From: Ceratodon purpureus
Lineage: Eukaryota > Streptophyta > Bryopsida > Pseudoditrichales > Ditrichaceae
Length of the DNA stretch: 64,000 nucleotides
Direction: 5' to 3'
Assembly: GCA_014871385.1 (NCBI GenBank)
Contig: CM026425.1
Coordinates: forward strand, 1,054,001 to 1,118,000
The translations under genes and the position numbers were made by a program. Positions 1 through 64,000 of the stretch are shown one piece after another. Within the stretch, counting starts at the first letter, position 1. Each line of letters begins with the position of its first letter. Below the pieces are notes generated by a model. The model did no database searches. It was not told where the DNA came from and saw only the letters and a list, made by a program, of their open reading frames with translations.

Positions 1-47
1 CCCTCGATGTGTTGGTATCCCAGCCTGACCCCGTAGGTATGGCAGAA

Positions 48-67
48 CATCGGGGGATCTCCCGATG
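48..67. repeat. Region A palindrome, first complete copy
   Basis: CATCGGGGGATCTCCCGATG is a near-perfect 20-bp palindrome centred on GATC. A truncated copy (CCCTCGATG) starts the window at base 1. It lies in a probable intron upstream of the first visible exon. Confidence 0.85.
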
Positions 68-187
68 ACCTTAGTGCCCTTTCGTGCCTCTGATATTCTC
101 AATGGTACTGTGAGATAATTGTTTCTACAAATGTTAACTGATTTGGAGCAGGGATTTGACCAACAGTGATGTATGTCTGTTCTGCAG

Positions 188-3100
188 GAATGAACAGATA
201 ATGGAGCCACCATTGGACTTCAAGCCCGTTAAGCTGTACCCCTTTGTCGATCAGTGGATCCATAGCTACAATCACGTCGGAGAATCAAATCCGTGCGCAG
301 TTTACCGCTGCGATAAGAACGTCACCGAATGGGCCATGTCGTGGAAGGATACGGCAGGAGGCATGGCCGTCATTGTCCCCCATCTCACCTGTGACGGGCG
401 GATCCATTCCCCGATTGGATTGAACGTTCTCGAACTGAAGGGCCTTGATGTGGGGACAGCTATCATGGTGGTGGAGGAGAAGATGCCGAAGTCCGATCGG
501 ACTGTAACTTATGGACTGATCCTCGACCTCGGCAAGCTCAGCCTGAATCAGTGTGCATCCCTCACTGCCAAGGGCTTGATGTACCTGCCGGAGGATAAGG
601 CGAAGTGGACTCCGGCACAAATTGAAAACCAGTGGAACCTAATTGACGAGGCGCGAAGTGAGGTTGAAGCTGCTGCTCCTGTTCCATCGAAGACTCCGAC
701 TGCGACTACTCCTACGAAGACGCGGGGCACAAAAAGGAAATCTTCCTTGATCAATGACGGGGAAACTGCGGTGCCGGACACAGGGAAGGGCAAGAAGGGA
801 AAGGGTGATGACAAGCTCACTCTACAGCAGTGTGTGACAATGTCAGCTTCGGATATTGAGAAGCTGGACAAGACCAAGCAGACGGAGATGAAGAACCTGT
901 ACAGCGAGGCGTTTGAACCACTGTACAAGTGGGGCCACGAGAGGCTCAAGGATGAGAATGATGCGCCAATAACTGTGCACTTCTCAAAGCTGCACAGGGC
1001 CCCTCCAGGTTCAATCGTCTACCGAGGACTTGTTCCGGACAGGCTAAAAGCCTTGACGAACCAGGCGCGCATCGCTCCGAGGTACAGTGGAACAGATAGA
1101 GAAATCACTGTACTTCCACTGAAGAAGGGACCTTATGGACCGGATAAAAAAGTAGAGTTTTTCAGTAAACCTCCGGAGAAGAATCAGATCAACAGCTCCA
1201 CTCCATTCTTCATCATTGGGGGCCAGCATACGGTTCAGTGTTACCGAGATCTCGTTGAGAGTGGGGAAATTGCTGGGGCTGACAAAGACAAGGCGTCTAA
1301 GTTCTCAATCATCCCAGTGTGGGCACCCAAGCCTGAGCACATCAAGCTCATGCTCCTCTCACGGGTCTTGAACCAGGATATGGCCGGGCCACAGAAGGAG
1401 CACACATTCATGATGCAGGTGCTCCACGCCAGAATCAAGTGGAAAGAGTTGAAGTGCCCGATGCCAGCCTTACAGGGACGGCAGCACCCTATAGAGTTTC
1501 TGGTAAGTCTGTATTCCCCTCCTCATCGAGAGATCCCCCGATGATCTTAGTTGTATATCTGTATATATGTATCAAAGTCATCGAGATATCCCCCGATGAT
1601 CCGAGTTGTAGAAATGTCCGTGGCCCCTTAGAGTATTCCTCGTACTTCCCATCATCGGGCGATCCCCCGATGGCAACTTCCTGTGTCGCAGAGCTCTACT
1701 AACCCTCCCCCGACGTGTGGTACGCAGCAATTCACTCAAGCTCTGGCATCGATCTTCACAAACGTGAAGGAATCAGAGCTAAGGGACTGCAAGATACCGC
1801 TACTGTTTCTTGAAGACGATACGGCGGTTGACCGGTGGGTGGAGATTGAGAAACAGTACATGAAGGGGAAGCTCCCAGATGCGCAAGGGAATGTGCAGAC
1901 GAACTATGACCTCAAGCGGAAGCCATTTGTCCAGAACGATTTGAAACCACTATACGGCCTGCGCTCAGAGGATATCCATCACCTTGCTGACCTCGTGGAG
2001 AAGAAAGAAATATCTGTGAAGGGATCGAAGGCCACCAAAGGTGATAAAGTGGCGAGATTACCGTCCCTTCAAACAGCAAGGAATAGGGAAAGACTGATCA
2101 GATGTATGAAGAACGAGTTGATGAACACCTATATGGGTTGGGAGCTTCCAAGCCGTAAGAGCACATACGTAATGTATCCTGCACATGAATGGGACGAGTT
2201 TGCCGACCTGAAGAACATCACTCGCGCGGAGCTGGAGAGCTGGCTCGATAAGGCGTATGCAACGGCTTCGGGGAAGAAGTGGCTGGACGACCGAAACAGG
2301 AACCTCAACAAGACCTCTGATCCTGCGGACGTGCCTGACTTCGTTAAGGTGATGTGGGACGCTCACAACATGGTACAAGAGCAAGCAAGTCACTTATCGC
2401 ACATCCAGAAGGGGTTCGATCAGAAGTACAAGTGCGTGCTTACGGACCGGAGTAGGCCCGAGATTTCTGTTATTTTGCGAAGTGAAGAAGTGTATAGTTG
2501 GAGAGGAGGGGCAAAACCACACATATTCATGTACTTCGGGTTTGATGCGATCGCTGACATGCCAGTGAAAGCTCAGGTGCTACAGGAGAACGTCCTGTCT
2601 CGGATATTCGATCCTCTATTGGGGCAGGAAATTAACAGCACGCAGGTCTTTGTTCGCTCAGGAGCAGTTGTCTTCACAGATGCGGCGGGATTCCATGCGA
2701 CACTACTGCACATCGATACGCGCACGAGGACAGCGAAGAGGAGGTTGTGGAACTGGCATGTCGTCCACTACGTCCCTTCCCGCGAGGACGGATTTCCCGA
2801 ACCGGAGCTGGGTTCTTCATACGTTGTCTACATGATTTTTTGCTTCGCTTATTCGCCAACGCAGTCTCCGAAGGAATGCTTCGGGGATTTCTTTGCGGGC
2901 AAGAGGCCATTCGACGCAGTGTACCTGGCCAAAGACATTACGGAAACCATCCAGCAATGGAGACGACCTGGTCGACCAACGATTAAGGTGGCCGCCCTTT
3001 CTACTATCTTTCAGCAGCACATTAAAGATAACATGGTGCTCGTAAACGTCAACGGCGGGGCTCACTTCACCCTCCTTGGACTTGTAAGTACTCTGTCTGC

Positions 3101-6100
3101 ACCCTTCGAATGTTGAAGTCATATTAGATATTTCTCTTTCACTCACTCGAATGCTTCCACTTTAGTTCATACTTGTGCGAATACACTGTTGTTCTTGAGG
3201 CTTATTATGCAGATGTCCTCCACTTATAGTACTCACGATATATGCACTCGTTCACTCACGTATATAGAATCTAAGTCAGAAGTCCTTCTCTGTTCTCAGC
3301 CTCAGTGTTTTCGGATATGTCCTCACGGATACAAGATTTATCGGGGGATCCCTCGATGGACGGATAACGTCTTAAAAGTCTAGGCTTAAGGGGTTCTCAA
3401 ATCATCGAGGGATCCCCCGATAAATCATGCACTTCTGTCCACATTTCCCGGCACCTCTGATCCCTTACGCAATGAAATTGAAAGTGACATTTGGTTACAG
3501 TCTGCTGTTCGCATTTTATACATGTTCTTATCGCCTGCATGTCTACAGGAAAACGAAGCCATGGTCCTCGAAGTTGTCTTCTGTGACGATGATGAGAAAC
3601 ACGCGAAGAAGACGTCGAAGCAGATATGGGACATACTTTACAAGGAGGCAGTTGACCCAGATGAATTGGTAAACGATGATGCTGGTGACGATGGTGATGA
3701 TGAGGCAGGCGGCGGAGAGGGTGATAATGAAGATGGTGTGCCTGCTGATGAAGATGCCCGCGAGCAATCGCCGCCTGGTGATTCCGAATCCAACTCTGAC
3801 GAGGAGGAGACGGCTTGCACCTCGGTAGGTTCTTGAGCTTAGGCAGGCTTCCCTAATTTGGGTTTCCATGTTGTTTTATCAAGTGGCGAAATCTAGCATG
3901 ATTACTACCCTCGTGTAGGGGTTCTGTAAGAAACTGTACCATTCTGTAAGCATCATAAATTGCATACCATTATGGAAAATGAGGAATTTATATTTCTGGA
4001 AAACGCTATTCCTCATCCGACCAATTATTTCATTCCATGTAACATCCCCCTCACGACTAAATTCCCTACTCTTGTGAGCAAGGCACCTCTCTTTTGTTTG
4101 CTTAGCACTGCACCTCGGGTTAACTTCCAAGGCATTGTAGTATTCCTGTACCATATACTCGAACCCAATTTCTACTCCACTGCAGCTTTTCTTACCGCTA
4201 ATGGTGACCTGCGCTCATATTGCAGGGACTGCTGAACTCCGCGCGCGTTTATGGTGGAGCTGCGTCGAGGGATCACACCGTTGACGATTCTCACGTGGGG
4301 GAGTCCTTGACGCCACGAAGCGATGTTGCCACCGTGTCGGGAAACACGAAGGACGTAGCTCGGTCGCTGCTGGATATGAGGATATTACCTGTGGATCACC
4401 AGACTCAGACTACGGAACCTGAAGGTGGCGCAGAAGACGTGGGAGAGGGTGCTTACGGGCTGGATGACTTGGACTTTAATGTCCAGAACTTCGCTGCGGT
4501 TCCGCGAATGAATGAATCCGCACCAGCAGGAGAGGAGGACGCGGGAGTTCACAGGGATTCGGAGGGGACGGATAGGGATGCTGTGGACTCGGGAAGGATT
4601 TCTCCTCCTCAAGAGCAGGAGACGGAGGGAGGAGTAGCTGATAGTCAGCATGAACCGTGCATCCCACCATCGGGAGATATCCCGATGACAGAAGGCAGTG
4701 CACCAATTCCAAACCAACACCCCCCCGTACCTGAGGAGTGCGGTCCTCAGAGTTCGCTGTCCGTCACTCCTTATGTGATCCCTTGCAGCCCCCCGCCTCC
4801 TCTCCCATCCAGCCCCCCGCCTCCTCTCCCACGGATTACATCTCCCGGGGAGACTCATCAGTCTCCCCCCGTGGCTCCTGACATGAACGAAGATGTTGTT
4901 GACGACACTCTGAAGGATTTAGACGCGTTCAGCCCGGAGAAGACGTCGTGCGACGCGGAAGCCCTGGTGTGCGACGATGTGAAGGCATGTGAGGAGGTCA
5001 AAGACAACGACGCGGAAGTGGAGGAGTCTACCGAGGATTTATATGAAGGGCTCCCAGACAACGCACCTACGGAGGTAACCACTGAGGTAGATGTAGTCGA
5101 GGTGGAGAAATCTAAGGACACAGATCGTGAATGTCGCTCACTTGTGCTGGAGAAGCGTTTGCAACGATCCCTTCCGCCGGAACTTCCGTCGGGAACAACA
5201 TCCGGTCCCCCGGCCACACGAGGAAAGGGTAAGTCTGGGCCTAGCACCGGAACGGGGGTCAAGGGGAAGGGAAAAGGTTCCGGTGCTGAGAGAGAGCCTA
5301 AGGGAAAAAGCACTCCAGCAGGAGCTCGTGCTAGTCTGGACGAACAGGTAAGGGATCACATATCCCAGCGAGGGAATTACACCCCACCCTCTGGCAAGGC
5401 TAAGCATCTTGAAGCAGTTAGACAGGCTCACGAGTTCGTTTACAAGGACTATAATGATAAAATCCCATTTACTAATGACTTTGAAAAAAAACCTTTACCA
5501 GATTCCGACGTCTAAAACGGTTGGCATTTCATCGGAAGCCGAAGATCCGAATTTGGACGACAGTGCGAAAGGTATTTAGTCGGACTCTAATTGTAGGACT
5601 GATAGTTCTAATGTCCTCAGATTGGGCATTTGTAGAACGTGTAGTGTCTCCTGTAGATGCTTGAGGAATTCAGTAAACATGTGCATCGAGGGATCTCCCG
5701 ATGCTTGGATCTACTATGACATTTTTTCAGTGGACATCTATATCGAGGGATCTCCCGATGCTGAATGTTGATCACACCTGTTCACAGTGGACATCTATAT
5801 CGAGGGATCTCCCGATGCTCAATGTTGATCACACTTCTTTACAGTGGACATCTTTATCGAGGGATCTCCCGATGCTAAATTCTGATGAGATTTTTTTTGG
5901 TTGCATTTTCCAGGGCCCCCTCTCCCATCCTCCGTTCCAGCAAAGGTGATCGGAAAGGTACCCGGTCGAAGGTATTCGGTTGTACTAGACTTAAACGGGG
6001 TTCTCGTTCACCGTGGGATTTTTGTCAAGGGAAAAAAGCGCCCTATAATGCTCAGACCTGGATGCCAGGAATTCCTGAACTGGCTTCATACTCAGGCAAC

Positions 6101-6566
6101 GGTAGCCTTTTGGACCAGCATCGCGCCTAGGAATATACCTGAAACTCTTCCTGTTGTTCTTCAGGGCACCTCCTTACAGCTGCCAGATGTGCAGGTTCTT
6201 AGCCAGAACGAATGCACACGTTCGTCATACATGGAGTCGTCAAAACCAGACAAGCCGTTCTTTCTAAAGGATCTCCGTGTCTTACCTAAGTTCCTGGTAT
6301 TGGAGTCCGTTGAGAAAGTCCTACTAGTGGATGATAGTCCACAGAAGAACCTTCTCAACGACCCTCATAACGCTGTCCACCCCCCAACCTGGTCCGGGGA
6401 TGGTGCTGATAGGTTTCTTACGATGACACTGAAACCGTGGCTGGAGGGTCTATTCAGCTCAGGGGAAGCTGTCCCAGAGTATGTGAAACGGGCCCCGCTT
6501 CCGTTCGGTCAGTTCCCCATGGACCGGTCGTCGGACTTGGCACTGAAGATATTGAGGGCGGTGTAG
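188..6566 (+). CDS. Multi-exon transposon-borne gene with C-terminal FCP1/HAD-like domain (5' end outside window)
   Basis: Proposed exons: 188-1502, 1692-3083, 3549-3824, 4226-5347, 5502-5571, 5914-6566. Each has a plausible acceptor and donor, and the first four junctions are all phase 0; the phase 1 left by exon 5 matches the acceptor at 5913. No convincing ATG precedes 188, so the gene starts upstream. The first exon holds a stretch ending FFIIGGQHTVQCYRDL (near 1210-1255) that recalls the ParB GERRxxA box. Exon 3 is acidic and exon 4 is Asp/Glu/Pro-rich and probably disordered. The last exon looks like an FCP1/SCP phosphatase: VVLDLNGVL, AFWTS, KDL and LLVDDSP boxes in order. The second catalytic Asp of DxDx(T/V) is Asn, so activity is doubtful. 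Introns and exon 4 carry the element's palindrome. Alternative: exon 4 reads on without splicing to a stop at 5515. The family of the N-terminal half is not recognised. Confidence 0.55.
1524..1672. repeat. Three region A palindromes packed in one intron
   Basis: Copies lie at 1524-1543, 1579-1598 and 1653-1672, spaced 55 and 74 bp. All are inside the 189-bp intron 1503-1691. Arms vary (CGAGA, CGAGAT, CGGGC) while the CATC...GAT(A)TC...GATG frame is kept. Confidence 0.85.
3339..3422. repeat. Two region A palindromes in the third intron
   Basis: TATCGGGGGATCCCTCGATG at 3339-3358 and CATCGAGGGATCCCCCGATA at 3403-3422, 64 bp apart. They are reverse-complement-like copies, both inside the intron 3084-3548. 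Confidence 0.85.
4668..4687. repeat. Region A palindrome inside an exon
   Basis: CATCGGGAGATATCCCGATG lies within the Pro/Asp-rich exon 4226-5347, where it encodes part of a disordered stretch. It is the clearest coding copy of the motif. Confidence 0.85.
5684..5911. repeat. 57-bp tandem array carrying four region A palindromes
   Basis: Palindromes start at 5684, 5741, 5798 and 5855, exactly 57 bp apart. The shared unit runs CAGTGGACATCTATATCGAGG, then GATCTCCCGATGCT, then AATGTTGATCACAC. The array fills the intron just upstream of the FCP1-like exon. The palindrome is the best kept part of each unit. Confidence 0.9.
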
Positions 6567-6770
6567 CTTAGTACAAATGACTCTGGATTTTGGAACACTC
6601 ATTTTATTCACAGTTCTTTATTGTCAATACATACATTCTCTCACATGACCATGTAATGAAGCGAAGATTGTAGTTTAGTGCAAATTACTTTGGATTATGG
6701 AAAACTCATTTTATTCAGAGTTCTTCATTGTCAACACATACATTCTCTCACATGACCATGTAATGAAGCT
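6563..6770. repeat. ~100-bp direct duplication at the gene's 3' end
   Basis: The stretch from about 6563 (GTAGCTTAGTACAAATGACT...) recurs from about 6670 (GTAGTTTAGTGCAAATTACT...). Both copies end in ACATGACCATGTAATGAAGC. Copies are about 107 bp apart and differ by scattered substitutions. They lie between the two FCP1-like exons, which fits duplication of the gene's 3' end. Confidence 0.8.
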
Positions 6771-6967
6771 GTAGCTCCCTCATGTTTGATAGCAGAATGA
6801 AACTAACCGAGTTCCTGAAAATTTGCATTTGTCTTACTGAACGCAATGGAGTTCTGGAACTTTGAATGGATCTTTGAATTTGTTTTGTTTTAAATTCGCT
6901 TTGCTGTGGTAATACTCTTTCAAGACATGGTCTGACCACCTCTGTGTGCCATGGCGTTGGGAGGCGC

Positions 6968-7037
6968 CATCGAGATATCCCCCGATGAACTATGTTAGCG
7001 AATTCGTCATTTACAAACATCGGGAGATCCCTCGATG
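6968..7037. repeat. Two region A palindromes before the second FCP1-like exon
   Basis: CATCGAGATATCCCCCGATG at 6968-6987 and CATCGGGAGATCCCTCGATG at 7018-7037. The second ends 50 bp before the exon at 7088, so both probably lie in an intron. Confidence 0.85.
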
Positions 7038-7087
7038 TTTAGTCTCAGATGTAGAAATGTCCTGATGTTTTTATTTCAACTGTGCAG

Positions 7088-7690
7088 AAGGCGATAGTTC
7101 TCTCGGTTAATGGCGTCCTGTGCTTCGAGGATTATAAAGGATTCAGCCCGCCGTTGCTGGACTTAGGGAATGTCATTTGCCGTCCTGGAATTCGACCGTT
7201 CTTTCGAAAGCTTCTTGAAGACTTCCATGTCGGAATATGGTCATGTATGCCCCCATCCCGCTTGGACCTTGTCTTAGCGCATCTGCTTCCACTGGAGCTT
7301 AGATCGCAGTTAATTTTTGTGTATGGTCAAGACAAGTGTGTTCGACAGAAGCCTTATCCATTCTTCCAGAAGTTCCTGCAACGACTTCGTATGGATAAAA
7401 AAACTCGCAGGTTTTGCAAACCGGGTAAAGTTCTCATGGTAGATGACTATGAATGGAAGAATGTAATGAATGGAAATCATTCCTGCTATTTCCCGACTCC
7501 TTGGAAGGGTGAAATGCACCTACCTAATCCGCGAAACGTCATACCAGACGTCGGCACAGCCTTACTTCCATTCATTATGGATTTGGTTCATTATGACTCC
7601 GTTACTGAGTTCCTTCAGAAAACTCCCATGGATGGGGAATTGTGTAGGAGATCACTTAGGCAATGGTACACCAGTAGAGTAGAACAATAG
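7088..7690 (+). CDS. Second FCP1/HAD-like terminal exon, paralogue of the preceding one
   Basis: An open frame follows a good acceptor (AG at 7086-7087) in phase 0 and ends at TAG 7688-7690. It aligns by eye with the last exon of the upstream gene: IVLSVNGVL matches VVLDLNGVL, IWSCMPPSR matches FWTSIAPRN, VLMVDDYEWKNVMN matches VLLVDDSPQKNLLN, and both end with an E(Y/F)xxxxP(L/M) tail. Here both Asp residues of the HAD nucleophile motif are lost (Ser-Val-Asn), so it should be catalytically dead. No upstream exon of its own is visible between 6567 and 7087. It may therefore be an alternative last exon of the upstream gene or the relic of a tandem duplication. Confidence 0.5.
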   Translation, partial: KAIVLSVNGVLCFEDYKGFSPPLLDLGNVICRPGIRPFFRKLLEDFHVGIWSCMPPSRLDLVLAHLLPLELRSQLIFVYGQDKCVRQKPYPFFQKFLQRLRMDKKTRRFCKPGKVLMVDDYEWKNVMNGNHSCYFPTPWKGEMHLPNPRNVIPDVGTALLPFIMDLVHYDSVTEFLQKTPMDGELCRRSLRQWYTSRVEQ

Positions 7691-7929
7691 ACAGTACATG
7701 CAGTGAGTTGGTTACAATCCAGTGGCCTTGTGTACCACGATGTATTAGTGGTAATAATATGGCACCGTCCATTCGAATGACTTTCATGACAATACCTCAT
7801 ATTCATGTAACTTGTTTTTGTAATGTAAATGACTATTTCACCATCATCGATCTATGTGTATTATTTGTAATGTTATATTACTTAGTTTGTCCATACCATT
7901 TCACTCGTGCAATTGTGAGATGGCTGTTG

Positions 7930-8160
7930 TTCTTCCGGAAGACACCTATAACGGGAAATCTCCTGATCCATGGTTTTGCAAAACACACATTATTCATTAC
8001 ATTACTTTGTCCATACATTTGTTGCCACCGGAACAGCACTATATCGGAAGATCTCCTGATCCATGGACTTGCAAATCATACAATGTTCTATACATTACTT
8101 AGTCCACACATTTCCCTCGTCTTGGAACAACTCTATATCGGAAGATCTCCTGATCCAATC
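7930..8160. repeat. ~93-bp tandem array with a diverged palindrome
   Basis: Three units carry AACGGGAAATCTCCTGAT at 7950, ATCGGAAGATCTCCTGAT at 8043 and the same 18-mer at 8137, spaced 93 and 94 bp. Surrounding unit sequence (TCATACAATG, TTACTTTGTCCATACATTT, GGAACA) also repeats. The motif is a drifted version of the palindromes upstream (CGAT to TGAT). This may mark the element's right flank. Confidence 0.8.
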
Positions 8161-9114
8161 ATTCAAATAATTCACTATTCATAACAGTAGGGCATGGTTT
8201 TACTAAGCCCCTTTCATTTTCCTTGGCTTTTTCTGGACGATCTACAGTCCATAACTCAATGAATAGTCCAGAAATAGTTAAATATGGCATAGTACATCAA
8301 GTCTACTTTCCGTATCCTAAACTTAATTTCCCATCAAGAAGTTTTAGATGCCACTTTCTAGCGTGTTTACACAACAGGCTGAAATTGGCAATGAGCTAAG
8401 CACTTTTGTGGTCCACTTTATTGTGCTTCCCCCCTAGTTCTATCATTGCACTTAGCTCTGCTTAAATACAACAAGGTTCTATGATTGACTTCTTACATGA
8501 ATGAAACTTAACCTTTGCACAAACAGGAAAATGGAGAGAGGCAAGGAGAGACAACCAGAGCAGATCCATTCAAGCGAAGAGAGAAACGACATCATCGTCA
8601 ATATATGTTCTAAAAAAACAAGGTACGGGTACAAAGATCAACAGTACCTTCAAAGTTTGCATAGTCTTGAGACACCAATATGAATTAAGCATCCGTCTGC
8701 GATGCAGCACCCACTCCTTCTAGGTTTATGAAATAATTTCAAACCTAAAACCCGTACTTTATCAAGTATGAACAGTAGATAACATTGCATATGTAATAAT
8801 GGCCGAGTAAAACACCATACATTACTATTGAATTGAGTACCTTAGTCACTTATATTTACATATTGACAAAAAACAAAAAGGTTAACCGAGAATGAAAAGA
8901 CTGTTCAGCTTCGAAAATAGTCTTAAAGATTAACAACACAGTAGAGTTGCAAAACAACTACATTGCTAACCGACTTTCATAAAACCTGTGAACATACAAT
9001 GTCTATGGTCTCCAAAATGTAAAGTTGGTACTGGAAGTAATAATTACATGTTTGTCCGTTTGGGAAGAGTACTCCAGGAGAACTACTCATGCCGACTCCA
9101 TTGACTGTACACAT
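8161..9114. other. Non-coding stretch
   Basis: AT-rich sequence without a convincing gene. No palindromes of region A and no inverted-repeat end were found here, so the right boundary of element A is unresolved. Confidence 0.5.
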
Positions 9115-9543
9115 TCAGCTTCGGGGGAGAGGATGCATAGGAGTGACAATTGATTCCTTGTTGCGCACGGTGGGAGACGTTGGGCAGGAGTTTTGGCTGC
9201 TGCAGTTGTCGTTGACGAGGTTCAGCTCAGTGCGGAAACCTGAGTGTTGAAGACCGTCTTCTCCGTCACTCTCGAAATCGATGACGTCAATTTCAATGGG
9301 GTGAGCGGTACAGCAGCCAAGCTTGGCGACGTTGCTGCAAGTTCCTCGCAAGTACTCCGCAAGATGTAAACCACTCGCATTTCCAAGTGCTAGAACTTCA
9401 TCGTGGCACGAATCGTTCCAGCGGAAGTCGTTGGAGAAACGAAGAAACTGTCCGAGAGAAGGTACATCCGGGTAAATCAACTCAAAACAATCTCTGCGCC
9501 AGTGCACCTCTGCCAACCGCCGAAATATGTTATCTTTGTCCAT
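9115..9543 (-). CDS. Hypothetical 142-residue ORF or gene fragment
   Basis: ATG at 9543 to a stop at 9115-9117. The frame is GC-balanced, unlike the AT-rich surroundings, and codes for a plausible soluble acidic protein (LAEVHWRRDCFELIYP near residue 10; DVIDFESDGEDG near residue 95; a Ser/Thr-rich tail). No known domain is recognised. Start context is weak and no partner exon was identified, so it may be an exon or a captured gene fragment. Confidence 0.3.
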   Translation of the reverse strand: MDKDNIFRRLAEVHWRRDCFELIYPDVPSLGQFLRFSNDFRWNDSCHDEVLALGNASGLHLAEYLRGTCSNVAKLGCCTAHPIEIDVIDFESDGEDGLQHSGFRTELNLVNDNCSSQNSCPTSPTVRNKESIVTPMHPLPRS

Positions 9544-12120
9544 TTTACAGAAGCTACAATGGAGAGGAGGAGGAGGACAAAACACCAATTGTTTTTACAA
9601 GTGGAAGCAACAATAGTAACTATGACTTTGTGTTCACAGGGGGTAGATTCACTATGATCACGGGAGCAAATCAAGGAGAAGGATTGAGTGTCATCCACGA
9701 ACGAGTGAAGATAGTACCTGCTTGTAGGATTCATTGTCAATTTCATTGTTGGATCAATTAGCAAAGGTAGCAATCCTGGGAAATCTCTAGAGACGCACAT
9801 AGCGATGGGGTGATGTTCACATCAAGCGAAATTTAAAAATCTCACATTGTCTCATCATCAGTCACACCAAAACATAGTTGTAAGGCTAACTCTGCATTGT
9901 TACTAGGGCATACACACAGTTTTGGCTTGGTGAGATGATGAGGATATGATGGCCCCTTTGATAGCAGTACGAATAGGAAGATACACTTATGATGTAAATG
10001 TGAAGATAAAATGGAAGGCTTTGGTATTCTTTAGATGTAAACATTTCACTCGGGTTGATTCCTTGTCGAGGTTGTAGATAAGGTTTATTTACATGTACCC
10101 ACAATGAATATCTGAAATCAGTGATCCCACGAACAGTTCAGAAACCGAGAGCTCAGACTATAGGCTCATACGAAGCTGCAGCAAAGCAGCATAGGATCCC
10201 CACACCCCGATTCTGTCTATATGTCCGACTCTGATTGCTGAAATCCTACATTACTGATGACATCTACCAACCTCGGGAACTTACATGTCAGCAGATATTT
10301 GGACATTTGTAGAAATTCAGTATGGGGAGAACATTCAGCGTATCCTCTTTTCCCGTCGGGTAAAGAAATCAATGGGAGAAACAACAGTCGTAAGTCATCA
10401 AGGTAAAAAGAACTGGAGATGACGCATGGACGTCCAAGCAAGCCATTCAGGCCATGACAGCTAACACTAGTAAACCCCCATTTCTTCTCCGAATAGGCCC
10501 TGTCATTTACTCTGTCATATAAAGCAGAAAAGGGACACTGTGTCATTTAGGCGACTGCCTTCTTGGACTGTATTCCTACTAGTGTTTTTCATAGAGCCTC
10601 TTCGCTTACCTGCTCCAAATGTGTGTGCCGTCTAGGGTTCTACTTTCCTGACGGAGCCTTTGTCAGGACTTAGAAGCTCCGGTCATTGGAGTAGCCTTGC
10701 CGTTGGAGGTGATGCAGCCTGTACAATTGCGAAATGGCTGCCGCATGGATCTACCAAAGCAGCAAGCAGGTGTGAGAGTCGCGCAAACCCCCCCCCCCCT
10801 CCCCTGGAAAATGAGTGTGTGGCGTTACCGTCAATTTTATGAAGGGATTGCAAAGTCTGCAAAAGGATCCGGAATCTTCAGGAGGCATTGAGCGTGGACC
10901 AAGCAATTATAACCAGGAAGCAAGCAATAATGTGGTTGGTAGAGTCCAGACTTCTGGCTCTGCGTCAATAAGCAGTCCTAGTGCAAAGTTGTGCTCGTTA
11001 GTAGGTGAGAGCTTCACGATATGAGCTTGATGAAGAAAATTGCAGCAACATGTGAGATGGAAGATGCGAGTTCAACAGGTGCCGACTTGACAATACTGCA
11101 CGACCTCAAGAAAATAAAAAAACTAACGACTACAGTGGAGCGGAGCAGCTACAACAACATCAAACGGTATGCCTAGAAGGTTTATGAGTACGAAGTCAAT
11201 GTCTGCGCCAGAAAATCAAGGCCATGGCTCACAGGGAGGAGCTCAAGTCCTTCAAAGAATCCTCGGCTGCAGTTACAATCAGTAGACGATCAAATATATG
11301 GATGCAGTTCTATCATTTGTGGTCCAAAGTGATTTGGGATTTAATTAGACGGGTTTGGGTGTAGGAAGTGCAGGTCACAAACACGACTAGGAAGCGTTGC
11401 TGAGTATGGTGTAATTTCTTTGAAAAGATGAGACACTAAATTGCACTAAATTCAAAACTTCGGACTACTAAATTTTAGAAAAAAAATTTCTACCATTGAA
11501 CATTCTCTAAATATAAAGACATTTGTACAACTTTAGCTCCCTTAAGATGTTGAACATTTTGGTAGTCGTCACGCCCAGATTGAAAACGGTCAACTGATGT
11601 TTAAACCTAGGACTGTATAGCGCATTTCTTCCATTGTTGGATATCAATAGTAATTTTTTCCGAAATAAAAACTTTCTCTTACGTTAAGCCCGGGGATATA
11701 CTTATCGTTACTGAAAGAAATAGAAAATGGATGATGCCTAACTATATCATCCACGACCACTTCATCTCAACTACATGGTAAAATTCAAATAACCCTCTAC
11801 TATGCGAGCTTAATGGATAAAAATTACTCTTAGTTTACAACAGTCCGTTTACAAGACCACGGGCCACCGCTTGACGAATCACAGCCATTAGACGAGCAAC
11901 AAACTGCAGCAGACTTCACCTCCTCCATATTGAGTCTAATTTCGTCAATTTTTTGTCCTCGATGGAATTTGTACTAGAGGGATTGTTTGGAGGAGAAATC
12001 ACGTTCTCCCACTCATGATGGAAATAAGATATATTCAATATTAAAAGATTTAAAAACTAGACAAAGTTAAATAACTTAGATTGATAATTTTCCAAATTAA
12101 TTTTGTAATATTGTAGCACG
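9544..12120. other. Intergenic stretch with a poly-C run
   Basis: No gene can be supported. Short open frames lack homology or splice partners. A run of 12 C lies at 10788-10799. Around 10,800-11,170 short Lys/Ser-rich frames shift repeatedly, which may be a decayed coding relic that cannot be identified. From 11,400 to 12,100 the sequence is AT-rich. Confidence 0.45.
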
Positions 12121-15100
12121 ACGTGGTACCCGTATTCCTCCGGAAGGCACTTAATTGACACTAAATACCCTCCAAAGTAAACCACTCCGTGTTCGTTCCC
12201 ACAAAGACCTATAGTTTTCTCCCTTTTAGACCATAACGGTAATCACCACCTGGTTCCAACCGTCTTCCGTCCCACGGCCGGTTGTCCTTAACCGGTAGTT
12301 TTTGCCTCGTTCCTATTTTCTGGATTTTTAGACAAGTGGCCGGTTCCCACTGATCCGTCTATACTTTCAAGTGGCTGGATTCTCCACCGTCCCGAGACTT
12401 AAAGTGGCTGGACACCCCACTATCCCAATCTACCACCCAGAGAGTGGAGTAATAATCCTTCCGTATGACTAGAGACTGGTTCGGATAGCTACTCAAGTAC
12501 CGGTTACAGAGACGGAAATCATACTACAGCAACATCACCAAACGGTTGCATAGTATCCTAACTATATCATCTCCCTTCCGGATTGGTTTGCAGTAGATAA
12601 TCCGGCTTTTATCCCATCTACAGGAAGCCACCGGTCCGTTTCCGGATTTTGGTGTACACACGGCTCTCCGTGTCCTTAAGACTACCATCCCCGCTGCAGT
12701 ACGTCTTTCCTTCCCTCCAGGCTCCTTCCGGTACTGGAAACCGTCAACACTCGGCGTTTGACACCTTCCCAATCTCTCCGGGCGCTCTCCAAACTACCCC
12801 ACTGTTCAACACTCCACCGGAACACTACTAGAGACAATAGTACCAACAAACCGTTACGGTAACGCACCCGTCAGTCAGCCGGTCGATACAACAAATCCAA
12901 AAGTATATTCTCAATTGCAACAACAAAACGGCTTACAAAAACAAGGCCCCCAGCTTGGGAAAACGTCTGGCTTAAGTACTAATCCTAACGGTCCTATAGC
13001 AACCAAGTGGCCAACCGAGATCTAGAAATTCCGGATCTTGGATTCCGGGATTCCCGGACCGGTGACCGCCTTCTATTCCTAGGTACTGCCGCTATCTATC
13101 CGGATTGACAGCCGGGTGCAAGCAAGCCCCATCGTTAGTCGCTGCCATTTTATTTGGTCCTTATCCTAACTCCTACTCCTTGTCCTTCTCGAACCTGGGA
13201 ATGTGCCGGGTCCCATCCGATCGTACCTTCTTCTGTGTCCCCTTCTTCAACTTCTTCAGTGAGGTGCCGGCCCCTGGAGTATCAGGTACCAGATGGTCGG
13301 TCGCCTTCCGGACTCGTCCCGCCTGTGTCGCCGGTGAGGGAGACCGTGCAGCCACCGGTGTTACACCAAGGTCCGCCCGCATACGTTCTGGGGATGGAGT
13401 TCCTTGCACCGGAACGACGCTAGCTCCCGGTGGTGGTCCCTGGTCCCCGTCCAAGTGGATGTTCTCCGGGTCAACAACCTCAACTCCTTCCGGTATGGGA
13501 AGGTTGTGAAGACTATCCAAGGTGTCTGGAAGACGGTCCGCCAACGATTGTCCATGCTCCGGTTGAACTGGACGGATGGTCGACTATATTGGAGAGGCTA
13601 CGGGTGGCACCTGTGCCGGTCCCATGATCGGTGCCGACGGTCTGGGCTCCTCTCGATCTGCTGGTGGTCCTGGTGGATGCGACGGACCGTCCTTACCATC
13701 GTAGAGGACGTCCACTAGGTTCCTCATCTTCAACCAGGTCTCCTTCATCACCTACGTCCGGTCGTGCATGAATTTCACGATCAATGTCCGGGCTGGATCC
13801 AGTTGACGGGTCAAGAACGCGTGGTAGACGCCGCACTGATTTGCCACATCCACCGGAAGGGCTAAGGTGGTCTTGACCTGTGCTACAGACTGGATGGCAT
13901 TGGCTGCCTGGTCACGGGCTTCCTGGAAGTCCTTCTGTGCATCATGCACCTCCTGTTGGAGTTTGACGATCCTCTCCCGATACTGATCCATCTGTTCGAC
14001 ATGTCGGGCCTGTAGGCTGGCCAGGTCCCGGTGTTTGTGAAGAATGGTAATGCACTCTCCCAACCGAGCAGTGCCCGTAAGTTGAATTACCTCCTTCGCC
14101 AACTGGCTTTCGAGCTGCCTATTCTCCTATAGGTACCGGACATACGCCGTCATCTGTTCCGACAGGTTGACCAAGTCTTGACACGGATCTCCAATGTGGA
14201 CCGGTGGGCCAATGGGTTTGAGGACTTCCGTGCTTAGGTTACGCTTAGCCGGTGTGGGAGTCCGGGGAGAATCGGAGGGCTGCCCCTTCTCTGGACTGGG
14301 CCGGGGTTTCTTCGCCGGAGTGGGCGAGACTTCTATCACCTCGTCATCGTCCTTGGACACCTCCTCCTGTTCCGTGTATCGTTGGAGGCTTTTTAATTCA
14401 TCATACTCCAAAACCTCCTTAGGGTTCAACAGACCCTTGTGACGGTAGAGGTGAACAAGGAAAGACAGAAGGCAGGTGGCCTATTTCTTGGTCTTCCTCA
14501 AGTTGGCTACCTGCCGGTCGACTATCGTCTTAATCATAAGACCCCAATCCACTATGATATGGGCGTCCATGGCTCCAACGAAGACGAATGCCCATTTGAT
14601 GGTGATCTGTTTGGGCTTTTCCGGATGGAAAATTGGGTTCATAAACCCTATCACCCTCTTGGCTCTCGGGTCCTCAATGTCATCTAGGTCCCACCCCTCC
14701 TTGTTGTCTCCGGACGTCTTGATGTAATTGTAGACGAACTCCCGGGTCTCCGGCGCCAAAACTTCCCCACCCTCACGGAAGCCATACGCGTCCCTCCAAT
14801 CCTGCGCCGTCCACTGCTCCCGCTCTCCATGGAGGGTATTTCAATGGTCGGGGTTTTTGACAAGGATTTCATGTGCCGGAAGCGCCTGCTTCCATCCCCA
14901 TGCTTTGTCTAGTAGTAACGGACATCCCATGATATCCAAGGCATTCCGAAGCAGCTCCCACTCGTCGTCATCTACCGGCATCAACGGCATAACCCGTTGT
15001 ACCTTCAACAACGGCCTTTCTTCGGCCGGCTCCTTCCCCTTCCTAACCATACTGCTAAATGTCCTTGCGGTCACTCCGGTAACACCTACACGCACGAATC

Positions 15101-15620
15101 TCCCCACAGTCCCTCGACTAACGGAAACACTTCCATCTCACCGTCTCTCTTCTACCGTCCTAACTCGTACTGCGAACTACGCCGAGGAGCACAAGGATCC
15201 GCCACCTCATAAAACGACAAAAGAAAGGAGGAGCACGGTTGCCCTTCCTCCTTTTACACCCTCGCTCACCTCAACCCATTCGTAGCTCATCATGGCGGAC
15301 GGTCGTAGCCTTTCATCATTGGACGGTCGCGGCCGGCGGCGCTTTAATTGTCGCAGCCATCTCTCCCGCGTGATTTACACCCTCCGGCTGTCGCCCTAAG
15401 TCCGCTTGGTCAGGGTTCCGTCGCGTAGACTGTGCTCCTTCTTATTCGGCTCCGTACGACCAGATCTGAACCGGTTGCCCTTCCGGTTTTCTTCTTCATT
15501 CAACCAACCGTCTTAACCGATTGTTACCTATATCTCCTTAATACTTCCGTGTTTCTACCACAAAATTTTTAATTTTTATCATTTTTTTCCACCGGAATTA
15601 GTACTCCTGTGTGCCAACCG
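12120..15620. mobile_element. Decayed element, CCGG-rich
   Basis: The whole block, coding and non-coding, is dense in CCGG (for example CTCCGG, ACCGGT, GGCCGG), whereas flanks on both sides are AT-rich. It contains the stop-riddled gene at 13,161-15,107. No terminal repeats or target duplication were found, so element class and ends are unresolved. Confidence 0.4.
13161..15107 (-). pseudogene. Transposon-type gene disabled only by stop codons
   Basis: One minus-strand frame runs from about 15,107 (first ATG after ...TFSS, near 15,050) to about 13,161 with no frameshift. In-frame stops occur at 14841 (TGA), 14481, 14127, 13752, 13584 and 13173 (TAG) and 13161 (TAA). Content: a conserved-looking block (WTAQDWRDAYGFREGG; IGFMNPIFHP; WAFVFVGAMDAHI) at 14,500-14,830, a Ser/Pro-rich linker, a coiled coil (QARHVEQMDQYRERI) at 13,850-14,050 and a basic tail. 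The family is unknown; it resembles gag-like or accessory proteins of plant transposons. Every stop can be explained by one C-to-T or G-to-A change (CAG to TAG, TGG to TGA), as expected from methylcytosine decay. Confidence 0.7.
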
Positions 15621-15891
15621 TGGAAATCACTTTCCACAAATATGAATACTATCTAAATTTGAGTATGACACATGAAATTTTTAAACAATTTTTTGGAAGA
15701 TTTAGGGGTAACAGATCAAGGAGATGGGGAGTTGTAATGGGGTGTGGAGGGTAGGTTGAGAAGTGATGATAAGGATGTGAGGACAAAGTCGTAAGTTTGG
15801 CCTCTTCCTTACCCAGGTGGATAGGGCTTGCTCCCAATATGGGCAGCGTATAGGCCAATTGCCTCTTCCGCACTCGCATAAATGGAGCTAA

Positions 15892-15915
15892 TATACAAGA
15901 TCAAAATCTTGTATA
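15892..15915. other. Perfect short hairpin
   Basis: TATACAAGAT and ATCTTGTATA form a 10-bp stem with a 4-nt loop. There is no T-run or adjacent gene to give it a role; it could be a junction of inserted DNA. Confidence 0.6.
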
Positions 15916-16483
15916 GGTCATTGGCTGCAACATGTGCGGTGGCGAGGCGCCATGGCCCTCGCCTAAGCTCTCGAGGACCTCTTCATCATTCTCCAGTGCA
16001 GTGGAGACGTAGATATGCTTGGCCCTTAGATCCCGGTAGCTGATCAGACTCTGGAACGCGAGAGGCATACATGGCCCGTTCGCAGGTGAGGGGGCTCCTT
16101 CGAGCAAGACTATGATTACCCGGCCCTCACGGAATTTATAATTTTGTTTGCCTGCTATTGTGACTATGTCACATGAGTGCCATCGCTCATTTTGAGTCCT
16201 GAACTCAAAAAATGCCTAGTCTTGGAGAATGGTATAAGTAGATGCACTATAAAACAAAGCAATTTTAGTATCATGTAGCGCATGAATTCTGCATACTTGG
16301 TAAATTTCATGTTACAGTACTGTTAGGAAAAAATATTGCAAGCAGAGGGAAAAGTGATAAGAGTCTTATCAATTAGGTCGCTCTTTGTAATCATTGTGTC
16401 TCAAATTCAGAGTTGTACAACTATGCCATAAAGCTCCGAGTGGTATCAGTGGAATTTGGGGAATCTAGCACTTGAAGGTTGAG

Positions 16484-16717
16484 CTAGTCGTTGCGTGCTT
16501 GTGGCAGAACAATGGTTTCCTCGTGTTGGAACAACGCCTTTACTGCTGCCGACAGTCGCGTTGGGTCTTCCTCGAGAAGGTATTGCATGCGCAACAACGG
16601 GTTGAGGTGCCTGCGAAGTACCAATAGCGTCTGCCACTTGTCCGTTGGCTCGATCTTCTCCTCCAGGTTCGGATTCAGCGCGTAGACGAGTTCTTTGGCG
16701 GAGAGATACCTCTGCAT
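16484..16717 (-). pseudogene. Fragment of Ty1/copia-type gag (UBN2-like)
   Basis: A 77-residue frame contains WQTLLVLRRHLNPLLRMQYL, EEDPTRLSAAVKALF and ETIVLPQARND. This order (a W..L..L..HL.P.L...YL block, an EDP..L block, a T(V/I)(I/L)LP.AR block) is characteristic of the gag region of plant copia retrotransposons. Only this piece is present. No protease, integrase, reverse transcriptase or LTR was seen nearby, so it is a truncated relic. An overlapping frame (16446-16730) is a shadow. Confidence 0.65.
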
Positions 16718-17674
16718 GTTGAAATGCCAATCTAGAAAATTCGTCCTATCGCGTTCTAATGGTTTGAAATAAAGCAGGGTGATTTTGTCTTTTGGATTTC
16801 TCTTCCGTTGCCATAGCTACTCTGTCTATTCTCTTTGTGCTGCAAAAAAACTCAAGGTTTTGCTATCTCGACGGTCTACCTGTTTGCTTTTATTTCTCAA
16901 TTTCAATACGACTACATCTGGAGGTGAGCATGAGAGAATTGCTCAAAAGCTGAGAATCATCAAGTTGTGAGAGAGATAAAGGAGAAAACAAGTGAAAAGT
17001 ATCAAAAGCACTAAATTCTAAACCCTAGTCCCAAAAAGTATGAGCGAAAGTGCTAATAACGTGTTGAAACACAGAGCGAGACAAAAGCAAAGACGCGCGG
17101 AAGTAATTAGAAAAGAAGAGAGTGATGGAGCATTGCTCCAATTGGCTTTATATAGTCCACCAGTACAAGAGGCAATTCTACTACCAAGATTTAAGTCCTA
17201 CGTAGAACTCGTAGATGGCGGTACAAGGGCACCGCCCATTAAACTAAGTATGAATGTTCATTAAACTAAGTAGATGAAGGGGTTTCCGGGGAGTTAGATG
17301 GATGATGTTCATCCTCTCTCAACATTGAAAGACAAAATTGTTGTTTTTTCAAAAACTTTTTAAACAAATTAATTTTAGCAAAATTTGCTCATGAAATGAG
17401 CGGACTTAGCCAAGTGCAAAAATAGCTAATTGTGTGTTTTTATAGAACTACCATAAAAAAGAGTTAAAGACAATTAGGCGGATTTAATATTTGAGAATTT
17501 TATAAATACAAGTATAGTACTATGTGGTAGAATCTTTTGAATTTTATATATCTATTAAAGTTATAGATTTTAAATTTTAGCTTCTATCCACATGATTAGA
17601 TTTAATAATCTTGTGATCAATATTTTAATATAAAATTTGAAACTTACAATTCATATAGTTATAAAACTGATGTA
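16718..17674. other. AT-rich intergenic stretch
   Basis: A basic 74-residue frame (17040-17264) has an ATG preceded by an AAACCCTAG-type leader, but no family is recognised and it is not claimed as a gene. The remainder is AT-rich without visible features. Confidence 0.4.
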
Positions 17675-18778
17675 TCACTCAGAATATTCTTCTAAACAAG
17701 AGTTTGATTGAGATATCCCAAAGCGCACCTTCTTTATAGATTTGTACATATGTTCAAATTTTTCTTTTCTCTTCCTATGCCGAATACCACCTCGTCTTTT
17801 CTTGAGTGAATAATTTGGAATAGGCAATGCTATTGGCATTGGAGGTGGTTGGGATTTTTGCCAATTTGCAATCTCATTGAGAAAAAGTTGTCCCTCCGTA
17901 TCTTTTCCAAGTTTATGATCAATTCTAATGGACAAAGAAGATTTTGCTGCTACTAAACGACATGTTTTTTTGCGAAATAAAGGAGGAGTTTTTTGTACAA
18001 TCTGTGACTCAAAAATTATACCAAAGTTACTAATAGTTGTTGTTGAATATCCTTCCAAATCTGTACTTCTTTTTGCACCTAAAAGTTGCAGATTGCACGT
18101 TGGCATTGTAGCAAGATTATATATACCTCCTGCAAATCCTATCAACTTTGCAGCTATGCGGCTTCCCACAATTGTTGTTAAATTTGGTGCAACGGTAGTC
18201 ATTCTCCTCTCCATAATTTATAGAACTTTGTTTTTTATCACATCAAGAGCAATCATACAATTGCAAGCCTCCATAGTTATCTTCAACATATGTTCTTGAA
18301 GAGGTTTCCCACTTGTTGTTGAATCCGCAATGACTACTACCATAATTGTCGTAGAAGGTAGTATACCTTGAAAGTTTACCAAAGTAAGATTTGTCTCATT
18401 TCCAATTTGTATAACTACACGAGCATAGTCCATTGGATGTGGCACTATATTTTCTAACTCTGGAAATTGGGTAGCATATATTTTACAAACAAAGGTGTCC
18501 ATGTTTAATGTTTCAAATTCAATGTAATCCAAAAGTGCATTACAATTTCCAACAAGGTCATCAACTAATTTGTCTTTCATTTTAGAACTTGAGTTAAAAT
18601 TAGACTCATAAGTCTCCAATATTTGAGATAATAATGTACTAGCCTTTAACAACTTGTTTGGGAATTTCAAATTCTCATCTTCATTGGAGGTTGTATTAAT
18701 TGTCTTAAATTTGATTATCTCATCATTTGCTTGGCATAATTCTTGAAAGTCTTCTGAGAATGTATTATTAAAAGCCAT
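17675..18778 (-). pseudogene. Intronless, AT-rich PRP31-like copy (U4/U6 snRNP factor)
   Basis: Two consecutive in-frame segments (18778-18218 and 18214-17675) are separated by one TAA. The first holds PHPMDYARVVIQIGNETNLTL and LPSTTIMVVVIADSTTSGKPL; the second holds APNLTTIVGSRIAAKLIGFAGG, LVAAKSSLSIRID, PIPNYSLKKRRGGIRHRKRK. These are the coil and Nop domains of Prp31, which binds the 15.5K-U4 snRNA complex. Joined length is about 368 residues; the usual protein is near 480, so the C-terminal quarter is missing. There are no introns and strongly AT-rich codons, unlike the other genes here. A retrocopy that drifted, or a transferred copy, would both fit. The second segment has its own ATG. 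Confidence 0.8.
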
Positions 18779-19267
18779 GGTTACTTTAATCTATTCAATA
18801 CACAAGATAAGTTGACTCGATCAAACAATTAACATATACAAATTAATGACTTTTGTCTAAGAAATTAAATTTTGCAAAATTCAACAAGTAATTAATGAAA
18901 GAATTATGACTATTTATATTTTGACTTATAAATTTACTTTTTTACTTTTTTAATTTTTTAATTTTTTAGTTTTTTAGTTTTAGTTTTACTTTAACTCAAT
19001 AATTTAAAAGTTCATATTTTTCTTTAAAAACTCAGAAGTAAAATGTGTTTAAAAAATCAATAAATTAAAAGCTATTTTGTAATTTTTTTTGGTGAAAGAA
19101 ATTTTATATTAAGATTCTCATTACATTGCAAAACCCCAATAAATTAAAGAAAATTTAGAATTTAACATTGACTCAAAACATATTGATAAGAATGCAAATA
19201 CAACCCACGACTCACCACTCAATACTAGGGGAGGAGAGGGGAGAATGAAAAGGTATGTTTTGTGTGT
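18779..19267. other. AT-rich spacer
   Basis: Homopolymer T/A-rich sequence. At 19,081-19,110 a T-run followed by GGTGAAAGAAATTTTATATT resembles the reverse complement of a plant LINE 3' end with its A-tail, but too little is present to call it. Confidence 0.35.
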
Positions 19268-19425
19268 AATGTAATGTATGTATGTATGTATGTATGTATG
19301 TATGTATGTATGTATGTATGTATGCATGTATGTATGTATGTATGTATGTATGTATGTATGTATGTATATATGTATGTATGTAATGTATGTATGTATGTAT
19401 GTATGTATGTATGTATGTATGTATG

Positions 19426-19458
<33 letters not shown>

Positions 19459-19496
19459 TGTAATGTAATGTATGTATGTAATGTAATGTAATGTTG
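19268..19496. repeat. (TATG)n microsatellite
   Basis: More than 50 near-uniform tetranucleotide units, interrupted by a few variants (TGCATG, TATATG, TAATG). Toward the 3' end the unit shifts to TAATG pentamers. The apparent Met-Tyr-Val-Cys or His-Thr-Tyr-Ile proteins across it are artefacts. Confidence 0.97.
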
Positions 19497-19599
19497 GTTG
19501 TAGTGGACTTAAGGACTCACGCAGGAAGGGGAAGCTGGGATGTACAGTACACACACCCTCTGTCGGTCGCTCACTCACACACTAAGTGACTGTGTAGTG

Positions 19600-21507
19600 C
19601 ACATGATCATCCCTCCCTGAGTGGAGTCCGTCTCCCCCTGGGTCCCCCCTCGTCCCTCTGTCTCCCTGTTTGTGTGTGTGTGCTCTCTTCGAGGTGTCCC
19701 TCTCATCGCATCAGGTGTCAGCACCCTCTCTCTGCCTCCATCCGCTGCCATCGCTCATCTCTGTATCTTATGTGCGTCCTTGCCATCTGCCCCATCCTCT
19801 CCCCCCTCCCCTCCCCTCCCCTCCCCTCCCCACCCACTCGCCCTCCACGGATTTCATCATCATCATCTCCATCTCCTCCACTCGCTCTCCTTCTTTGGCT
19901 CGCTCGCTCCCCTCCTCTGCCAGGTTTCGCAATTCCTCCCAGATTAGCTGCCTCTACCTTCCTGGCTAAGTTGGGTCGCTCGCTGTCTCCTCTATTGCCC
20001 ATGCCACATGCCCTTCACTTTCTCCTTTCATGCTCGGCTTTCTCTACCCATGGACCTCTTCTCTTTCTGCACAATTGCCTCACCATCGCCTTGCTACCGT
20101 CGCAATTGCTGTTATCTGTCCAGGGTTTGTGCCTTTCTGTGCTCACTTGTCGTGGGGAATCCCACCTCATTCGGATTGTGCCTCCAGCATCTGAAATTCC
20201 CTAATTCACCACCCGAAAAGCCACTGAATTTCAGTCAGTTGCCGAGGATTTTGAGTCTACCTCTTGCCGGGTGTTTTCAAGACAAGGCTTGTCTGGGGGT
20301 TTGGTTTGATGATTGTTGCGGAACCGTGTGAGATTCGCAGGGCGTTTGAATCGTCCGTCTGGGGATTTCTCTTTTTCAGGTTTTGGTTCAGTTTTGCAAT
20401 TGGGGTTACTGCCGGGTTCCAGTCTTGAGCTTTGGTTACGGACTAGACATATGGTTTGAGACTTTTCATTTTCATTAGAAGGTTGTGGCTATGGGGAACG
20501 GTGGCTCGTAGATCAGGCATAAATTGCAATTAGAGCTTCTGCAATTTCATGATGAGAACCTGCGCCAGGGCACTTTTTCATGAAGGCTGCGGAGCTACTT
20601 GGACTTGACAATTACGTGGTCAGATTCGACCATTGTAAAAGAGATACGCTTGATTCTATCTTAATTGCGCTTTCGGGTCTGAGTACGATAGTCAGCGTAG
20701 CACTTTTAATTGTTGGCATGAAGTACGGTTGATGCGGTTGCGATTGCAGTTTTGAGGTTTGCCGCGTGCTTATGTGGATGTTAACGTCATTGTGTGTACT
20801 TGTGGAGGCGCGTAGTTAGAGGTAGAGCAATGTTTTTTGGGGGAAGGAGTCGGGGTTTGTTTCGCGACCATTCGCGCTTGCTAGTGTAATGTGGAATTGG
20901 AGTATGCTTGATGAGTGATAGTAAGTTTTGTAGAGTGGGTGGGAAGCTGACAACGTAGAACGAAACGCTTATTCATGGCATGATTGAAGGAACCACATAT
21001 CCGCAAATTGGAATGTTGAACAAGATTTGCTGTTAGGACTCCGGCAATTGTGGGGAGAGCTAGATGTTGCTGGCACTTGTACACGATCAGGATGCCAGAA
21101 GTGAGGAATATAGAATTCGGGATGTTGTAATGTTTAGATACGGGGGTTGTGAAATTTGGGATATTTGTTCCTTGGATTGACGATGTGTCCCGTCCGTCCG
21201 GACTTCCCATATGCATTCTGTTCGATGAACACCTTGAGAGTTCAACCTGCTTAATGGTTGCAGACTTTGATAAGAGCCTGCATCAGTCTAGTGCTGAAGA
21301 GTTGCTTGTGCTCCATGTGTTGCAGGCTTTGATACGAGCCTCCATGAGTCTAGTGCTGAAGCGTTGCAGTGGTTGACTAGGGCATCCATGTGTGTTTGGT
21401 GACCTGCGGGTACGATTTGTATCAAGTGTTGTACTGGAGTAATTATATTTAAAGGAAAGGAGTCTGTTGAGGCAGGGTGGTGAACAAGGACCTCGACGGG
21501 AGAGGCC
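19600..21507 (+). promoter_or_regulatory. Probable promoter and long CT-rich leader of the RING gene
   Basis: CT-rich sequence includes a (CCCCT)5-like tract at 19,801-19,830 and TCATCATCATC. No protein-like frame is supported until the ATG at 21508. Transcript start and any leader intron cannot be fixed. Several upstream ATGs would act as uORFs if all of this is transcribed. Confidence 0.4.
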
Positions 21508-23631
21508 ATGGACGGCGCAGCTGAGCACAATTCTCCGGAGGAATGTGAGTCTCCAGAATCTAGTTCTCCAGAATTCCATTCGCCGGAGGAATGTGAGTCT
21601 GCGCCAGCATTGGAGTTTGGCTTAGCGTCGCGAGATGCTTGTAGTAATGGTACGTTGGAGAATTCTAGTGATTCTCAACCAGGGGTATCGAGTTTACCGA
21701 CACCAACATCGATTCAGACGCCAACAGCAACACCCACAACCTCACCGTCACCGGCACCATCTGAAACTGATCTTTCCCTTGGTGTTGCGGGGCAGTTAGA
21801 AAGTTCGTGTGGTGATAGTGATGGGCAGCAGGATCCAAGCGAAAGTCCTCAAGAAGTTGCTAGTGTTTCACCAAAGGATTTGATACAAGTTGGCAACAAT
21901 GATATAGAGGTTAAGAATACTCTGCTGAGTCTGCAGGATCGAGTTAGACTCCTTGAGATTGAGTTAAATGAGCGCAATAATTGGGTACAACAGAAAGTGA
22001 TGCAAGCTACTCAAGCAGTTAGCAAGGAGCGGCAGGAACTGAATGCCCTTCGTGCAGAGCGTGATGAAGCATTAAGGTTCAAGAAGGACCAGAAAGCTTT
22101 AGAAGAGAGTACATTAAAAAGGAAGGCTGAATTGGAGACGTTACTAAGGAAAGAAAAGGCAGAAGTTCTAAGATTAAAAAATGAGAACGCAGAGGTGAGG
22201 GCTGAATTGCAAGCGGCCAAGCTCAGTGCTGCTGAGTCTGTTGCGACATATGAGGAAGCTGCCAAGAGGGAAAAGAAAGGTGCAAAAAGAGCGCAAGGCT
22301 GGGAGAAGCAGAAAGCCAAACTTCAGGAGGAGCTGTCGGAGGAAAAAAGAAAGCTGACTCAGTTTCAGCAGGTACTTGCACAAGCCAAGGAACGACACCT
22401 ACAGGCTGAGGTAGGTTCAACGAGTGCAAGCTGAAGCGATCCCTAAATACTCCTACATATTTTTCGGGTAGCTTTCTGTGTGCTATTCTAGAATGTGGTA
22501 TTTCCGCAAGGAGCCACGATCAACACTGGAATAGAATCGCACACAGGAGGAGGTTTATTCCTTATGTGCAACCTGAATTTTTAAGAATTAGACATTAGTT
22601 CATGCATGTGCCCCAGTTTAAGTTTCCTCGGTTTTCATGCTCACAGGTTAGGTGGAGACAAGAGGAAAAAGCAAAGGAGGAAGCTGTTTCTCGCGCAGAC
22701 AAGGAGAAGCGAGCGAAAGAGCAGGCAGAATCTGCATTTAAGAGACGAGAAGAAGCTACACGAAGGAAAGCAGAACAAGATAAGCAGCGACTTCGAGACG
22801 ATGTTGAGCGGTTGACCCAAGAACTATCCAGTTTAAGAGCGGCAGAGTCTGCTAACCTCGTTACTGCAAGCTGGGATTCCCCTGTTACGACAATGGGCAT
22901 GGTGGGGGGAAGGTTTGGCCTGAAGGAGCACGAGAGGCTCGCTCGAGAATTAGCGGAGCTTCAGGACTCACTTCGCAGGTTGTTGCTGCCCAAGTTAATT
23001 GTTTTAGTATTAGTGCATAAGTTGCAGGCTGGGAACATTTCGGAGCTGCGAAACGACAAGTTTACTTGGCTATCGATTCTCGTCTTTTAGAATGCTTATG
23101 GTTATTTTCAATTTTGATTCGTTTAATGGAGTTCTGATTGACAGGTTCAGCTATACTAGCCAGACCTTAGACTTGTAAATCCTCTATGACCCTCTTAGAC
23201 TGGGTCTAGTAGAATGTCGTAGCAAGGTTTCGTGTTGTCAAAATTTGTAGTGCACAATTTAGGAAATCATCGACGATGGAAAGAGAGGAGCACACAGGTA
23301 AGCTTTGGACTAGGTTAGGTCTGATTTGGGTGATAATTCTTGTTCGTGGATGTTCCTCAGTCTGCCCTTTTGGTCTGCCCTTTTTTAGTTGTTTCGCTGT
23401 TCTAAACGATCTTCTTCTGCCCTGTGCAGGTCAAGTGCACTTCCTTTGCCGAGGGATCGCGAGTGTGTGATGTGCATGTCTGAGGAAATGTCAGTAGTCT
23501 TTCTCCCGTGTGCTCACCAGGTGGTATGCATTGAATGCAACGAGCTTCATGAGAAAAAGGGCATGCGAGATTGTCCTTCTTGTCGGACACCTATTCAACA
23601 ACGCATACGCGTCTATGGGGCGAGCTGCTAG
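21508..23631 (+). CDS. Coiled-coil RING (C3HC4) E3 ubiquitin ligase, RF298/MIP1-like
   Basis: Three exons: 21508-22410, 22647-22978, 23430-23631. Donors GTAGGT and GTTGTT, acceptors TCACAG and GTGCAG. Junction phases agree (0, then 2) and give 478 residues. Residues 1-130 are Ser/Pro-rich with a repeated SPEECES motif. Residues 135-410 form a long Lys/Glu/Ala-rich coiled coil. The C-terminus is a RING: CVMC...CAHQVVCIEC...CPSC, zinc ligands C3HC4. Architecture matches plant RING proteins of the RF298/RF4/MIP1 group, thought to ubiquitinate partners via the RING while the coil dimerises. The RING lies at the extreme end, as in that group. The substrate is unknown. The frames running past 22978 and before 23430 are intron. 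Confidence 0.85.
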
Positions 23632-24476
23632 CGTATTTCGTCGAATTAGGTATTCATCTATGGAGTAGGTCTATCACTCAAGAACCCAAGCTCTGTATCC
23701 AAGAGGAGTACCAAAACAGTGGCCTCCTTGAGTTGAGTTAACGTGTTATGTGGTGGGGAGATTTTGCTTAGTAAAACAAGTGTGTCGAAGAGGGAATTTG
23801 CTGCCTCTTTAACGCTAAAAGTTAGTCGAGTAACCAGCTGACTTGGCAAGGACCATCTTGCTGAGGTTGCTTTGATCATAATACTTTGTACTCGGGTTGT
23901 CTATGAATCAAACATAAGGAGGTGTAAAAGCATATGGGTTCCTATCCTGGCTCATACCTTTTCAAGCACATGATGCATGTGCTAATTCTACAGCCGATTT
24001 TATAGCGTGCAGTTATGTATGCCTCTATTGTCATTGCATTCTGAAGCCTGGTTGCATGAAATTGAATCCTAGCTTGAATTTTGACATGTAATTTAGTTTG
24101 CAAGAATCAGTTCAAAGGTTGTGTTGGATCTTGCGTGTCGGACTCATTCAAAACAGACTTGCAGGGCTTGAAATTTCAAACAATTCCATGAGTCACAACC
24201 CACCGTCGCAGGAGGCTGAATATACAATTTATGCACCTCACGTGCAAAGATTAAGGACTTTAGAAGTGAAGGCTCAAGTGACGAACACGTGAGGCTCTGT
24301 GAGGTCAAACAGTGAAGTGTAAATGGTGAGAGGTGTGACCTTGTGGCTGATTTCATGCGAAGGTTCAACCGCAGACTGCAGTGGGGATGAATTGGTGGTC
24401 CTGGTACCTTTGCCGGCCATGCGCAGGGCCGGAGAAGTCAACACCGGAGGGCCATTACTGCAAGGGCCCAAGGGTA
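23632..24476. other. 3' flank of the RING gene
   Basis: Probable 3' UTR followed by intergenic DNA; no coding region supported. It ends at the target duplication of the Mutator-like element. Confidence 0.5.
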
Positions 24477-24485
24477 CTGTAGATT
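24477..24485. repeat. Left target-site duplication
   Basis: CTGTAGATT, identical to 38391-38399 on the far side of the element. Confidence 0.95.
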
Positions 24486-24787
24486 GGAGAACGCTAAATG
24501 CTCCGTAGGGAAGGATAAGGCGGGACGGCGCGCCTCGGCTTCCACCGTGGCACGCCACCGTGGACGGCCCCGTTTTCCCCGCGCCCCGCCTCCCGGGTAA
24601 CTCCGCGCCCCCGTAAATCCGAACTCCGTGTTACACTGTGACATAACCACAACTCCCGTGACACTAAACACTGAATGTGCCCGTGACACTAAAATTTTCT
24701 ACTGACCGCGATCCAGAAAAAGTGACGTCACGCCACGTCAGTCGTCTCTCACCTCCCACAGGCGACTAGGGTTTAGGGTTACCCAGT
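24486..24787 (+). repeat. Left terminal inverted repeat of the MULE
   Basis: Matches the reverse complement of 38086-38390 almost base for base, with an 11-bp indel near the inner end (GGGTTTAGGGTTACC versus GGGTTCTGAATGCGATTAGGGTTACC). GC-rich outer part contains an internal hairpin (CACGGTGG/CCACCGTG). Two exact GTGACACT octamers lie at 24658 and 24683. Confidence 0.93.
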
Positions 24788-25650
24788 GTTTCGTGTTCTC
24801 GTCGTTTGGGTATGATTGCTGTGGAGGAAGTGCGATTTGAAGGTTGTTGGGTTTAGGGTTTCTAGTCGAAGTTATTGTAGATTGTAGGGATTGTACGTTT
24901 TGTTGGTTAATTGCTCCCACCGCTTCGTGTTTCTGCTGTGTTAAATCGGTCCGAGCTGGAGGTTTAGCATAATTACGCAATCATAATGCTGGGAGGGCTG
25001 GAGATGACATCTATGGCACGGGGCGAGAGCTCTGTCTTCATGTTGGAGAAGGAGCTACTCTGTGGACATCGTCGCTATGGAGGTAAGTTCTGTATTTTTC
25101 CGAGATTATGCGCATCCCTCCAATCCGGTTTCCCTGCATTGCTTGTTATCGTAATGGAATTTGATACTTTCCACATTGCTGACCTTCGAGTTACGTCCAG
25201 GAGCTCCGTGGAGACGTCGCCGGACCCCAAATTTGCATTCTGGAGCATTCCGAGGTGGGGCTCCATCTTCTGGGTTTAGGGTTTGATGTTGCTCCCGATT
25301 TCTACATGTTACATGACTGTTTTAGGGTCTTGAAATGTTGCATTCTTCGCGGGATTTTAGCACCACATTAGGTATGTGAACTCCTGCCATACTCCGCTTA
25401 CTTCAGTGAATGTAATATGGAAGTTGCGCCAATTTCAGTTGTATTGTGGGGATGTTCCGGGTGCTGACGTAGAGGTTGTTGTAGGGACGATGTCCAAAAC
25501 CTTGAGGAGGACTGGTATTTTTCAGAGGTGCTGTGCCGAAGCGGATGCGGTACTCTTATTGGGGTCGTGAGTAGGTTTAGGTATTACTCGTTTTTTCCAG
25601 CAGGGTGTGTAAAGTGTGGAGCGGGTACAACAGTTTTCAAGGCTACCGAT

Positions 25651-28600
25651 ATGGCGATGGAGCCTGTGACACTGAATGTTGTCATCTACGGGTATTCCTA
25701 TGAAGTGAAGTATCCCAGTCAGCGGAGGGTGGAGGATCTGCAAACCGAATTTGCCACGATGTGCAAAGGGAAGAAGAAGGACGACGGGGTTCGGAAATTC
25801 TTCGTCTGTATACATTGCGGGAAGAACGACTTCAGCAATAAAATGATGTTGAATCGTCACAGGTACATCGAAGGCTGCTCGGGAGCTACGTATCCGGACG
25901 GGACCATGGCGCTCTTGCTCCCTTATCCTGATTTCAAGAGAGGGGAAGGGAAACGAGTGGAGGTTTTGTGCAAGAAGGCATCACCCTCGAAGAAGACAGT
26001 TACAGGTAAAGGAGTGAACTCGAGGGATAGAGGGGGGCAGAGTCTAGCTGCGGGCGGGAGTTCTACTGCGAATGGTGTTGAAGGATTGGATGCGATTCAG
26101 CCAGTGGAAGGGAAAATGCCGATTGCAGTAGACCTGATTTACAAGAGAGTATCGGCTACAGAGGAGCAGCCGAAGGTGGGTGCGGATGGGAAGAAGGTTC
26201 AGAAGAAGGTCTCCAATGCAGCTCCATCACTGGCCAAGGGCTGCAGAAAGAGTGCCATGCCTGGACCTCGTGAACTACCGGCTGCTAGGAGTGCTGACAG
26301 GGACGACCCCGTCGCCGAAGGTTTAGGGCCAGTGGAAGAGATCTGTGACGCTGAAGATGTTGACCAAGACATAGACGTCTTTCGGGTACCTAAAAAAACC
26401 ACTGTCGATGTAAAGGTAGCTGCAGTCCAGAGATTAATGTCACCCGAAGCGTCTTCACCGCTGGAGACTGTAACGATAGACGAAATCGCCACCAGTACTC
26501 GCACGGGTTTACAAGGTAGCATGTCAATAGTGCCTTGTAACACCAATGTGCAGGTACAGATGTCACCGGATCCGGATGTAGACGATCAGATTCGCGGGCC
26601 TACTATCAAAGAAACCCTAAAGCGAAAAGCAGAAGAGAAGAAGGTAGGGAAGAATTGTCGCAAGAAGAAAAAGCCCCTGAAAATTCACAATGGCGGTGAG
26701 CCATCGACTTTGGAGGTAAGCTACAAACAGATAGCAATCGATCTTTTACGTGATAGGTTCTGTGTTAAGTATAGAGTTCCCGACATCCGTTTACGGGCAA
26801 ACGTTTCAGATTGTATAGATAGACAGTTCCAAGAGGTCGAGGTCAGTAGACAGAAACCCTGAAACGTTATAGAGGAAATGATGCAGTGTCACAGTGGACT
26901 CCATGCGGGAGACGACCTCCCTGTCCTCGATAGTCCGTCACAGCAGCGTGTAGAAGTGTCGCGGTTGGAACCTGAGGATGAATTAAGGAGGATGGCAGTT
27001 TGGGACGACGAATTCAGAAACGCCAACGACCTTCAACAGTACTGGGCTGACGGGAAGGGCTGTCCTGGACCGTTCACACATCAACCAGATGCGTACAAGA
27101 AGTTCCAGCGCAGGCAAAAACGTCTCAGGGAGATTGAAAAGGACCACGTGATGAAGCAATGCAGTGAATCGGAGTCAGTGCAGCGCCATCCGCCTCCGCC
27201 CTTGCGTCCCGAGGAACCCCAAATGCCCGGTTTGTATTACTTGAGGGAGATCGGAGAGGACGTGACACTGCCCTGGTCATGGGAGTGTGACACAAGAGAG
27301 GAGTTTGTGAACCGCTGGAATGAAGACATTACCCGGGAAGAATTTAGGGATAAATTGATGCGCCTGACGTATTGGTGGTCCCGTAAAAAGGTTAGTCACA
27401 AATTTATGGAATTTCTCTTAGTGTTTAGGTTGTATGTTTACTCTGTTTCTAAGGTTTCTGCATTGTTTTTGAATGTTAATAATGTGGTTTCCTGGCAGGG
27501 GGATAAGAAGGCACCACTGCCGGCGGCTGTGGTTCAAGCTGTTTCGAAATCGATTGATGCGCTCGTTGAGAGTGTCGAAGACGTCGCTCCTTATGAAGAC
27601 CTGCCTGCCTTAAGACAATACGTCCAGTGGAGGGTTGACTTCGACCGATACCAGATAGCACTAGATGCCTATCGGGTGGAATTGCGTCAGGCAGAAATAA
27701 AGCGAGCCAGTATGGCGAGGGTGCATTTCAGGGAGAAGAACGGTCGCCTATACGAAGAGGCACACTGGGATTGGTCGCCACTTTGGCGGATTATATCGTC
27801 AGACCCGGACCTTCTAAACAAAATGCCTGGGTTACCTTGGCGACACGATGGTGAGTTCTACCTGTGTAATTTATATGATGTTTAGCTCGTCCTTTGATAT
27901 ACTTTGAGCATGGATAAGAATAGGTTGCAGATTATATACGTTTAGGTTATTGTTGTATATTGTTCACAGAGTTATCGCTTGCTGATATCCTGTTCTGTGT
28001 ATTAGCCGTTGAGGCTAAAGTAATTCGGAGATCCCTTTGCAAAAACCGGGTCGAACCAGCATCACCAACACCATTGCTTTACGTAATCCGCGTCCTCTTC
28101 AAATCACTGTACGGTCCCTACAGATTAATCACTTGTCCTTTCTATGGGTTAACCGAGGGTATAGTCCGGAAGGAGTGCGGATTCGTCCTCAACATCCACC
28201 GCGCTTTGTCTACTTTCCTGACCGAGGGACTGTGCACGTATTCTAGGGTTCCCTTCGGGATCGGGGAGATGCTGCGAGAGAGGGTAATAGATGAAGTGAA
28301 CAAGATAAACAAAGGGGAAGGTCAGGAAATAGTGGAGAACCTGCTCGGGTGGGTTCACAGGGTGCGATTGAGAGCACTACAAGACTTGGCGGTCTATCAA
28401 GCTATGGAATTCACCCATATCTGGGTTAATTCTTCTCATGAGCAGTGGATGGAGCACCAGAAGACGTGGGATTGGATATTGAGGACTCGGGAGGAGCACG
28501 ATATTGGATGGGTTCCGAGTGTACAGAACCCAAGCTGGAATCCAGGCGTCGCGGCATTAAGACTTCGTATCCAGGAATCGGTTTGCGACATCAGCGAGAC

Positions 28601-30886
28601 GTTGAAAAAAGAGGACACAGCATATTGGATGGTGTGCGCTAAACAGTTCTGTGATACAGTAGTGTTTGAAGAAGAACACTCAACATGGGTGGGTGGAATA
28701 CCAGGATCCAAGAAGGATGTACTTGACACGGTCCCGCCAACACGTGTAGGCGATGCGGAATGTACAGCCCAAGCGGATCAGCAGACCCCCATTTCAGCAC
28801 ATACGGTGATGCTTACCAAGACTTCAATCTCAGAATCAATGAACAGAGACACAGAAGTAGGGGAAGAGGACATGCACAGTGATTCTAAAACCGTACCTGA
28901 GGCCCGAGTAAATATCGACCTTCACTCGGTCCCCCGTGTTCGTATAGAAGCCACGACAATGGAGTCAAGTACAATTACGGCTACACTACCCGTCTCCCAC
29001 GGTCATGGCCACCAGGGTGCGAACATACCCAGTGCAACAACATCCAAAGAGGTAGAATCTGTCGGCACTGAGGTTGATGTTGATGGCAGTGTAACGGGAT
29101 TCTCTCCAAGACCTTACCTCATCGCTCCCGCCGGATGCATTGGCAGTGTCGTCGACGGTTTACCATTGCTCCCCGAATGTCCCCCATATGAGCAGGCATT
29201 CAGTGTCACAGTTCGGTCATCGGATGTGCAAAGATCAGTGTCACCCCACTCCAATGTGACTGAGGGAGGTCCTAGTGACACTATCACAGTGGTGGCCAAG
29301 GTCATAGAAGGGAAAGGGTTACATTCAGCCACGGTTGAAGGGAAGAACTTGAACCCTACGGTGACATCAGATCCTTCAGTTACACTGTCAACATCGCGTA
29401 CCTCGGAGAAAGATTCTGAAGCCACCGTGACACTGGGTGACACTATCCATGTGCTCCCTGTCTCTATTGAGGGAAACTCTGTGCCCACTGTCTTCCCTGA
29501 AATCCGCGACATTCTTGAGGGGGACTCTTCGCCATCGGTTGTAACTCCGTTGTTGACACTAAGTCAATTCCACAATACTGCTCACGCAGGTGACGATATG
29601 GTGGTCGAGGAAACAACGTTTTCGCAAGATCCAAGTTTCCACCAGTGGGTGAAGGGAAATCCAGAGGAAGCTATGCGAACCCCATACAAAGGTGTCTCCA
29701 TTGTACCCGGGAACAGTGATTCAGAGGTGACACTCGTGGAGAAAGACTCTGCGTGCCGGAATCTGAGTTCTACGTTCGATGAGGACGACGATCTCCAAGT
29801 CACTGCTGCCGAGCTTGTGAGCTTATCCCAGCGGACCGAAAAGAAAAGGAAGAACACTGACGAAGAAGTCCACAGCGTTGAGGATAAGGACGTTGCGACT
29901 GTCGTGGCAGCAGCTCCGTGGCCAGGTTGTGCTATAGTCCGAGTTGAGGATGTTACTGTCATGACATTGTCTCAAGCTTACAATTACTTACACATCGAGG
30001 ACTTCTTGCAGAGGATGCCGGGGCGACAGGGAAAGAAGGACGGTGCAGTTGACGTGGTGTTCTTTAGTGAGAAGAACAAAGAGCTAGAGGTGAAGTTCCA
30101 AGAGATAAGAGATCTCAAGCGAGTACGGACGCGGCTTGGGAATAATATCGTGGATTTTGTCATGTCTCGCCTGTATTTTCAGTACCCTGCTAACAACAGG
30201 CACGAGATTATGTTTGCTCTCAGTCGGGTCAGTTCTACTTTTAGATGTTCAATGTCGGACCATGATGGTATGCTGAAATGGGCGAGGAAGTTTCTCCAGC
30301 CAGCACCTCCTGTGGGAGTTCATCAGGTGAAGGAAGTGTTTTTGCCATGGGTGGGTGAAGACCACTGGTCTCTTTTGGTTTTTCAATATGATAAGGTGGT
30401 GCATTTGGACTCCGCGGAGGGTGACTGTCATAAGCCGGATGGGATACATAGTTCGTTTGTTCAGTGGATCTCCAGAGCATGGCAGAGCCTCCGTGGTGTC
30501 GAACCTTATGATGTTCCTCTGGTGAAGGTGGAGGCGTTGCGTCAAACGGGCGATTACGAGTGTAGACACCACACAATTTGAAATACCATTTTGTATCTCA
30601 AGGTAAGCCTGCACCAGAACCCTGTACCGAATCTTATGTACTGACTGTTTGCTTCTCTCTTCGGAATAAATCCAGTAGAATGCTCTCTGACTTTGTGGTT
30701 ACTGATTTGCAGTTCCGAGCGTGGCCTTCTTCGAAGAAGGGTGAACTGATGAGAAGTGCACTGATGGCCCCTTTCACTCCAAAAGTCACGAACATGGAGA
30801 TACTATGTCTGCTAGCACGGGAACTAGACAGTGCACGCCGTGACACTAGATTTAGGGCACCCTTCTGTGTTCCTCAGAAAAAGTGA
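25651..30886 (+). CDS. MULE-encoded Ulp1-type cysteine protease protein with N-terminal zinc-finger motif
   Basis: Proposed exons: from an acceptor near 25600 (first in-frame ATG 25651) to 26715, then 26887-27390, 27499-27850, 27970-30602, 30713-30886; phases agree at every join, giving about 1,575 residues. A further 5' exon may be 24986-25082 (ATG, donor GTAAGT) but its join is unresolved. Near residues 50-75 is a C2HC-like finger (CIHCGKNDF...HRYIEGC). The middle is Ser/Thr/Val-rich and carries many GTGACACT motifs. The C-terminus is a Ulp1/C48 peptidase: EDHWSLLVF (His), VVHLDSAEG (Asp), RQTGDYEC (Gln, Cys). Two flaws: Gly after the catalytic Cys is Arg, and a TGA at 30579-30581 interrupts the frame just before HTI-W-NTILYLK would continue to the last exon. 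Such proteins may deSUMOylate chromatin factors. Confidence 0.7.
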
Positions 30887-31583
30887 ATGGTTACTGACTT
30901 ATTGCTGCTGTTTAAATATCAGACAGTGGTAGGCCTTGACTCAGCGCAAAACGTTTTTTCATCAGTTATATGACCATAACAGTACATGCTTGTGAGGTTG
31001 CATTTAAGCTTTCATTTTGAACGACCTTAGTTCTCCTTGGTTGTACTGTAAGTTGTTGCTGGTGTCAGTCAATGTTTCCATGGACATAGTGACACTGAAA
31101 TGAACCATTTTGACTTACCAATATCAAATAGTGAGTAACGCTAGGAGATCACATTGACTCACAGTATTTGATGTAAACCCAAATACATGCAATGAATCAT
31201 ATCAATTCGGGAAGTAAAAACTACATGGAGTAGTTACAAAAATTTAAATAAGATAGTTCATTAAAAATCAGAATTGTAACTCTAAGTTTCCTTCCAATGA
31301 CATGTATCGTCTCATTACAGTCTCCAGTGAACTAGTAATAAGTTCTATACATCTAAAGGAGAAAGACTCAGTGTCACAGTGTACCTTGTGTTGCATAGTG
31401 TCACAGTGTTATGAACGTAATACATTTCGTACAACTCAATGATTAATAATTGCGCGACAAGAGGGCAGTGATTACGAAGATGGATATTTTATTACTGTCC
31501 TTGACGAAGCTAGATTTGTTCTCCAAATACAAATTGAGAAGTGCATAGAACAAACGTAGAACTAATTGCACGAAAATAAAAAC

Positions 31584-31931
31584 TCAACTACTATGAGTAC
31601 ATGATATCATAGAGCTGCAACCACATGTCATGGTCTTCTTCTCACATGACGTTTTCTTCCACATTGACCGCCCTTGCAATAGTGACGCGTATGTACTCGT
31701 AGGTTGTACTCCCTTGAACCGTTCGCTCCCGGGGAAGAGAACCACCTTCTTCTTTTCAGGAGCCTTTGATGTAACACCTAAAGGATGTGCCCTTTTACGC
31801 TTTAGCTCGGCATGTCCTGATGTCAAAGGCGGAGGGTATAGTCGATCATTACGCACAGGCACAACCGTGACACTGGAAGTCGGAACAGAGAGACCCGTTC
31901 TCGGGACAACTACGTCGACGTAGTCGGCCAT
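31584..31931 (-). CDS. Small basic protein gene of the MULE (115 residues)
   Basis: ATG at 31931, TAG at 31584. The product is Lys/Arg/Ser-rich with two likely nuclear signals (ELKRKRAH, APEKKKVVL) and a Cys-rich tail. A minus-strand TATATAAG lies at about 32,085-32,093, a sensible distance for a promoter. It contains one GTGACACTG site. No family is recognised. It could be a short accessory gene or the last exon of a longer one. Confidence 0.4.
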   Translation of the reverse strand: MADYVDVVVPRTGLSVPTSSVTVVPVRNDRLYPPPLTSGHAELKRKRAHPLGVTSKAPEKKKVVLFPGSERFKGVQPTSTYASLLQGRSMWKKTSCEKKTMTCGCSSMISCTHSS

Positions 31932-33350
31932 TCTAGCTAGGAACTCTAGTACTTCTCATTCTAGACCTTCCATCCCTAATTTCCCAAGTGTGCAACGACA
32001 ACAGAGCAACCTAGGTCACAGCCTAAGAAATGGACCTCCTAAAGACAGAGTGCAAGAGAGGGTCCGAAGCAAAGAAGTGATTGCTTATATACAGGCAAAG
32101 AGGAAGTATGACAGATGAACGTCCCACGTTCTTCTCCATTGGGAACTTCGCAACTTCCGAAATTGTGAACCATAAATCTAATATAGTTCTAGATTGCAGC
32201 CGTGGGCAATAAGGACCGGAATATAGTAAAGTGAGTATTAATAATAAATATTGATTGAGTAAACATACATGTAGTGCTTAAACATTTCCAAAGTAATTAA
32301 TAGAGTTTATTTTTTTAGAATATACATTACTAAGGGGATACTCTCGTATGTAAAAGAGGATTCAAATGTAGTGTATATTAACCATACTAGTTATATAGGT
32401 GATTTCTAATGCATGAATATGATTCTATACATTTAAGAAATATAATGTTAGACGTTATGTAAAAAACACATATTCTTTCAATATGTACATGGATGTATAA
32501 GTATATATGAACGTACATGTAATTTTTTTGTAATATTCTTTAAAATTTTATTTGGGTTAGATTTATTATATTATTTTATGTGTTGTACATGTACTTCAAC
32601 GTTTATAAAATGTATAAAATAATTAATTTCACTTTGTTACAATTTTATTATTATACGTATATAAAAAACGAGTGACAATAACAAATATCAATGGAAACAC
32701 GTCTACAAGAAATACAATCATTAATTATCGAATATGAATCTGGTTTAAATGTGTATTATGAATTTTTAGTCTCACGTTTTAATCCTTGCTTGTGATTGTA
32801 AATCTCTAGTCATCATACCTTAATAAGTAAAGTCATGATTATTAAATCAGAAATTCAAATGGATTCGCAAAGTCTTCTGTAGGACTAAAGAGTATATTTT
32901 GACGTATATGAAATATGATTGGAATGAATATATCCTTGTATAAATTCGAATTGGGTATGTGGATATTGAAAGTATTATAATAAAACCCAGAAAATGGCTT
33001 GCATTGGAGGTTCATAGAAGTTTTCAAATCTAATTAAATGAGTTAACGGGAGAGGGCTAAGTACATAAAAAGCTGGTTATTTTAATTGTAAGTTGGGTCG
33101 CAGAGTGAACTATAAATTTTTTTTGGACTCTATTTGAATCACAGAATACGAAAAAAGTAGCTGAAATCATAACTACTGGAGATAACACATGAACTGACAC
33201 AGTGTCACCTAATGACCGTTATACTAAGCAACTTCAGTGTCACAGACAAGATGACCGCCAGGGCTTCAATTGATTATATCTGACATAGTCAGAAATGATA
33301 CATTGTACGAACAGCTCAATGTACGGAAATATAGGTGACACTGTAATAAC
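31932..33350. other. AT-rich centre of the MULE between convergent genes
   Basis: From 32,200 to 33,180 the sequence is very AT-rich, has no supported gene and lacks the GTGACACT octamer, which is dense on both sides. This may be a spacer or a nested older insertion. No inverted ends were found. Confidence 0.5.
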
Positions 33351-33770
33351 CTACTTCGCACTGTAATTACCTAGGTTGTCCCATTCATGTTCACCAAGTC
33401 CGCCGTGAAATTGACGCATAACCCATTGCACTTCAGTTTCGTCGTCATCCACAGATTCTTCAGAGCACGATTGCGGGGTCTGGGCAGGCAGGTCATCCAC
33501 TTCTGTGTCTGTTCTCTCCCTGTAGACGGGAATGCCAAAACGGTCTCCACGTTGCTTCCACTTCCTCAATGTGCGATGAGAACACGGCATCGGACAACCT
33601 GAGCGATAAACATTTCCCCCCTGTACAAGTCCGAAACTGCCGTTAGGAAGTTCCTCTACGTCGCACGTCATAGCCATTCTCTTCCAAAGAAAAAGGAGTA
33701 GGAGTAACCCTAAACCAAGGACCAAAACCTCTATCGTATCAAACTCGACGTGGAAAACAATGCGGATCAT
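33351..33770 (-). CDS. Small single-pass membrane protein gene of the MULE (139 residues)
   Basis: ATG at 33770 in a clear reading frame. Residues 12-30 are a hydrophobic helix (IEVLVLGLGLLLLLFLW) followed by KRM, a typical transmembrane anchor with positive cytosolic flank. The remainder is hydrophilic with four Cys (two in CPMPC) and an acidic Asp/Glu patch (SVDDDETEVQW). It lies 190 bp downstream of the transposase stop, on the same strand. No known family. A membrane-anchored protein is unexpected in a Mutator element, so a chance frame must be excluded. Confidence 0.45.
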   Translation of the reverse strand: MIRIVFHVEFDTIEVLVLGLGLLLLLFLWKRMAMTCDVEELPNGSFGLVQGGNVYRSGCPMPCSHRTLRKWKQRGDRFGIPVYRERTDTEVDDLPAQTPQSCSEESVDDDETEVQWVMRQFHGGLGEHEWDNLGNYSAK

Positions 33771-33957
33771 CTCTTCACCCTAAACAGACCCAAAATACAG
33801 GAAGAGGTAGGCGTCCAAAAGAAAGGGAGCCTTCCACCTGGTTGAAGGCAATATGAGGGAGAAATTCGTGAACAATGTCACGCTGAGAAAGCGTGAAGAA
33901 GAAGTCAGGTAGAGGATGGACTCTGTCACGAACGTGTCACTGGAACAGTAACGTTAC

Positions 33958-36900
33958 CTAAAGACGACGTGCCACGGAGGACCCGCCGCGTTCGAGGAAG
34001 TCCTTTCGTCGAGCAAGCTTGAATCCCATTCCGTCATCGACAGTCTCAAATATCGGAGAACCAGCCATGGGATGGAGGGTCCCCTCCCTTTTCTCCACTT
34101 TCAGTCTCCTCAGTCGACCAAGCGTTTGGTTCAACTCAGCCAGGAGATGTTCCTGTAAAAATGAATCTTCTCCTACTACTTCGTGGAGGTGGATAAGCTG
34201 TTGTCGCAGAGTCTTTGGTAGATCAAGAGGACGCCTCCTTTGAGGAGTCGTAATGGGAGTTTGAGGCACTGATGTGTGATCAGGTAAAGGAGTATACACA
34301 TCAACTGGTACCTTATTCTGAGCCCTGCTCGGTGTTAATAATTGTTGTAATCCTCCGTTAACATTACCAGCCATTCTCCCACAGTATCGTGCAATCGTGC
34401 CTTCCGCTATCTCAAGATGCATCATCATAACAACTTTTACATGATGTTTACACATGTTACCACGTTGCGCCCAAATACAATTGCATACGCCCCACTCAGA
34501 TCCCGGATTGTACACTGTGTACCGCATGTGTCGATGCGTTGTAGATGTCACCATGGCAGTGTCACCATCCTTCTCCGGCAACGTCACATCAGTGTCAGGT
34601 ATTTGCCTTGCCTTCAAAATTGAATCTACCACTGTATCCTGCATTTTCTTGTTATCAACAAAACCTTTCTCCTTTCGTAGATCCTTATACCAGTAATGGT
34701 CCACGACATCCTGTGTAAGAGCAGTAATGCACCAATCAACTCTTCTACCTATCATCCTACTCCGTTCGGACTTCAGTATGGATTTCGCGAACCCATGATA
34801 TCCTTCTATCGCTGCATTTGTATCTTGACCGCAATAATGCAAGTTCCTATAACCCACCACCCACATATGCGCCTTTTCTACCCATTGTTCTTTCATGTAT
34901 GACCAGAACTCATTTTCTTGTGGGTATTTTTTCTCCAAATCCTCTATTTTCTTTCTAGCCCAGTCTTTCCCTTCTTCTCCAGGTGGTGAACTCCGATCAT
35001 ACATTATCTCCCCCAGTTCCTTCATAATTGCAGCTCGTCTCCCCAAATCACATATCTTGTAACAGCTGTTTTTTTGCCATGCCCTTCGTACATGCCAAAG
35101 ACAAAGGAATATAGTTGTTCTCGGCCACACCTCGCTGCAGGATTGTGTCAATAATATATAAGGATCTGTGACATTGTTAACTAAGGGGAAAAAAATATAT
35201 AATCAGTGACACTGTGACACTAGATTATAATTAGTGGAATGGGCAATATCAGTGACTATTCAATTACCATAAATAAACAACGGTTTAATGATAGAATCGC
35301 ACAAGCAAAGACTGAAATTTAGAGGGTTCAGAACTCACTTTTTAGCATTTATCTCTCCTTGGGCACAGTCCACAATGAAGGCCGCAGGTTTCCAATCAGG
35401 TTGTTCAGCGACCATTCTGGCGTTTAAAGCTTTCATCCATGGGGTTAGGTCAACTTCTGCACACTTGGATGTCAAAATGAATGCTACGGGGATGCCATTA
35501 TGCCACTCGTCGAAAACCATGAGTGTATAAAGAGGGAACTGCACCGCCCATGTAATTTCCAAAAGGTCACTGTCACAGACTTACAGCAGATCTAACAAAC
35601 TATGTCAGAAGCTGAAAGAAACATAAGAGTGTCACAATTGTAGGAACTACTTACCTTCTTTTCGTTAGTACCAAAGGTTGCATCGACTGAAATCCCTCCA
35701 TTGTGACCGTGCTGTAACATCATCTTCCGTTGCCACTCCGTTTGTATGCCAATAGTGAAAGGCATATTCGTACCTGTAAGTTTGCCAGGAACAGGAACTG
35801 GCTTCTCTTTATTGGATTCTGTGTAGTAGAATACCTTATCTGGATTTTTTTGAACCCACATTCGAACACTCTGTGCGTCGTTTTTGTGTAACATATAGGT
35901 CTCTTGAGCCAATTTACCAGAGATATTGCGAATGTCTTTAGTCGTGAGCAGTAGATCCCGTGTTATATCCCTCCCGTCGGCCTGATATTGTTTCAGAAGC
36001 TCTAAATGCTTCTTCATTATCTGATTGGAAGAGTCTTTCCGTCTTACACATTCCTCCACAAATGTCCGAATTTCAGGAGACAAGTGTGCGGAGAACGCGC
36101 TCCTATCCCCCGACTTCATCCCACCGTGCACGACTAGGCCGTCCCGATTCACATGTTTCCCCTGTATTATGCAAATTTCAGACACATGGGGCGCATGAAG
36201 GAGACTCTTCACAGTGAACTGTGCTAAACATCCACGTTTTATCGACCCCCCCCCCCCCCACTTCTTCTTTGAGTCTCTTTTGCTTTTCGGACCCAGACGT
36301 GCCTTGAGTACCCCATTCTTATGGAATTCCGCTTCGGCCTCTTCCACCAACTTCGATATGTCACCCAACTGTCCCCCTAATACTGCTTCTCCTTTCCCCC
36401 CGTCTCCTTTCCCAAGTAAGTTCGTTTGTGAGCAGACATCGTCGCCGTGTGTACACAGCGCAGACAGGAGTGGGGTTAGACTGTCAGTGACACTGGAGCA
36501 TTCCTGTGAAAGGAGAACGTCAGTACTTGGTAGAGCTCCCACAGAATCGCAACCTTCGGAAGCCGTCTTTAGCGCCGTCTCCAGTATCCGTACTGTTCTC
36601 TCCTCCATCCCCTTGTGACACTGATGATTTGGAAGGGACGCTCCCTTCTTTTTCCTCGGTGCTCGCTTCTTTGCAAGACCTCTAGTAGTAATCACGGGAT
36701 CAATTACTGAACCTGGATCTGATGTCTGCGCACTTATAAGCCCACCTCCGGAAGCACCTTCGGACGCTTCTGACTGTACCGCCGATTTTTTGGACCTCGG
36801 AGCCCTCTTCCTGACCACTTTGGGAGCCGCTACTTCAACTGTGACACTGGACTGTACACCTGTGTCATTGTCTTTCTTTTTCCGAGGCCCTCGCTTCTTT

Positions 36901-37837
36901 ATTGCCGGCGCAGGGCTTGTGTGCATCTCCTCCTGTGCAGGTAACTCATTCAGATCCGGAATCCCTTATGACAGAGGTGCCTGGACAGTGTCAGGAACCG
37001 AATGCTCAATCGCGGCATCTGGTACGGTTTTCTTACCTCGTCGCTTCTTTGGTAATGTAGGGGAACCAAACAGCGTCGACTCCATCACATCCGAAGGAAC
37101 CCCAGGAGTCTTGGACTTAAATCTTTGTGGTGGTTTTCTCCTGTCTGGGTCTTTCACTCTTTTTGCACGTGCTTTACGCAGTGGGAGCGATGGAGTTTCC
37201 TTCTGGAGCGCAATCGGGAGTGCGCTTCTTCTTCCTCGGCTTGGGCAATAGCTCCTCCGAAATTGGCTTCACAATGTGGGAGAAATCCTTCGGCCCGTAC
37301 TCGCATCTATATCTGCAGAGATACTAAACGTTCCATAAGAACCCCTAATTCCTTCCAAACATGGGAATTGAAAAAAACGCCACATCCAGTACACTATGAC
37401 AGTACATGATTGACTTACCGGGTGAAATCGAGAGCAGTCTTGTGTCCTTCTCGGCTCTGATTGGGACGTCGATTCTCCTTGCTAGTTCGAAATCTGCACT
37501 GCGCTCCCTCCCGGCCGCACTGCATACCCTCTACGAAATCTTGGACACGACTTGTAGGCACATAACATTGTTGCACGATGTGGGACTTCTTGTGCTCTCC
37601 TCTAGGCGGTCGATATTGCAGCTCCCATCTTAAATTGCTTGGTCCGAAAGTGCCTCGGGGAGGATTCTGAACACGTTCCTCAATGGCCTGGACTTGGAGC
37701 TTGTGAATGTCGTAAACACCAACGTCTATGTCGACGCCATCTTCTAAACTTAGGTCGACGATGGGGGACTGCGTATTCTTCCAATCCTCGATCCCCATGT
37801 TGACAACGACGTTGGGTTCCTCAATATGCCATAACAT
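33958..37837 (-). CDS. MULE transposase (MURA/SWIM type), probably damaged at the N-terminus
   Basis: Exons read leftward: 37837-37419, about 37312-37175, a frame-shifted piece 37157-36966, 36926-35655, 35538-35339, 35134-33958. Phases agree at the last three joins and the first. Core: DATFGTN (first Asp) followed after splicing by FPLYTLMVFDEWHNGIPVAF, then FIVDCAQGEINA (second Asp), FLCLWHVRRAWQKN, NAAIEGYHGFAKSIL (Glu), and a SWIM zinc finger CNCIWAQRGNMCKHH. All DDE and zinc ligands are present. The N-terminal third has repeated basic blocks such as KKRAPRKKK. A TAA at about 36,960, a frame change near 37,170 and a 14-C run at 36246-36259 suggest the N-terminal part is broken or uses unseen introns. 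Confidence 0.75.
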
Positions 37838-38085
37838 CCTCACTCCAACCCTAAACCATAGCTCTAAATTCTAAACATGTAAAACGTAGGAAAATAAACA
37901 TAGAGGAACACTGCAAGCCGTAGGTGACATTGAGCGTTTTCAATCAGTATACATTGTAACTCGAAAAGCACGCAAGAACAAACCGTAACACGAGCTATAA
38001 AGGTATGGCACCAGAATTGCATTGTTTAGATTCGCATTGGAAAAAACACAGAACAAAGCTACCCGAACAAGCATAACACTGGGTA

Positions 38086-38390
38086 ACCCTAATCGCATTC
38101 AGAACCCTAGTCGCCTATGGGAGGTGAGAGACGACTGACGTGGCGTGACGTCACTTTTTCTGGATCGCGGTCAGTAGAAAATTTTAGTGTCACGGGCACA
38201 TTCAGTGTTTAGTGTCACGGGAGTTGTGGTTATGTCACAGTGTAACACGGAGTTCGGATTTACGGGGGCGCGGAGTTACCCGGGAGGCGGGGCGCGGGGA
38301 AAACGGGGCCGTCCACGGTGGCGTGCCACCGTGGAAGCCGAGGCGCGCCGTCCCGCCTTATCCTTCCCTACGGAGCATTTAGCGTTCTCC
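38086..38390 (-). repeat. Right terminal inverted repeat of the MULE
   Basis: Inverted copy of the left end. AGTGTCAC octamers at 38186 and 38211 mirror those on the left. The transposase gene starts just inside this end and reads away from it, as usual for MULEs. Confidence 0.93.
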
Positions 38391-38399
38391 CTGTAGATT
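38391..38399. repeat. Right target-site duplication
   Basis: CTGTAGATT, identical to 24477-24485. Confidence 0.95.
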
Positions 38400-38794
38400 G
38401 AGGGTCAAGCTATAAACAGAACTGGCTAAGGATGCACCGAAGGGCGATGGATCATGATTCATGGTCATTGGTAAGTTAAGTTAAGTTGCTCCATCGACAT
38501 CCAATCTTGAAAATTCCGGAATGACTCGAGCCTGCCCAGCGCAGATCACGGGAGGACCAAAATAAGAAACCGTTGGGCAAGCCCGGGAGGAAGTGGGGGG
38601 GGTCGGGGCGCTTGGGACTCGGAACTTCGGAAGGGTGGTGCTCGGTCACCAGGACTGAGGACTGTACTGTACAGTAGACGCTCCACATCTCCACTGCATC
38701 GATCATGCAACCAAAACTAAAGCTCGGCCCAGGGGAGAGACTACTTGGTCAAAGGGGCCGGACGTGGCTAGGCCGGTTTCCTTCGCCCGAGCCC
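38400..38794. other. Upstream flank of the HMA gene
   Basis: No coding region is supported. This was adjacent to the RING gene 3' flank before the MULE landed, as shown by the target duplication. Confidence 0.5.
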
Positions 38795-38830
38795 CTATAA
38801 ACGGGGGCCTTCATGGCCAGGGATGAGTGA
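38795..38830 (+). promoter_or_regulatory. TATA box and probable transcript start of the HMA gene
   Basis: CCCCTATAAACGGGGG places a TATA box at about 38,796. Transcription would start near 38,826, followed by a CT-rich leader (CTCTCTCTCTCTCGACG around 38,920). The GC-rich flanks and CT leader are typical of plant core promoters. Confidence 0.5.
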
Positions 38831-40753
38831 TAACTCTTGAATTCTGTGTGTTGCTCTCCACCCGGTTCCATGCCATGCCACCCTCTCTCCCTCTCCCACT
38901 CCCTCTCCCTCCCCCACTCTCTCTCTCTCTCTCGACGTGCTTCTCTTGCTTGTAGCTCCAGATCTGGCCTCGCTGCATTTCCAGCTCCCTTGCCCATCCT
39001 TTTCTCGACTTTTCTGTTTGGGCACGGTCACTGACGAGGCAGGTTTCGGAGGACTTGTAGTACCATAAATTGAATACTCATCCATCGGAGACAGCAGAAA
39101 TTTGGTGTCTCTTGAGCTGGTACTTCCGACTTCGTTTTCTCCTTGATCTGGGTTCGGAACCGACTTAGCGCTTAGAGGGGCTTCAGTGCTTGGGACTGTG
39201 AAAAGCGGACAGTGGTCAAGCAGCACGAGCTCCTAACAGTAATTTCATGAGGTTTACCTGTATTCTTTCTCTCCGAATCTGGTGATGCATTCAATAGAGC
39301 TGCATATTGGGCTCCAGAGTTGAATACGAGCGACGGATATCTCATATCAACTCACAAGTAAGTTCAGTGCCTCCGTTGCTCATGTCCTAAAATTCAACTT
39401 CTCCATGATCTCAACAAGTGTACAATTTAAGGAACAAGGCCTTGTGTTGGAGAACAGGCTCCATGATGGCTTATGTTTTAAATTGATTTTGGTGGTTCTA
39501 GAGATGTCACTAAATTGGTTCTGGACAAGATCAATGGTATTCGACCCTAAGGTACTGTCCTGAAGTGTTCATGAGGCAACTTGGGAAGGCGATTGTGCAC
39601 AGTCCCAGGTTTAATGTTTCTTTTCCACTTTCTGCTTGGAAGGAGTGCCAGTGACAAACTATACGAACTACACCGTATTTTGATGCTTGTTGTGCTGTGG
39701 TCCCAGCACGAGCGGTCTAGTGTTGTATTTGGCCTGAGTGATCAGTTCGTGGTGCTAGGGCATCGTTCTGGGACATTCAAGTTCGAGTACTAATGCTGGA
39801 ATTGATGTGCTGTTTGAGTTCAACTTGGTTGTTTGCAAAATCCAGAGAAGTGTACTATTATTGAATAATTCCTCTTTGGCTCGGCTTTGATTCTTCGTTT
39901 TGCCCTGCCAGTCTGCTAGTTCAATACGCTGTACATCAACCTTGAAATGGCGCTGCTGCCGGCTCAACTTGCCAGATTCCTTGTAGTGCGCTGGGCTGCA
40001 ACTTGAAACTCAAGCTTTAGTTGTAGATCGTTGTATTGGTCTCGTCTCAATATGGAAGCGGTCTTCAACTACTTGAGGATCTAATAGGTCTTTAAGTCCA
40101 CTCTGCTCCGACTGTCGAACTCCACCAACAAGCACTTTCCACCGGGCCCTTGAATTCCTTGTCTGACGTGCTTGATGCCGGGCAGAGCACAGTTCGTCTG
40201 ACTCCTCTACCGTGTTTGTGGTGTGTCGTCCAGACTTCTTTCTGTAGCCGGCAAATCTGTTTTGACAAGTCAACATGGGGAACCAAGAGGTACAATGGCC
40301 TAGACCCCCAAAGCTCTCTCGGCTTTGATAGATTATCCCATGTGTTGAGTTCTTGCTTCTGCTAGTATAGGTGGTGATTTGGTCATAACAGTCTAATGTC
40401 GACACATAATCTTCCGTCTAGTGTGAAAAAATCTGAAAATCTTACATCAGTATGCCCAAGTCCTCCATCATACTACTTCATGAGATTATGTTCTATGATC
40501 ATTTCCTACAATTAATCCTTCGTTAAGGCCGGACCGGGGGAGGAAGCAGTTAAAGTCCCACAAGGTTTTCTTTATTACTGTCTAGCTGGTAGCTTTCCAC
40601 TAAATGTTGTGTTCCTTTTCTTGGAATAATTATTGCACCAACTTTGTGCTGGGTGCGGTATGGCAGGTGTTTGTGTTCACGGGAGGTCCTCCTCCGAATT
40701 GGCTGGAAAAGCATTCGTGGTTTGCACCTGTTCAAGTTGCCCCAGCCGAAACA
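38831..40753 (+). promoter_or_regulatory. Probable leader region of the HMA gene
   Basis: CT-rich leader followed by sequence without protein-like frames up to the ATG at 40754. One or more leader introns are likely because of the 1.9-kb distance, but splice sites could not be chosen. The minus-strand frames here are shadows of the CT-rich tract. Confidence 0.35.
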
Positions 40754-41790
40754 ATGCCCGTAAGTATATCTTTAATTCAAATCATCTGCACAGTGAGCCC
40801 AGCGCTAAAGCCTGTACCTTTTGTAAGATTCTAATCGGATTTGAATACTACTACATCAGCCATGTGTAGGCGCCGAGTGACCTGTGAGAGTGGTATAAAC
40901 TCTGTCGGCGAGAGCTGCTACTCAGCTCATAATGTTATGGCGCTATAGATGTGGAATCTTGTGCTAATTTTATTTTTACTAGATCTGACTAGAGTGAATT
41001 TTACACATGGTGCAAATTTGAGTGTTGACAAGTTTCAATCTACCCCATTTTGTACTATTTGAATGCAGATGGTTGGACTGAAGAAGATTGATTTGAAAGT
41101 CGAAATGTGTTGTATGAAATGCGCGGAGATCGTGTCGGAAGAAATCAGAGAAGTCCCTGGTGAGTTTTTAAGTGCAAATATTAACAGAATTGTTCAACTC
41201 TTGTGGTGGTCATTAACAAAATTTGATTTCTTTTTTTTGAAAGTCAGTAATATGCAAAAGTCTTTTCTTTTCTTTTGTTGAAAGTCGGTAAGTAGAAAAG
41301 TTTAAAAATCATGCTGTTGACAAGGCTTGATTGGTGTTGATGCTGGGACTCTGTAGGAGTGCTAGATGTGCAGATAGACTACGTCATTAAGAAAGTGACA
41401 GTGATTGGGAATCCATACATGCCTGATGTATTAAGGAGGGCAAGGAGAGTGGATAAGAAAGCAGATTACTGGCCTCCCCCACCACCACCTCCACCCCCGG
41501 CTGCGCCTGTACCCCCGCCGGTGTGCATCCATACGGACTGTCATATCTGTAAACCTCCACCCAAAGAAGAGCCGAAGGAGGAGCCGAAGAAGGAAGAAGA
41601 GAAAAAAGAAGAAACCAAGGAGGAAGAGAAGAAAGAGGAGAAGAAGGAAGAGGAGAAAAAGGAAGAAACGAAGGAGGAGAAAAAAGAAGAACAGAAGGAG
41701 GAGGAGAAGAAGGAAGAGAAGAAGGAAGAGAAGAAGGACGAGGAGAAGAAGGAAGAGAAGAGAGACGAGCCTGAGAAACCCAAGGAAGAG

Positions 41791-41827
<37 letters not shown>

Positions 41828-42090
41828 ATCCTCCTGCAGCGGCGCAAGCCGTGGTGTACCCACCATATGAATATTTGGTGTCGCGATTCCCCAGTTATGA
41901 CTACCATCCCAGCCAATCGTACAATCCTCTCTTACCGCATCACCCCTTCCCATACTCGCGGCAGGTCTACTTCGATTGGCCTCATTTTCGAACTGCCGAG
42001 GCTGGAGCTGAGGCTGCATTTGTCCCGTCTCCCAAACCAGTTCCTTACCAGAGTGTTGGAGACTTTTTTAGCATTTTCCAACCTCCATAA
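40754..42090 (+). CDS. Heavy-metal-associated (HMA) domain protein, Pro- and Lys/Glu-rich
   Basis: Exons 40754-40759 (ATG CCC), 41069-41159, 41357-42090; donors GTAAGT and GTGAGT, acceptors ATGCAG and CTGTAG. Phases agree, giving 276 residues. Residues 5-65 form an HMA fold, with KKIDLKVEMCCMKC carrying the MxCxxC metal site (Cys16, Cys20) and IDYVIKKVTVIG as later strands. A (P)n tract, a Cys/His knuckle (CIHTDCHICKPP), a Lys/Glu repeat of about 75 residues (41,565-41,785), an (AP)n run and a Tyr/Pro-rich tail follow. There is no C-terminal CaaX box, so it is an HPP rather than an isoprenylated HIPP protein. Likely role: binding or buffering Cu/Zn/Cd in the cytosol or nucleus. An in-frame ATG at 41069 is an alternative start. 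Confidence 0.85.
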
Positions 42091-43055
42091 ACAGCTGAGA
42101 AAGACTCTCGCTGTATATTAGATGTGTATCTATCCCTGTAGCTAGGTAGGTAGCTAGTCTTTCTTGAACTGGTTTAGATTTCAGGAACTGTGGGATGTTA
42201 ATTTCATCATCGTCACCACAGTGTGTATGACCTTCCAAGTTGAAGCATACCCGTATTATTGTATGTTTGGCATCCTGCAATGCGGGACTCAGGATTTAAA
42301 CCTTCTAGTAGTCTGGCATTGAAATTTGAGGGTTCTATTTCTTTTCTTTACTTTGTCTTTTCTTAGGACTGCTTGATAGACAGAAAACCATCATCATGGT
42401 TGCAACTCAGGTTGATCTAACTTCAAACATTAAAAACTGTGTCGTGGTCTATTTTCCTTTTTTCTTCTCATTTGCCCTTTTCAGATGGCAGACAAATGAA
42501 AGCAGCTGAAGACATTGTACTGAAAAGTACAGTGCAGTGCAGAACATTGCCTCGTCTTTCCATGTCCAAAAAATAATGTAATTGTTGAGCAGACCATTGA
42601 GGCCAGGACCAGGACCAGGAGTCCAGGACCTAGGTCCTACCAGCAGACTGCAGTAAAATTGACCAAGCACAAGTTACTGTACAACTTAGAACTGCTGGAG
42701 AAATTCTCGAGAAAAGATGCTATCTTTTACTGCTATTATTCATGGTGGCATCAAGCTTGTCAACTGCCCAGTGTGACGTGTCCTTGGAAGTTTGCAAATT
42801 TCATGACAGGCTCGAATGACTTCTCCTGAATTTGGAGCATGCATCATGCCAGCCAGCGTTTTTTAAAGTGGCTAATTTCAGCCACGTAGGCAAGTGGGTA
42901 GCCTACGTAGCTATTCACCTCAAAGGATTTGACTCGGGTGGGGTCCCGGGAGGTGGCCAGGATTTGATGTTTTGGACCACCCACCTTGGCCACTCACTGG
43001 CCTCTCTATCGTCTTCCTCACCTTGTTTCTCTGTCATTGCGAAGTTTACAGGCCA
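42091..43055. other. 3' flank of the HMA gene
   Basis: Probable 3' UTR, then intergenic DNA with a short AGGACC-type repeat near 42,600 (CCAGGACCAGGACCAGGAG). No gene supported. Confidence 0.5.
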
Positions 43056-43998
43056 TTAATCCCTAAAGGACCATTGTCCTAGAATGGGCTTTTTTAAAAT
43101 TCGGGCATGTACCTGTGACTTCAATTGTAGTCAAGAATTTTTGAAACTTTTTGTGAATGTAGGCCATAACAAGAACTTTGAGGGAATCTAATTTTTTTTC
43201 AATTGGACATTATAAAAATACTTATGGTACCCAAAGTGGAAAAGGTTGTTAAATGGGCAACTCGGGCAGCCATGCTAAATACATCAATTACCTCTGGAAA
43301 TATTTCTATAAATACTTCATGATGTCATCTTTGACGTTTCTAAAAAAAAGACTTCAAGTGCAGAATGTTTATTCCACAAAATATCAAAGTTTTCTCACCG
43401 TTTCGGGCAGTGTACTAAAAAAACTTCTTCTTTCCTTCATAAAAGTTAGAAAAATATTATTTTAGATTTGTTCTTTTTTTTCAGTGAAAATATGGACATC
43501 AATCTTTACTTTGACCGTTTGGATTATGACTTTATTGAATAATGGAATTACTAGGAAAGAAATAAGATTTAGCACTCTTATGTATCAACTTAATAAAAAT
43601 ATTGTTTTCAACATGCTACACTTGACTTTTCGGTGTAATTTTTTTTAATAAAATTACCTAACTTAGTCTTCTTTGACATGCACCAAAACCTCCAAAATCC
43701 ATAATGCAAAATACCTAAGAAAAAAAAAATTAGAGTGTGTCAACTTAGTCAAAACTCTTGTAAAAAAAGATTGTTTTTAAATTTCAATTGCTATAATCTT
43801 CTAATATTTACGTTTGATTATATTGAAAATTTTGAGTTGTCTATTACAATAATCTACTTGGAGATCTTACGGTTAGAATTAGAAAATAATGATTTTTTAG
43901 TCATTCAAGCTTTTTACATTGGAAATGGCAGTTTTGACATGCACACTGGAAACCGAAGATGCCAATGCAATGCCAAATTCAAATGTGACATGTGTTAA
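43056..43998. mobile_element. MITE-like element 1 (TTAA-flanked)
   Basis: Begins TTAA-TCCCTAAAGGACCA and ends at the next TTAA (43995-43998); the right terminal repeat is decayed. It contains GATCTTACGGTT at 43863 and GGGCAG hexamers. No coding capacity. Length (943 bp) matches its three relatives. Confidence 0.5.
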
Positions 43999-44874
43999 CC
44001 CCTAAAATTCTGACGGTATTTTTCATCAAAACTGCCTCAAAACAGCCCCTCTTCAAAGCAAGGCGGATTTTGCAAACTTGGGGTCTTTTTGGGTACATCT
44101 AACCGTAAGATCTTGTAGCTAACTTCCATGTCTACATGTCCACCAAATCTCACACACTCATTCTTCACCAATTGCAAGATCGTAACGTTCAAAGTAGGAA
44201 AACAAGTTTTTTTTCACTGCGAAAAAAGGGGACAGCAGAATTTTGAAGGCCCAAAAAACCATTTTTTTGCATTATGGATTTTGGTGGTTTTGATGCACGT
44301 CAAAGAAGACTAAGTTAGCTAATTGTATTAAAAAAAATTATATTCAAAAAATTTGTGGAAGGTTTCCAAAAAAATCATTTTCCACTAGTGGGTATACTGA
44401 AATTCACAAACAAAGGCCGTTTTTGGACAATAAGAATAGCATATGAAAAAAAATTGGATTAAAAATCCAAACGACGGGAACATGCTCTATTGCCTTCTCT
44501 ATACACAAAAATTTTTATTTTTGAAAAATATCAAAATCTCAATTTTTGGTGGAATTTCAAAGTTTCTTCTTTGGGCAGATTTTCGCAGATTTTTGCAATT
44601 TCGGGCAGTTTTGGGCAGTTTTGGGCAGAATTTGCTGCATTCACAGTGGCTTAGAAAATTTCAGCAGCTGCCCAACGAGCAGAGTTTGACACTTAAACCT
44701 TCATAACTTTTGATCCCAATGTCAGAATTGAAAAATAAAAATACCTACACCAGGATCCCCAAACGGCCCACCTTCAATAAAAATTTCAGAAAATCCCGAT
44801 GTAAGTTGCATTCATAGGTACATGCCCAAATTCCAAAAAAGCCCAAATGTGGATGATTGTCATTTAGAGGTTAA
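43995..44874. mobile_element. MITE-like element 2 (TTAA-flanked)
   Basis: Starts TTAA-CCCCTAAAATTC and ends CATTTAGAGG-TTAA. Contains CCGTAAGATCTTG at 44103 and a GGGCAG cluster near 44,600. It shares its TTAA boundaries with elements 1 and 3, as if elements inserted head to tail at the same target. Confidence 0.55.
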
Positions 44875-45800
44875 CCCCTAAAGGACCAGGAAAGCAAAAA
44901 TTGCTTTTTGCTATTTTGGGCAGCTTAGATGAAGGGATTAAAAGTTACATTTTTGCCTAAGATTTTTACTGGATGCTCCCTTTACCATAATGTGTACTTC
45001 GTAAAAGTTGCAGAGCCAAATTCCAATTTTAGAACCTTTATCTAGAAATTTTAGATTTCAAGTCCAAAACGGGCAGTCTAAAAATAGGTTTTGAAAAAAA
45101 ATTAAAATTATAAATATTTTCATAACCAAATCACTGCTCAAATTCCAACGTGACCCAAGTCAAAAAGGTTACCAATTTTACAAGGGCAGCCTCCAAAAAT
45201 TACACAAACAAGCTTCAAAGTTTTTTGTAATTTTACATTTTTTTCTTCAAAAATTGTCTAAATTTGAGATTTAGGAATTTTTCAATTTTTTTTTTCCTAA
45301 AATTCACAAACTCATAGATGTAACTTTTCACCGTTCACTTTTTTTCCAAACAAAATATCTTCAACGTTATTTAAGTTTGACCATATTGTGGGTTTTGTAC
45401 CTCTTTCTGGAAACTAATTTGCATGAAGGCCAAAAAATCAAAATGAGTGTCGAAAATTTTGCATGGAGGTGCCCAACTTAGTTCCCTACATGGAAAAAAA
45501 TTATGAGCAAAATGTTTGGGGTAACAATCATCAAGTCTCCCTTGGCACCATTTAGACTATGCCTTTCCAGCAAAGCCAAAAAAAAAATAGCAGTAAACTT
45601 ATAACGTTATAATCCCACAAACGGTAAAGATCCAACGGTTGAAATTTAAGATGGTGTTAGTGCAAGTAGTTAGGTTGAAGATCTTACGGTTGGAAATACT
45701 AGAAAAGAAAATTTTATTGGTCAAATTCCACAAGGTGGTCAAAATCTGCAGTTTTTTGGTTTTGGAGGTGCCAAAACACCTTGGACCTTTAGGGGGTTAG
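44871..45800. mobile_element. MITE-like element 3 (TTAA-flanked)
   Basis: Left end TTAA-CCCCTAAAGGACCA, right end TGGACCTTTAGGGGG-TTAG, giving clear inverted ends of about 15 bp and a near-TTAA duplication. Contains GAAGATCTTACGGTT near 45,679. Non-coding, 930 bp. Confidence 0.65.
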
Positions 45801-47628
45801 AGGACTCCAATACCAAACCAAACCATTTATAGTTGTAAACCAAGATCTCATTATACAATTTATTGGCTTTACAGGTTGTAATGATAGATTATCACCAAAA
45901 ACTCTCCAAGCTAAAATCAACAAACACCTATTGCTCATCAACTGTCTTGCTACTAGAGCCTGATGGAAAATAGTCCCACTTGTAGTCATTACATCTAGAA
46001 CTAGAGCTACACACATACCATCCATAAATAAAATAATATTTGAAACAATAATTTATTTATATTTTGAATAAATAAATAAATAAAAATAAAATAAAAATAA
46101 AAATGGATATAGAAAAGAACCAGCTTTGCAGGCAGTGAAACCATTCTTTATTCAACTTAAATGAAACAATAATGAGGTTATAAAAAACTGAGGAGAGAGC
46201 TATTATGAATCCAAACATTCTCTCATTCCTCATGATGTTCGGAGACCACTCATGTTTAGAGTGTGTTCAGACTTCACATATCTTGTTACAATTGGGATAA
46301 CTAACATAACTATGTCCATACAACTTGACTTTCAACTATTGGGTCCAAAAAAACAAACGTAGAAATTGACATTTTCTGATCGATGTTAATGCATTGAACA
46401 AATCTATTGAAAATGAAATGACGTGATTGTATGATTCCTTTAAAATAGAATTAGAATTTGTAAATAATACAATTTTAACTAAAAGGCAATGAATCAGGTT
46501 TTTAAAAACAATTTTTAATTCACTGCGCTTGATTAATGAAATTCACTTATTGCAATCTTCTAGTTTAAAGGTAGACGAATAACTCAAATGGAGTCAATAA
46601 GTCCAAAGAACTAGTTTTGCATCACCTCTTTTGTCATAAAGAAGAGGTTTTTTGCATTCTATAGGAAAAGTGAGATTTTTTTTTGCTCCTTTAGAAGATT
46701 TTATTACATTGTGGACCGATTTTTTTGTAATATCAAAGAAGATGATATGAGTTATTTGTTCATCAAAAAAATTGAAAACATTTACAACAAAAAAATTGAA
46801 GTAACCCAACTTTGAGTAAAAACTAATTTGGGCTACAAAAATTTTCTTCTTGAAATTTAATGTAGAAAGAATTATATTCCTAAAACGCTCAACATTCCCA
46901 TGAATTTTTATTAAAATTGTAAATCAAAATTGTCATTTGATTAGGCTACTCAGTATCTCAAAAAGTGCACTTTAGAATGATGGAAGGTTAGAGATTAATG
47001 AATTGGTGTTGGTTTTTTCATGGTAAATAGTGTTCATTGCTAACTAAAAAAGTTGCTTATGTAGGAAAAATAATCTCATGAAGAATGCAGAGCTTCCCAT
47101 TATAATTTAATCTCCAATATTCAAATTAATGCAAATTTTCTAATCAAGAAGACAAAGGTTCTTCTATGTCTATATTTGATACTAATTTATATTCATGAAA
47201 AATACACAAACCTTGATTGTGTTGCATAAGTAACATTACAAAATCTACATTTTTATCTTTAGAAAGGAAAATACATTTTATGATGTGATTGTGGAGTCAG
47301 AACACAAACAATAAAAGTGAAAATACTTGGAAATGAATTATAAAGTATAAAGAAATTGAAAGATAAAATGTTATGTGGTAGAGGAAAAAAGACAGAGGGT
47401 GCGGAATTGGAGGCTCTAAAACCTGGAAGGCTCCAAAGAGATTTATCGGATAATCAGGGATTTCAAACACTCTTCGTTTTAACCAGGCTGGATTGATCCT
47501 TTTGTAACGATTAGATATTGGTGGTTTTGGACACATTTTTATCTCAACATTTTTAATTGAGGGTGACTCCAGAGGTCTACAGTTTACGTATTAGCATTTC
47601 TGAACTGGGAGGCAAAATGCCAAGCTTG
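45801..47628. other. AT-rich spacer between MITE-like elements
   Basis: AT-rich DNA with simple A/T tracts (for example AAATAAATAAATAAATAAAA near 46,070). No gene supported. A 78-residue minus frame at 45789-46025 looks protein-like but has no recognised family. Confidence 0.4.
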
Positions 47629-48577
47629 TTAACCCCTAAATGCTCTTGAAAATTTCAGGCTCAAACTGTCTTTTGATACCTCTTTGTGAAGCAAGCTGAT
47701 TTTTTTAATTTCATAACATTCTTTTGCAATTTCAACCGTAGGATCTTATAAATAACTCATCAAAAAGCTATTTCTCAAATTCTTAGAGTGAGAAACCAAA
47801 CTTCTCAAATTCTTAGAGTGAGAAACCAAACCAATCACAAGATCGTGATGTTTAAACTTCCAAGACAAGTTATTTCCAATCCTAAAATCTTGTCTTCAAC
47901 GAATTTTCAGAAAATATGCTTTAGAATTTTAGAATGGGCAATTGCATAATCTATTTAAAGAATGACTTGAGATTCTTCACAAAAAATTTCAAAACATCAA
48001 ACCTTGATTTTCATCTTCAAACCATAAATAATTAGAATAAGATGTAGAATAGAGGGAAAAACTAAACTACTAATTTTGTCCACATGAAAATAGATATTGT
48101 CAATTTCAATGGTGAAAATGATGTATCAAGTAACCAAAAACTTTTCCAATTTTTAATTTTGGAAAATTGCTAAAATCGAGTTCAAAATCAATAGTTGAAG
48201 TTATTTTTTATGAAGAGTTGACCGAACTGCCCGCATAATACGACTTCTCATATCTCTTACCTCACTTATTGGATTAGCATGGCTCAAAGCTTCCTATGTG
48301 CATACAAATCAGTAGAAAATGATGATATTTTAATTTATTTTTTAGAAAAAGATTTGAGTTTTTTATATGCTGCCCAAGTTGAGATTTTGAACCTTTAATC
48401 CTTCATAACTTTAGCGTTACATATCAGAATCATATGAAACAAAGCTTGACATGTACGTAATGACTTAAGGAATCTACATACAAAAGCTCAAAACTTAATA
48501 ATTATTTTTGAAGCCGTAGCAGCCTGCCCAAAATAGGCTGCAACCACATTTTGATCGCCAGTGCATTTAGGGGTTAA
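47629..48577. mobile_element. MITE-like element 4 (TTAA-flanked)
   Basis: TTAA-CCCCTAAATGC at the left and GCATTTAGGGG-TTAA at the right: perfect 11-bp inverted ends and TTAA on both sides, 949 bp. It contains CCGTAGGATCTTA at 47736 and a 30-bp direct repeat (CTTCTCAAATTCTTAGAGTGAGAAACCAAA-type, 47,770-47,830). TTAA target use suggests piggyBac-like insertion, though a 3-bp TAA target (PIF/Harbinger) cannot be excluded. Confidence 0.75.
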
Positions 48578-49365
48578 AATTGAGAAACTAGTGGTCTCAA
48601 GTTCAGAGAACTCAAAGGTACGCGGTATAACCTTTAGCATAGCCAGAGAGATTTTAGGGGATGTCATGTTGCACGTAAAATCAATCATAAAAAACGGGAA
48701 TGTCCCACTAATGTACAAATCCTCAGCCTGGTCAGACAATCACTGATGCACAAGCCTATCTTCTGCACATTAAAATTTGCGCATGGATTGGAAGACGCGT
48801 CTCGCATTTGTGCATGTTCTCATTAAAAAGAAAGGGAAACCCTGGTGCTCGCACAACAGCAGAATTGACGCTTGAGTTTCACTGCGCCCCGCAACAAAGA
48901 ACAAAATGACAATTTGTTAAAAGCAGTCAGGGGAAATATTGCCAACCTCACACGTGGTTAGTACGCCTGCAACTCGTACCTCAAAGGAAGCATCAAAACA
49001 AAAACGATGATAGATAAAGTAAACTCCAAAAAATTCATGTACCTGCAACCAACACCCTTGAAGCGTATGTGATTGAAGCACGTCTTGATCAACAGAAATG
49101 AAGTATCCATTGGACCTGCACAATGCCAATAGAGCCCTGTCATCACCCTTTGACCATCCTGTAATATTCCACGATTCTCAGTAATTTGTTGGCTAGCTAA
49201 TAAAAGGGAGTTACTCGTTGGATGCAAGTTTAATGCCTACCTGTGATTGTCAGATTTAAGAATTCTTCAAAAGAATAGCACCAAAAAGCATTACTTCATT
49301 ATAGACATTTAAATAGTTCTTAACATTGTGGAGTAAAAGTTTTGTGCAAGAGTCTAGGAAATACT
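48578..49365 (-). other. Probable 3' UTR and flank of BRUTUS
   Basis: No supported gene on either strand. The part nearest 49,366 should be the BRUTUS 3' UTR. A polyadenylation site could not be fixed. Confidence 0.45.
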
Positions 49366-52300
49366 TCATATGGTGCGAGTATTGTAGGAACCGCATCCTC
49401 CACACTTATGATAAAGCCAGTGAAAAGGTGCAGTAGCCTTCTGCTCACAGTCGTTACACAGAATATCCTGCATGTAATTGGACAAGGCATCAGAAAAGAC
49501 ATACAGCATTCAGAGAGTTACTTGAGGACTTGCGAATTACGTAACACATAAGAAATCCAGTACACAAAAAGTTTTGTACAAATCAATATGAACATATATA
49601 TCAGACATTTTACTTGGCAGGTGACATGTGCAGAGAGATTACCTGGTATCTATTCCTGTATTCGTCAGGAAGCTGCTCAGCAGCCAGCAAAGCATCAAGC
49701 ATACCAAAATAAACCTGCATGATGCAACAAATATACTCAGATGATGACAGGACAGAAATATGAAAGGATGTCTTCAAATTGTAAAAGAAAGATGACACTA
49801 AGACATAGCGAAACTTAGGGCTCAAATATACCGTCAAAGGATATTACGAACAATACGTGTTTCAGCCGAACACAGTTCACTTACCACCATATCTCCGACC
49901 GACTTGCTGCAGATAGGGCAAGTATAGTGACTGCATGTGTAAGTCTGTACATCATGACAGCCAATGTAAGATATACGAGTGACATGATTATTAAAAATGG
50001 TGACTCGTGATTCAAAAGTAAAAGTGAAAGAGAAATCCATTTCAACTATTCAAGAAATAACTGACGGTTGTACAATTTAAAATACTTTTCACCATTTGAG
50101 TTTCAATAATTCTACACACCTTGAAGCAGGCAGAATGCATGAAGTGACCACACGGAAGAGCTTTCACAGGCGTGTTGGATGTGAATAGAAAATCATTGCA
50201 GATTGGGCAATTTGATTCAAGCCCCTTTTCCAAACATTTGTGTTCTTTAAGTTGCATAGCCATGCAAGAGTTGCATGTCATGCAATGAAAAAAATCGATG
50301 CCTAAACCTTTTCCAACACGACAAAGATTGCAGGACGGACAATGATATATATCCCTGCAGTACAAAATCCACCAGCCGTTAAGTCAAATCCTCTTAAATA
50401 ACATATGCTCCTGAAATAAACCCCTAATAATTTGGACTTGAATTAAGCGTTCCAACGGACCAAGATGACAAATCACAAACCAACATGTCAATTTGTCAAC
50501 GGCAGCTTTGATACTTTGCAATGCTTGTTGCATTCCCTATGTAACTATTTAGAAAACGGACTACTGACAAGAAGTAGACAATCCAACTCAATCCAACACT
50601 TTCAACCTCACAAATAAAAATAAAAATGTATGTACCTATTGTCATTGTCGAAGAACTTGCAGATATTACAGAAATAACGAGCCATAGAGTAGCCGTTGCA
50701 TGAAGGAGTGCTACAGATAGCAGCCACGGGCTGCACCTGTAAGCACTGCATGCACATCATCTCCTTTGTTGCATGCCTGTGAGCATCGACAATCTTAGTA
50801 CATTGAAGCTTCTAGACCAAATCAGAGATAGGATACTTTTACAATTAGAACTGTAAAGGATGTCTGTCATAGTTGTGACGAGGAGCACTAAGACGCATGA
50901 CACTATCATTTACAGTAACCCCACGGATCAAATTAAAATGGCGGCTCATTCACACGAAAAATCCTGAACTAAATAAGGTAACATCTAACAGGATAAATGA
51001 TAGTCACTACTTTCAGTTATTATTTAAGGTAGAGATGTACCTATCCATAGAGTGATCACTGACTTCGTCATGACAAAAACGGCATGGGAAAAGGCTGCCA
51101 CAACACGCAGCTCTCAGTTTGCAATTTCGCGTGTAATGCTCACAACCATATACACCATTTACTTCATCCCGATAAGATTTTCTTCGTCCAGGAATATCCG
51201 CAGGATTGTCTCCTTCCTGAGTTGATGTATCATGTGTAACATGCTGCTGCGCTGCAATCCACCGACTGTGAAATGCAAGCTGATTAGAACTGCTGGGTTA
51301 CAATGTGAGAACCAATAGCAAGCATCTCCCACATTGCATGTATCATAATGTAAATTGGTACTTGCAAATAAGCACAAAACTTACAGGATAAATAGAATTA
51401 CCTTGTCATGAGATTTTGCATCAGATAAGCTTTTCGCCGTGGGTCAAGAGAACTGTCACTAGAAACTTTTCGAATGGCTGCTTCCAATTCTTTTTGGTTC
51501 ATCCTGAATATATCACGCCATCCAGGTTTGAAAACTGTATCCTTGTTCCCGTGACCCGAGGCAGGTTTGTCCATGTTAACTACTTGCCTGTCTTCATCAT
51601 CCGTGCAGCAATTGCCTGAATGAACAGAAGCTGAAAATGAGGTTGCATGTCATCAAGAGATTAAGCGTCACAACACAGTACCTGACTGAAGGGTACATTG
51701 TAACCCTACCTAGTAGAGATTGTAGGAGACAAGGCCTGCAGTATAAGCTTTTGAACAAGCGTTACACACCCAATGGGTGCCAAGATTTCAGCTTTAGAAG
51801 TGAACTCCAAACCCATAACCACCTATTGCATAACTGCATCCTACAGATCTATTTTGGATGCATCCCAATTAGTGACTTGCCTGGATGGGTGGCAATTCCA
51901 TGATTAGAAGCTTCAGCCGTAGAAACATTTTCATCTACGTCTGTCTCTCCTGTATTCACTGCGCCTTCAGACAGGTAATCAACAACCATCTGCAGTGATT
52001 CATTTGTGCCCACAGAGGGAACAGGTTGTTTTTCAGAGGACTCTATAGCTTCACCACTGGAAGCTGGATTATTTTTCCACCAGGCCCGCAGCCACTTGTC
52101 AAACATGGTATTTCGAGTTGCCTGTCTCAACGTATCCATCATAATATTCTGTTCGTCTTCTGTAAGAGCTGTTGTGACCCATGGCAGCATTGCCTGGTAA
52201 CAAAATGATATGAGAACTAAGTCTGAATGGTGGTGAAGAAATCAAACATTCAATGAAATGAAATGCTCGTTTTACAATTACAGTTAACATCTATGCATGA

Positions 52301-55300
52301 GGAAAGAAAAAATCATCATACCTGAGGAAGTAAAAGTCAACATACCTGCAGCACTTCAGCACCGGTGGTTCCAATAATGCGCCCTACGATTTGATCCTGC
52401 TCCTCAATGCTGAAATGAACACCAAAAAGAGGCCAAAGCTCTTTCTCCTCCCTTGAAACATGGTGATCAAGGCTGACTCTGATGGATTTGCACATTCTTT
52501 GCAGCTTGCCTGCTAGATTCCTTCGCTGAACCATTTCAGTTTCCAAATAATCGTTCTCTATAAGCGTGTACAGTGTAGATAGTTCCAGTAGTACCTTCAA
52601 CAAAGAAGAATAATATATCAGCTCAAGAGCGTAAACCAAGTAGAGGAAGAGCCCAACAATATTCAAAAAACTAAACAAGCCCATAAAGGCAAAAAATTTG
52701 AAGTACAAATGAAGGCGAAGAGAATCACCTCCGCAATATCTTTGAATAATTGCTCCTCTTGCTTGTGATCGATCGTATATGAATGGCTTACATTATGCAG
52801 AGCCTCCTTCGCTTCCAGTGCTGGAAAGACTATATCATCCTCGGCATTGCTATGTGCTCTGTACAGGCCCCACAGAAACTGAAACCTCCCCTGGAACTGC
52901 CTGAGAAAATCCTCATCACAGTCGGCTAGTTTTGCAGATTCGATATCCAGGTATTCGAGGTCCTTCCTAATAGCTTTGTGGAATTGAAAGATATGGTCAA
53001 TTGGCTTTGGCCCTGAATCAGAAATAGGACCTTTATCGTTTCCCCATCCAAAAAGCCCAGAGTTCAATGAACTACTAGTTGAGGTTGCTGTATACGGCAA
53101 TAAGGTTGGCCCAGAAGGACGGCCACTGATACTGCCACAACCTAGCCCAGGGGCACAACATGTCGATGCCCCTCCACAACGATTACTGCTCTTCATAACC
53201 TCAACTGGAGAATCTCCACTTCTCTCCTCCATTTCACCCCCTCGTGGACGCTTTGGTGCTCGCGTATCAAGAGTTTCCAGAGGATCATCTGGCCCATGCA
53301 CACTACCAACCTCAATTGAATTTTGCTTCAAATCCGGCGGAGGGAGGGTTGATCCGCTTTGCAAATTTGTGGTTTCAACCCCTGCACTACGTTTCATTCT
53401 CATAACAGGGCATTCATCAGAATGAGATGAAGAGAGACAGCGAATGCTCCCAGCACTTGAGAGATTTTGTGGATGCCCTTTGCATGCCCATCCTGAAAAG
53501 AGGGTCACAAGAGCTATATCTTCAACAGGGGCTGCAGAACCAGACACAATAACGTCAGCAAGCAATGTAGCTGGTCACAACGAGCTCAAGAATTCTCGCA
53601 AGATTCATCTACGCACATGAAGAAAAGGAGACCTTGCAGTTATACCTGCCAGCCGCATGTTCTGAAGCATTTCTTTTGCTTCGTCCTCACTTAAAATGGC
53701 AACCAACCATGGAAGAACTCGCTCCAGCAACTTCAAGGGCATCACCCTTAGACTCTGATATAATAAAGCACGTTGTTCTTCAATACTAGAATGTGATTGC
53801 GTGAAACGCAGTACCTGGACAGAGGATGACCAATAGCACTGTCAAGAATCTACAGCTGATTGAGATACGCATATAAAATGCAGCACAAAACGGCAGATTG
53901 AAGTTCCAATTTTATTCATAACGTGAACTGAACAACGTAGTCACTAGACCATCTTCAAAATATCGCTAATGTCAAACCTGACATTGCTAACACCTGTTAC
54001 TTCACATCAAAACCTGGATAAGAACTGTATTAAGATGAACATGTGAAAGCATACTTCTTACTTTTTGTAACGTCTATGAAAGAATACTTGCAGATTACAA
54101 GAAAATAAAGAAGATGAAAATATATGAGACATACCTGAACCTCCTCCTCCTCCAAAAGATGCTGTTGAATTGACTCCACAATAAGCTCAGCTTTCTCGCA
54201 AAGTTCACGATGCAATTGAGCAACTGTTGTACTGTTGTTCACCGCTGCCTGCACACCCTCGAGCAATCGAAGCACATCCTCAAATCGTCGGTCTTTCTCA
54301 GCATGGTCCATGAGATACGTCACCCGCTCCTGAACTTTCTGGTGTAGAGTAGGACACATTAACTTATCCTCCACCGAGCTGCCAAATCACTCAATATATC
54401 ATTATCCAGTCCATAGTCAATAAATGCAGCTTCATAATAGGAAATCACACCCATTGAAGCAAGTTTGAACCTTTCCAGCATTTTTTTTAATCTTTTATTA
54501 ATATATGAAAAGATCTATCTATTGAGGATCTACTTTGTCGATGTAAAATTAACTCTGTTAGAATAGCTGAACCAACACAAGAACATCTCACCTTTGAAAA
54601 TTGCAAACATCAGCCAAAAACTGTGACCGCTCAATAAAAGCCGTGAGCTTAGCTGGAGATAAAGCTCCCAACGATTGGATTTGAGCTGCTTCTTTAGCGA
54701 TTTCTTGCAGCTCTTTTCGGATTGCATTATGCCAATAAAGAAGCTCTTTGAGAGGAGAAACCAATGGCCCGCTTTTCAATGATTTACTTTGTAAATCTTC
54801 TTTGATCACTGAGCTCTCTCTATCAAGTGCCCATGACATAGCTAAGTCTCCTGCAACCCTCGAGTCAATTGCAGCCCAGGCAGCTGACTCTGCATCTGTA
54901 TTTGCTTTGGGAATATCGAAAGCGTCTACAGCTCTATTCCCCCCTCTTAGCCATGCAAGAACCACCTACACCACAAAACAGATGGACGAAAAATAAAATC
55001 AACGAATCGAATAATGTCTGACATTCTAAACAAGACCTGAACACAAGAGAATCAAGTAATTTTAATCTCACCCTCCAAACACCCACTTGCCAAGAGTGAT
55101 TACAACTAAATTAGACATTTCACAAGCACACTTGCCTTGTCAAGTGCCCTAGGTTACATCAACAACAGGGCTAACACTTCCTCAAAGACCTTCTTTCGTA
55201 AAAAATACGTATTAAACGTAATCAAGAACTTCGACGATCACACGCCATGTGATACTGGCGACGAAATCGATCAAAAGCTAGACTGCTGATCCTACTACAG

Positions 55301-57271
55301 CAGTGTAGGGAAAATTTGAAAAGTTTGTAGCAAGCAACGCCAAAGACGTAAGAACTACTCTCCAATGTGATTGACGTCTACCATTCAGAGATGGCTGGGC
55401 CTTTCGATGCACAACTTAATATCAGAGACTTTAAGTCTTTGAGTCACCCTTCAGACCCTAAAAACAAACGATCAAGGCTTCAGGCAGAAAACAAATACAT
55501 AACTTACTCCTTTCTCAAAATCAGAGGGAACCTCAATCGAGTTCAACTCCTTCAAAATATTTACTGTCTAAGATTTCCCTCGGATAAATGGGATGCAGTA
55601 CAGTTTGGGTATCAACTGCTTGACTGTAACTGGACACAAGGGAACTGGTAATCCAACCTGCTGAAGCAACTCCTCCGGTGGAACGACTTCACACATGACA
55701 GTCACCATTTGTTGACGCTCCTCATCTGAGAGAGAAGAAGCAAGCCAAGGCAGAAATTTCTCCATAAGATTCACAGGAATACTGCAGATAAACTGCCAAA
55801 CCAGTCCAGCCTGCTCCTTGTAGGTAAAGTTTTGCATCAGAAGAGGAAATACCTGCACATAATGAGGAAAAGGATATTCATATCTGTTGAAGGAGTCATC
55901 GGATACTCCATGAAAGACTGAAGCGAGACAATAGAAAATTGAAAAATCGCAAAAAGTGGAGTAGATACTTCAACGATCTCCACACAGACAACTTGTATCA
56001 TTTGAAATTGGACCAAACCCAAGTTGAAGTGCTTCAGATAAAATTGTAAGGACTAAGACAACAGAACAGTGTAGATAATGGAAGTTCAGAACTTGAAGTC
56101 AGCAAGGATAGGAAATTCGCTAGAGAAGCACGATATCGCATGCTACTCACCAAACACATGTACTAAAGAAGAGCGTCAACATATGCACACTAATTAATGT
56201 GGAACAGCTTTTCAATACTACATGGGTCGGCGATTTCATGAGCACCAGAACTGAACTGTGATGTTTGCAAACACCAAAAGCTAATCGAACGGGCAGAATA
56301 TGTGTTTACACTCGAAGCCTGAACTTCTGAACTGAGAAGTCAACTTTAGAAGAATGATCTGTAAAAGGAGGTTCTAGAATAGCCTCCTGCAAACTAAGTA
56401 CATACTGAGCGCGGTTAGGAAGTCATGCCCTATCCGGGGTAGGGCCTGAAAATAAGTTGTACCTGTTCTTCCTCCTTAGCCAAATGCTGGCACAAAGTGG
56501 TATGCAGGGCCTGCGTGCAACAAACAAGCTCCGAGTGCAAAGTGGAAGCAACTTTCCCCTCTTCAGTTAGAGCAGCACTTAAAAGGCATGCTATCTGGTC
56601 AAATAAATTGCTTTCCACTTGATGCTCCAACGAGTAGGAATGCGCAACATTCTTAACACGCGAATCAAGGGCGGGAAGTATAACCTGTCCCACGCAGACA
56701 CAATTCACCATACTATAAGATCTCGCATCACAGGCTCGTCAGAGAGAGAACAAGAATATCTATAACTATATCCTGACAGAGTGTGCTTACAAAGTATCCC
56801 CAAAGGAACAGAATAATTGAAAGTAGACAATTAGCAGGGAGAAGCTGCTTAATAGAGTCCAAAGCATGTGTCAGTTTCAAGCAGCAGAACTTATTGCTAG
56901 GATGCCACTCTAATTAGTCTTCAAATCTCGCACTCAAAGCACAAGATTCACAGCGATGGTCTCTACGAATTAAATCAATAATTAGCTCAAAGAAAACTGA
57001 CCTCATCTTCTGCACTGCAGTAATGCTTGTATATTGTACGCAGAAACCTGTATCGGTCGATCAGGGCCTGAATATCCTTCTCAGTTCCATTCTCGACTGC
57101 CAACGCATCCCTGTGCAACCTATCCACTTCCACGCGGATGGCTTTGTGGAAATATACAAACTCGATGATGGGAGAAGCCAGCGGCACACATGACACGCCC
57201 ATTCCGAGTGAGGTGATCAATGGCGTCGGGACTGACCGATAAGAATGGGGAATCGCGACTGAAGTCGCCAT
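49366..57271 (-). CDS. BTS: BRUTUS-like hemerythrin / RING E3 ligase (iron sensor), complete
   Basis: Sixteen exons: 57271-57002, 56684-56463, 55852-55658, 54965-54592, 54378-54135, 53814-53646, 53531-52729, 52594-52346, 52193-51881, 51615-51402, 51265-51041, 50776-50636, 50354-50120, 49944-49885, 49714-49643, 49467-49366. All phases agree and give 1,295 residues, close to the usual 1,250. Three hemerythrin domains lie at about 36-190 ([22 protein letters not shown]), 300-475 and 665-830 ([24 protein letters not shown]). The middle one has lost ligands (CNFQSSVEDK), as in known BTS. Then come CHY and CTCHY zinc fingers (from [15 protein letters not shown], about 1058), a RING (CPICND...CGHFMH...CPIC, about 1195-1235) and a C-terminal zinc ribbon. 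The protein binds Fe through hemerythrin sites and ubiquitinates bHLH regulators of iron uptake. The intron after 51881 is GC-AG. Confidence 0.95.
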
Positions 57272-58620
57272 TTACGCGGACCTAATGAAGCCAATTCCCA
57301 TTGCAAGAAGCCCGTCCCCCTGCTCCCGTTCCCGCAGCCTCTCTGCCTATCTCGTGAACTTATCCCAAGTATTAATTGCGAGTATTCCCTGAGCAAATTT
57401 CCTGGCAGTGTGCCCGCTCCAATGTCTCAGAAGCGAAAAAAACCACATACCAGCAGGCAATCCCGCCTCGTCGCTCCACGTCCACCTCCACAATCCATAA
57501 ACTCCACTTTAAAATTCGTGAAAGCGGTTATAAACGCATCTCTCCGCAAGCTCGATCAAGATCCTGCAAATAACTCGATTCAGCAATCCCTAAATCCGCG
57601 GGACCATGCAAAAGTCGACCTATCCGATGTGCACCGCACAAATGCAGCCAAACAGGTTACCATGGCAGGGACCGGGGCGACGCGGGGAAGCGAGGAGACG
57701 AAACATGAAAAAAGAGAGAGAGACAGAGACAGAGACAGAGACAAAGACAGAGACAGAGACAGGAAGAAGAAAAGGGAGGAGTGAAAAGAGAAGAGAGCAG
57801 GCAGGGGCAGGGGCAGGGGCAGGGAGTAGTTGGCGGAAAGGCAATGACGTGAACAGGTGGACGCCCTAATTGCGGGTGCGCCTCCCAGCGCGAGAGAGAA
57901 AGTATAGCGGAACAGCAAAGGACGATGCAACAGTTGCAGGAACAAGGAGGGGAAGGAAGCGGAGGTCGAAATTGCAAGGAAGGGAGAAGGGAGAAATGAG
58001 CGGTGGAAGGGAAGGAGGGAAGGCGCAGCAGGAAAGGCGGCGACGCAACGGGAAACAAACGAAGGGAGGGGGGGGAGAGCAAGAGATGCTAAGTTTCTAT
58101 GGACTTTAGAAGGCCATCGGGTTCGAGGGAGAGAGAGAGGGAGGGAGGGAGAGAGAGACAGAGAGAGAGGGAGGGGGGGGGAGAGGCGCTGGATGGGTGG
58201 GTGAGTGCGAGTGGAGTGAGCGAGTGACGGGCACCGGATTCAGGCAGTGAGGCTGGGCTGGGCTGGGCTGGCCCTGAGGAGGGCAGCCTAGGCACTCAGT
58301 CAGTCATTCAGTCATTCGCCCCCCCTGTCCCATGAGCCTGCTCCTGCTCCTGCTCCTGCTCCTTCTCCTTTTAGGGATTTCGCTTTCCCTCCTTCCCTTT
58401 AGGCATTCCCGTCTGCCTTCCCTGCCTGCCCCTGCCCTGCCCTGCCCTGCCTGCTTGCCCTGCCCTGCCCTGCCTGCCCTGCCTGCCCTGCCCTGCCTGC
58501 TTTCCCTGCCCTGCTTTCCCTGCCCTGCCGGACATGGGGTGACGGAGTCCTATGCGAACGGACACACGGACGACCACGACCACGACGACGACGACGGCGG
58601 CGTGGGAACATGATGATATG
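57272..58620 (-). promoter_or_regulatory. Promoter/leader region of BRUTUS with several microsatellites
   Basis: Simple repeats dominate: (GAGACA)n at 57,715-57,762, GGGGCA repeats at 57,803-57,826, a GA-rich tract at 58,125-58,180, GGGCT repeats near 58,255, (CTGCTC)n at 58,338-58,362 and a TGCCC minisatellite at 58,425-58,525. Read on the gene's strand these give the same CT-rich character as the other two host-gene leaders. No coding region is supported on either strand. Confidence 0.5.
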
Positions 58621-59179
58621 ATGTAAGTTAGCCTAGCCACCGTGTGGGCGCGGGCCTCGCAGGGGCACACGGAATGTTGTGCTGGCATGTGGAACTGGGG
58701 ATTGCAGCACATGCCTCCACAGGTCCCACCCCTCCTGCCAAGCCCTGGTTTTCACAAGGTTTTCGCCTCTCCACATTCAAAAACCTTGAATTGAAACTGC
58801 AAAACAAATTGCAACCTGCCCATAAAAAGATTTCAAAAAGAACAAATTCTAAATAAGTCTCTTCCAATGTTGGTAATATTTTTAGTTATTTTTTAGTTTG
58901 AAAAAATACAAAACAAAAAGAAAGGCACAATGTAAGCTACATTTATCAAGCCATTGGAATGCAATGATGCTTGTTTGGAGAAACATGAAGGATAGGAGAA
59001 TTTATCTACTCGTTTGAAGGATAACTAGCTCTTTATATTTTAATTTTTGAACATGTTTATATATACTATTTCTTATTCAATTGTAAGTTTATTTTCAATT
59101 ATAATCTTTATGCCACATTTAAGTAAATCTGGACTTTCAATAGTCCAGATTGGTCAAAGTCCAACTGAAATATGATGGG
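58621..59179. other. Intergenic DNA
   Basis: No gene or repeat recognised; turns AT-rich after 58,780. Confidence 0.45.
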
Positions 59180-59620
59180 TAGGGTGAATCGTAGGATCAT
59201 ATAATCCCGCAAAGACCTAACCGTTTTATGAAATTGAGAGAGACGATAAAGGTTAGAAATGAAAAATACAGCAAAAATTGCTCAAGATTGTGTGCGGATC
59301 TTATCAAGCATGTGGATATTAAAGATTGGCAACTTGTAAAACACCGTAAGATCCTACTATCCATGGTAAGTAGGTATATATAAACACTTCACGTTAGAAC
59401 ATTACATAAACAGTAAAGAAGACTCCAAGAGTATTCATACGAAAGTTATCAAACATGTGGGTATTGTAATATTTAGAAGTAGTAAGCAGGACCGTAAGAT
59501 CCTACGATGTTTGCCAACCTAGGTGTAAAAACACATCACATTATTTGGATTCTGTGAAATGTAAAGAAAAATCCAAATCGGAGTACAGCGTCTTACAGGA
59601 TCGTAGGAAACCAGCACAGA
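59180..59620. repeat. ~150-bp tandem array with degenerate palindromes
   Basis: Palindromes ATCGTAGGATCATATAAT (59188), ACCGTAAGATCCTACTAT (59343) and ACCGTAAGATCCTACGAT (59491) are spaced 155 and 148 bp. A fourth half-site lies at about 59,600. Shared unit text includes TTATCAA(G/A)CATGTGG and AACA(C)AGTAAAGAA(G/A)A-type blocks. The left arms CCGTAA match the MITE-like elements in 43-48.6 kb. Confidence 0.7.
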
Positions 59621-60190
59621 GCCGGAAAGTCACTGAACCAATCCAATGGATCGGAAAAAGAGGAAACAAAGGACCTGAAAAGAGGGAAAACCTCCGGGAA
59701 CGAGACAAGCTCGGGAAAAGTCCTGAAACGACTCACAGTCACCACCTAGTCCAAAAGAGCAGAAAAAACTAATCAAAAGGAACAAAGGGGCGTGAATGTG
59801 TCCAAAACTAAAAAGGACTAAAATGAAAGCTACCCTGAGCAACTAATGTACTATCTACTCAGGCTAACTAAAACTTCAACCCATTTCAACTACATGAGAC
59901 TAATCCGTGAATGGCAAAATTAAGGTGAACAATGTCGTATTGATTGACAGAGTCTTCAGATTCCCGTGTAGAAGAGAACCGTTGCCGCGGATGAAAAGTG
60001 AGCAGGTGGGTGAGGAACCCGCCAGTGCTCACACTTCCAACTTGTAAGCAGCTTCTAAATACTTACAAGCCAATAGTATGTTACTAGACAAAAAAAACCA
60101 AAAAGCTTGCCCCGAGATTAGAACCTCCGAGTATGTGCAGTAGTCTATGCCAACGAAGGCCGCTGATGGTGGATGGTGATACTTGAGAAC

Positions 60191-60697
60191 TTATTTTCGA
60201 CCAGGAGGATACAGTTCCTTGAAAGATGGGGTCAGGAAATTCGGCCCTAAGTAGGGCATAGCTCTCCAGCAATCTCTGTATTCCTCCGACTCTGTAGTCA
60301 GCTCAAGACGGTCGGCTTCGTCCGCAGTGTGGTCTCGATCGCTAGAAGCCGCTGCCTCAGAAAGCTCGGGGTTGAAATTATCCGAATTAGCCGCCACCTC
60401 CCCTGTGTGGCTGAAGTGAACGCTGCCAACACTCTCGGACTCCTCAGACTCCTCGGACTCCTCGAACGTCAGTGGGAAGGCGATGCCGGAAGCCTTAGAG
60501 ATCTCCAGCAACTCTATTGTGTGAGCAATACTCCAATCCCACTCCGCACCTGGCTGAAGAACGCGTGTGATGTATTTGAAAGCAGGAATAGCTCTGTTGC
60601 GTGAACGGGCAACCACCGCCCTAAACCATGGCCGGAGCTCCTCGACGTCAGCCGGTGTCTCCTGTATAAACCAGTCATTGCTACCCCGCCTCCCCAT
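60191..60697 (-). CDS. Acidic accessory protein of the element (168 residues)
   Basis: ATG at 60697, stop at 60191-60193. An N-terminal basic/aromatic part (GRRGSNDWFIQETPADVEEL, RPWFRAVVARSRNRAIPAFKYI) is followed by a Glu/Ser repeat (FEESEESEESESVGS), an acidic stretch and a conserved-looking tail (YLGPNFLTPSFKELYPPGRK). It lies on the transposase strand, about 0.8 kb downstream of it, separated by the 92-bp array. Possible introns were not tested. No family recognised; placement suggests an element protein rather than a host gene. Confidence 0.45.
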   Translation of the reverse strand: MGRRGSNDWFIQETPADVEELRPWFRAVVARSRNRAIPAFKYITRVLQPGAEWDWSIAHTIELLEISKASGIAFPLTFEESEESEESESVGSVHFSHTGEVAANSDNFNPELSEAAASSDRDHTADEADRLELTTESEEYRDCWRAMPYLGPNFLTPSFKELYPPGRK

Positions 60698-61074
60698 AAC
60701 GACAAAATATTTGACAATATGCGACTAACTTCTGCAGTTTGTAACTAACTTCTACAGTATGCGACCTTCTTCTACAGTATCCGGCTGGAGTTCGTCTACT
60801 AAACTGGTAAAAATTCTAGTAATCCACTTCTTCTAGGGTTTCTGGACGTCTACTAGCCAACGTTCACCAATCCTAGTAGCGCCTAGGCTCCTACTCAGCG
60901 ATAAGAAAACATTATTAGGACTAGGACTAGCTTAACTAGCTGACAGCTGAAGGAAAGAAGCACATCTAAAACTGAATAATCACTCAGCAACCAGGCAGAG
61001 GCAAAAGCAGCATAAACGAGTGCAGTTTGATTAAAAAAAGTAAAATCCGAACAGATGTAGCGAATGTTCAACAG
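60698..61074. other. Spacer upstream of the accessory gene
   Basis: Contains short repeats of ACTTCTGCAGT/ACTTCTACAGTATGCGA at 60,725-60,780 and CACTCAGCAACCAGGCAGAGG (60,985), a drifted piece of the adjacent 92-bp unit. Likely promoter region of the accessory gene. Confidence 0.4.
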
Positions 61075-61462
61075 GGTCGTAGGATCCTACGATCTCTTTA
61101 CGAGTACTCCTGGGCAAAACGAAGCACTTCTAAAACAAAATAATCTCATAGCAACCAGGTAGAGGAGATCGTAGGATCCTACGATCTCTTTACGAGTACT
61201 CCTGGGCAAAAAGAAGCACTTCTAAAACTGAATAATCTCATAGCAACCAGGTAGAGAAGATCGTTGGATCCTACGATCTCTTTACGAGTACTCCTGGGCA
61301 AAACGAAGCACTTCTAAAACTGAATAATCTCATACCAACCAGGTAGAGGAGATCGTAGGATCCTACGATCTCTTTACGAGTACTCCTGGGCAAAACGAAG
61401 CACTACTAAAACTGAATAATCTCATACCAACCAGGTAGAGGAGATCGTGGGATCCCACGATC
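61075..61462. repeat. 92-bp tandem array with five palindromes
   Basis: GATCGTAGGATCCTACGATC-type palindromes start at 61075, 61167, 61259, 61351 and 61443, exactly 92 bp apart. The unit reads CTCTTTACGAGTACTCCTGG, GCAAAACGAAGCACTTCTAA, AACTGAATAATCTCATA, CAACCAGGTAGAGGA. In the last copy both arms change together (GTGGGATCCCAC), so symmetry is kept by compensating changes. The array lies just downstream of the transposase stop. Confidence 0.95.
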
Positions 61463-61508
61463 TAGCGACAAAACTCTGGATGGATATGGGGGATAAATTA
61501 TGCGACGG

Positions 61509-64000
61509 CTACGGATCCATAAGGTTAGCAGCATCAAGGTTAGCCAATGCGTTTACTCGATCTTGCTTTGGGATCTTCCGTGTCTTGGGGTTTTCTTTTG
61601 TTGTGGACTTTGCAAAGAGCACTGAAGTTACATGAACTTGCTCTGGTCGTCGATCTTCTCGTACCCAAGTAGCGTCCCAGCAATTCTCGTACTTCGTCTT
61701 CGGGTCGGTGTGGCGATTTCTGGGCTCCCAGAATTCGATAGTGAACTGGCCATAGTCCGCATTTCGTTCATCACGATTGACCGCTGAACATGCTCTCCCT
61801 AACCAGACGGGATAAATATCTGGGTCGGAGGGACGAAGTAGGACCCAAGCCCCTGGTAGGACATCTCGCCATGGGTTCAAGGCGGGCTTCGGTTGAGCGG
61901 ACTTGGGGCCACAATAGGGCTCGGGTTCTTCATCCTCAGGTGTGACATCCGTCTCGGGGAGGAGGCATAGAGGTGCACTCTCCATACCTGACCAGTCATG
62001 ATTAGGCCAGAAACCCTCTACCAAGGTCGTCACGGTTGAAGGAAGAGGTTTCTCCAATTCTGCGAGAATGCCCTTCCAGTAATCAATATACGGAGGAAAA
62101 TCCTTGCGAAATCCGGAACATTCAAGCATCCCGCGTTCCCAAAATTCGATGTAACCTTGAATTCCACCCTTGAGGAATGACTTCTTAACGAGATTTTTGG
62201 AAACTTGTTCTCTTGCCTTGTCTTGGTTGCCAGTGGACGCAACAGTCTCATCACCCCACAAATTCTTGAAAGGGACTGGATTGGGGATGCCAGATGGTAT
62301 CTTCGGATTTCCATCAGCATCCGCCTTGAATAGACGGATAGCCGGCTTGTTCCTAGGTAGCCAGTGTTGGTCAACTGCAAACTCCTTGAATTGCATGACG
62401 GGCCACCCGCTTTCGTCTACATAGAATTTGAAGAGGTGCATATTTCCCAAACCCACGAGAACATCCGCTCCGTCAATGAGATAGCCTTCCACGAACGATT
62501 TGAAATCCGCAACCTCCTGAACAAACTCGGGCATGAAACTCAATTCCTGGGATTTCATGAAGGCCAACATCAAGTCCGCAACAATGTAAGTATTCTGACT
62601 CTTCAAGGTCTTAGACAGATGGCTAAAGTAGGCATCAATATCCTCGTGCGTGTGCCCCACCAATAAGAAACCAGCCTGGATCTCTTTGAATACACGCCGA
62701 TAAGTAAGCATCGACAAGAACCCCATCAGGAATTGATTCTTGTTGTCCTTTGCGGAGTTATCCAACTGCAAATAAAGTTTCACTGGGAGCGGAACGCGTT
62801 CACTGGAGTTATTCGTTACTTGGGGTAGTACGTCAAAACATCTGGACTTTCCCTTGAGGATGGCTCGAAAGAAGGAGTTAGCGGGCTCATGAGGGAACAG
62901 TTTGCCAGATTGACGAATGGGTGGTTCCTCAAGACGCCGAAGCAGTCTCGCAAGCGAGGAGATAGTGTAGTTAGAGTCGCCTGGCCACAAGTCTGTCGAG
63001 AAGTGGGCGTAGGCACCGTCGCCGTGCCCATGCGTAACCATGCCCGTGACATTCATAGGAAACTGTCCCAACGGTGAAGTATGTTTCGTGGAAACGCGCA
63101 TTCGAGGAATAGCCGTCTTTGCGGTATCCATTTTGTCGTGGATAATACAAAGTATTTCGCCCTTCTGCCTCTTTGACTCCTCCCTCCAAGTGTGGTACAG
63201 ACGCCTACAAGACGACTGAAGATTGCAATGGTCCTGTTTCTGTTTCACAAACTTGAGGTATTCTGGCGATCCCTTCACTGATCGGTCAATGTACTGGAGA
63301 AGAGTGTCGCACTCTGTGCACTTCGCGAAGGAACTCCCAACGGGTTTGATTGCGACATTCTTAAAGTGCTGCTTCTTCAGCCTACTTATGGCTGATTGAG
63401 ACACCGCTGGTAACCCAAATTCTAAGTTGGTCTGCATATCAATCCAAAAAATCTACTAGTCAGAGATGTACCCTACTTGTACTCTTCATAAGCATTAGCA
63501 ATGTGGAAATGAAGCAGGAATGCAATATTAAAGATGTTTAATCTAGAGAGTTCGTAGGATCCTACGATCCCAAAATACACCATCAATTTTGTGTAAACAT
63601 TTCCTCCCAACTTAGAGATCGTAGGATCCTACGATCCCAGAGTAGATGGGAATTTTGTGTAAACATTTCTTTCCGACTTAGAGATCGTAGGATCCTACGA
63701 TCACGTAGGAGAGTAATTGGTAGCGGGTCACTATGGATCGCTAATAATAAAAGGTCACTACAGTAATTTGTGAACCCCGTTAAAGATCGGGTGAACCGAT
63801 GTTCCAAGTCGTCGGATCGTAGGATCCTACGACCTCAGGATTATCAAGCAGATGTCCCATGAAAGATACACTGAATTGACAAGAGGGCGTGTTGTTCGTA
63901 GTTAGTACCTGGGTGGCGTCTTGTTGGATCATTTTCCAACTGTGACCAGAGGGTAGAAACTTCAGTGTGTCCATCCTGCCAGGTGCTATCATTCTCATCT
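61509..64000 (-). CDS. DDE-like transposase (DUF7869-like) with C-terminal reader-like domain, 5' partial
   Basis: Main exon 63431-61509 (acceptor ATGCAG), joined in phase 0 to an upstream exon whose donor GTACTA lies at 63908 and which runs out of the window. A zinc-binding start (CTECDTLLQYI...CNLQSSC) precedes the catalytic-like core: IIHDKMDTAKTAIPR (Asp), LYLQLDNSAKDNKN (Asp/Asn), FLLVGHTHEDIDAYFSHLSK (His, Glu, Asp). This order is typical of a transposase-like family found in many plant transposons. About 100 residues near the C-terminus (PGAWVLLRPSDPDIYPVWLGRA...GQFTIEFWEP...YENCWDATW) look like a BAH/Tudor-type chromatin-reader barrel. The frame is uninterrupted over 640 codons, so the gene may be functional. 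Confidence 0.7.
63550..63702. repeat. ~66-bp tandem array with three palindromes in the transposase intron
   Basis: Palindromes start at 63550, 63618 and 63683 (68 and 65 bp apart). Unit text AATTTTGTGTAAACATTTC and CAACTTAGA repeats. A fourth palindrome lies outside the array at 63815. All sit in the intron 63432-63908. Only the palindrome is shared with the 92-bp and 150-bp arrays; the spacer sequences differ. Confidence 0.9.

Follow-up and report, generated by a model that had tools for sequence, protein, structure and literature searches.

The DUF7869 transposons of the moss Ceratodon purpureus carry short palindromes whose arm spelling segregates with the transposon family in the loci read. 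We consider it reasonably probable (roughly 0.6) that these palindromes are the predicted binding sites of a two-fold-symmetric (dimeric) transposon-encoded protein, through which each family would recognise its own copies. The reader is probably the ParB-fold protein of all three families examined, with the DUF7869 protein as the alternative candidate. The analysis started from a 64,000-nucleotide stretch of DNA (hereafter the window), which holds parts of two such elements, termed A (family 2) and I (family 1), and was extended to the whole genome.

Palindromes within the Window

The palindromes that the initial annotation had reported in region A and region I are real and well beyond chance. 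The window contains 19 matches to CGNNRGATCYNNCG and 20 to CGNNNGATCNNNCG, against means of 0.11 and 0.42, respectively, in a Markov background of 100 first-order sequences (maximum of two for each pattern). All 20 template sites lie within the two transposon copies (nt. 1-8289 and 59109-64000), with none across the other 50.8 kb. In region A, the arms carry either G or A at the fifth and seventh positions (ATCGRGRGATCYCYCGAT), with one GGC arm, and additional region A sites have an altered centre (nt. 1580, 4669, and 6969). Arms in region I read TAG, except for one TGG, one TTG, and one TAA (nt. 59491). No tRNA genes, and no Rfam families at gathering score, were found within the window.

MITE-like elements had also been counted as carriers of the template on the strength of half-sites. 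These half-sites (nt. 43863, 44104, 45680, and 47737) read AACCGTARGATCT, are not halves of palindromes, and lie in unrelated AT-rich repeats; given also that the full MITE palindrome (CCGTAAGATCTTACGG) has no match in 362 Mb, membership of the MITE-like elements was rejected.

Organization of Elements A and I

Element A (nt. 1-8289, + strand) represents the right portion of a DUF7869/ParB-like transposon of family 2, and alignment to another copy served to place its right boundary. To the left of the window (C5:1027860-1029803) is a DUF7869 gene of family 2, and we infer that this gene and element A form one element. The ParB-like gene has a palindrome on its 5′ side (nt. 49-66, by pattern match) and opens with exon 1 (nt. 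201-1502, + strand; open reading frame, splice site placed by eye). This exon is followed by an intron 1 stretch with three palindromes (nt. 1525-1671; at 1525, 1580 with a TATC centre, and 1654), exon 2 (nt. 1692-3083, + strand; open reading frame and homologues), and an intron 2 stretch with two palindromes (nt. 3340-3421; at 3340 and 3404). Exon 2 has at least 90 matches in the genome (87 scored of 414 candidates). A later exon-like frame of acidic, low-complexity character (nt. 4226-5512, + strand; open reading frame with approximate boundaries set by eye) contains a palindrome with a GATA centre (nt. 4669-4686), which agrees with the earlier claim that one site falls in an exon.

Further along element A, four palindromes at a 57-bp period (nt. 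5685-5873) precede exon 1 of a NIF (CTD-type) phosphatase (nt. 5919-6563, + strand, start approximate; Pfam PF03031, 8.1e-17). Two more (nt. 6969-7036; at 6969 with a TATC centre, and 7019) separate it from exon 2 (nt. 7085-7687, + strand, start approximate; PF03031, 1.9e-4), the match of which scores 21.6 bits, slightly below the curated cut-off of 21.8. The array that had been described 3′ of region A exists in a subterminal position (nt. 7946-8157), but its palindromes are imperfect (ATCGGAAGATCTCCTGAT). The element closes with a right terminal repeat (TGCCATATTTAACTATTTCTGGACTATTC, nt. 8261-8289, − strand), followed by TA in the window copy. In all, 40 family-2 copies were counted.

Element I (nt. 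59109-64000, − strand) comprises an end of a transposon of family 1; elsewhere in the genome, a complete copy of this transposon spans 18,597 bp. Its terminal inverted repeat (TGCCACATTTAAGTAAATCTGGACTT, nt. 59111-59136, + strand) is preceded by TA, and an asymmetric site (ACCGTAAGATCCTACGAT) lies at nt. 59491-59508. A small protein (nt. 60194-60724, − strand) is common to element I and a family-3 locus (80%, 116 residues). Five palindromes at a 92-bp period follow (nt. 61076-61461; TAG, TAG, TTG/TAG, TAG, and TGG), and then the last large exon of the DUF7869-domain protein (nt. 61512-63452, − strand; Pfam PF25273, 1.3e-43, 149.2 bits against a cut-off of 26). Four palindromes (nt. 63551-63833; at 63551, 63618, 63684, and 63816) occupy a gap in the DUF7869 gene, presumed to be an intron. 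The PF25273 match was present in all 32 aligned DUF7869 proteins.

Terminal inverted repeats are present in family 1 (both ends in two copies, one end in two further copies), and the family-2 terminal repeat was read at one end, in two copies; no element ends were found in the family-3 loci read. TA adjoins all six family-1 ends read and one of the two family-2 ends, that of the window copy, and may be either a target-site duplication or a fixed neighbour. A TA duplication common to families 1 and 2 found no support, as the family-2 copy on C1 has no TA at the end read. Pfam showed no MULE family in the scanned open reading frames of elements A and I, the 32 DUF7869 proteins, or 38 ParB-like exon sequences.

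Segregation of the Sites with Transposon Family

The Ceratodon purpureus genome contains 3288 exact ATCGNNRGATCYNNCGAT sites, compared with one for the control pattern, so that the template outnumbers its control, as had been anticipated, by a factor of thousands. The 17-bp family-3 palindrome has 3437 sites, compared with none for its own control. Among the loci that were read, family 1 alone was accompanied by TAG-type sites and family 2 alone by RGR sites. Counts of own and other sites, drawn from three families, were 197 and 0 (family 1), 41 and 0 (family 2), and 51 and 0 (family 3), although they are not independent because same-family copies are closely related, and 11 of the 51 family-3 sites come from a locus (L054) that was selected by motif and linked to a family-3 DUF7869 gene later. 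Mixed-arm sites are nearly missing genome-wide, with 33 observed against ~1190 expected by free assortment, and three of the 33 have a TAG or TAA arm. The expectation of the initial annotation that arm classes would follow transposon family was borne out in all loci read; assignment to elements extends to part of the genome sites, among those listed, with 294 of the 3288 unclassified. DUF7869 proteins of families 1 and 2 share 63% identity, and other comparisons between families mostly give 46-54%.

The three spellings form one related group with RTCGNNGG half-sites. Family 3, while retaining RTCG...CGAY, has a 17-bp palindrome with a different centre; the length and centre that the earlier description gave as fixed are therefore not so group-wide, and a template fixed across all families was ruled out. 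Nor are the differences confined to three arm bases, as the outer bases differ too, with family-1 sites extending outward (GATCG...CGATC) and family-2 sites frequently having an outer C/G. The halves of family-2 sites are asymmetric at position 5 in 14 of 20 cases. The site logos were drawn from consensus matches, which inflates the information within sites. None of 39 family-1 sites lies in aligned coding blocks; family-2 sites occur in reading frames in a DUF7869 exon (C1:10295381) and at nt. 4669 of the window, and some family-3 sites also lie within reading frames.

A ParB-Fold Protein as Candidate Reader

A DUF7869 protein and a ParB-like protein occur together in each of the three families examined, which is consistent with the sites being recognised by a dimeric protein that the element itself supplies. 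An AlphaFold2 model of the ParB-like protein (mean pLDDT 61.4, pTM 0.46; confident solely at residues ~211-390) and VIA-align place a predicted ParB-fold domain at residues ~247-393, within exon 1, and the modelled fold matches that of the N-terminal ParB domain of ParB-CTPases. When 19 homologues were scanned against Pfam, the ParB profile PF02195 was absent from the families listed down to E = 1, and sequence comparison gave nothing convincing for exons 1 and 2 among ParB and DNA-binding Pfam families, where the best rows (0.029 and 0.027) were single members at chance level. Comparing the profile of exon 1 with PDB sequences gave one row, also at chance level (E 0.2), and no ParB-like match was found at another family-3 place (C4, L053 and L046).

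The reader is perhaps a plant relative of ParB, the bacterial chromosome-tagging protein. The bacterial ParB-parS, Noc-NBS, and KorB-OB systems resemble the moss elements in combining a ParB-fold protein with multiple short palindromes (parS, NBS, and OB) on the same replicon or element, but here the carrier is a eukaryotic transposon, and Pfam does not recognise ParB in the sequences of its protein that were scanned. A 2025 survey of the ParB fold names sulfiredoxin as the commonest eukaryotic case, and its main text does not contain the words "transposon" or "plant" (PMC12704722).

Proposed Mechanism and Alternatives

In the proposed mechanism, the transposon-encoded symmetric protein would bind its family's own palindromes and so mark its own copies, and the reader and its dozens of sites would have diverged together. 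This retains the earlier idea of a family-diverged recognition code for a dimeric element-encoded protein as far as arm segregation and the proteins of all three families go, and drops its MITE part and its fixed length and centre. With less certainty, loading on promoter and intron arrays would keep the chromatin of the element open and its genes transcribed, an anti-silencing role analogous to that of VANC proteins on VANDAL transposons, in which the CTD-type phosphatases of the element would perhaps assist. More tentatively, and at less than even odds in our estimation, the system may be a eukaryotic counterpart of ParB/parS self-marking, in which ParB-fold clamps would load on the ~20-40 palindromes of each element, spread across its introns and promoters, and so keep it open, with a family-private loading code that co-diverged with the protein.

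The VANC/VANDAL (MULE) system of Arabidopsis likewise has short family-private motifs, many per element and often in tandem arrays, located in introns and in the noncoding DNA between genes and at the termini, and the motifs are altered in related families (PMC5735166, PMC10398659). Family-specific short motifs are similarly concentrated in the noncoding DNA of the moss elements. The VANC21 motif is a 9-bp YAGTATTAY arrayed in one orientation (PMC5735166, PMC10398659), whereas the moss sites are 17-18 bp palindromes, and VANDAL elements are MULEs, whereas the moss transposon is a DUF7869 element.

Were the palindromes instead binding sites of the DUF7869 transposase for excision and synapsis, like the subterminal repeats of CACTA and Mutator elements, the diverged DUF7869 proteins of all three families would fit, as would the arrays that are subterminal (nt. 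7946-8157 in element A, and imperfect sites near one end of family 1, at distances of 81 and 384 bases). We regard this as unlikely, given that sites are spread over introns and intergenic DNA along the entire element, that the perfect sites of the complete family-1 copy begin ~2.06 kb from one end and cease ~0.9 kb before the other, and that the short terminal repeats lack these sites. The location of arrays upstream of divergent genes could also reflect binding of host factors, each family having adapted its sites to a different host protein, for which they would serve as enhancers or insulators. That explanation would need three separate host readers for spellings that form one related group in three related elements, sits poorly with the restriction of the window sites to the elements, and seems to us decidedly improbable.

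Tandem duplication and gene conversion, homogenising repeats within each family as functionless satellite-like turnover, would explain why many sites lie in tandem units (57, 66, 92, and 93 bp) that recur in more than one gap of the same element. Against this, conservation is seen in the sites themselves (17-18 bp), while the spacers between them differ, and equivalent noncoding gaps are filled in different families, each with its own spelling, which makes turnover very unlikely as the explanation. As for RNA hairpins of introns or leaders, many sites do lie in presumed introns, each may form a 7-bp stem, and G-T pairs, tolerable in RNA, are common in family-2 sites (7/20 at position 5, 12/20 at position 7). 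We reject this explanation as barely plausible on the ground of A-C mismatches on the strand of the ParB-like gene (position 5 in 7/20 and position 7 in 3/20 family-2 sites), and sites occur outside genes too.

If a transposon-encoded dimeric protein reads the palindromes, these elements would be a second example, seemingly of independent origin, of transposons that recognise themselves by private DNA codes. This example comes from plants only distantly related to Arabidopsis; its code is palindromic, and its candidate reader has the fold of bacterial ParB. Because the three related families place different spellings at equivalent positions, they allow direct tests of whether protein and DNA diverged together and of how sequence-specific anti-silencing is. 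Should the ParB-like protein prove to be a CTP-dependent clamp, plant chromatin would be using a mechanism familiar from bacterial chromosomes.

Relationship to Known Transposons

A literature search for DUF7869 under that name found no published work, and, judged by title and the start of the abstract among the matches listed, there was no published account of ParB-like or palindromic moss transposons or of palindromes in Ceratodon transposons. The moss elements may belong to Lanisha or a neighbouring group, and the authors of that superfamily reportedly work on Ceratodon. Lanisha, a superfamily of cut-and-paste DNA transposons (Maumus, McDaniel and Carey 2020, cited in PMC12730594), is grouped there with CACTA-like elements, most of which have CA..TG termini, whereas the termini of the moss elements are TG..CA.

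Palindrome Abundance and Family Specificity

The window (C5:1054001–1118000) contains 19 matches to CGNNRGATCYNNCG and 20 to CGNNNGATCNNNCG, compared to chance means of 0.11 and 0.42 per window, respectively, in 100 first-order Markov sequences, confirming that the palindromes reported in the initial annotation are real. All 20 template sites lie inside two transposon copies, element A (1–8289) and element I (59109 onward), with none in the 50.8 kb separating them. In the 362.5-Mb Ceratodon purpureus assembly (151 contigs, of which the 110.5-Mb contig C6 is presumably the V sex chromosome), ATCGNNRGATCYNNCGAT occurs 3288 times and its reversed control pattern once. Most of these sites correspond to ATCGRGRGATCYCYCGAT (2173) or ATCGTNRGATCYNACGAT (821, including 723 exact copies of ATCGTAGGATCCTACGAT), while the 294 outside both main classes, mixed-arm sites among them, were counted together rather than sorted singly; one example, ATCGGGGGATCCCGCGAT, is a single base away from the RGR class.

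Elements I and A belong to families 1 and 2 of three related DUF7869 transposon families, each encoding a ParB-like protein, and the arms of the palindrome segregate with the family, as had been proposed from the window alone. Across the loci read, family-1 loci contained motif 1 (TCGTNGGATCCNACGA) 197 times, family-2 loci motif 2 41 times, and family-3 loci motif 3 (RTCGGCKGNCMGCCGAY), the 17-bp palindrome of that family, 51 times; no motif occurred in the loci of another family. Overlap between some loci and the relatedness of copies mean that these counts are not independent. One family-3 locus (L054, 11 sites) was picked by its motif, and without it the family-3 count is 40 of 40; a further locus, L055, adds seven motif-3 sites and no other motif. 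The family counts exclude L001, which has five motif-2 sites and partial likeness to family 2, and L002–L004, which overlap it. At least one site of the family's own motif was present in 31 of 34 family-1, 6 of 7 family-2, and 11 of 11 family-3 loci, the four exceptions being end stretches (L047, L049, L050, and L051). The 50.8-kb stretch separating the two elements of the window lacks all three motifs, and genome-wide motif 3 numbers 3437, against 0 for its control pattern. Sites combining arms of the T and R classes number only 33 genome-wide, compared to ~1190 expected by simple arithmetic if the two arm classes paired at random in the 2994 classified sites. Thirty of the 33 carry a TGG or TGA arm, differing by one base from the family-2 GGG or GGA (although TGG also turns up, rarely, in family 1), and the other three carry TAG or TAA.

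Element Boundaries and Copy Numbers

The boundary of element I is common to copies on contigs C1, C2, C5 (the window), and C7. The C1 copy is complete (18,597 bp) with terminal repeats of TGCCACATTTAAGTAAATCYGGACTT, which differ by one base at one end of the C2 copy, and TA adjoins all six family-1 ends read. The right terminal repeat of element A, TGCCATATTTAACTATTTCTGGACTATTC, is similar to the family-1 repeat; TA comes directly after it in the window copy and not in the C1 copy. This comparison concerns the right end, the left being only partly readable. Family-3 ends were not found.

With the DUF7869 reading frame of element I as query, a protein search returned at least 28 family-1 copies (88–100% identity) and at least 40 family-2 copies (62–63% identity), including one left of the window (C5:1027860-1029803); both are lower bounds from 69 matches (68 scored of 1325 candidates), one family-1 copy spanning two. 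The element A exon-2 protein gave at least 90 genome matches (87 scored of 414 candidates). The third family, represented by P0031 (KC19_7G136300), aligns with family 1 in pieces of 46–54% identity, with one of 38%, and gave at least 153 matches (49 scored of 1679 candidates). Among the matches listed, 17 copies with frames of 623–708 residues align only with approximately the first 480 residues of P0031; these apparently lack the DUF7869 region and are possibly a deleted subfamily.

Site Placement and Conservation

Homologous coding blocks define eight gaps. Three flank or interrupt the DUF7869 gene (on its downstream side, within it, and on its upstream side); the others are the stretch upstream of the ParB-like gene, introns 1 and 2, the stretch preceding the first NIF (CTD-type phosphatase) exon, and the one separating the NIF exons. 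The introns are presumed on the basis of reading frames together with GT/AG signals identified by eye. Families 1 and 2 have sites in all eight gaps (the family-2 sites downstream of DUF7869 coming from the genome site listing), as does the C1 copy of family 3. Of 39 family-1 sites, none falls in the aligned coding blocks (38% of the element), a count that leaves out later, unaligned exons; by contrast, family 2 has a site within the DUF7869 exon and another at window position 4669, and family 3 also has sites in reading frames.

The logos of families 1, 2, and 3 (39, 35, and 23 sites, both orientations pooled) read, in that order, GATCGTAGGA/TCCTACGATC, CATCGRGRGA/TCYCYCGATG, and RTCGGCKG-N-CMGCCGAY, and have in common a half-site near RTCGNNGG. 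Most site positions carry 0.9 to 2.0 bits, values inflated by choosing sites for consensus likeness, and the family-3 central base 0.03; past three flanking bases, information is at most 0.17 bits. Tandem units excepted, flanks vary between sites. The conservation is family-private, symmetric, confined to the sites, and found at homologous places. In the Physcomitrium patens protein P0019, a family-3-like palindrome translated in frame could account for the sequences VGGPPI and IGGPPT.

Among 219 family-1 near-sites (L005 and L008 omitted), C-to-T type changes affected the outer CpG bases (13 cases of G>A at position 16 and seven of C>T at position 3) and the inner ones once each, which would be the expected trace of methylation in old copies. 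Differences were most frequent at positions 1, 6, 13, and 18 (22–23 each), where they look like fixed variant sites.

Proposed Reader and Role

Such palindromes might be conserved as an RNA stem; however, this is unlikely given the A-C mismatches at family-2 positions 5 (7 of 20) and 7 (3 of 20) on the strand transcribed with the ParB-like gene. At position 5 the sites are asymmetric: the halves differ (G/A) in 14 of 20 and are both A in none, an arrangement permissible in a dimer site yet absent.

We infer that a symmetric, element-encoded protein reads the palindromes. ParB-fold proteins such as ParB, Noc, and KorB bind short palindromes, and since all three families encode a ParB-like protein, it would be the best candidate reader, with DUF7869 as an alternative. 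The sites resemble those of the Arabidopsis VANC/VANDAL anti-silencing system, as described in two reports, in occupying promoters, introns, and terminal DNA, in their tandem units, and in their parallel divergence (PMC5735166, PMC10398659). This likeness suggests a predicted role in anti-silencing or self-marking, and CTD-type phosphatases would suit a role in sustaining transcription.

Transposon-private motif arrays are of a kind already known from VANDALs. As far as our literature searches show, the following are new: the palindromic nature of the motifs, the group of transposons that carries them, a candidate reader with a ParB fold, and the use of three spellings by three families at the same positions. 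The ParB-like proteins had no ParB profile match in a Pfam scan of 19 homologues and would not qualify in the profile searches of a 2025 ParB-fold survey (PMC12704722).

Other Elements and Genes

A different transposon (24486–38390) is bounded by terminal inverted repeats of 288 bp (99% identical) and flanked by a direct repeat (CTGTAGATTG); its SWIM-type and Ulp1-like stretches were recognized by eye, without a Pfam match. All 28 copies of AGTGTCAC in the window (both strands) lie inside it; this motif is non-palindromic, lies partly in reading frames, and is nearer in form to the VANC motifs. An AT-rich fold-back element (43595–44381; 117-bp arms, 79% complementary) carries AACCGTAAGATCT words and was rejected as a member of the palindrome system. 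On the minus strand, exons with a hemerythrin HHE domain (52337–53574) probably represent a host gene. Upstream of the family-3 copy in locus L053, two overlapping long frames (564–4357) with a SWIM-like zinc finger, seen by eye, are possibly another transposon.
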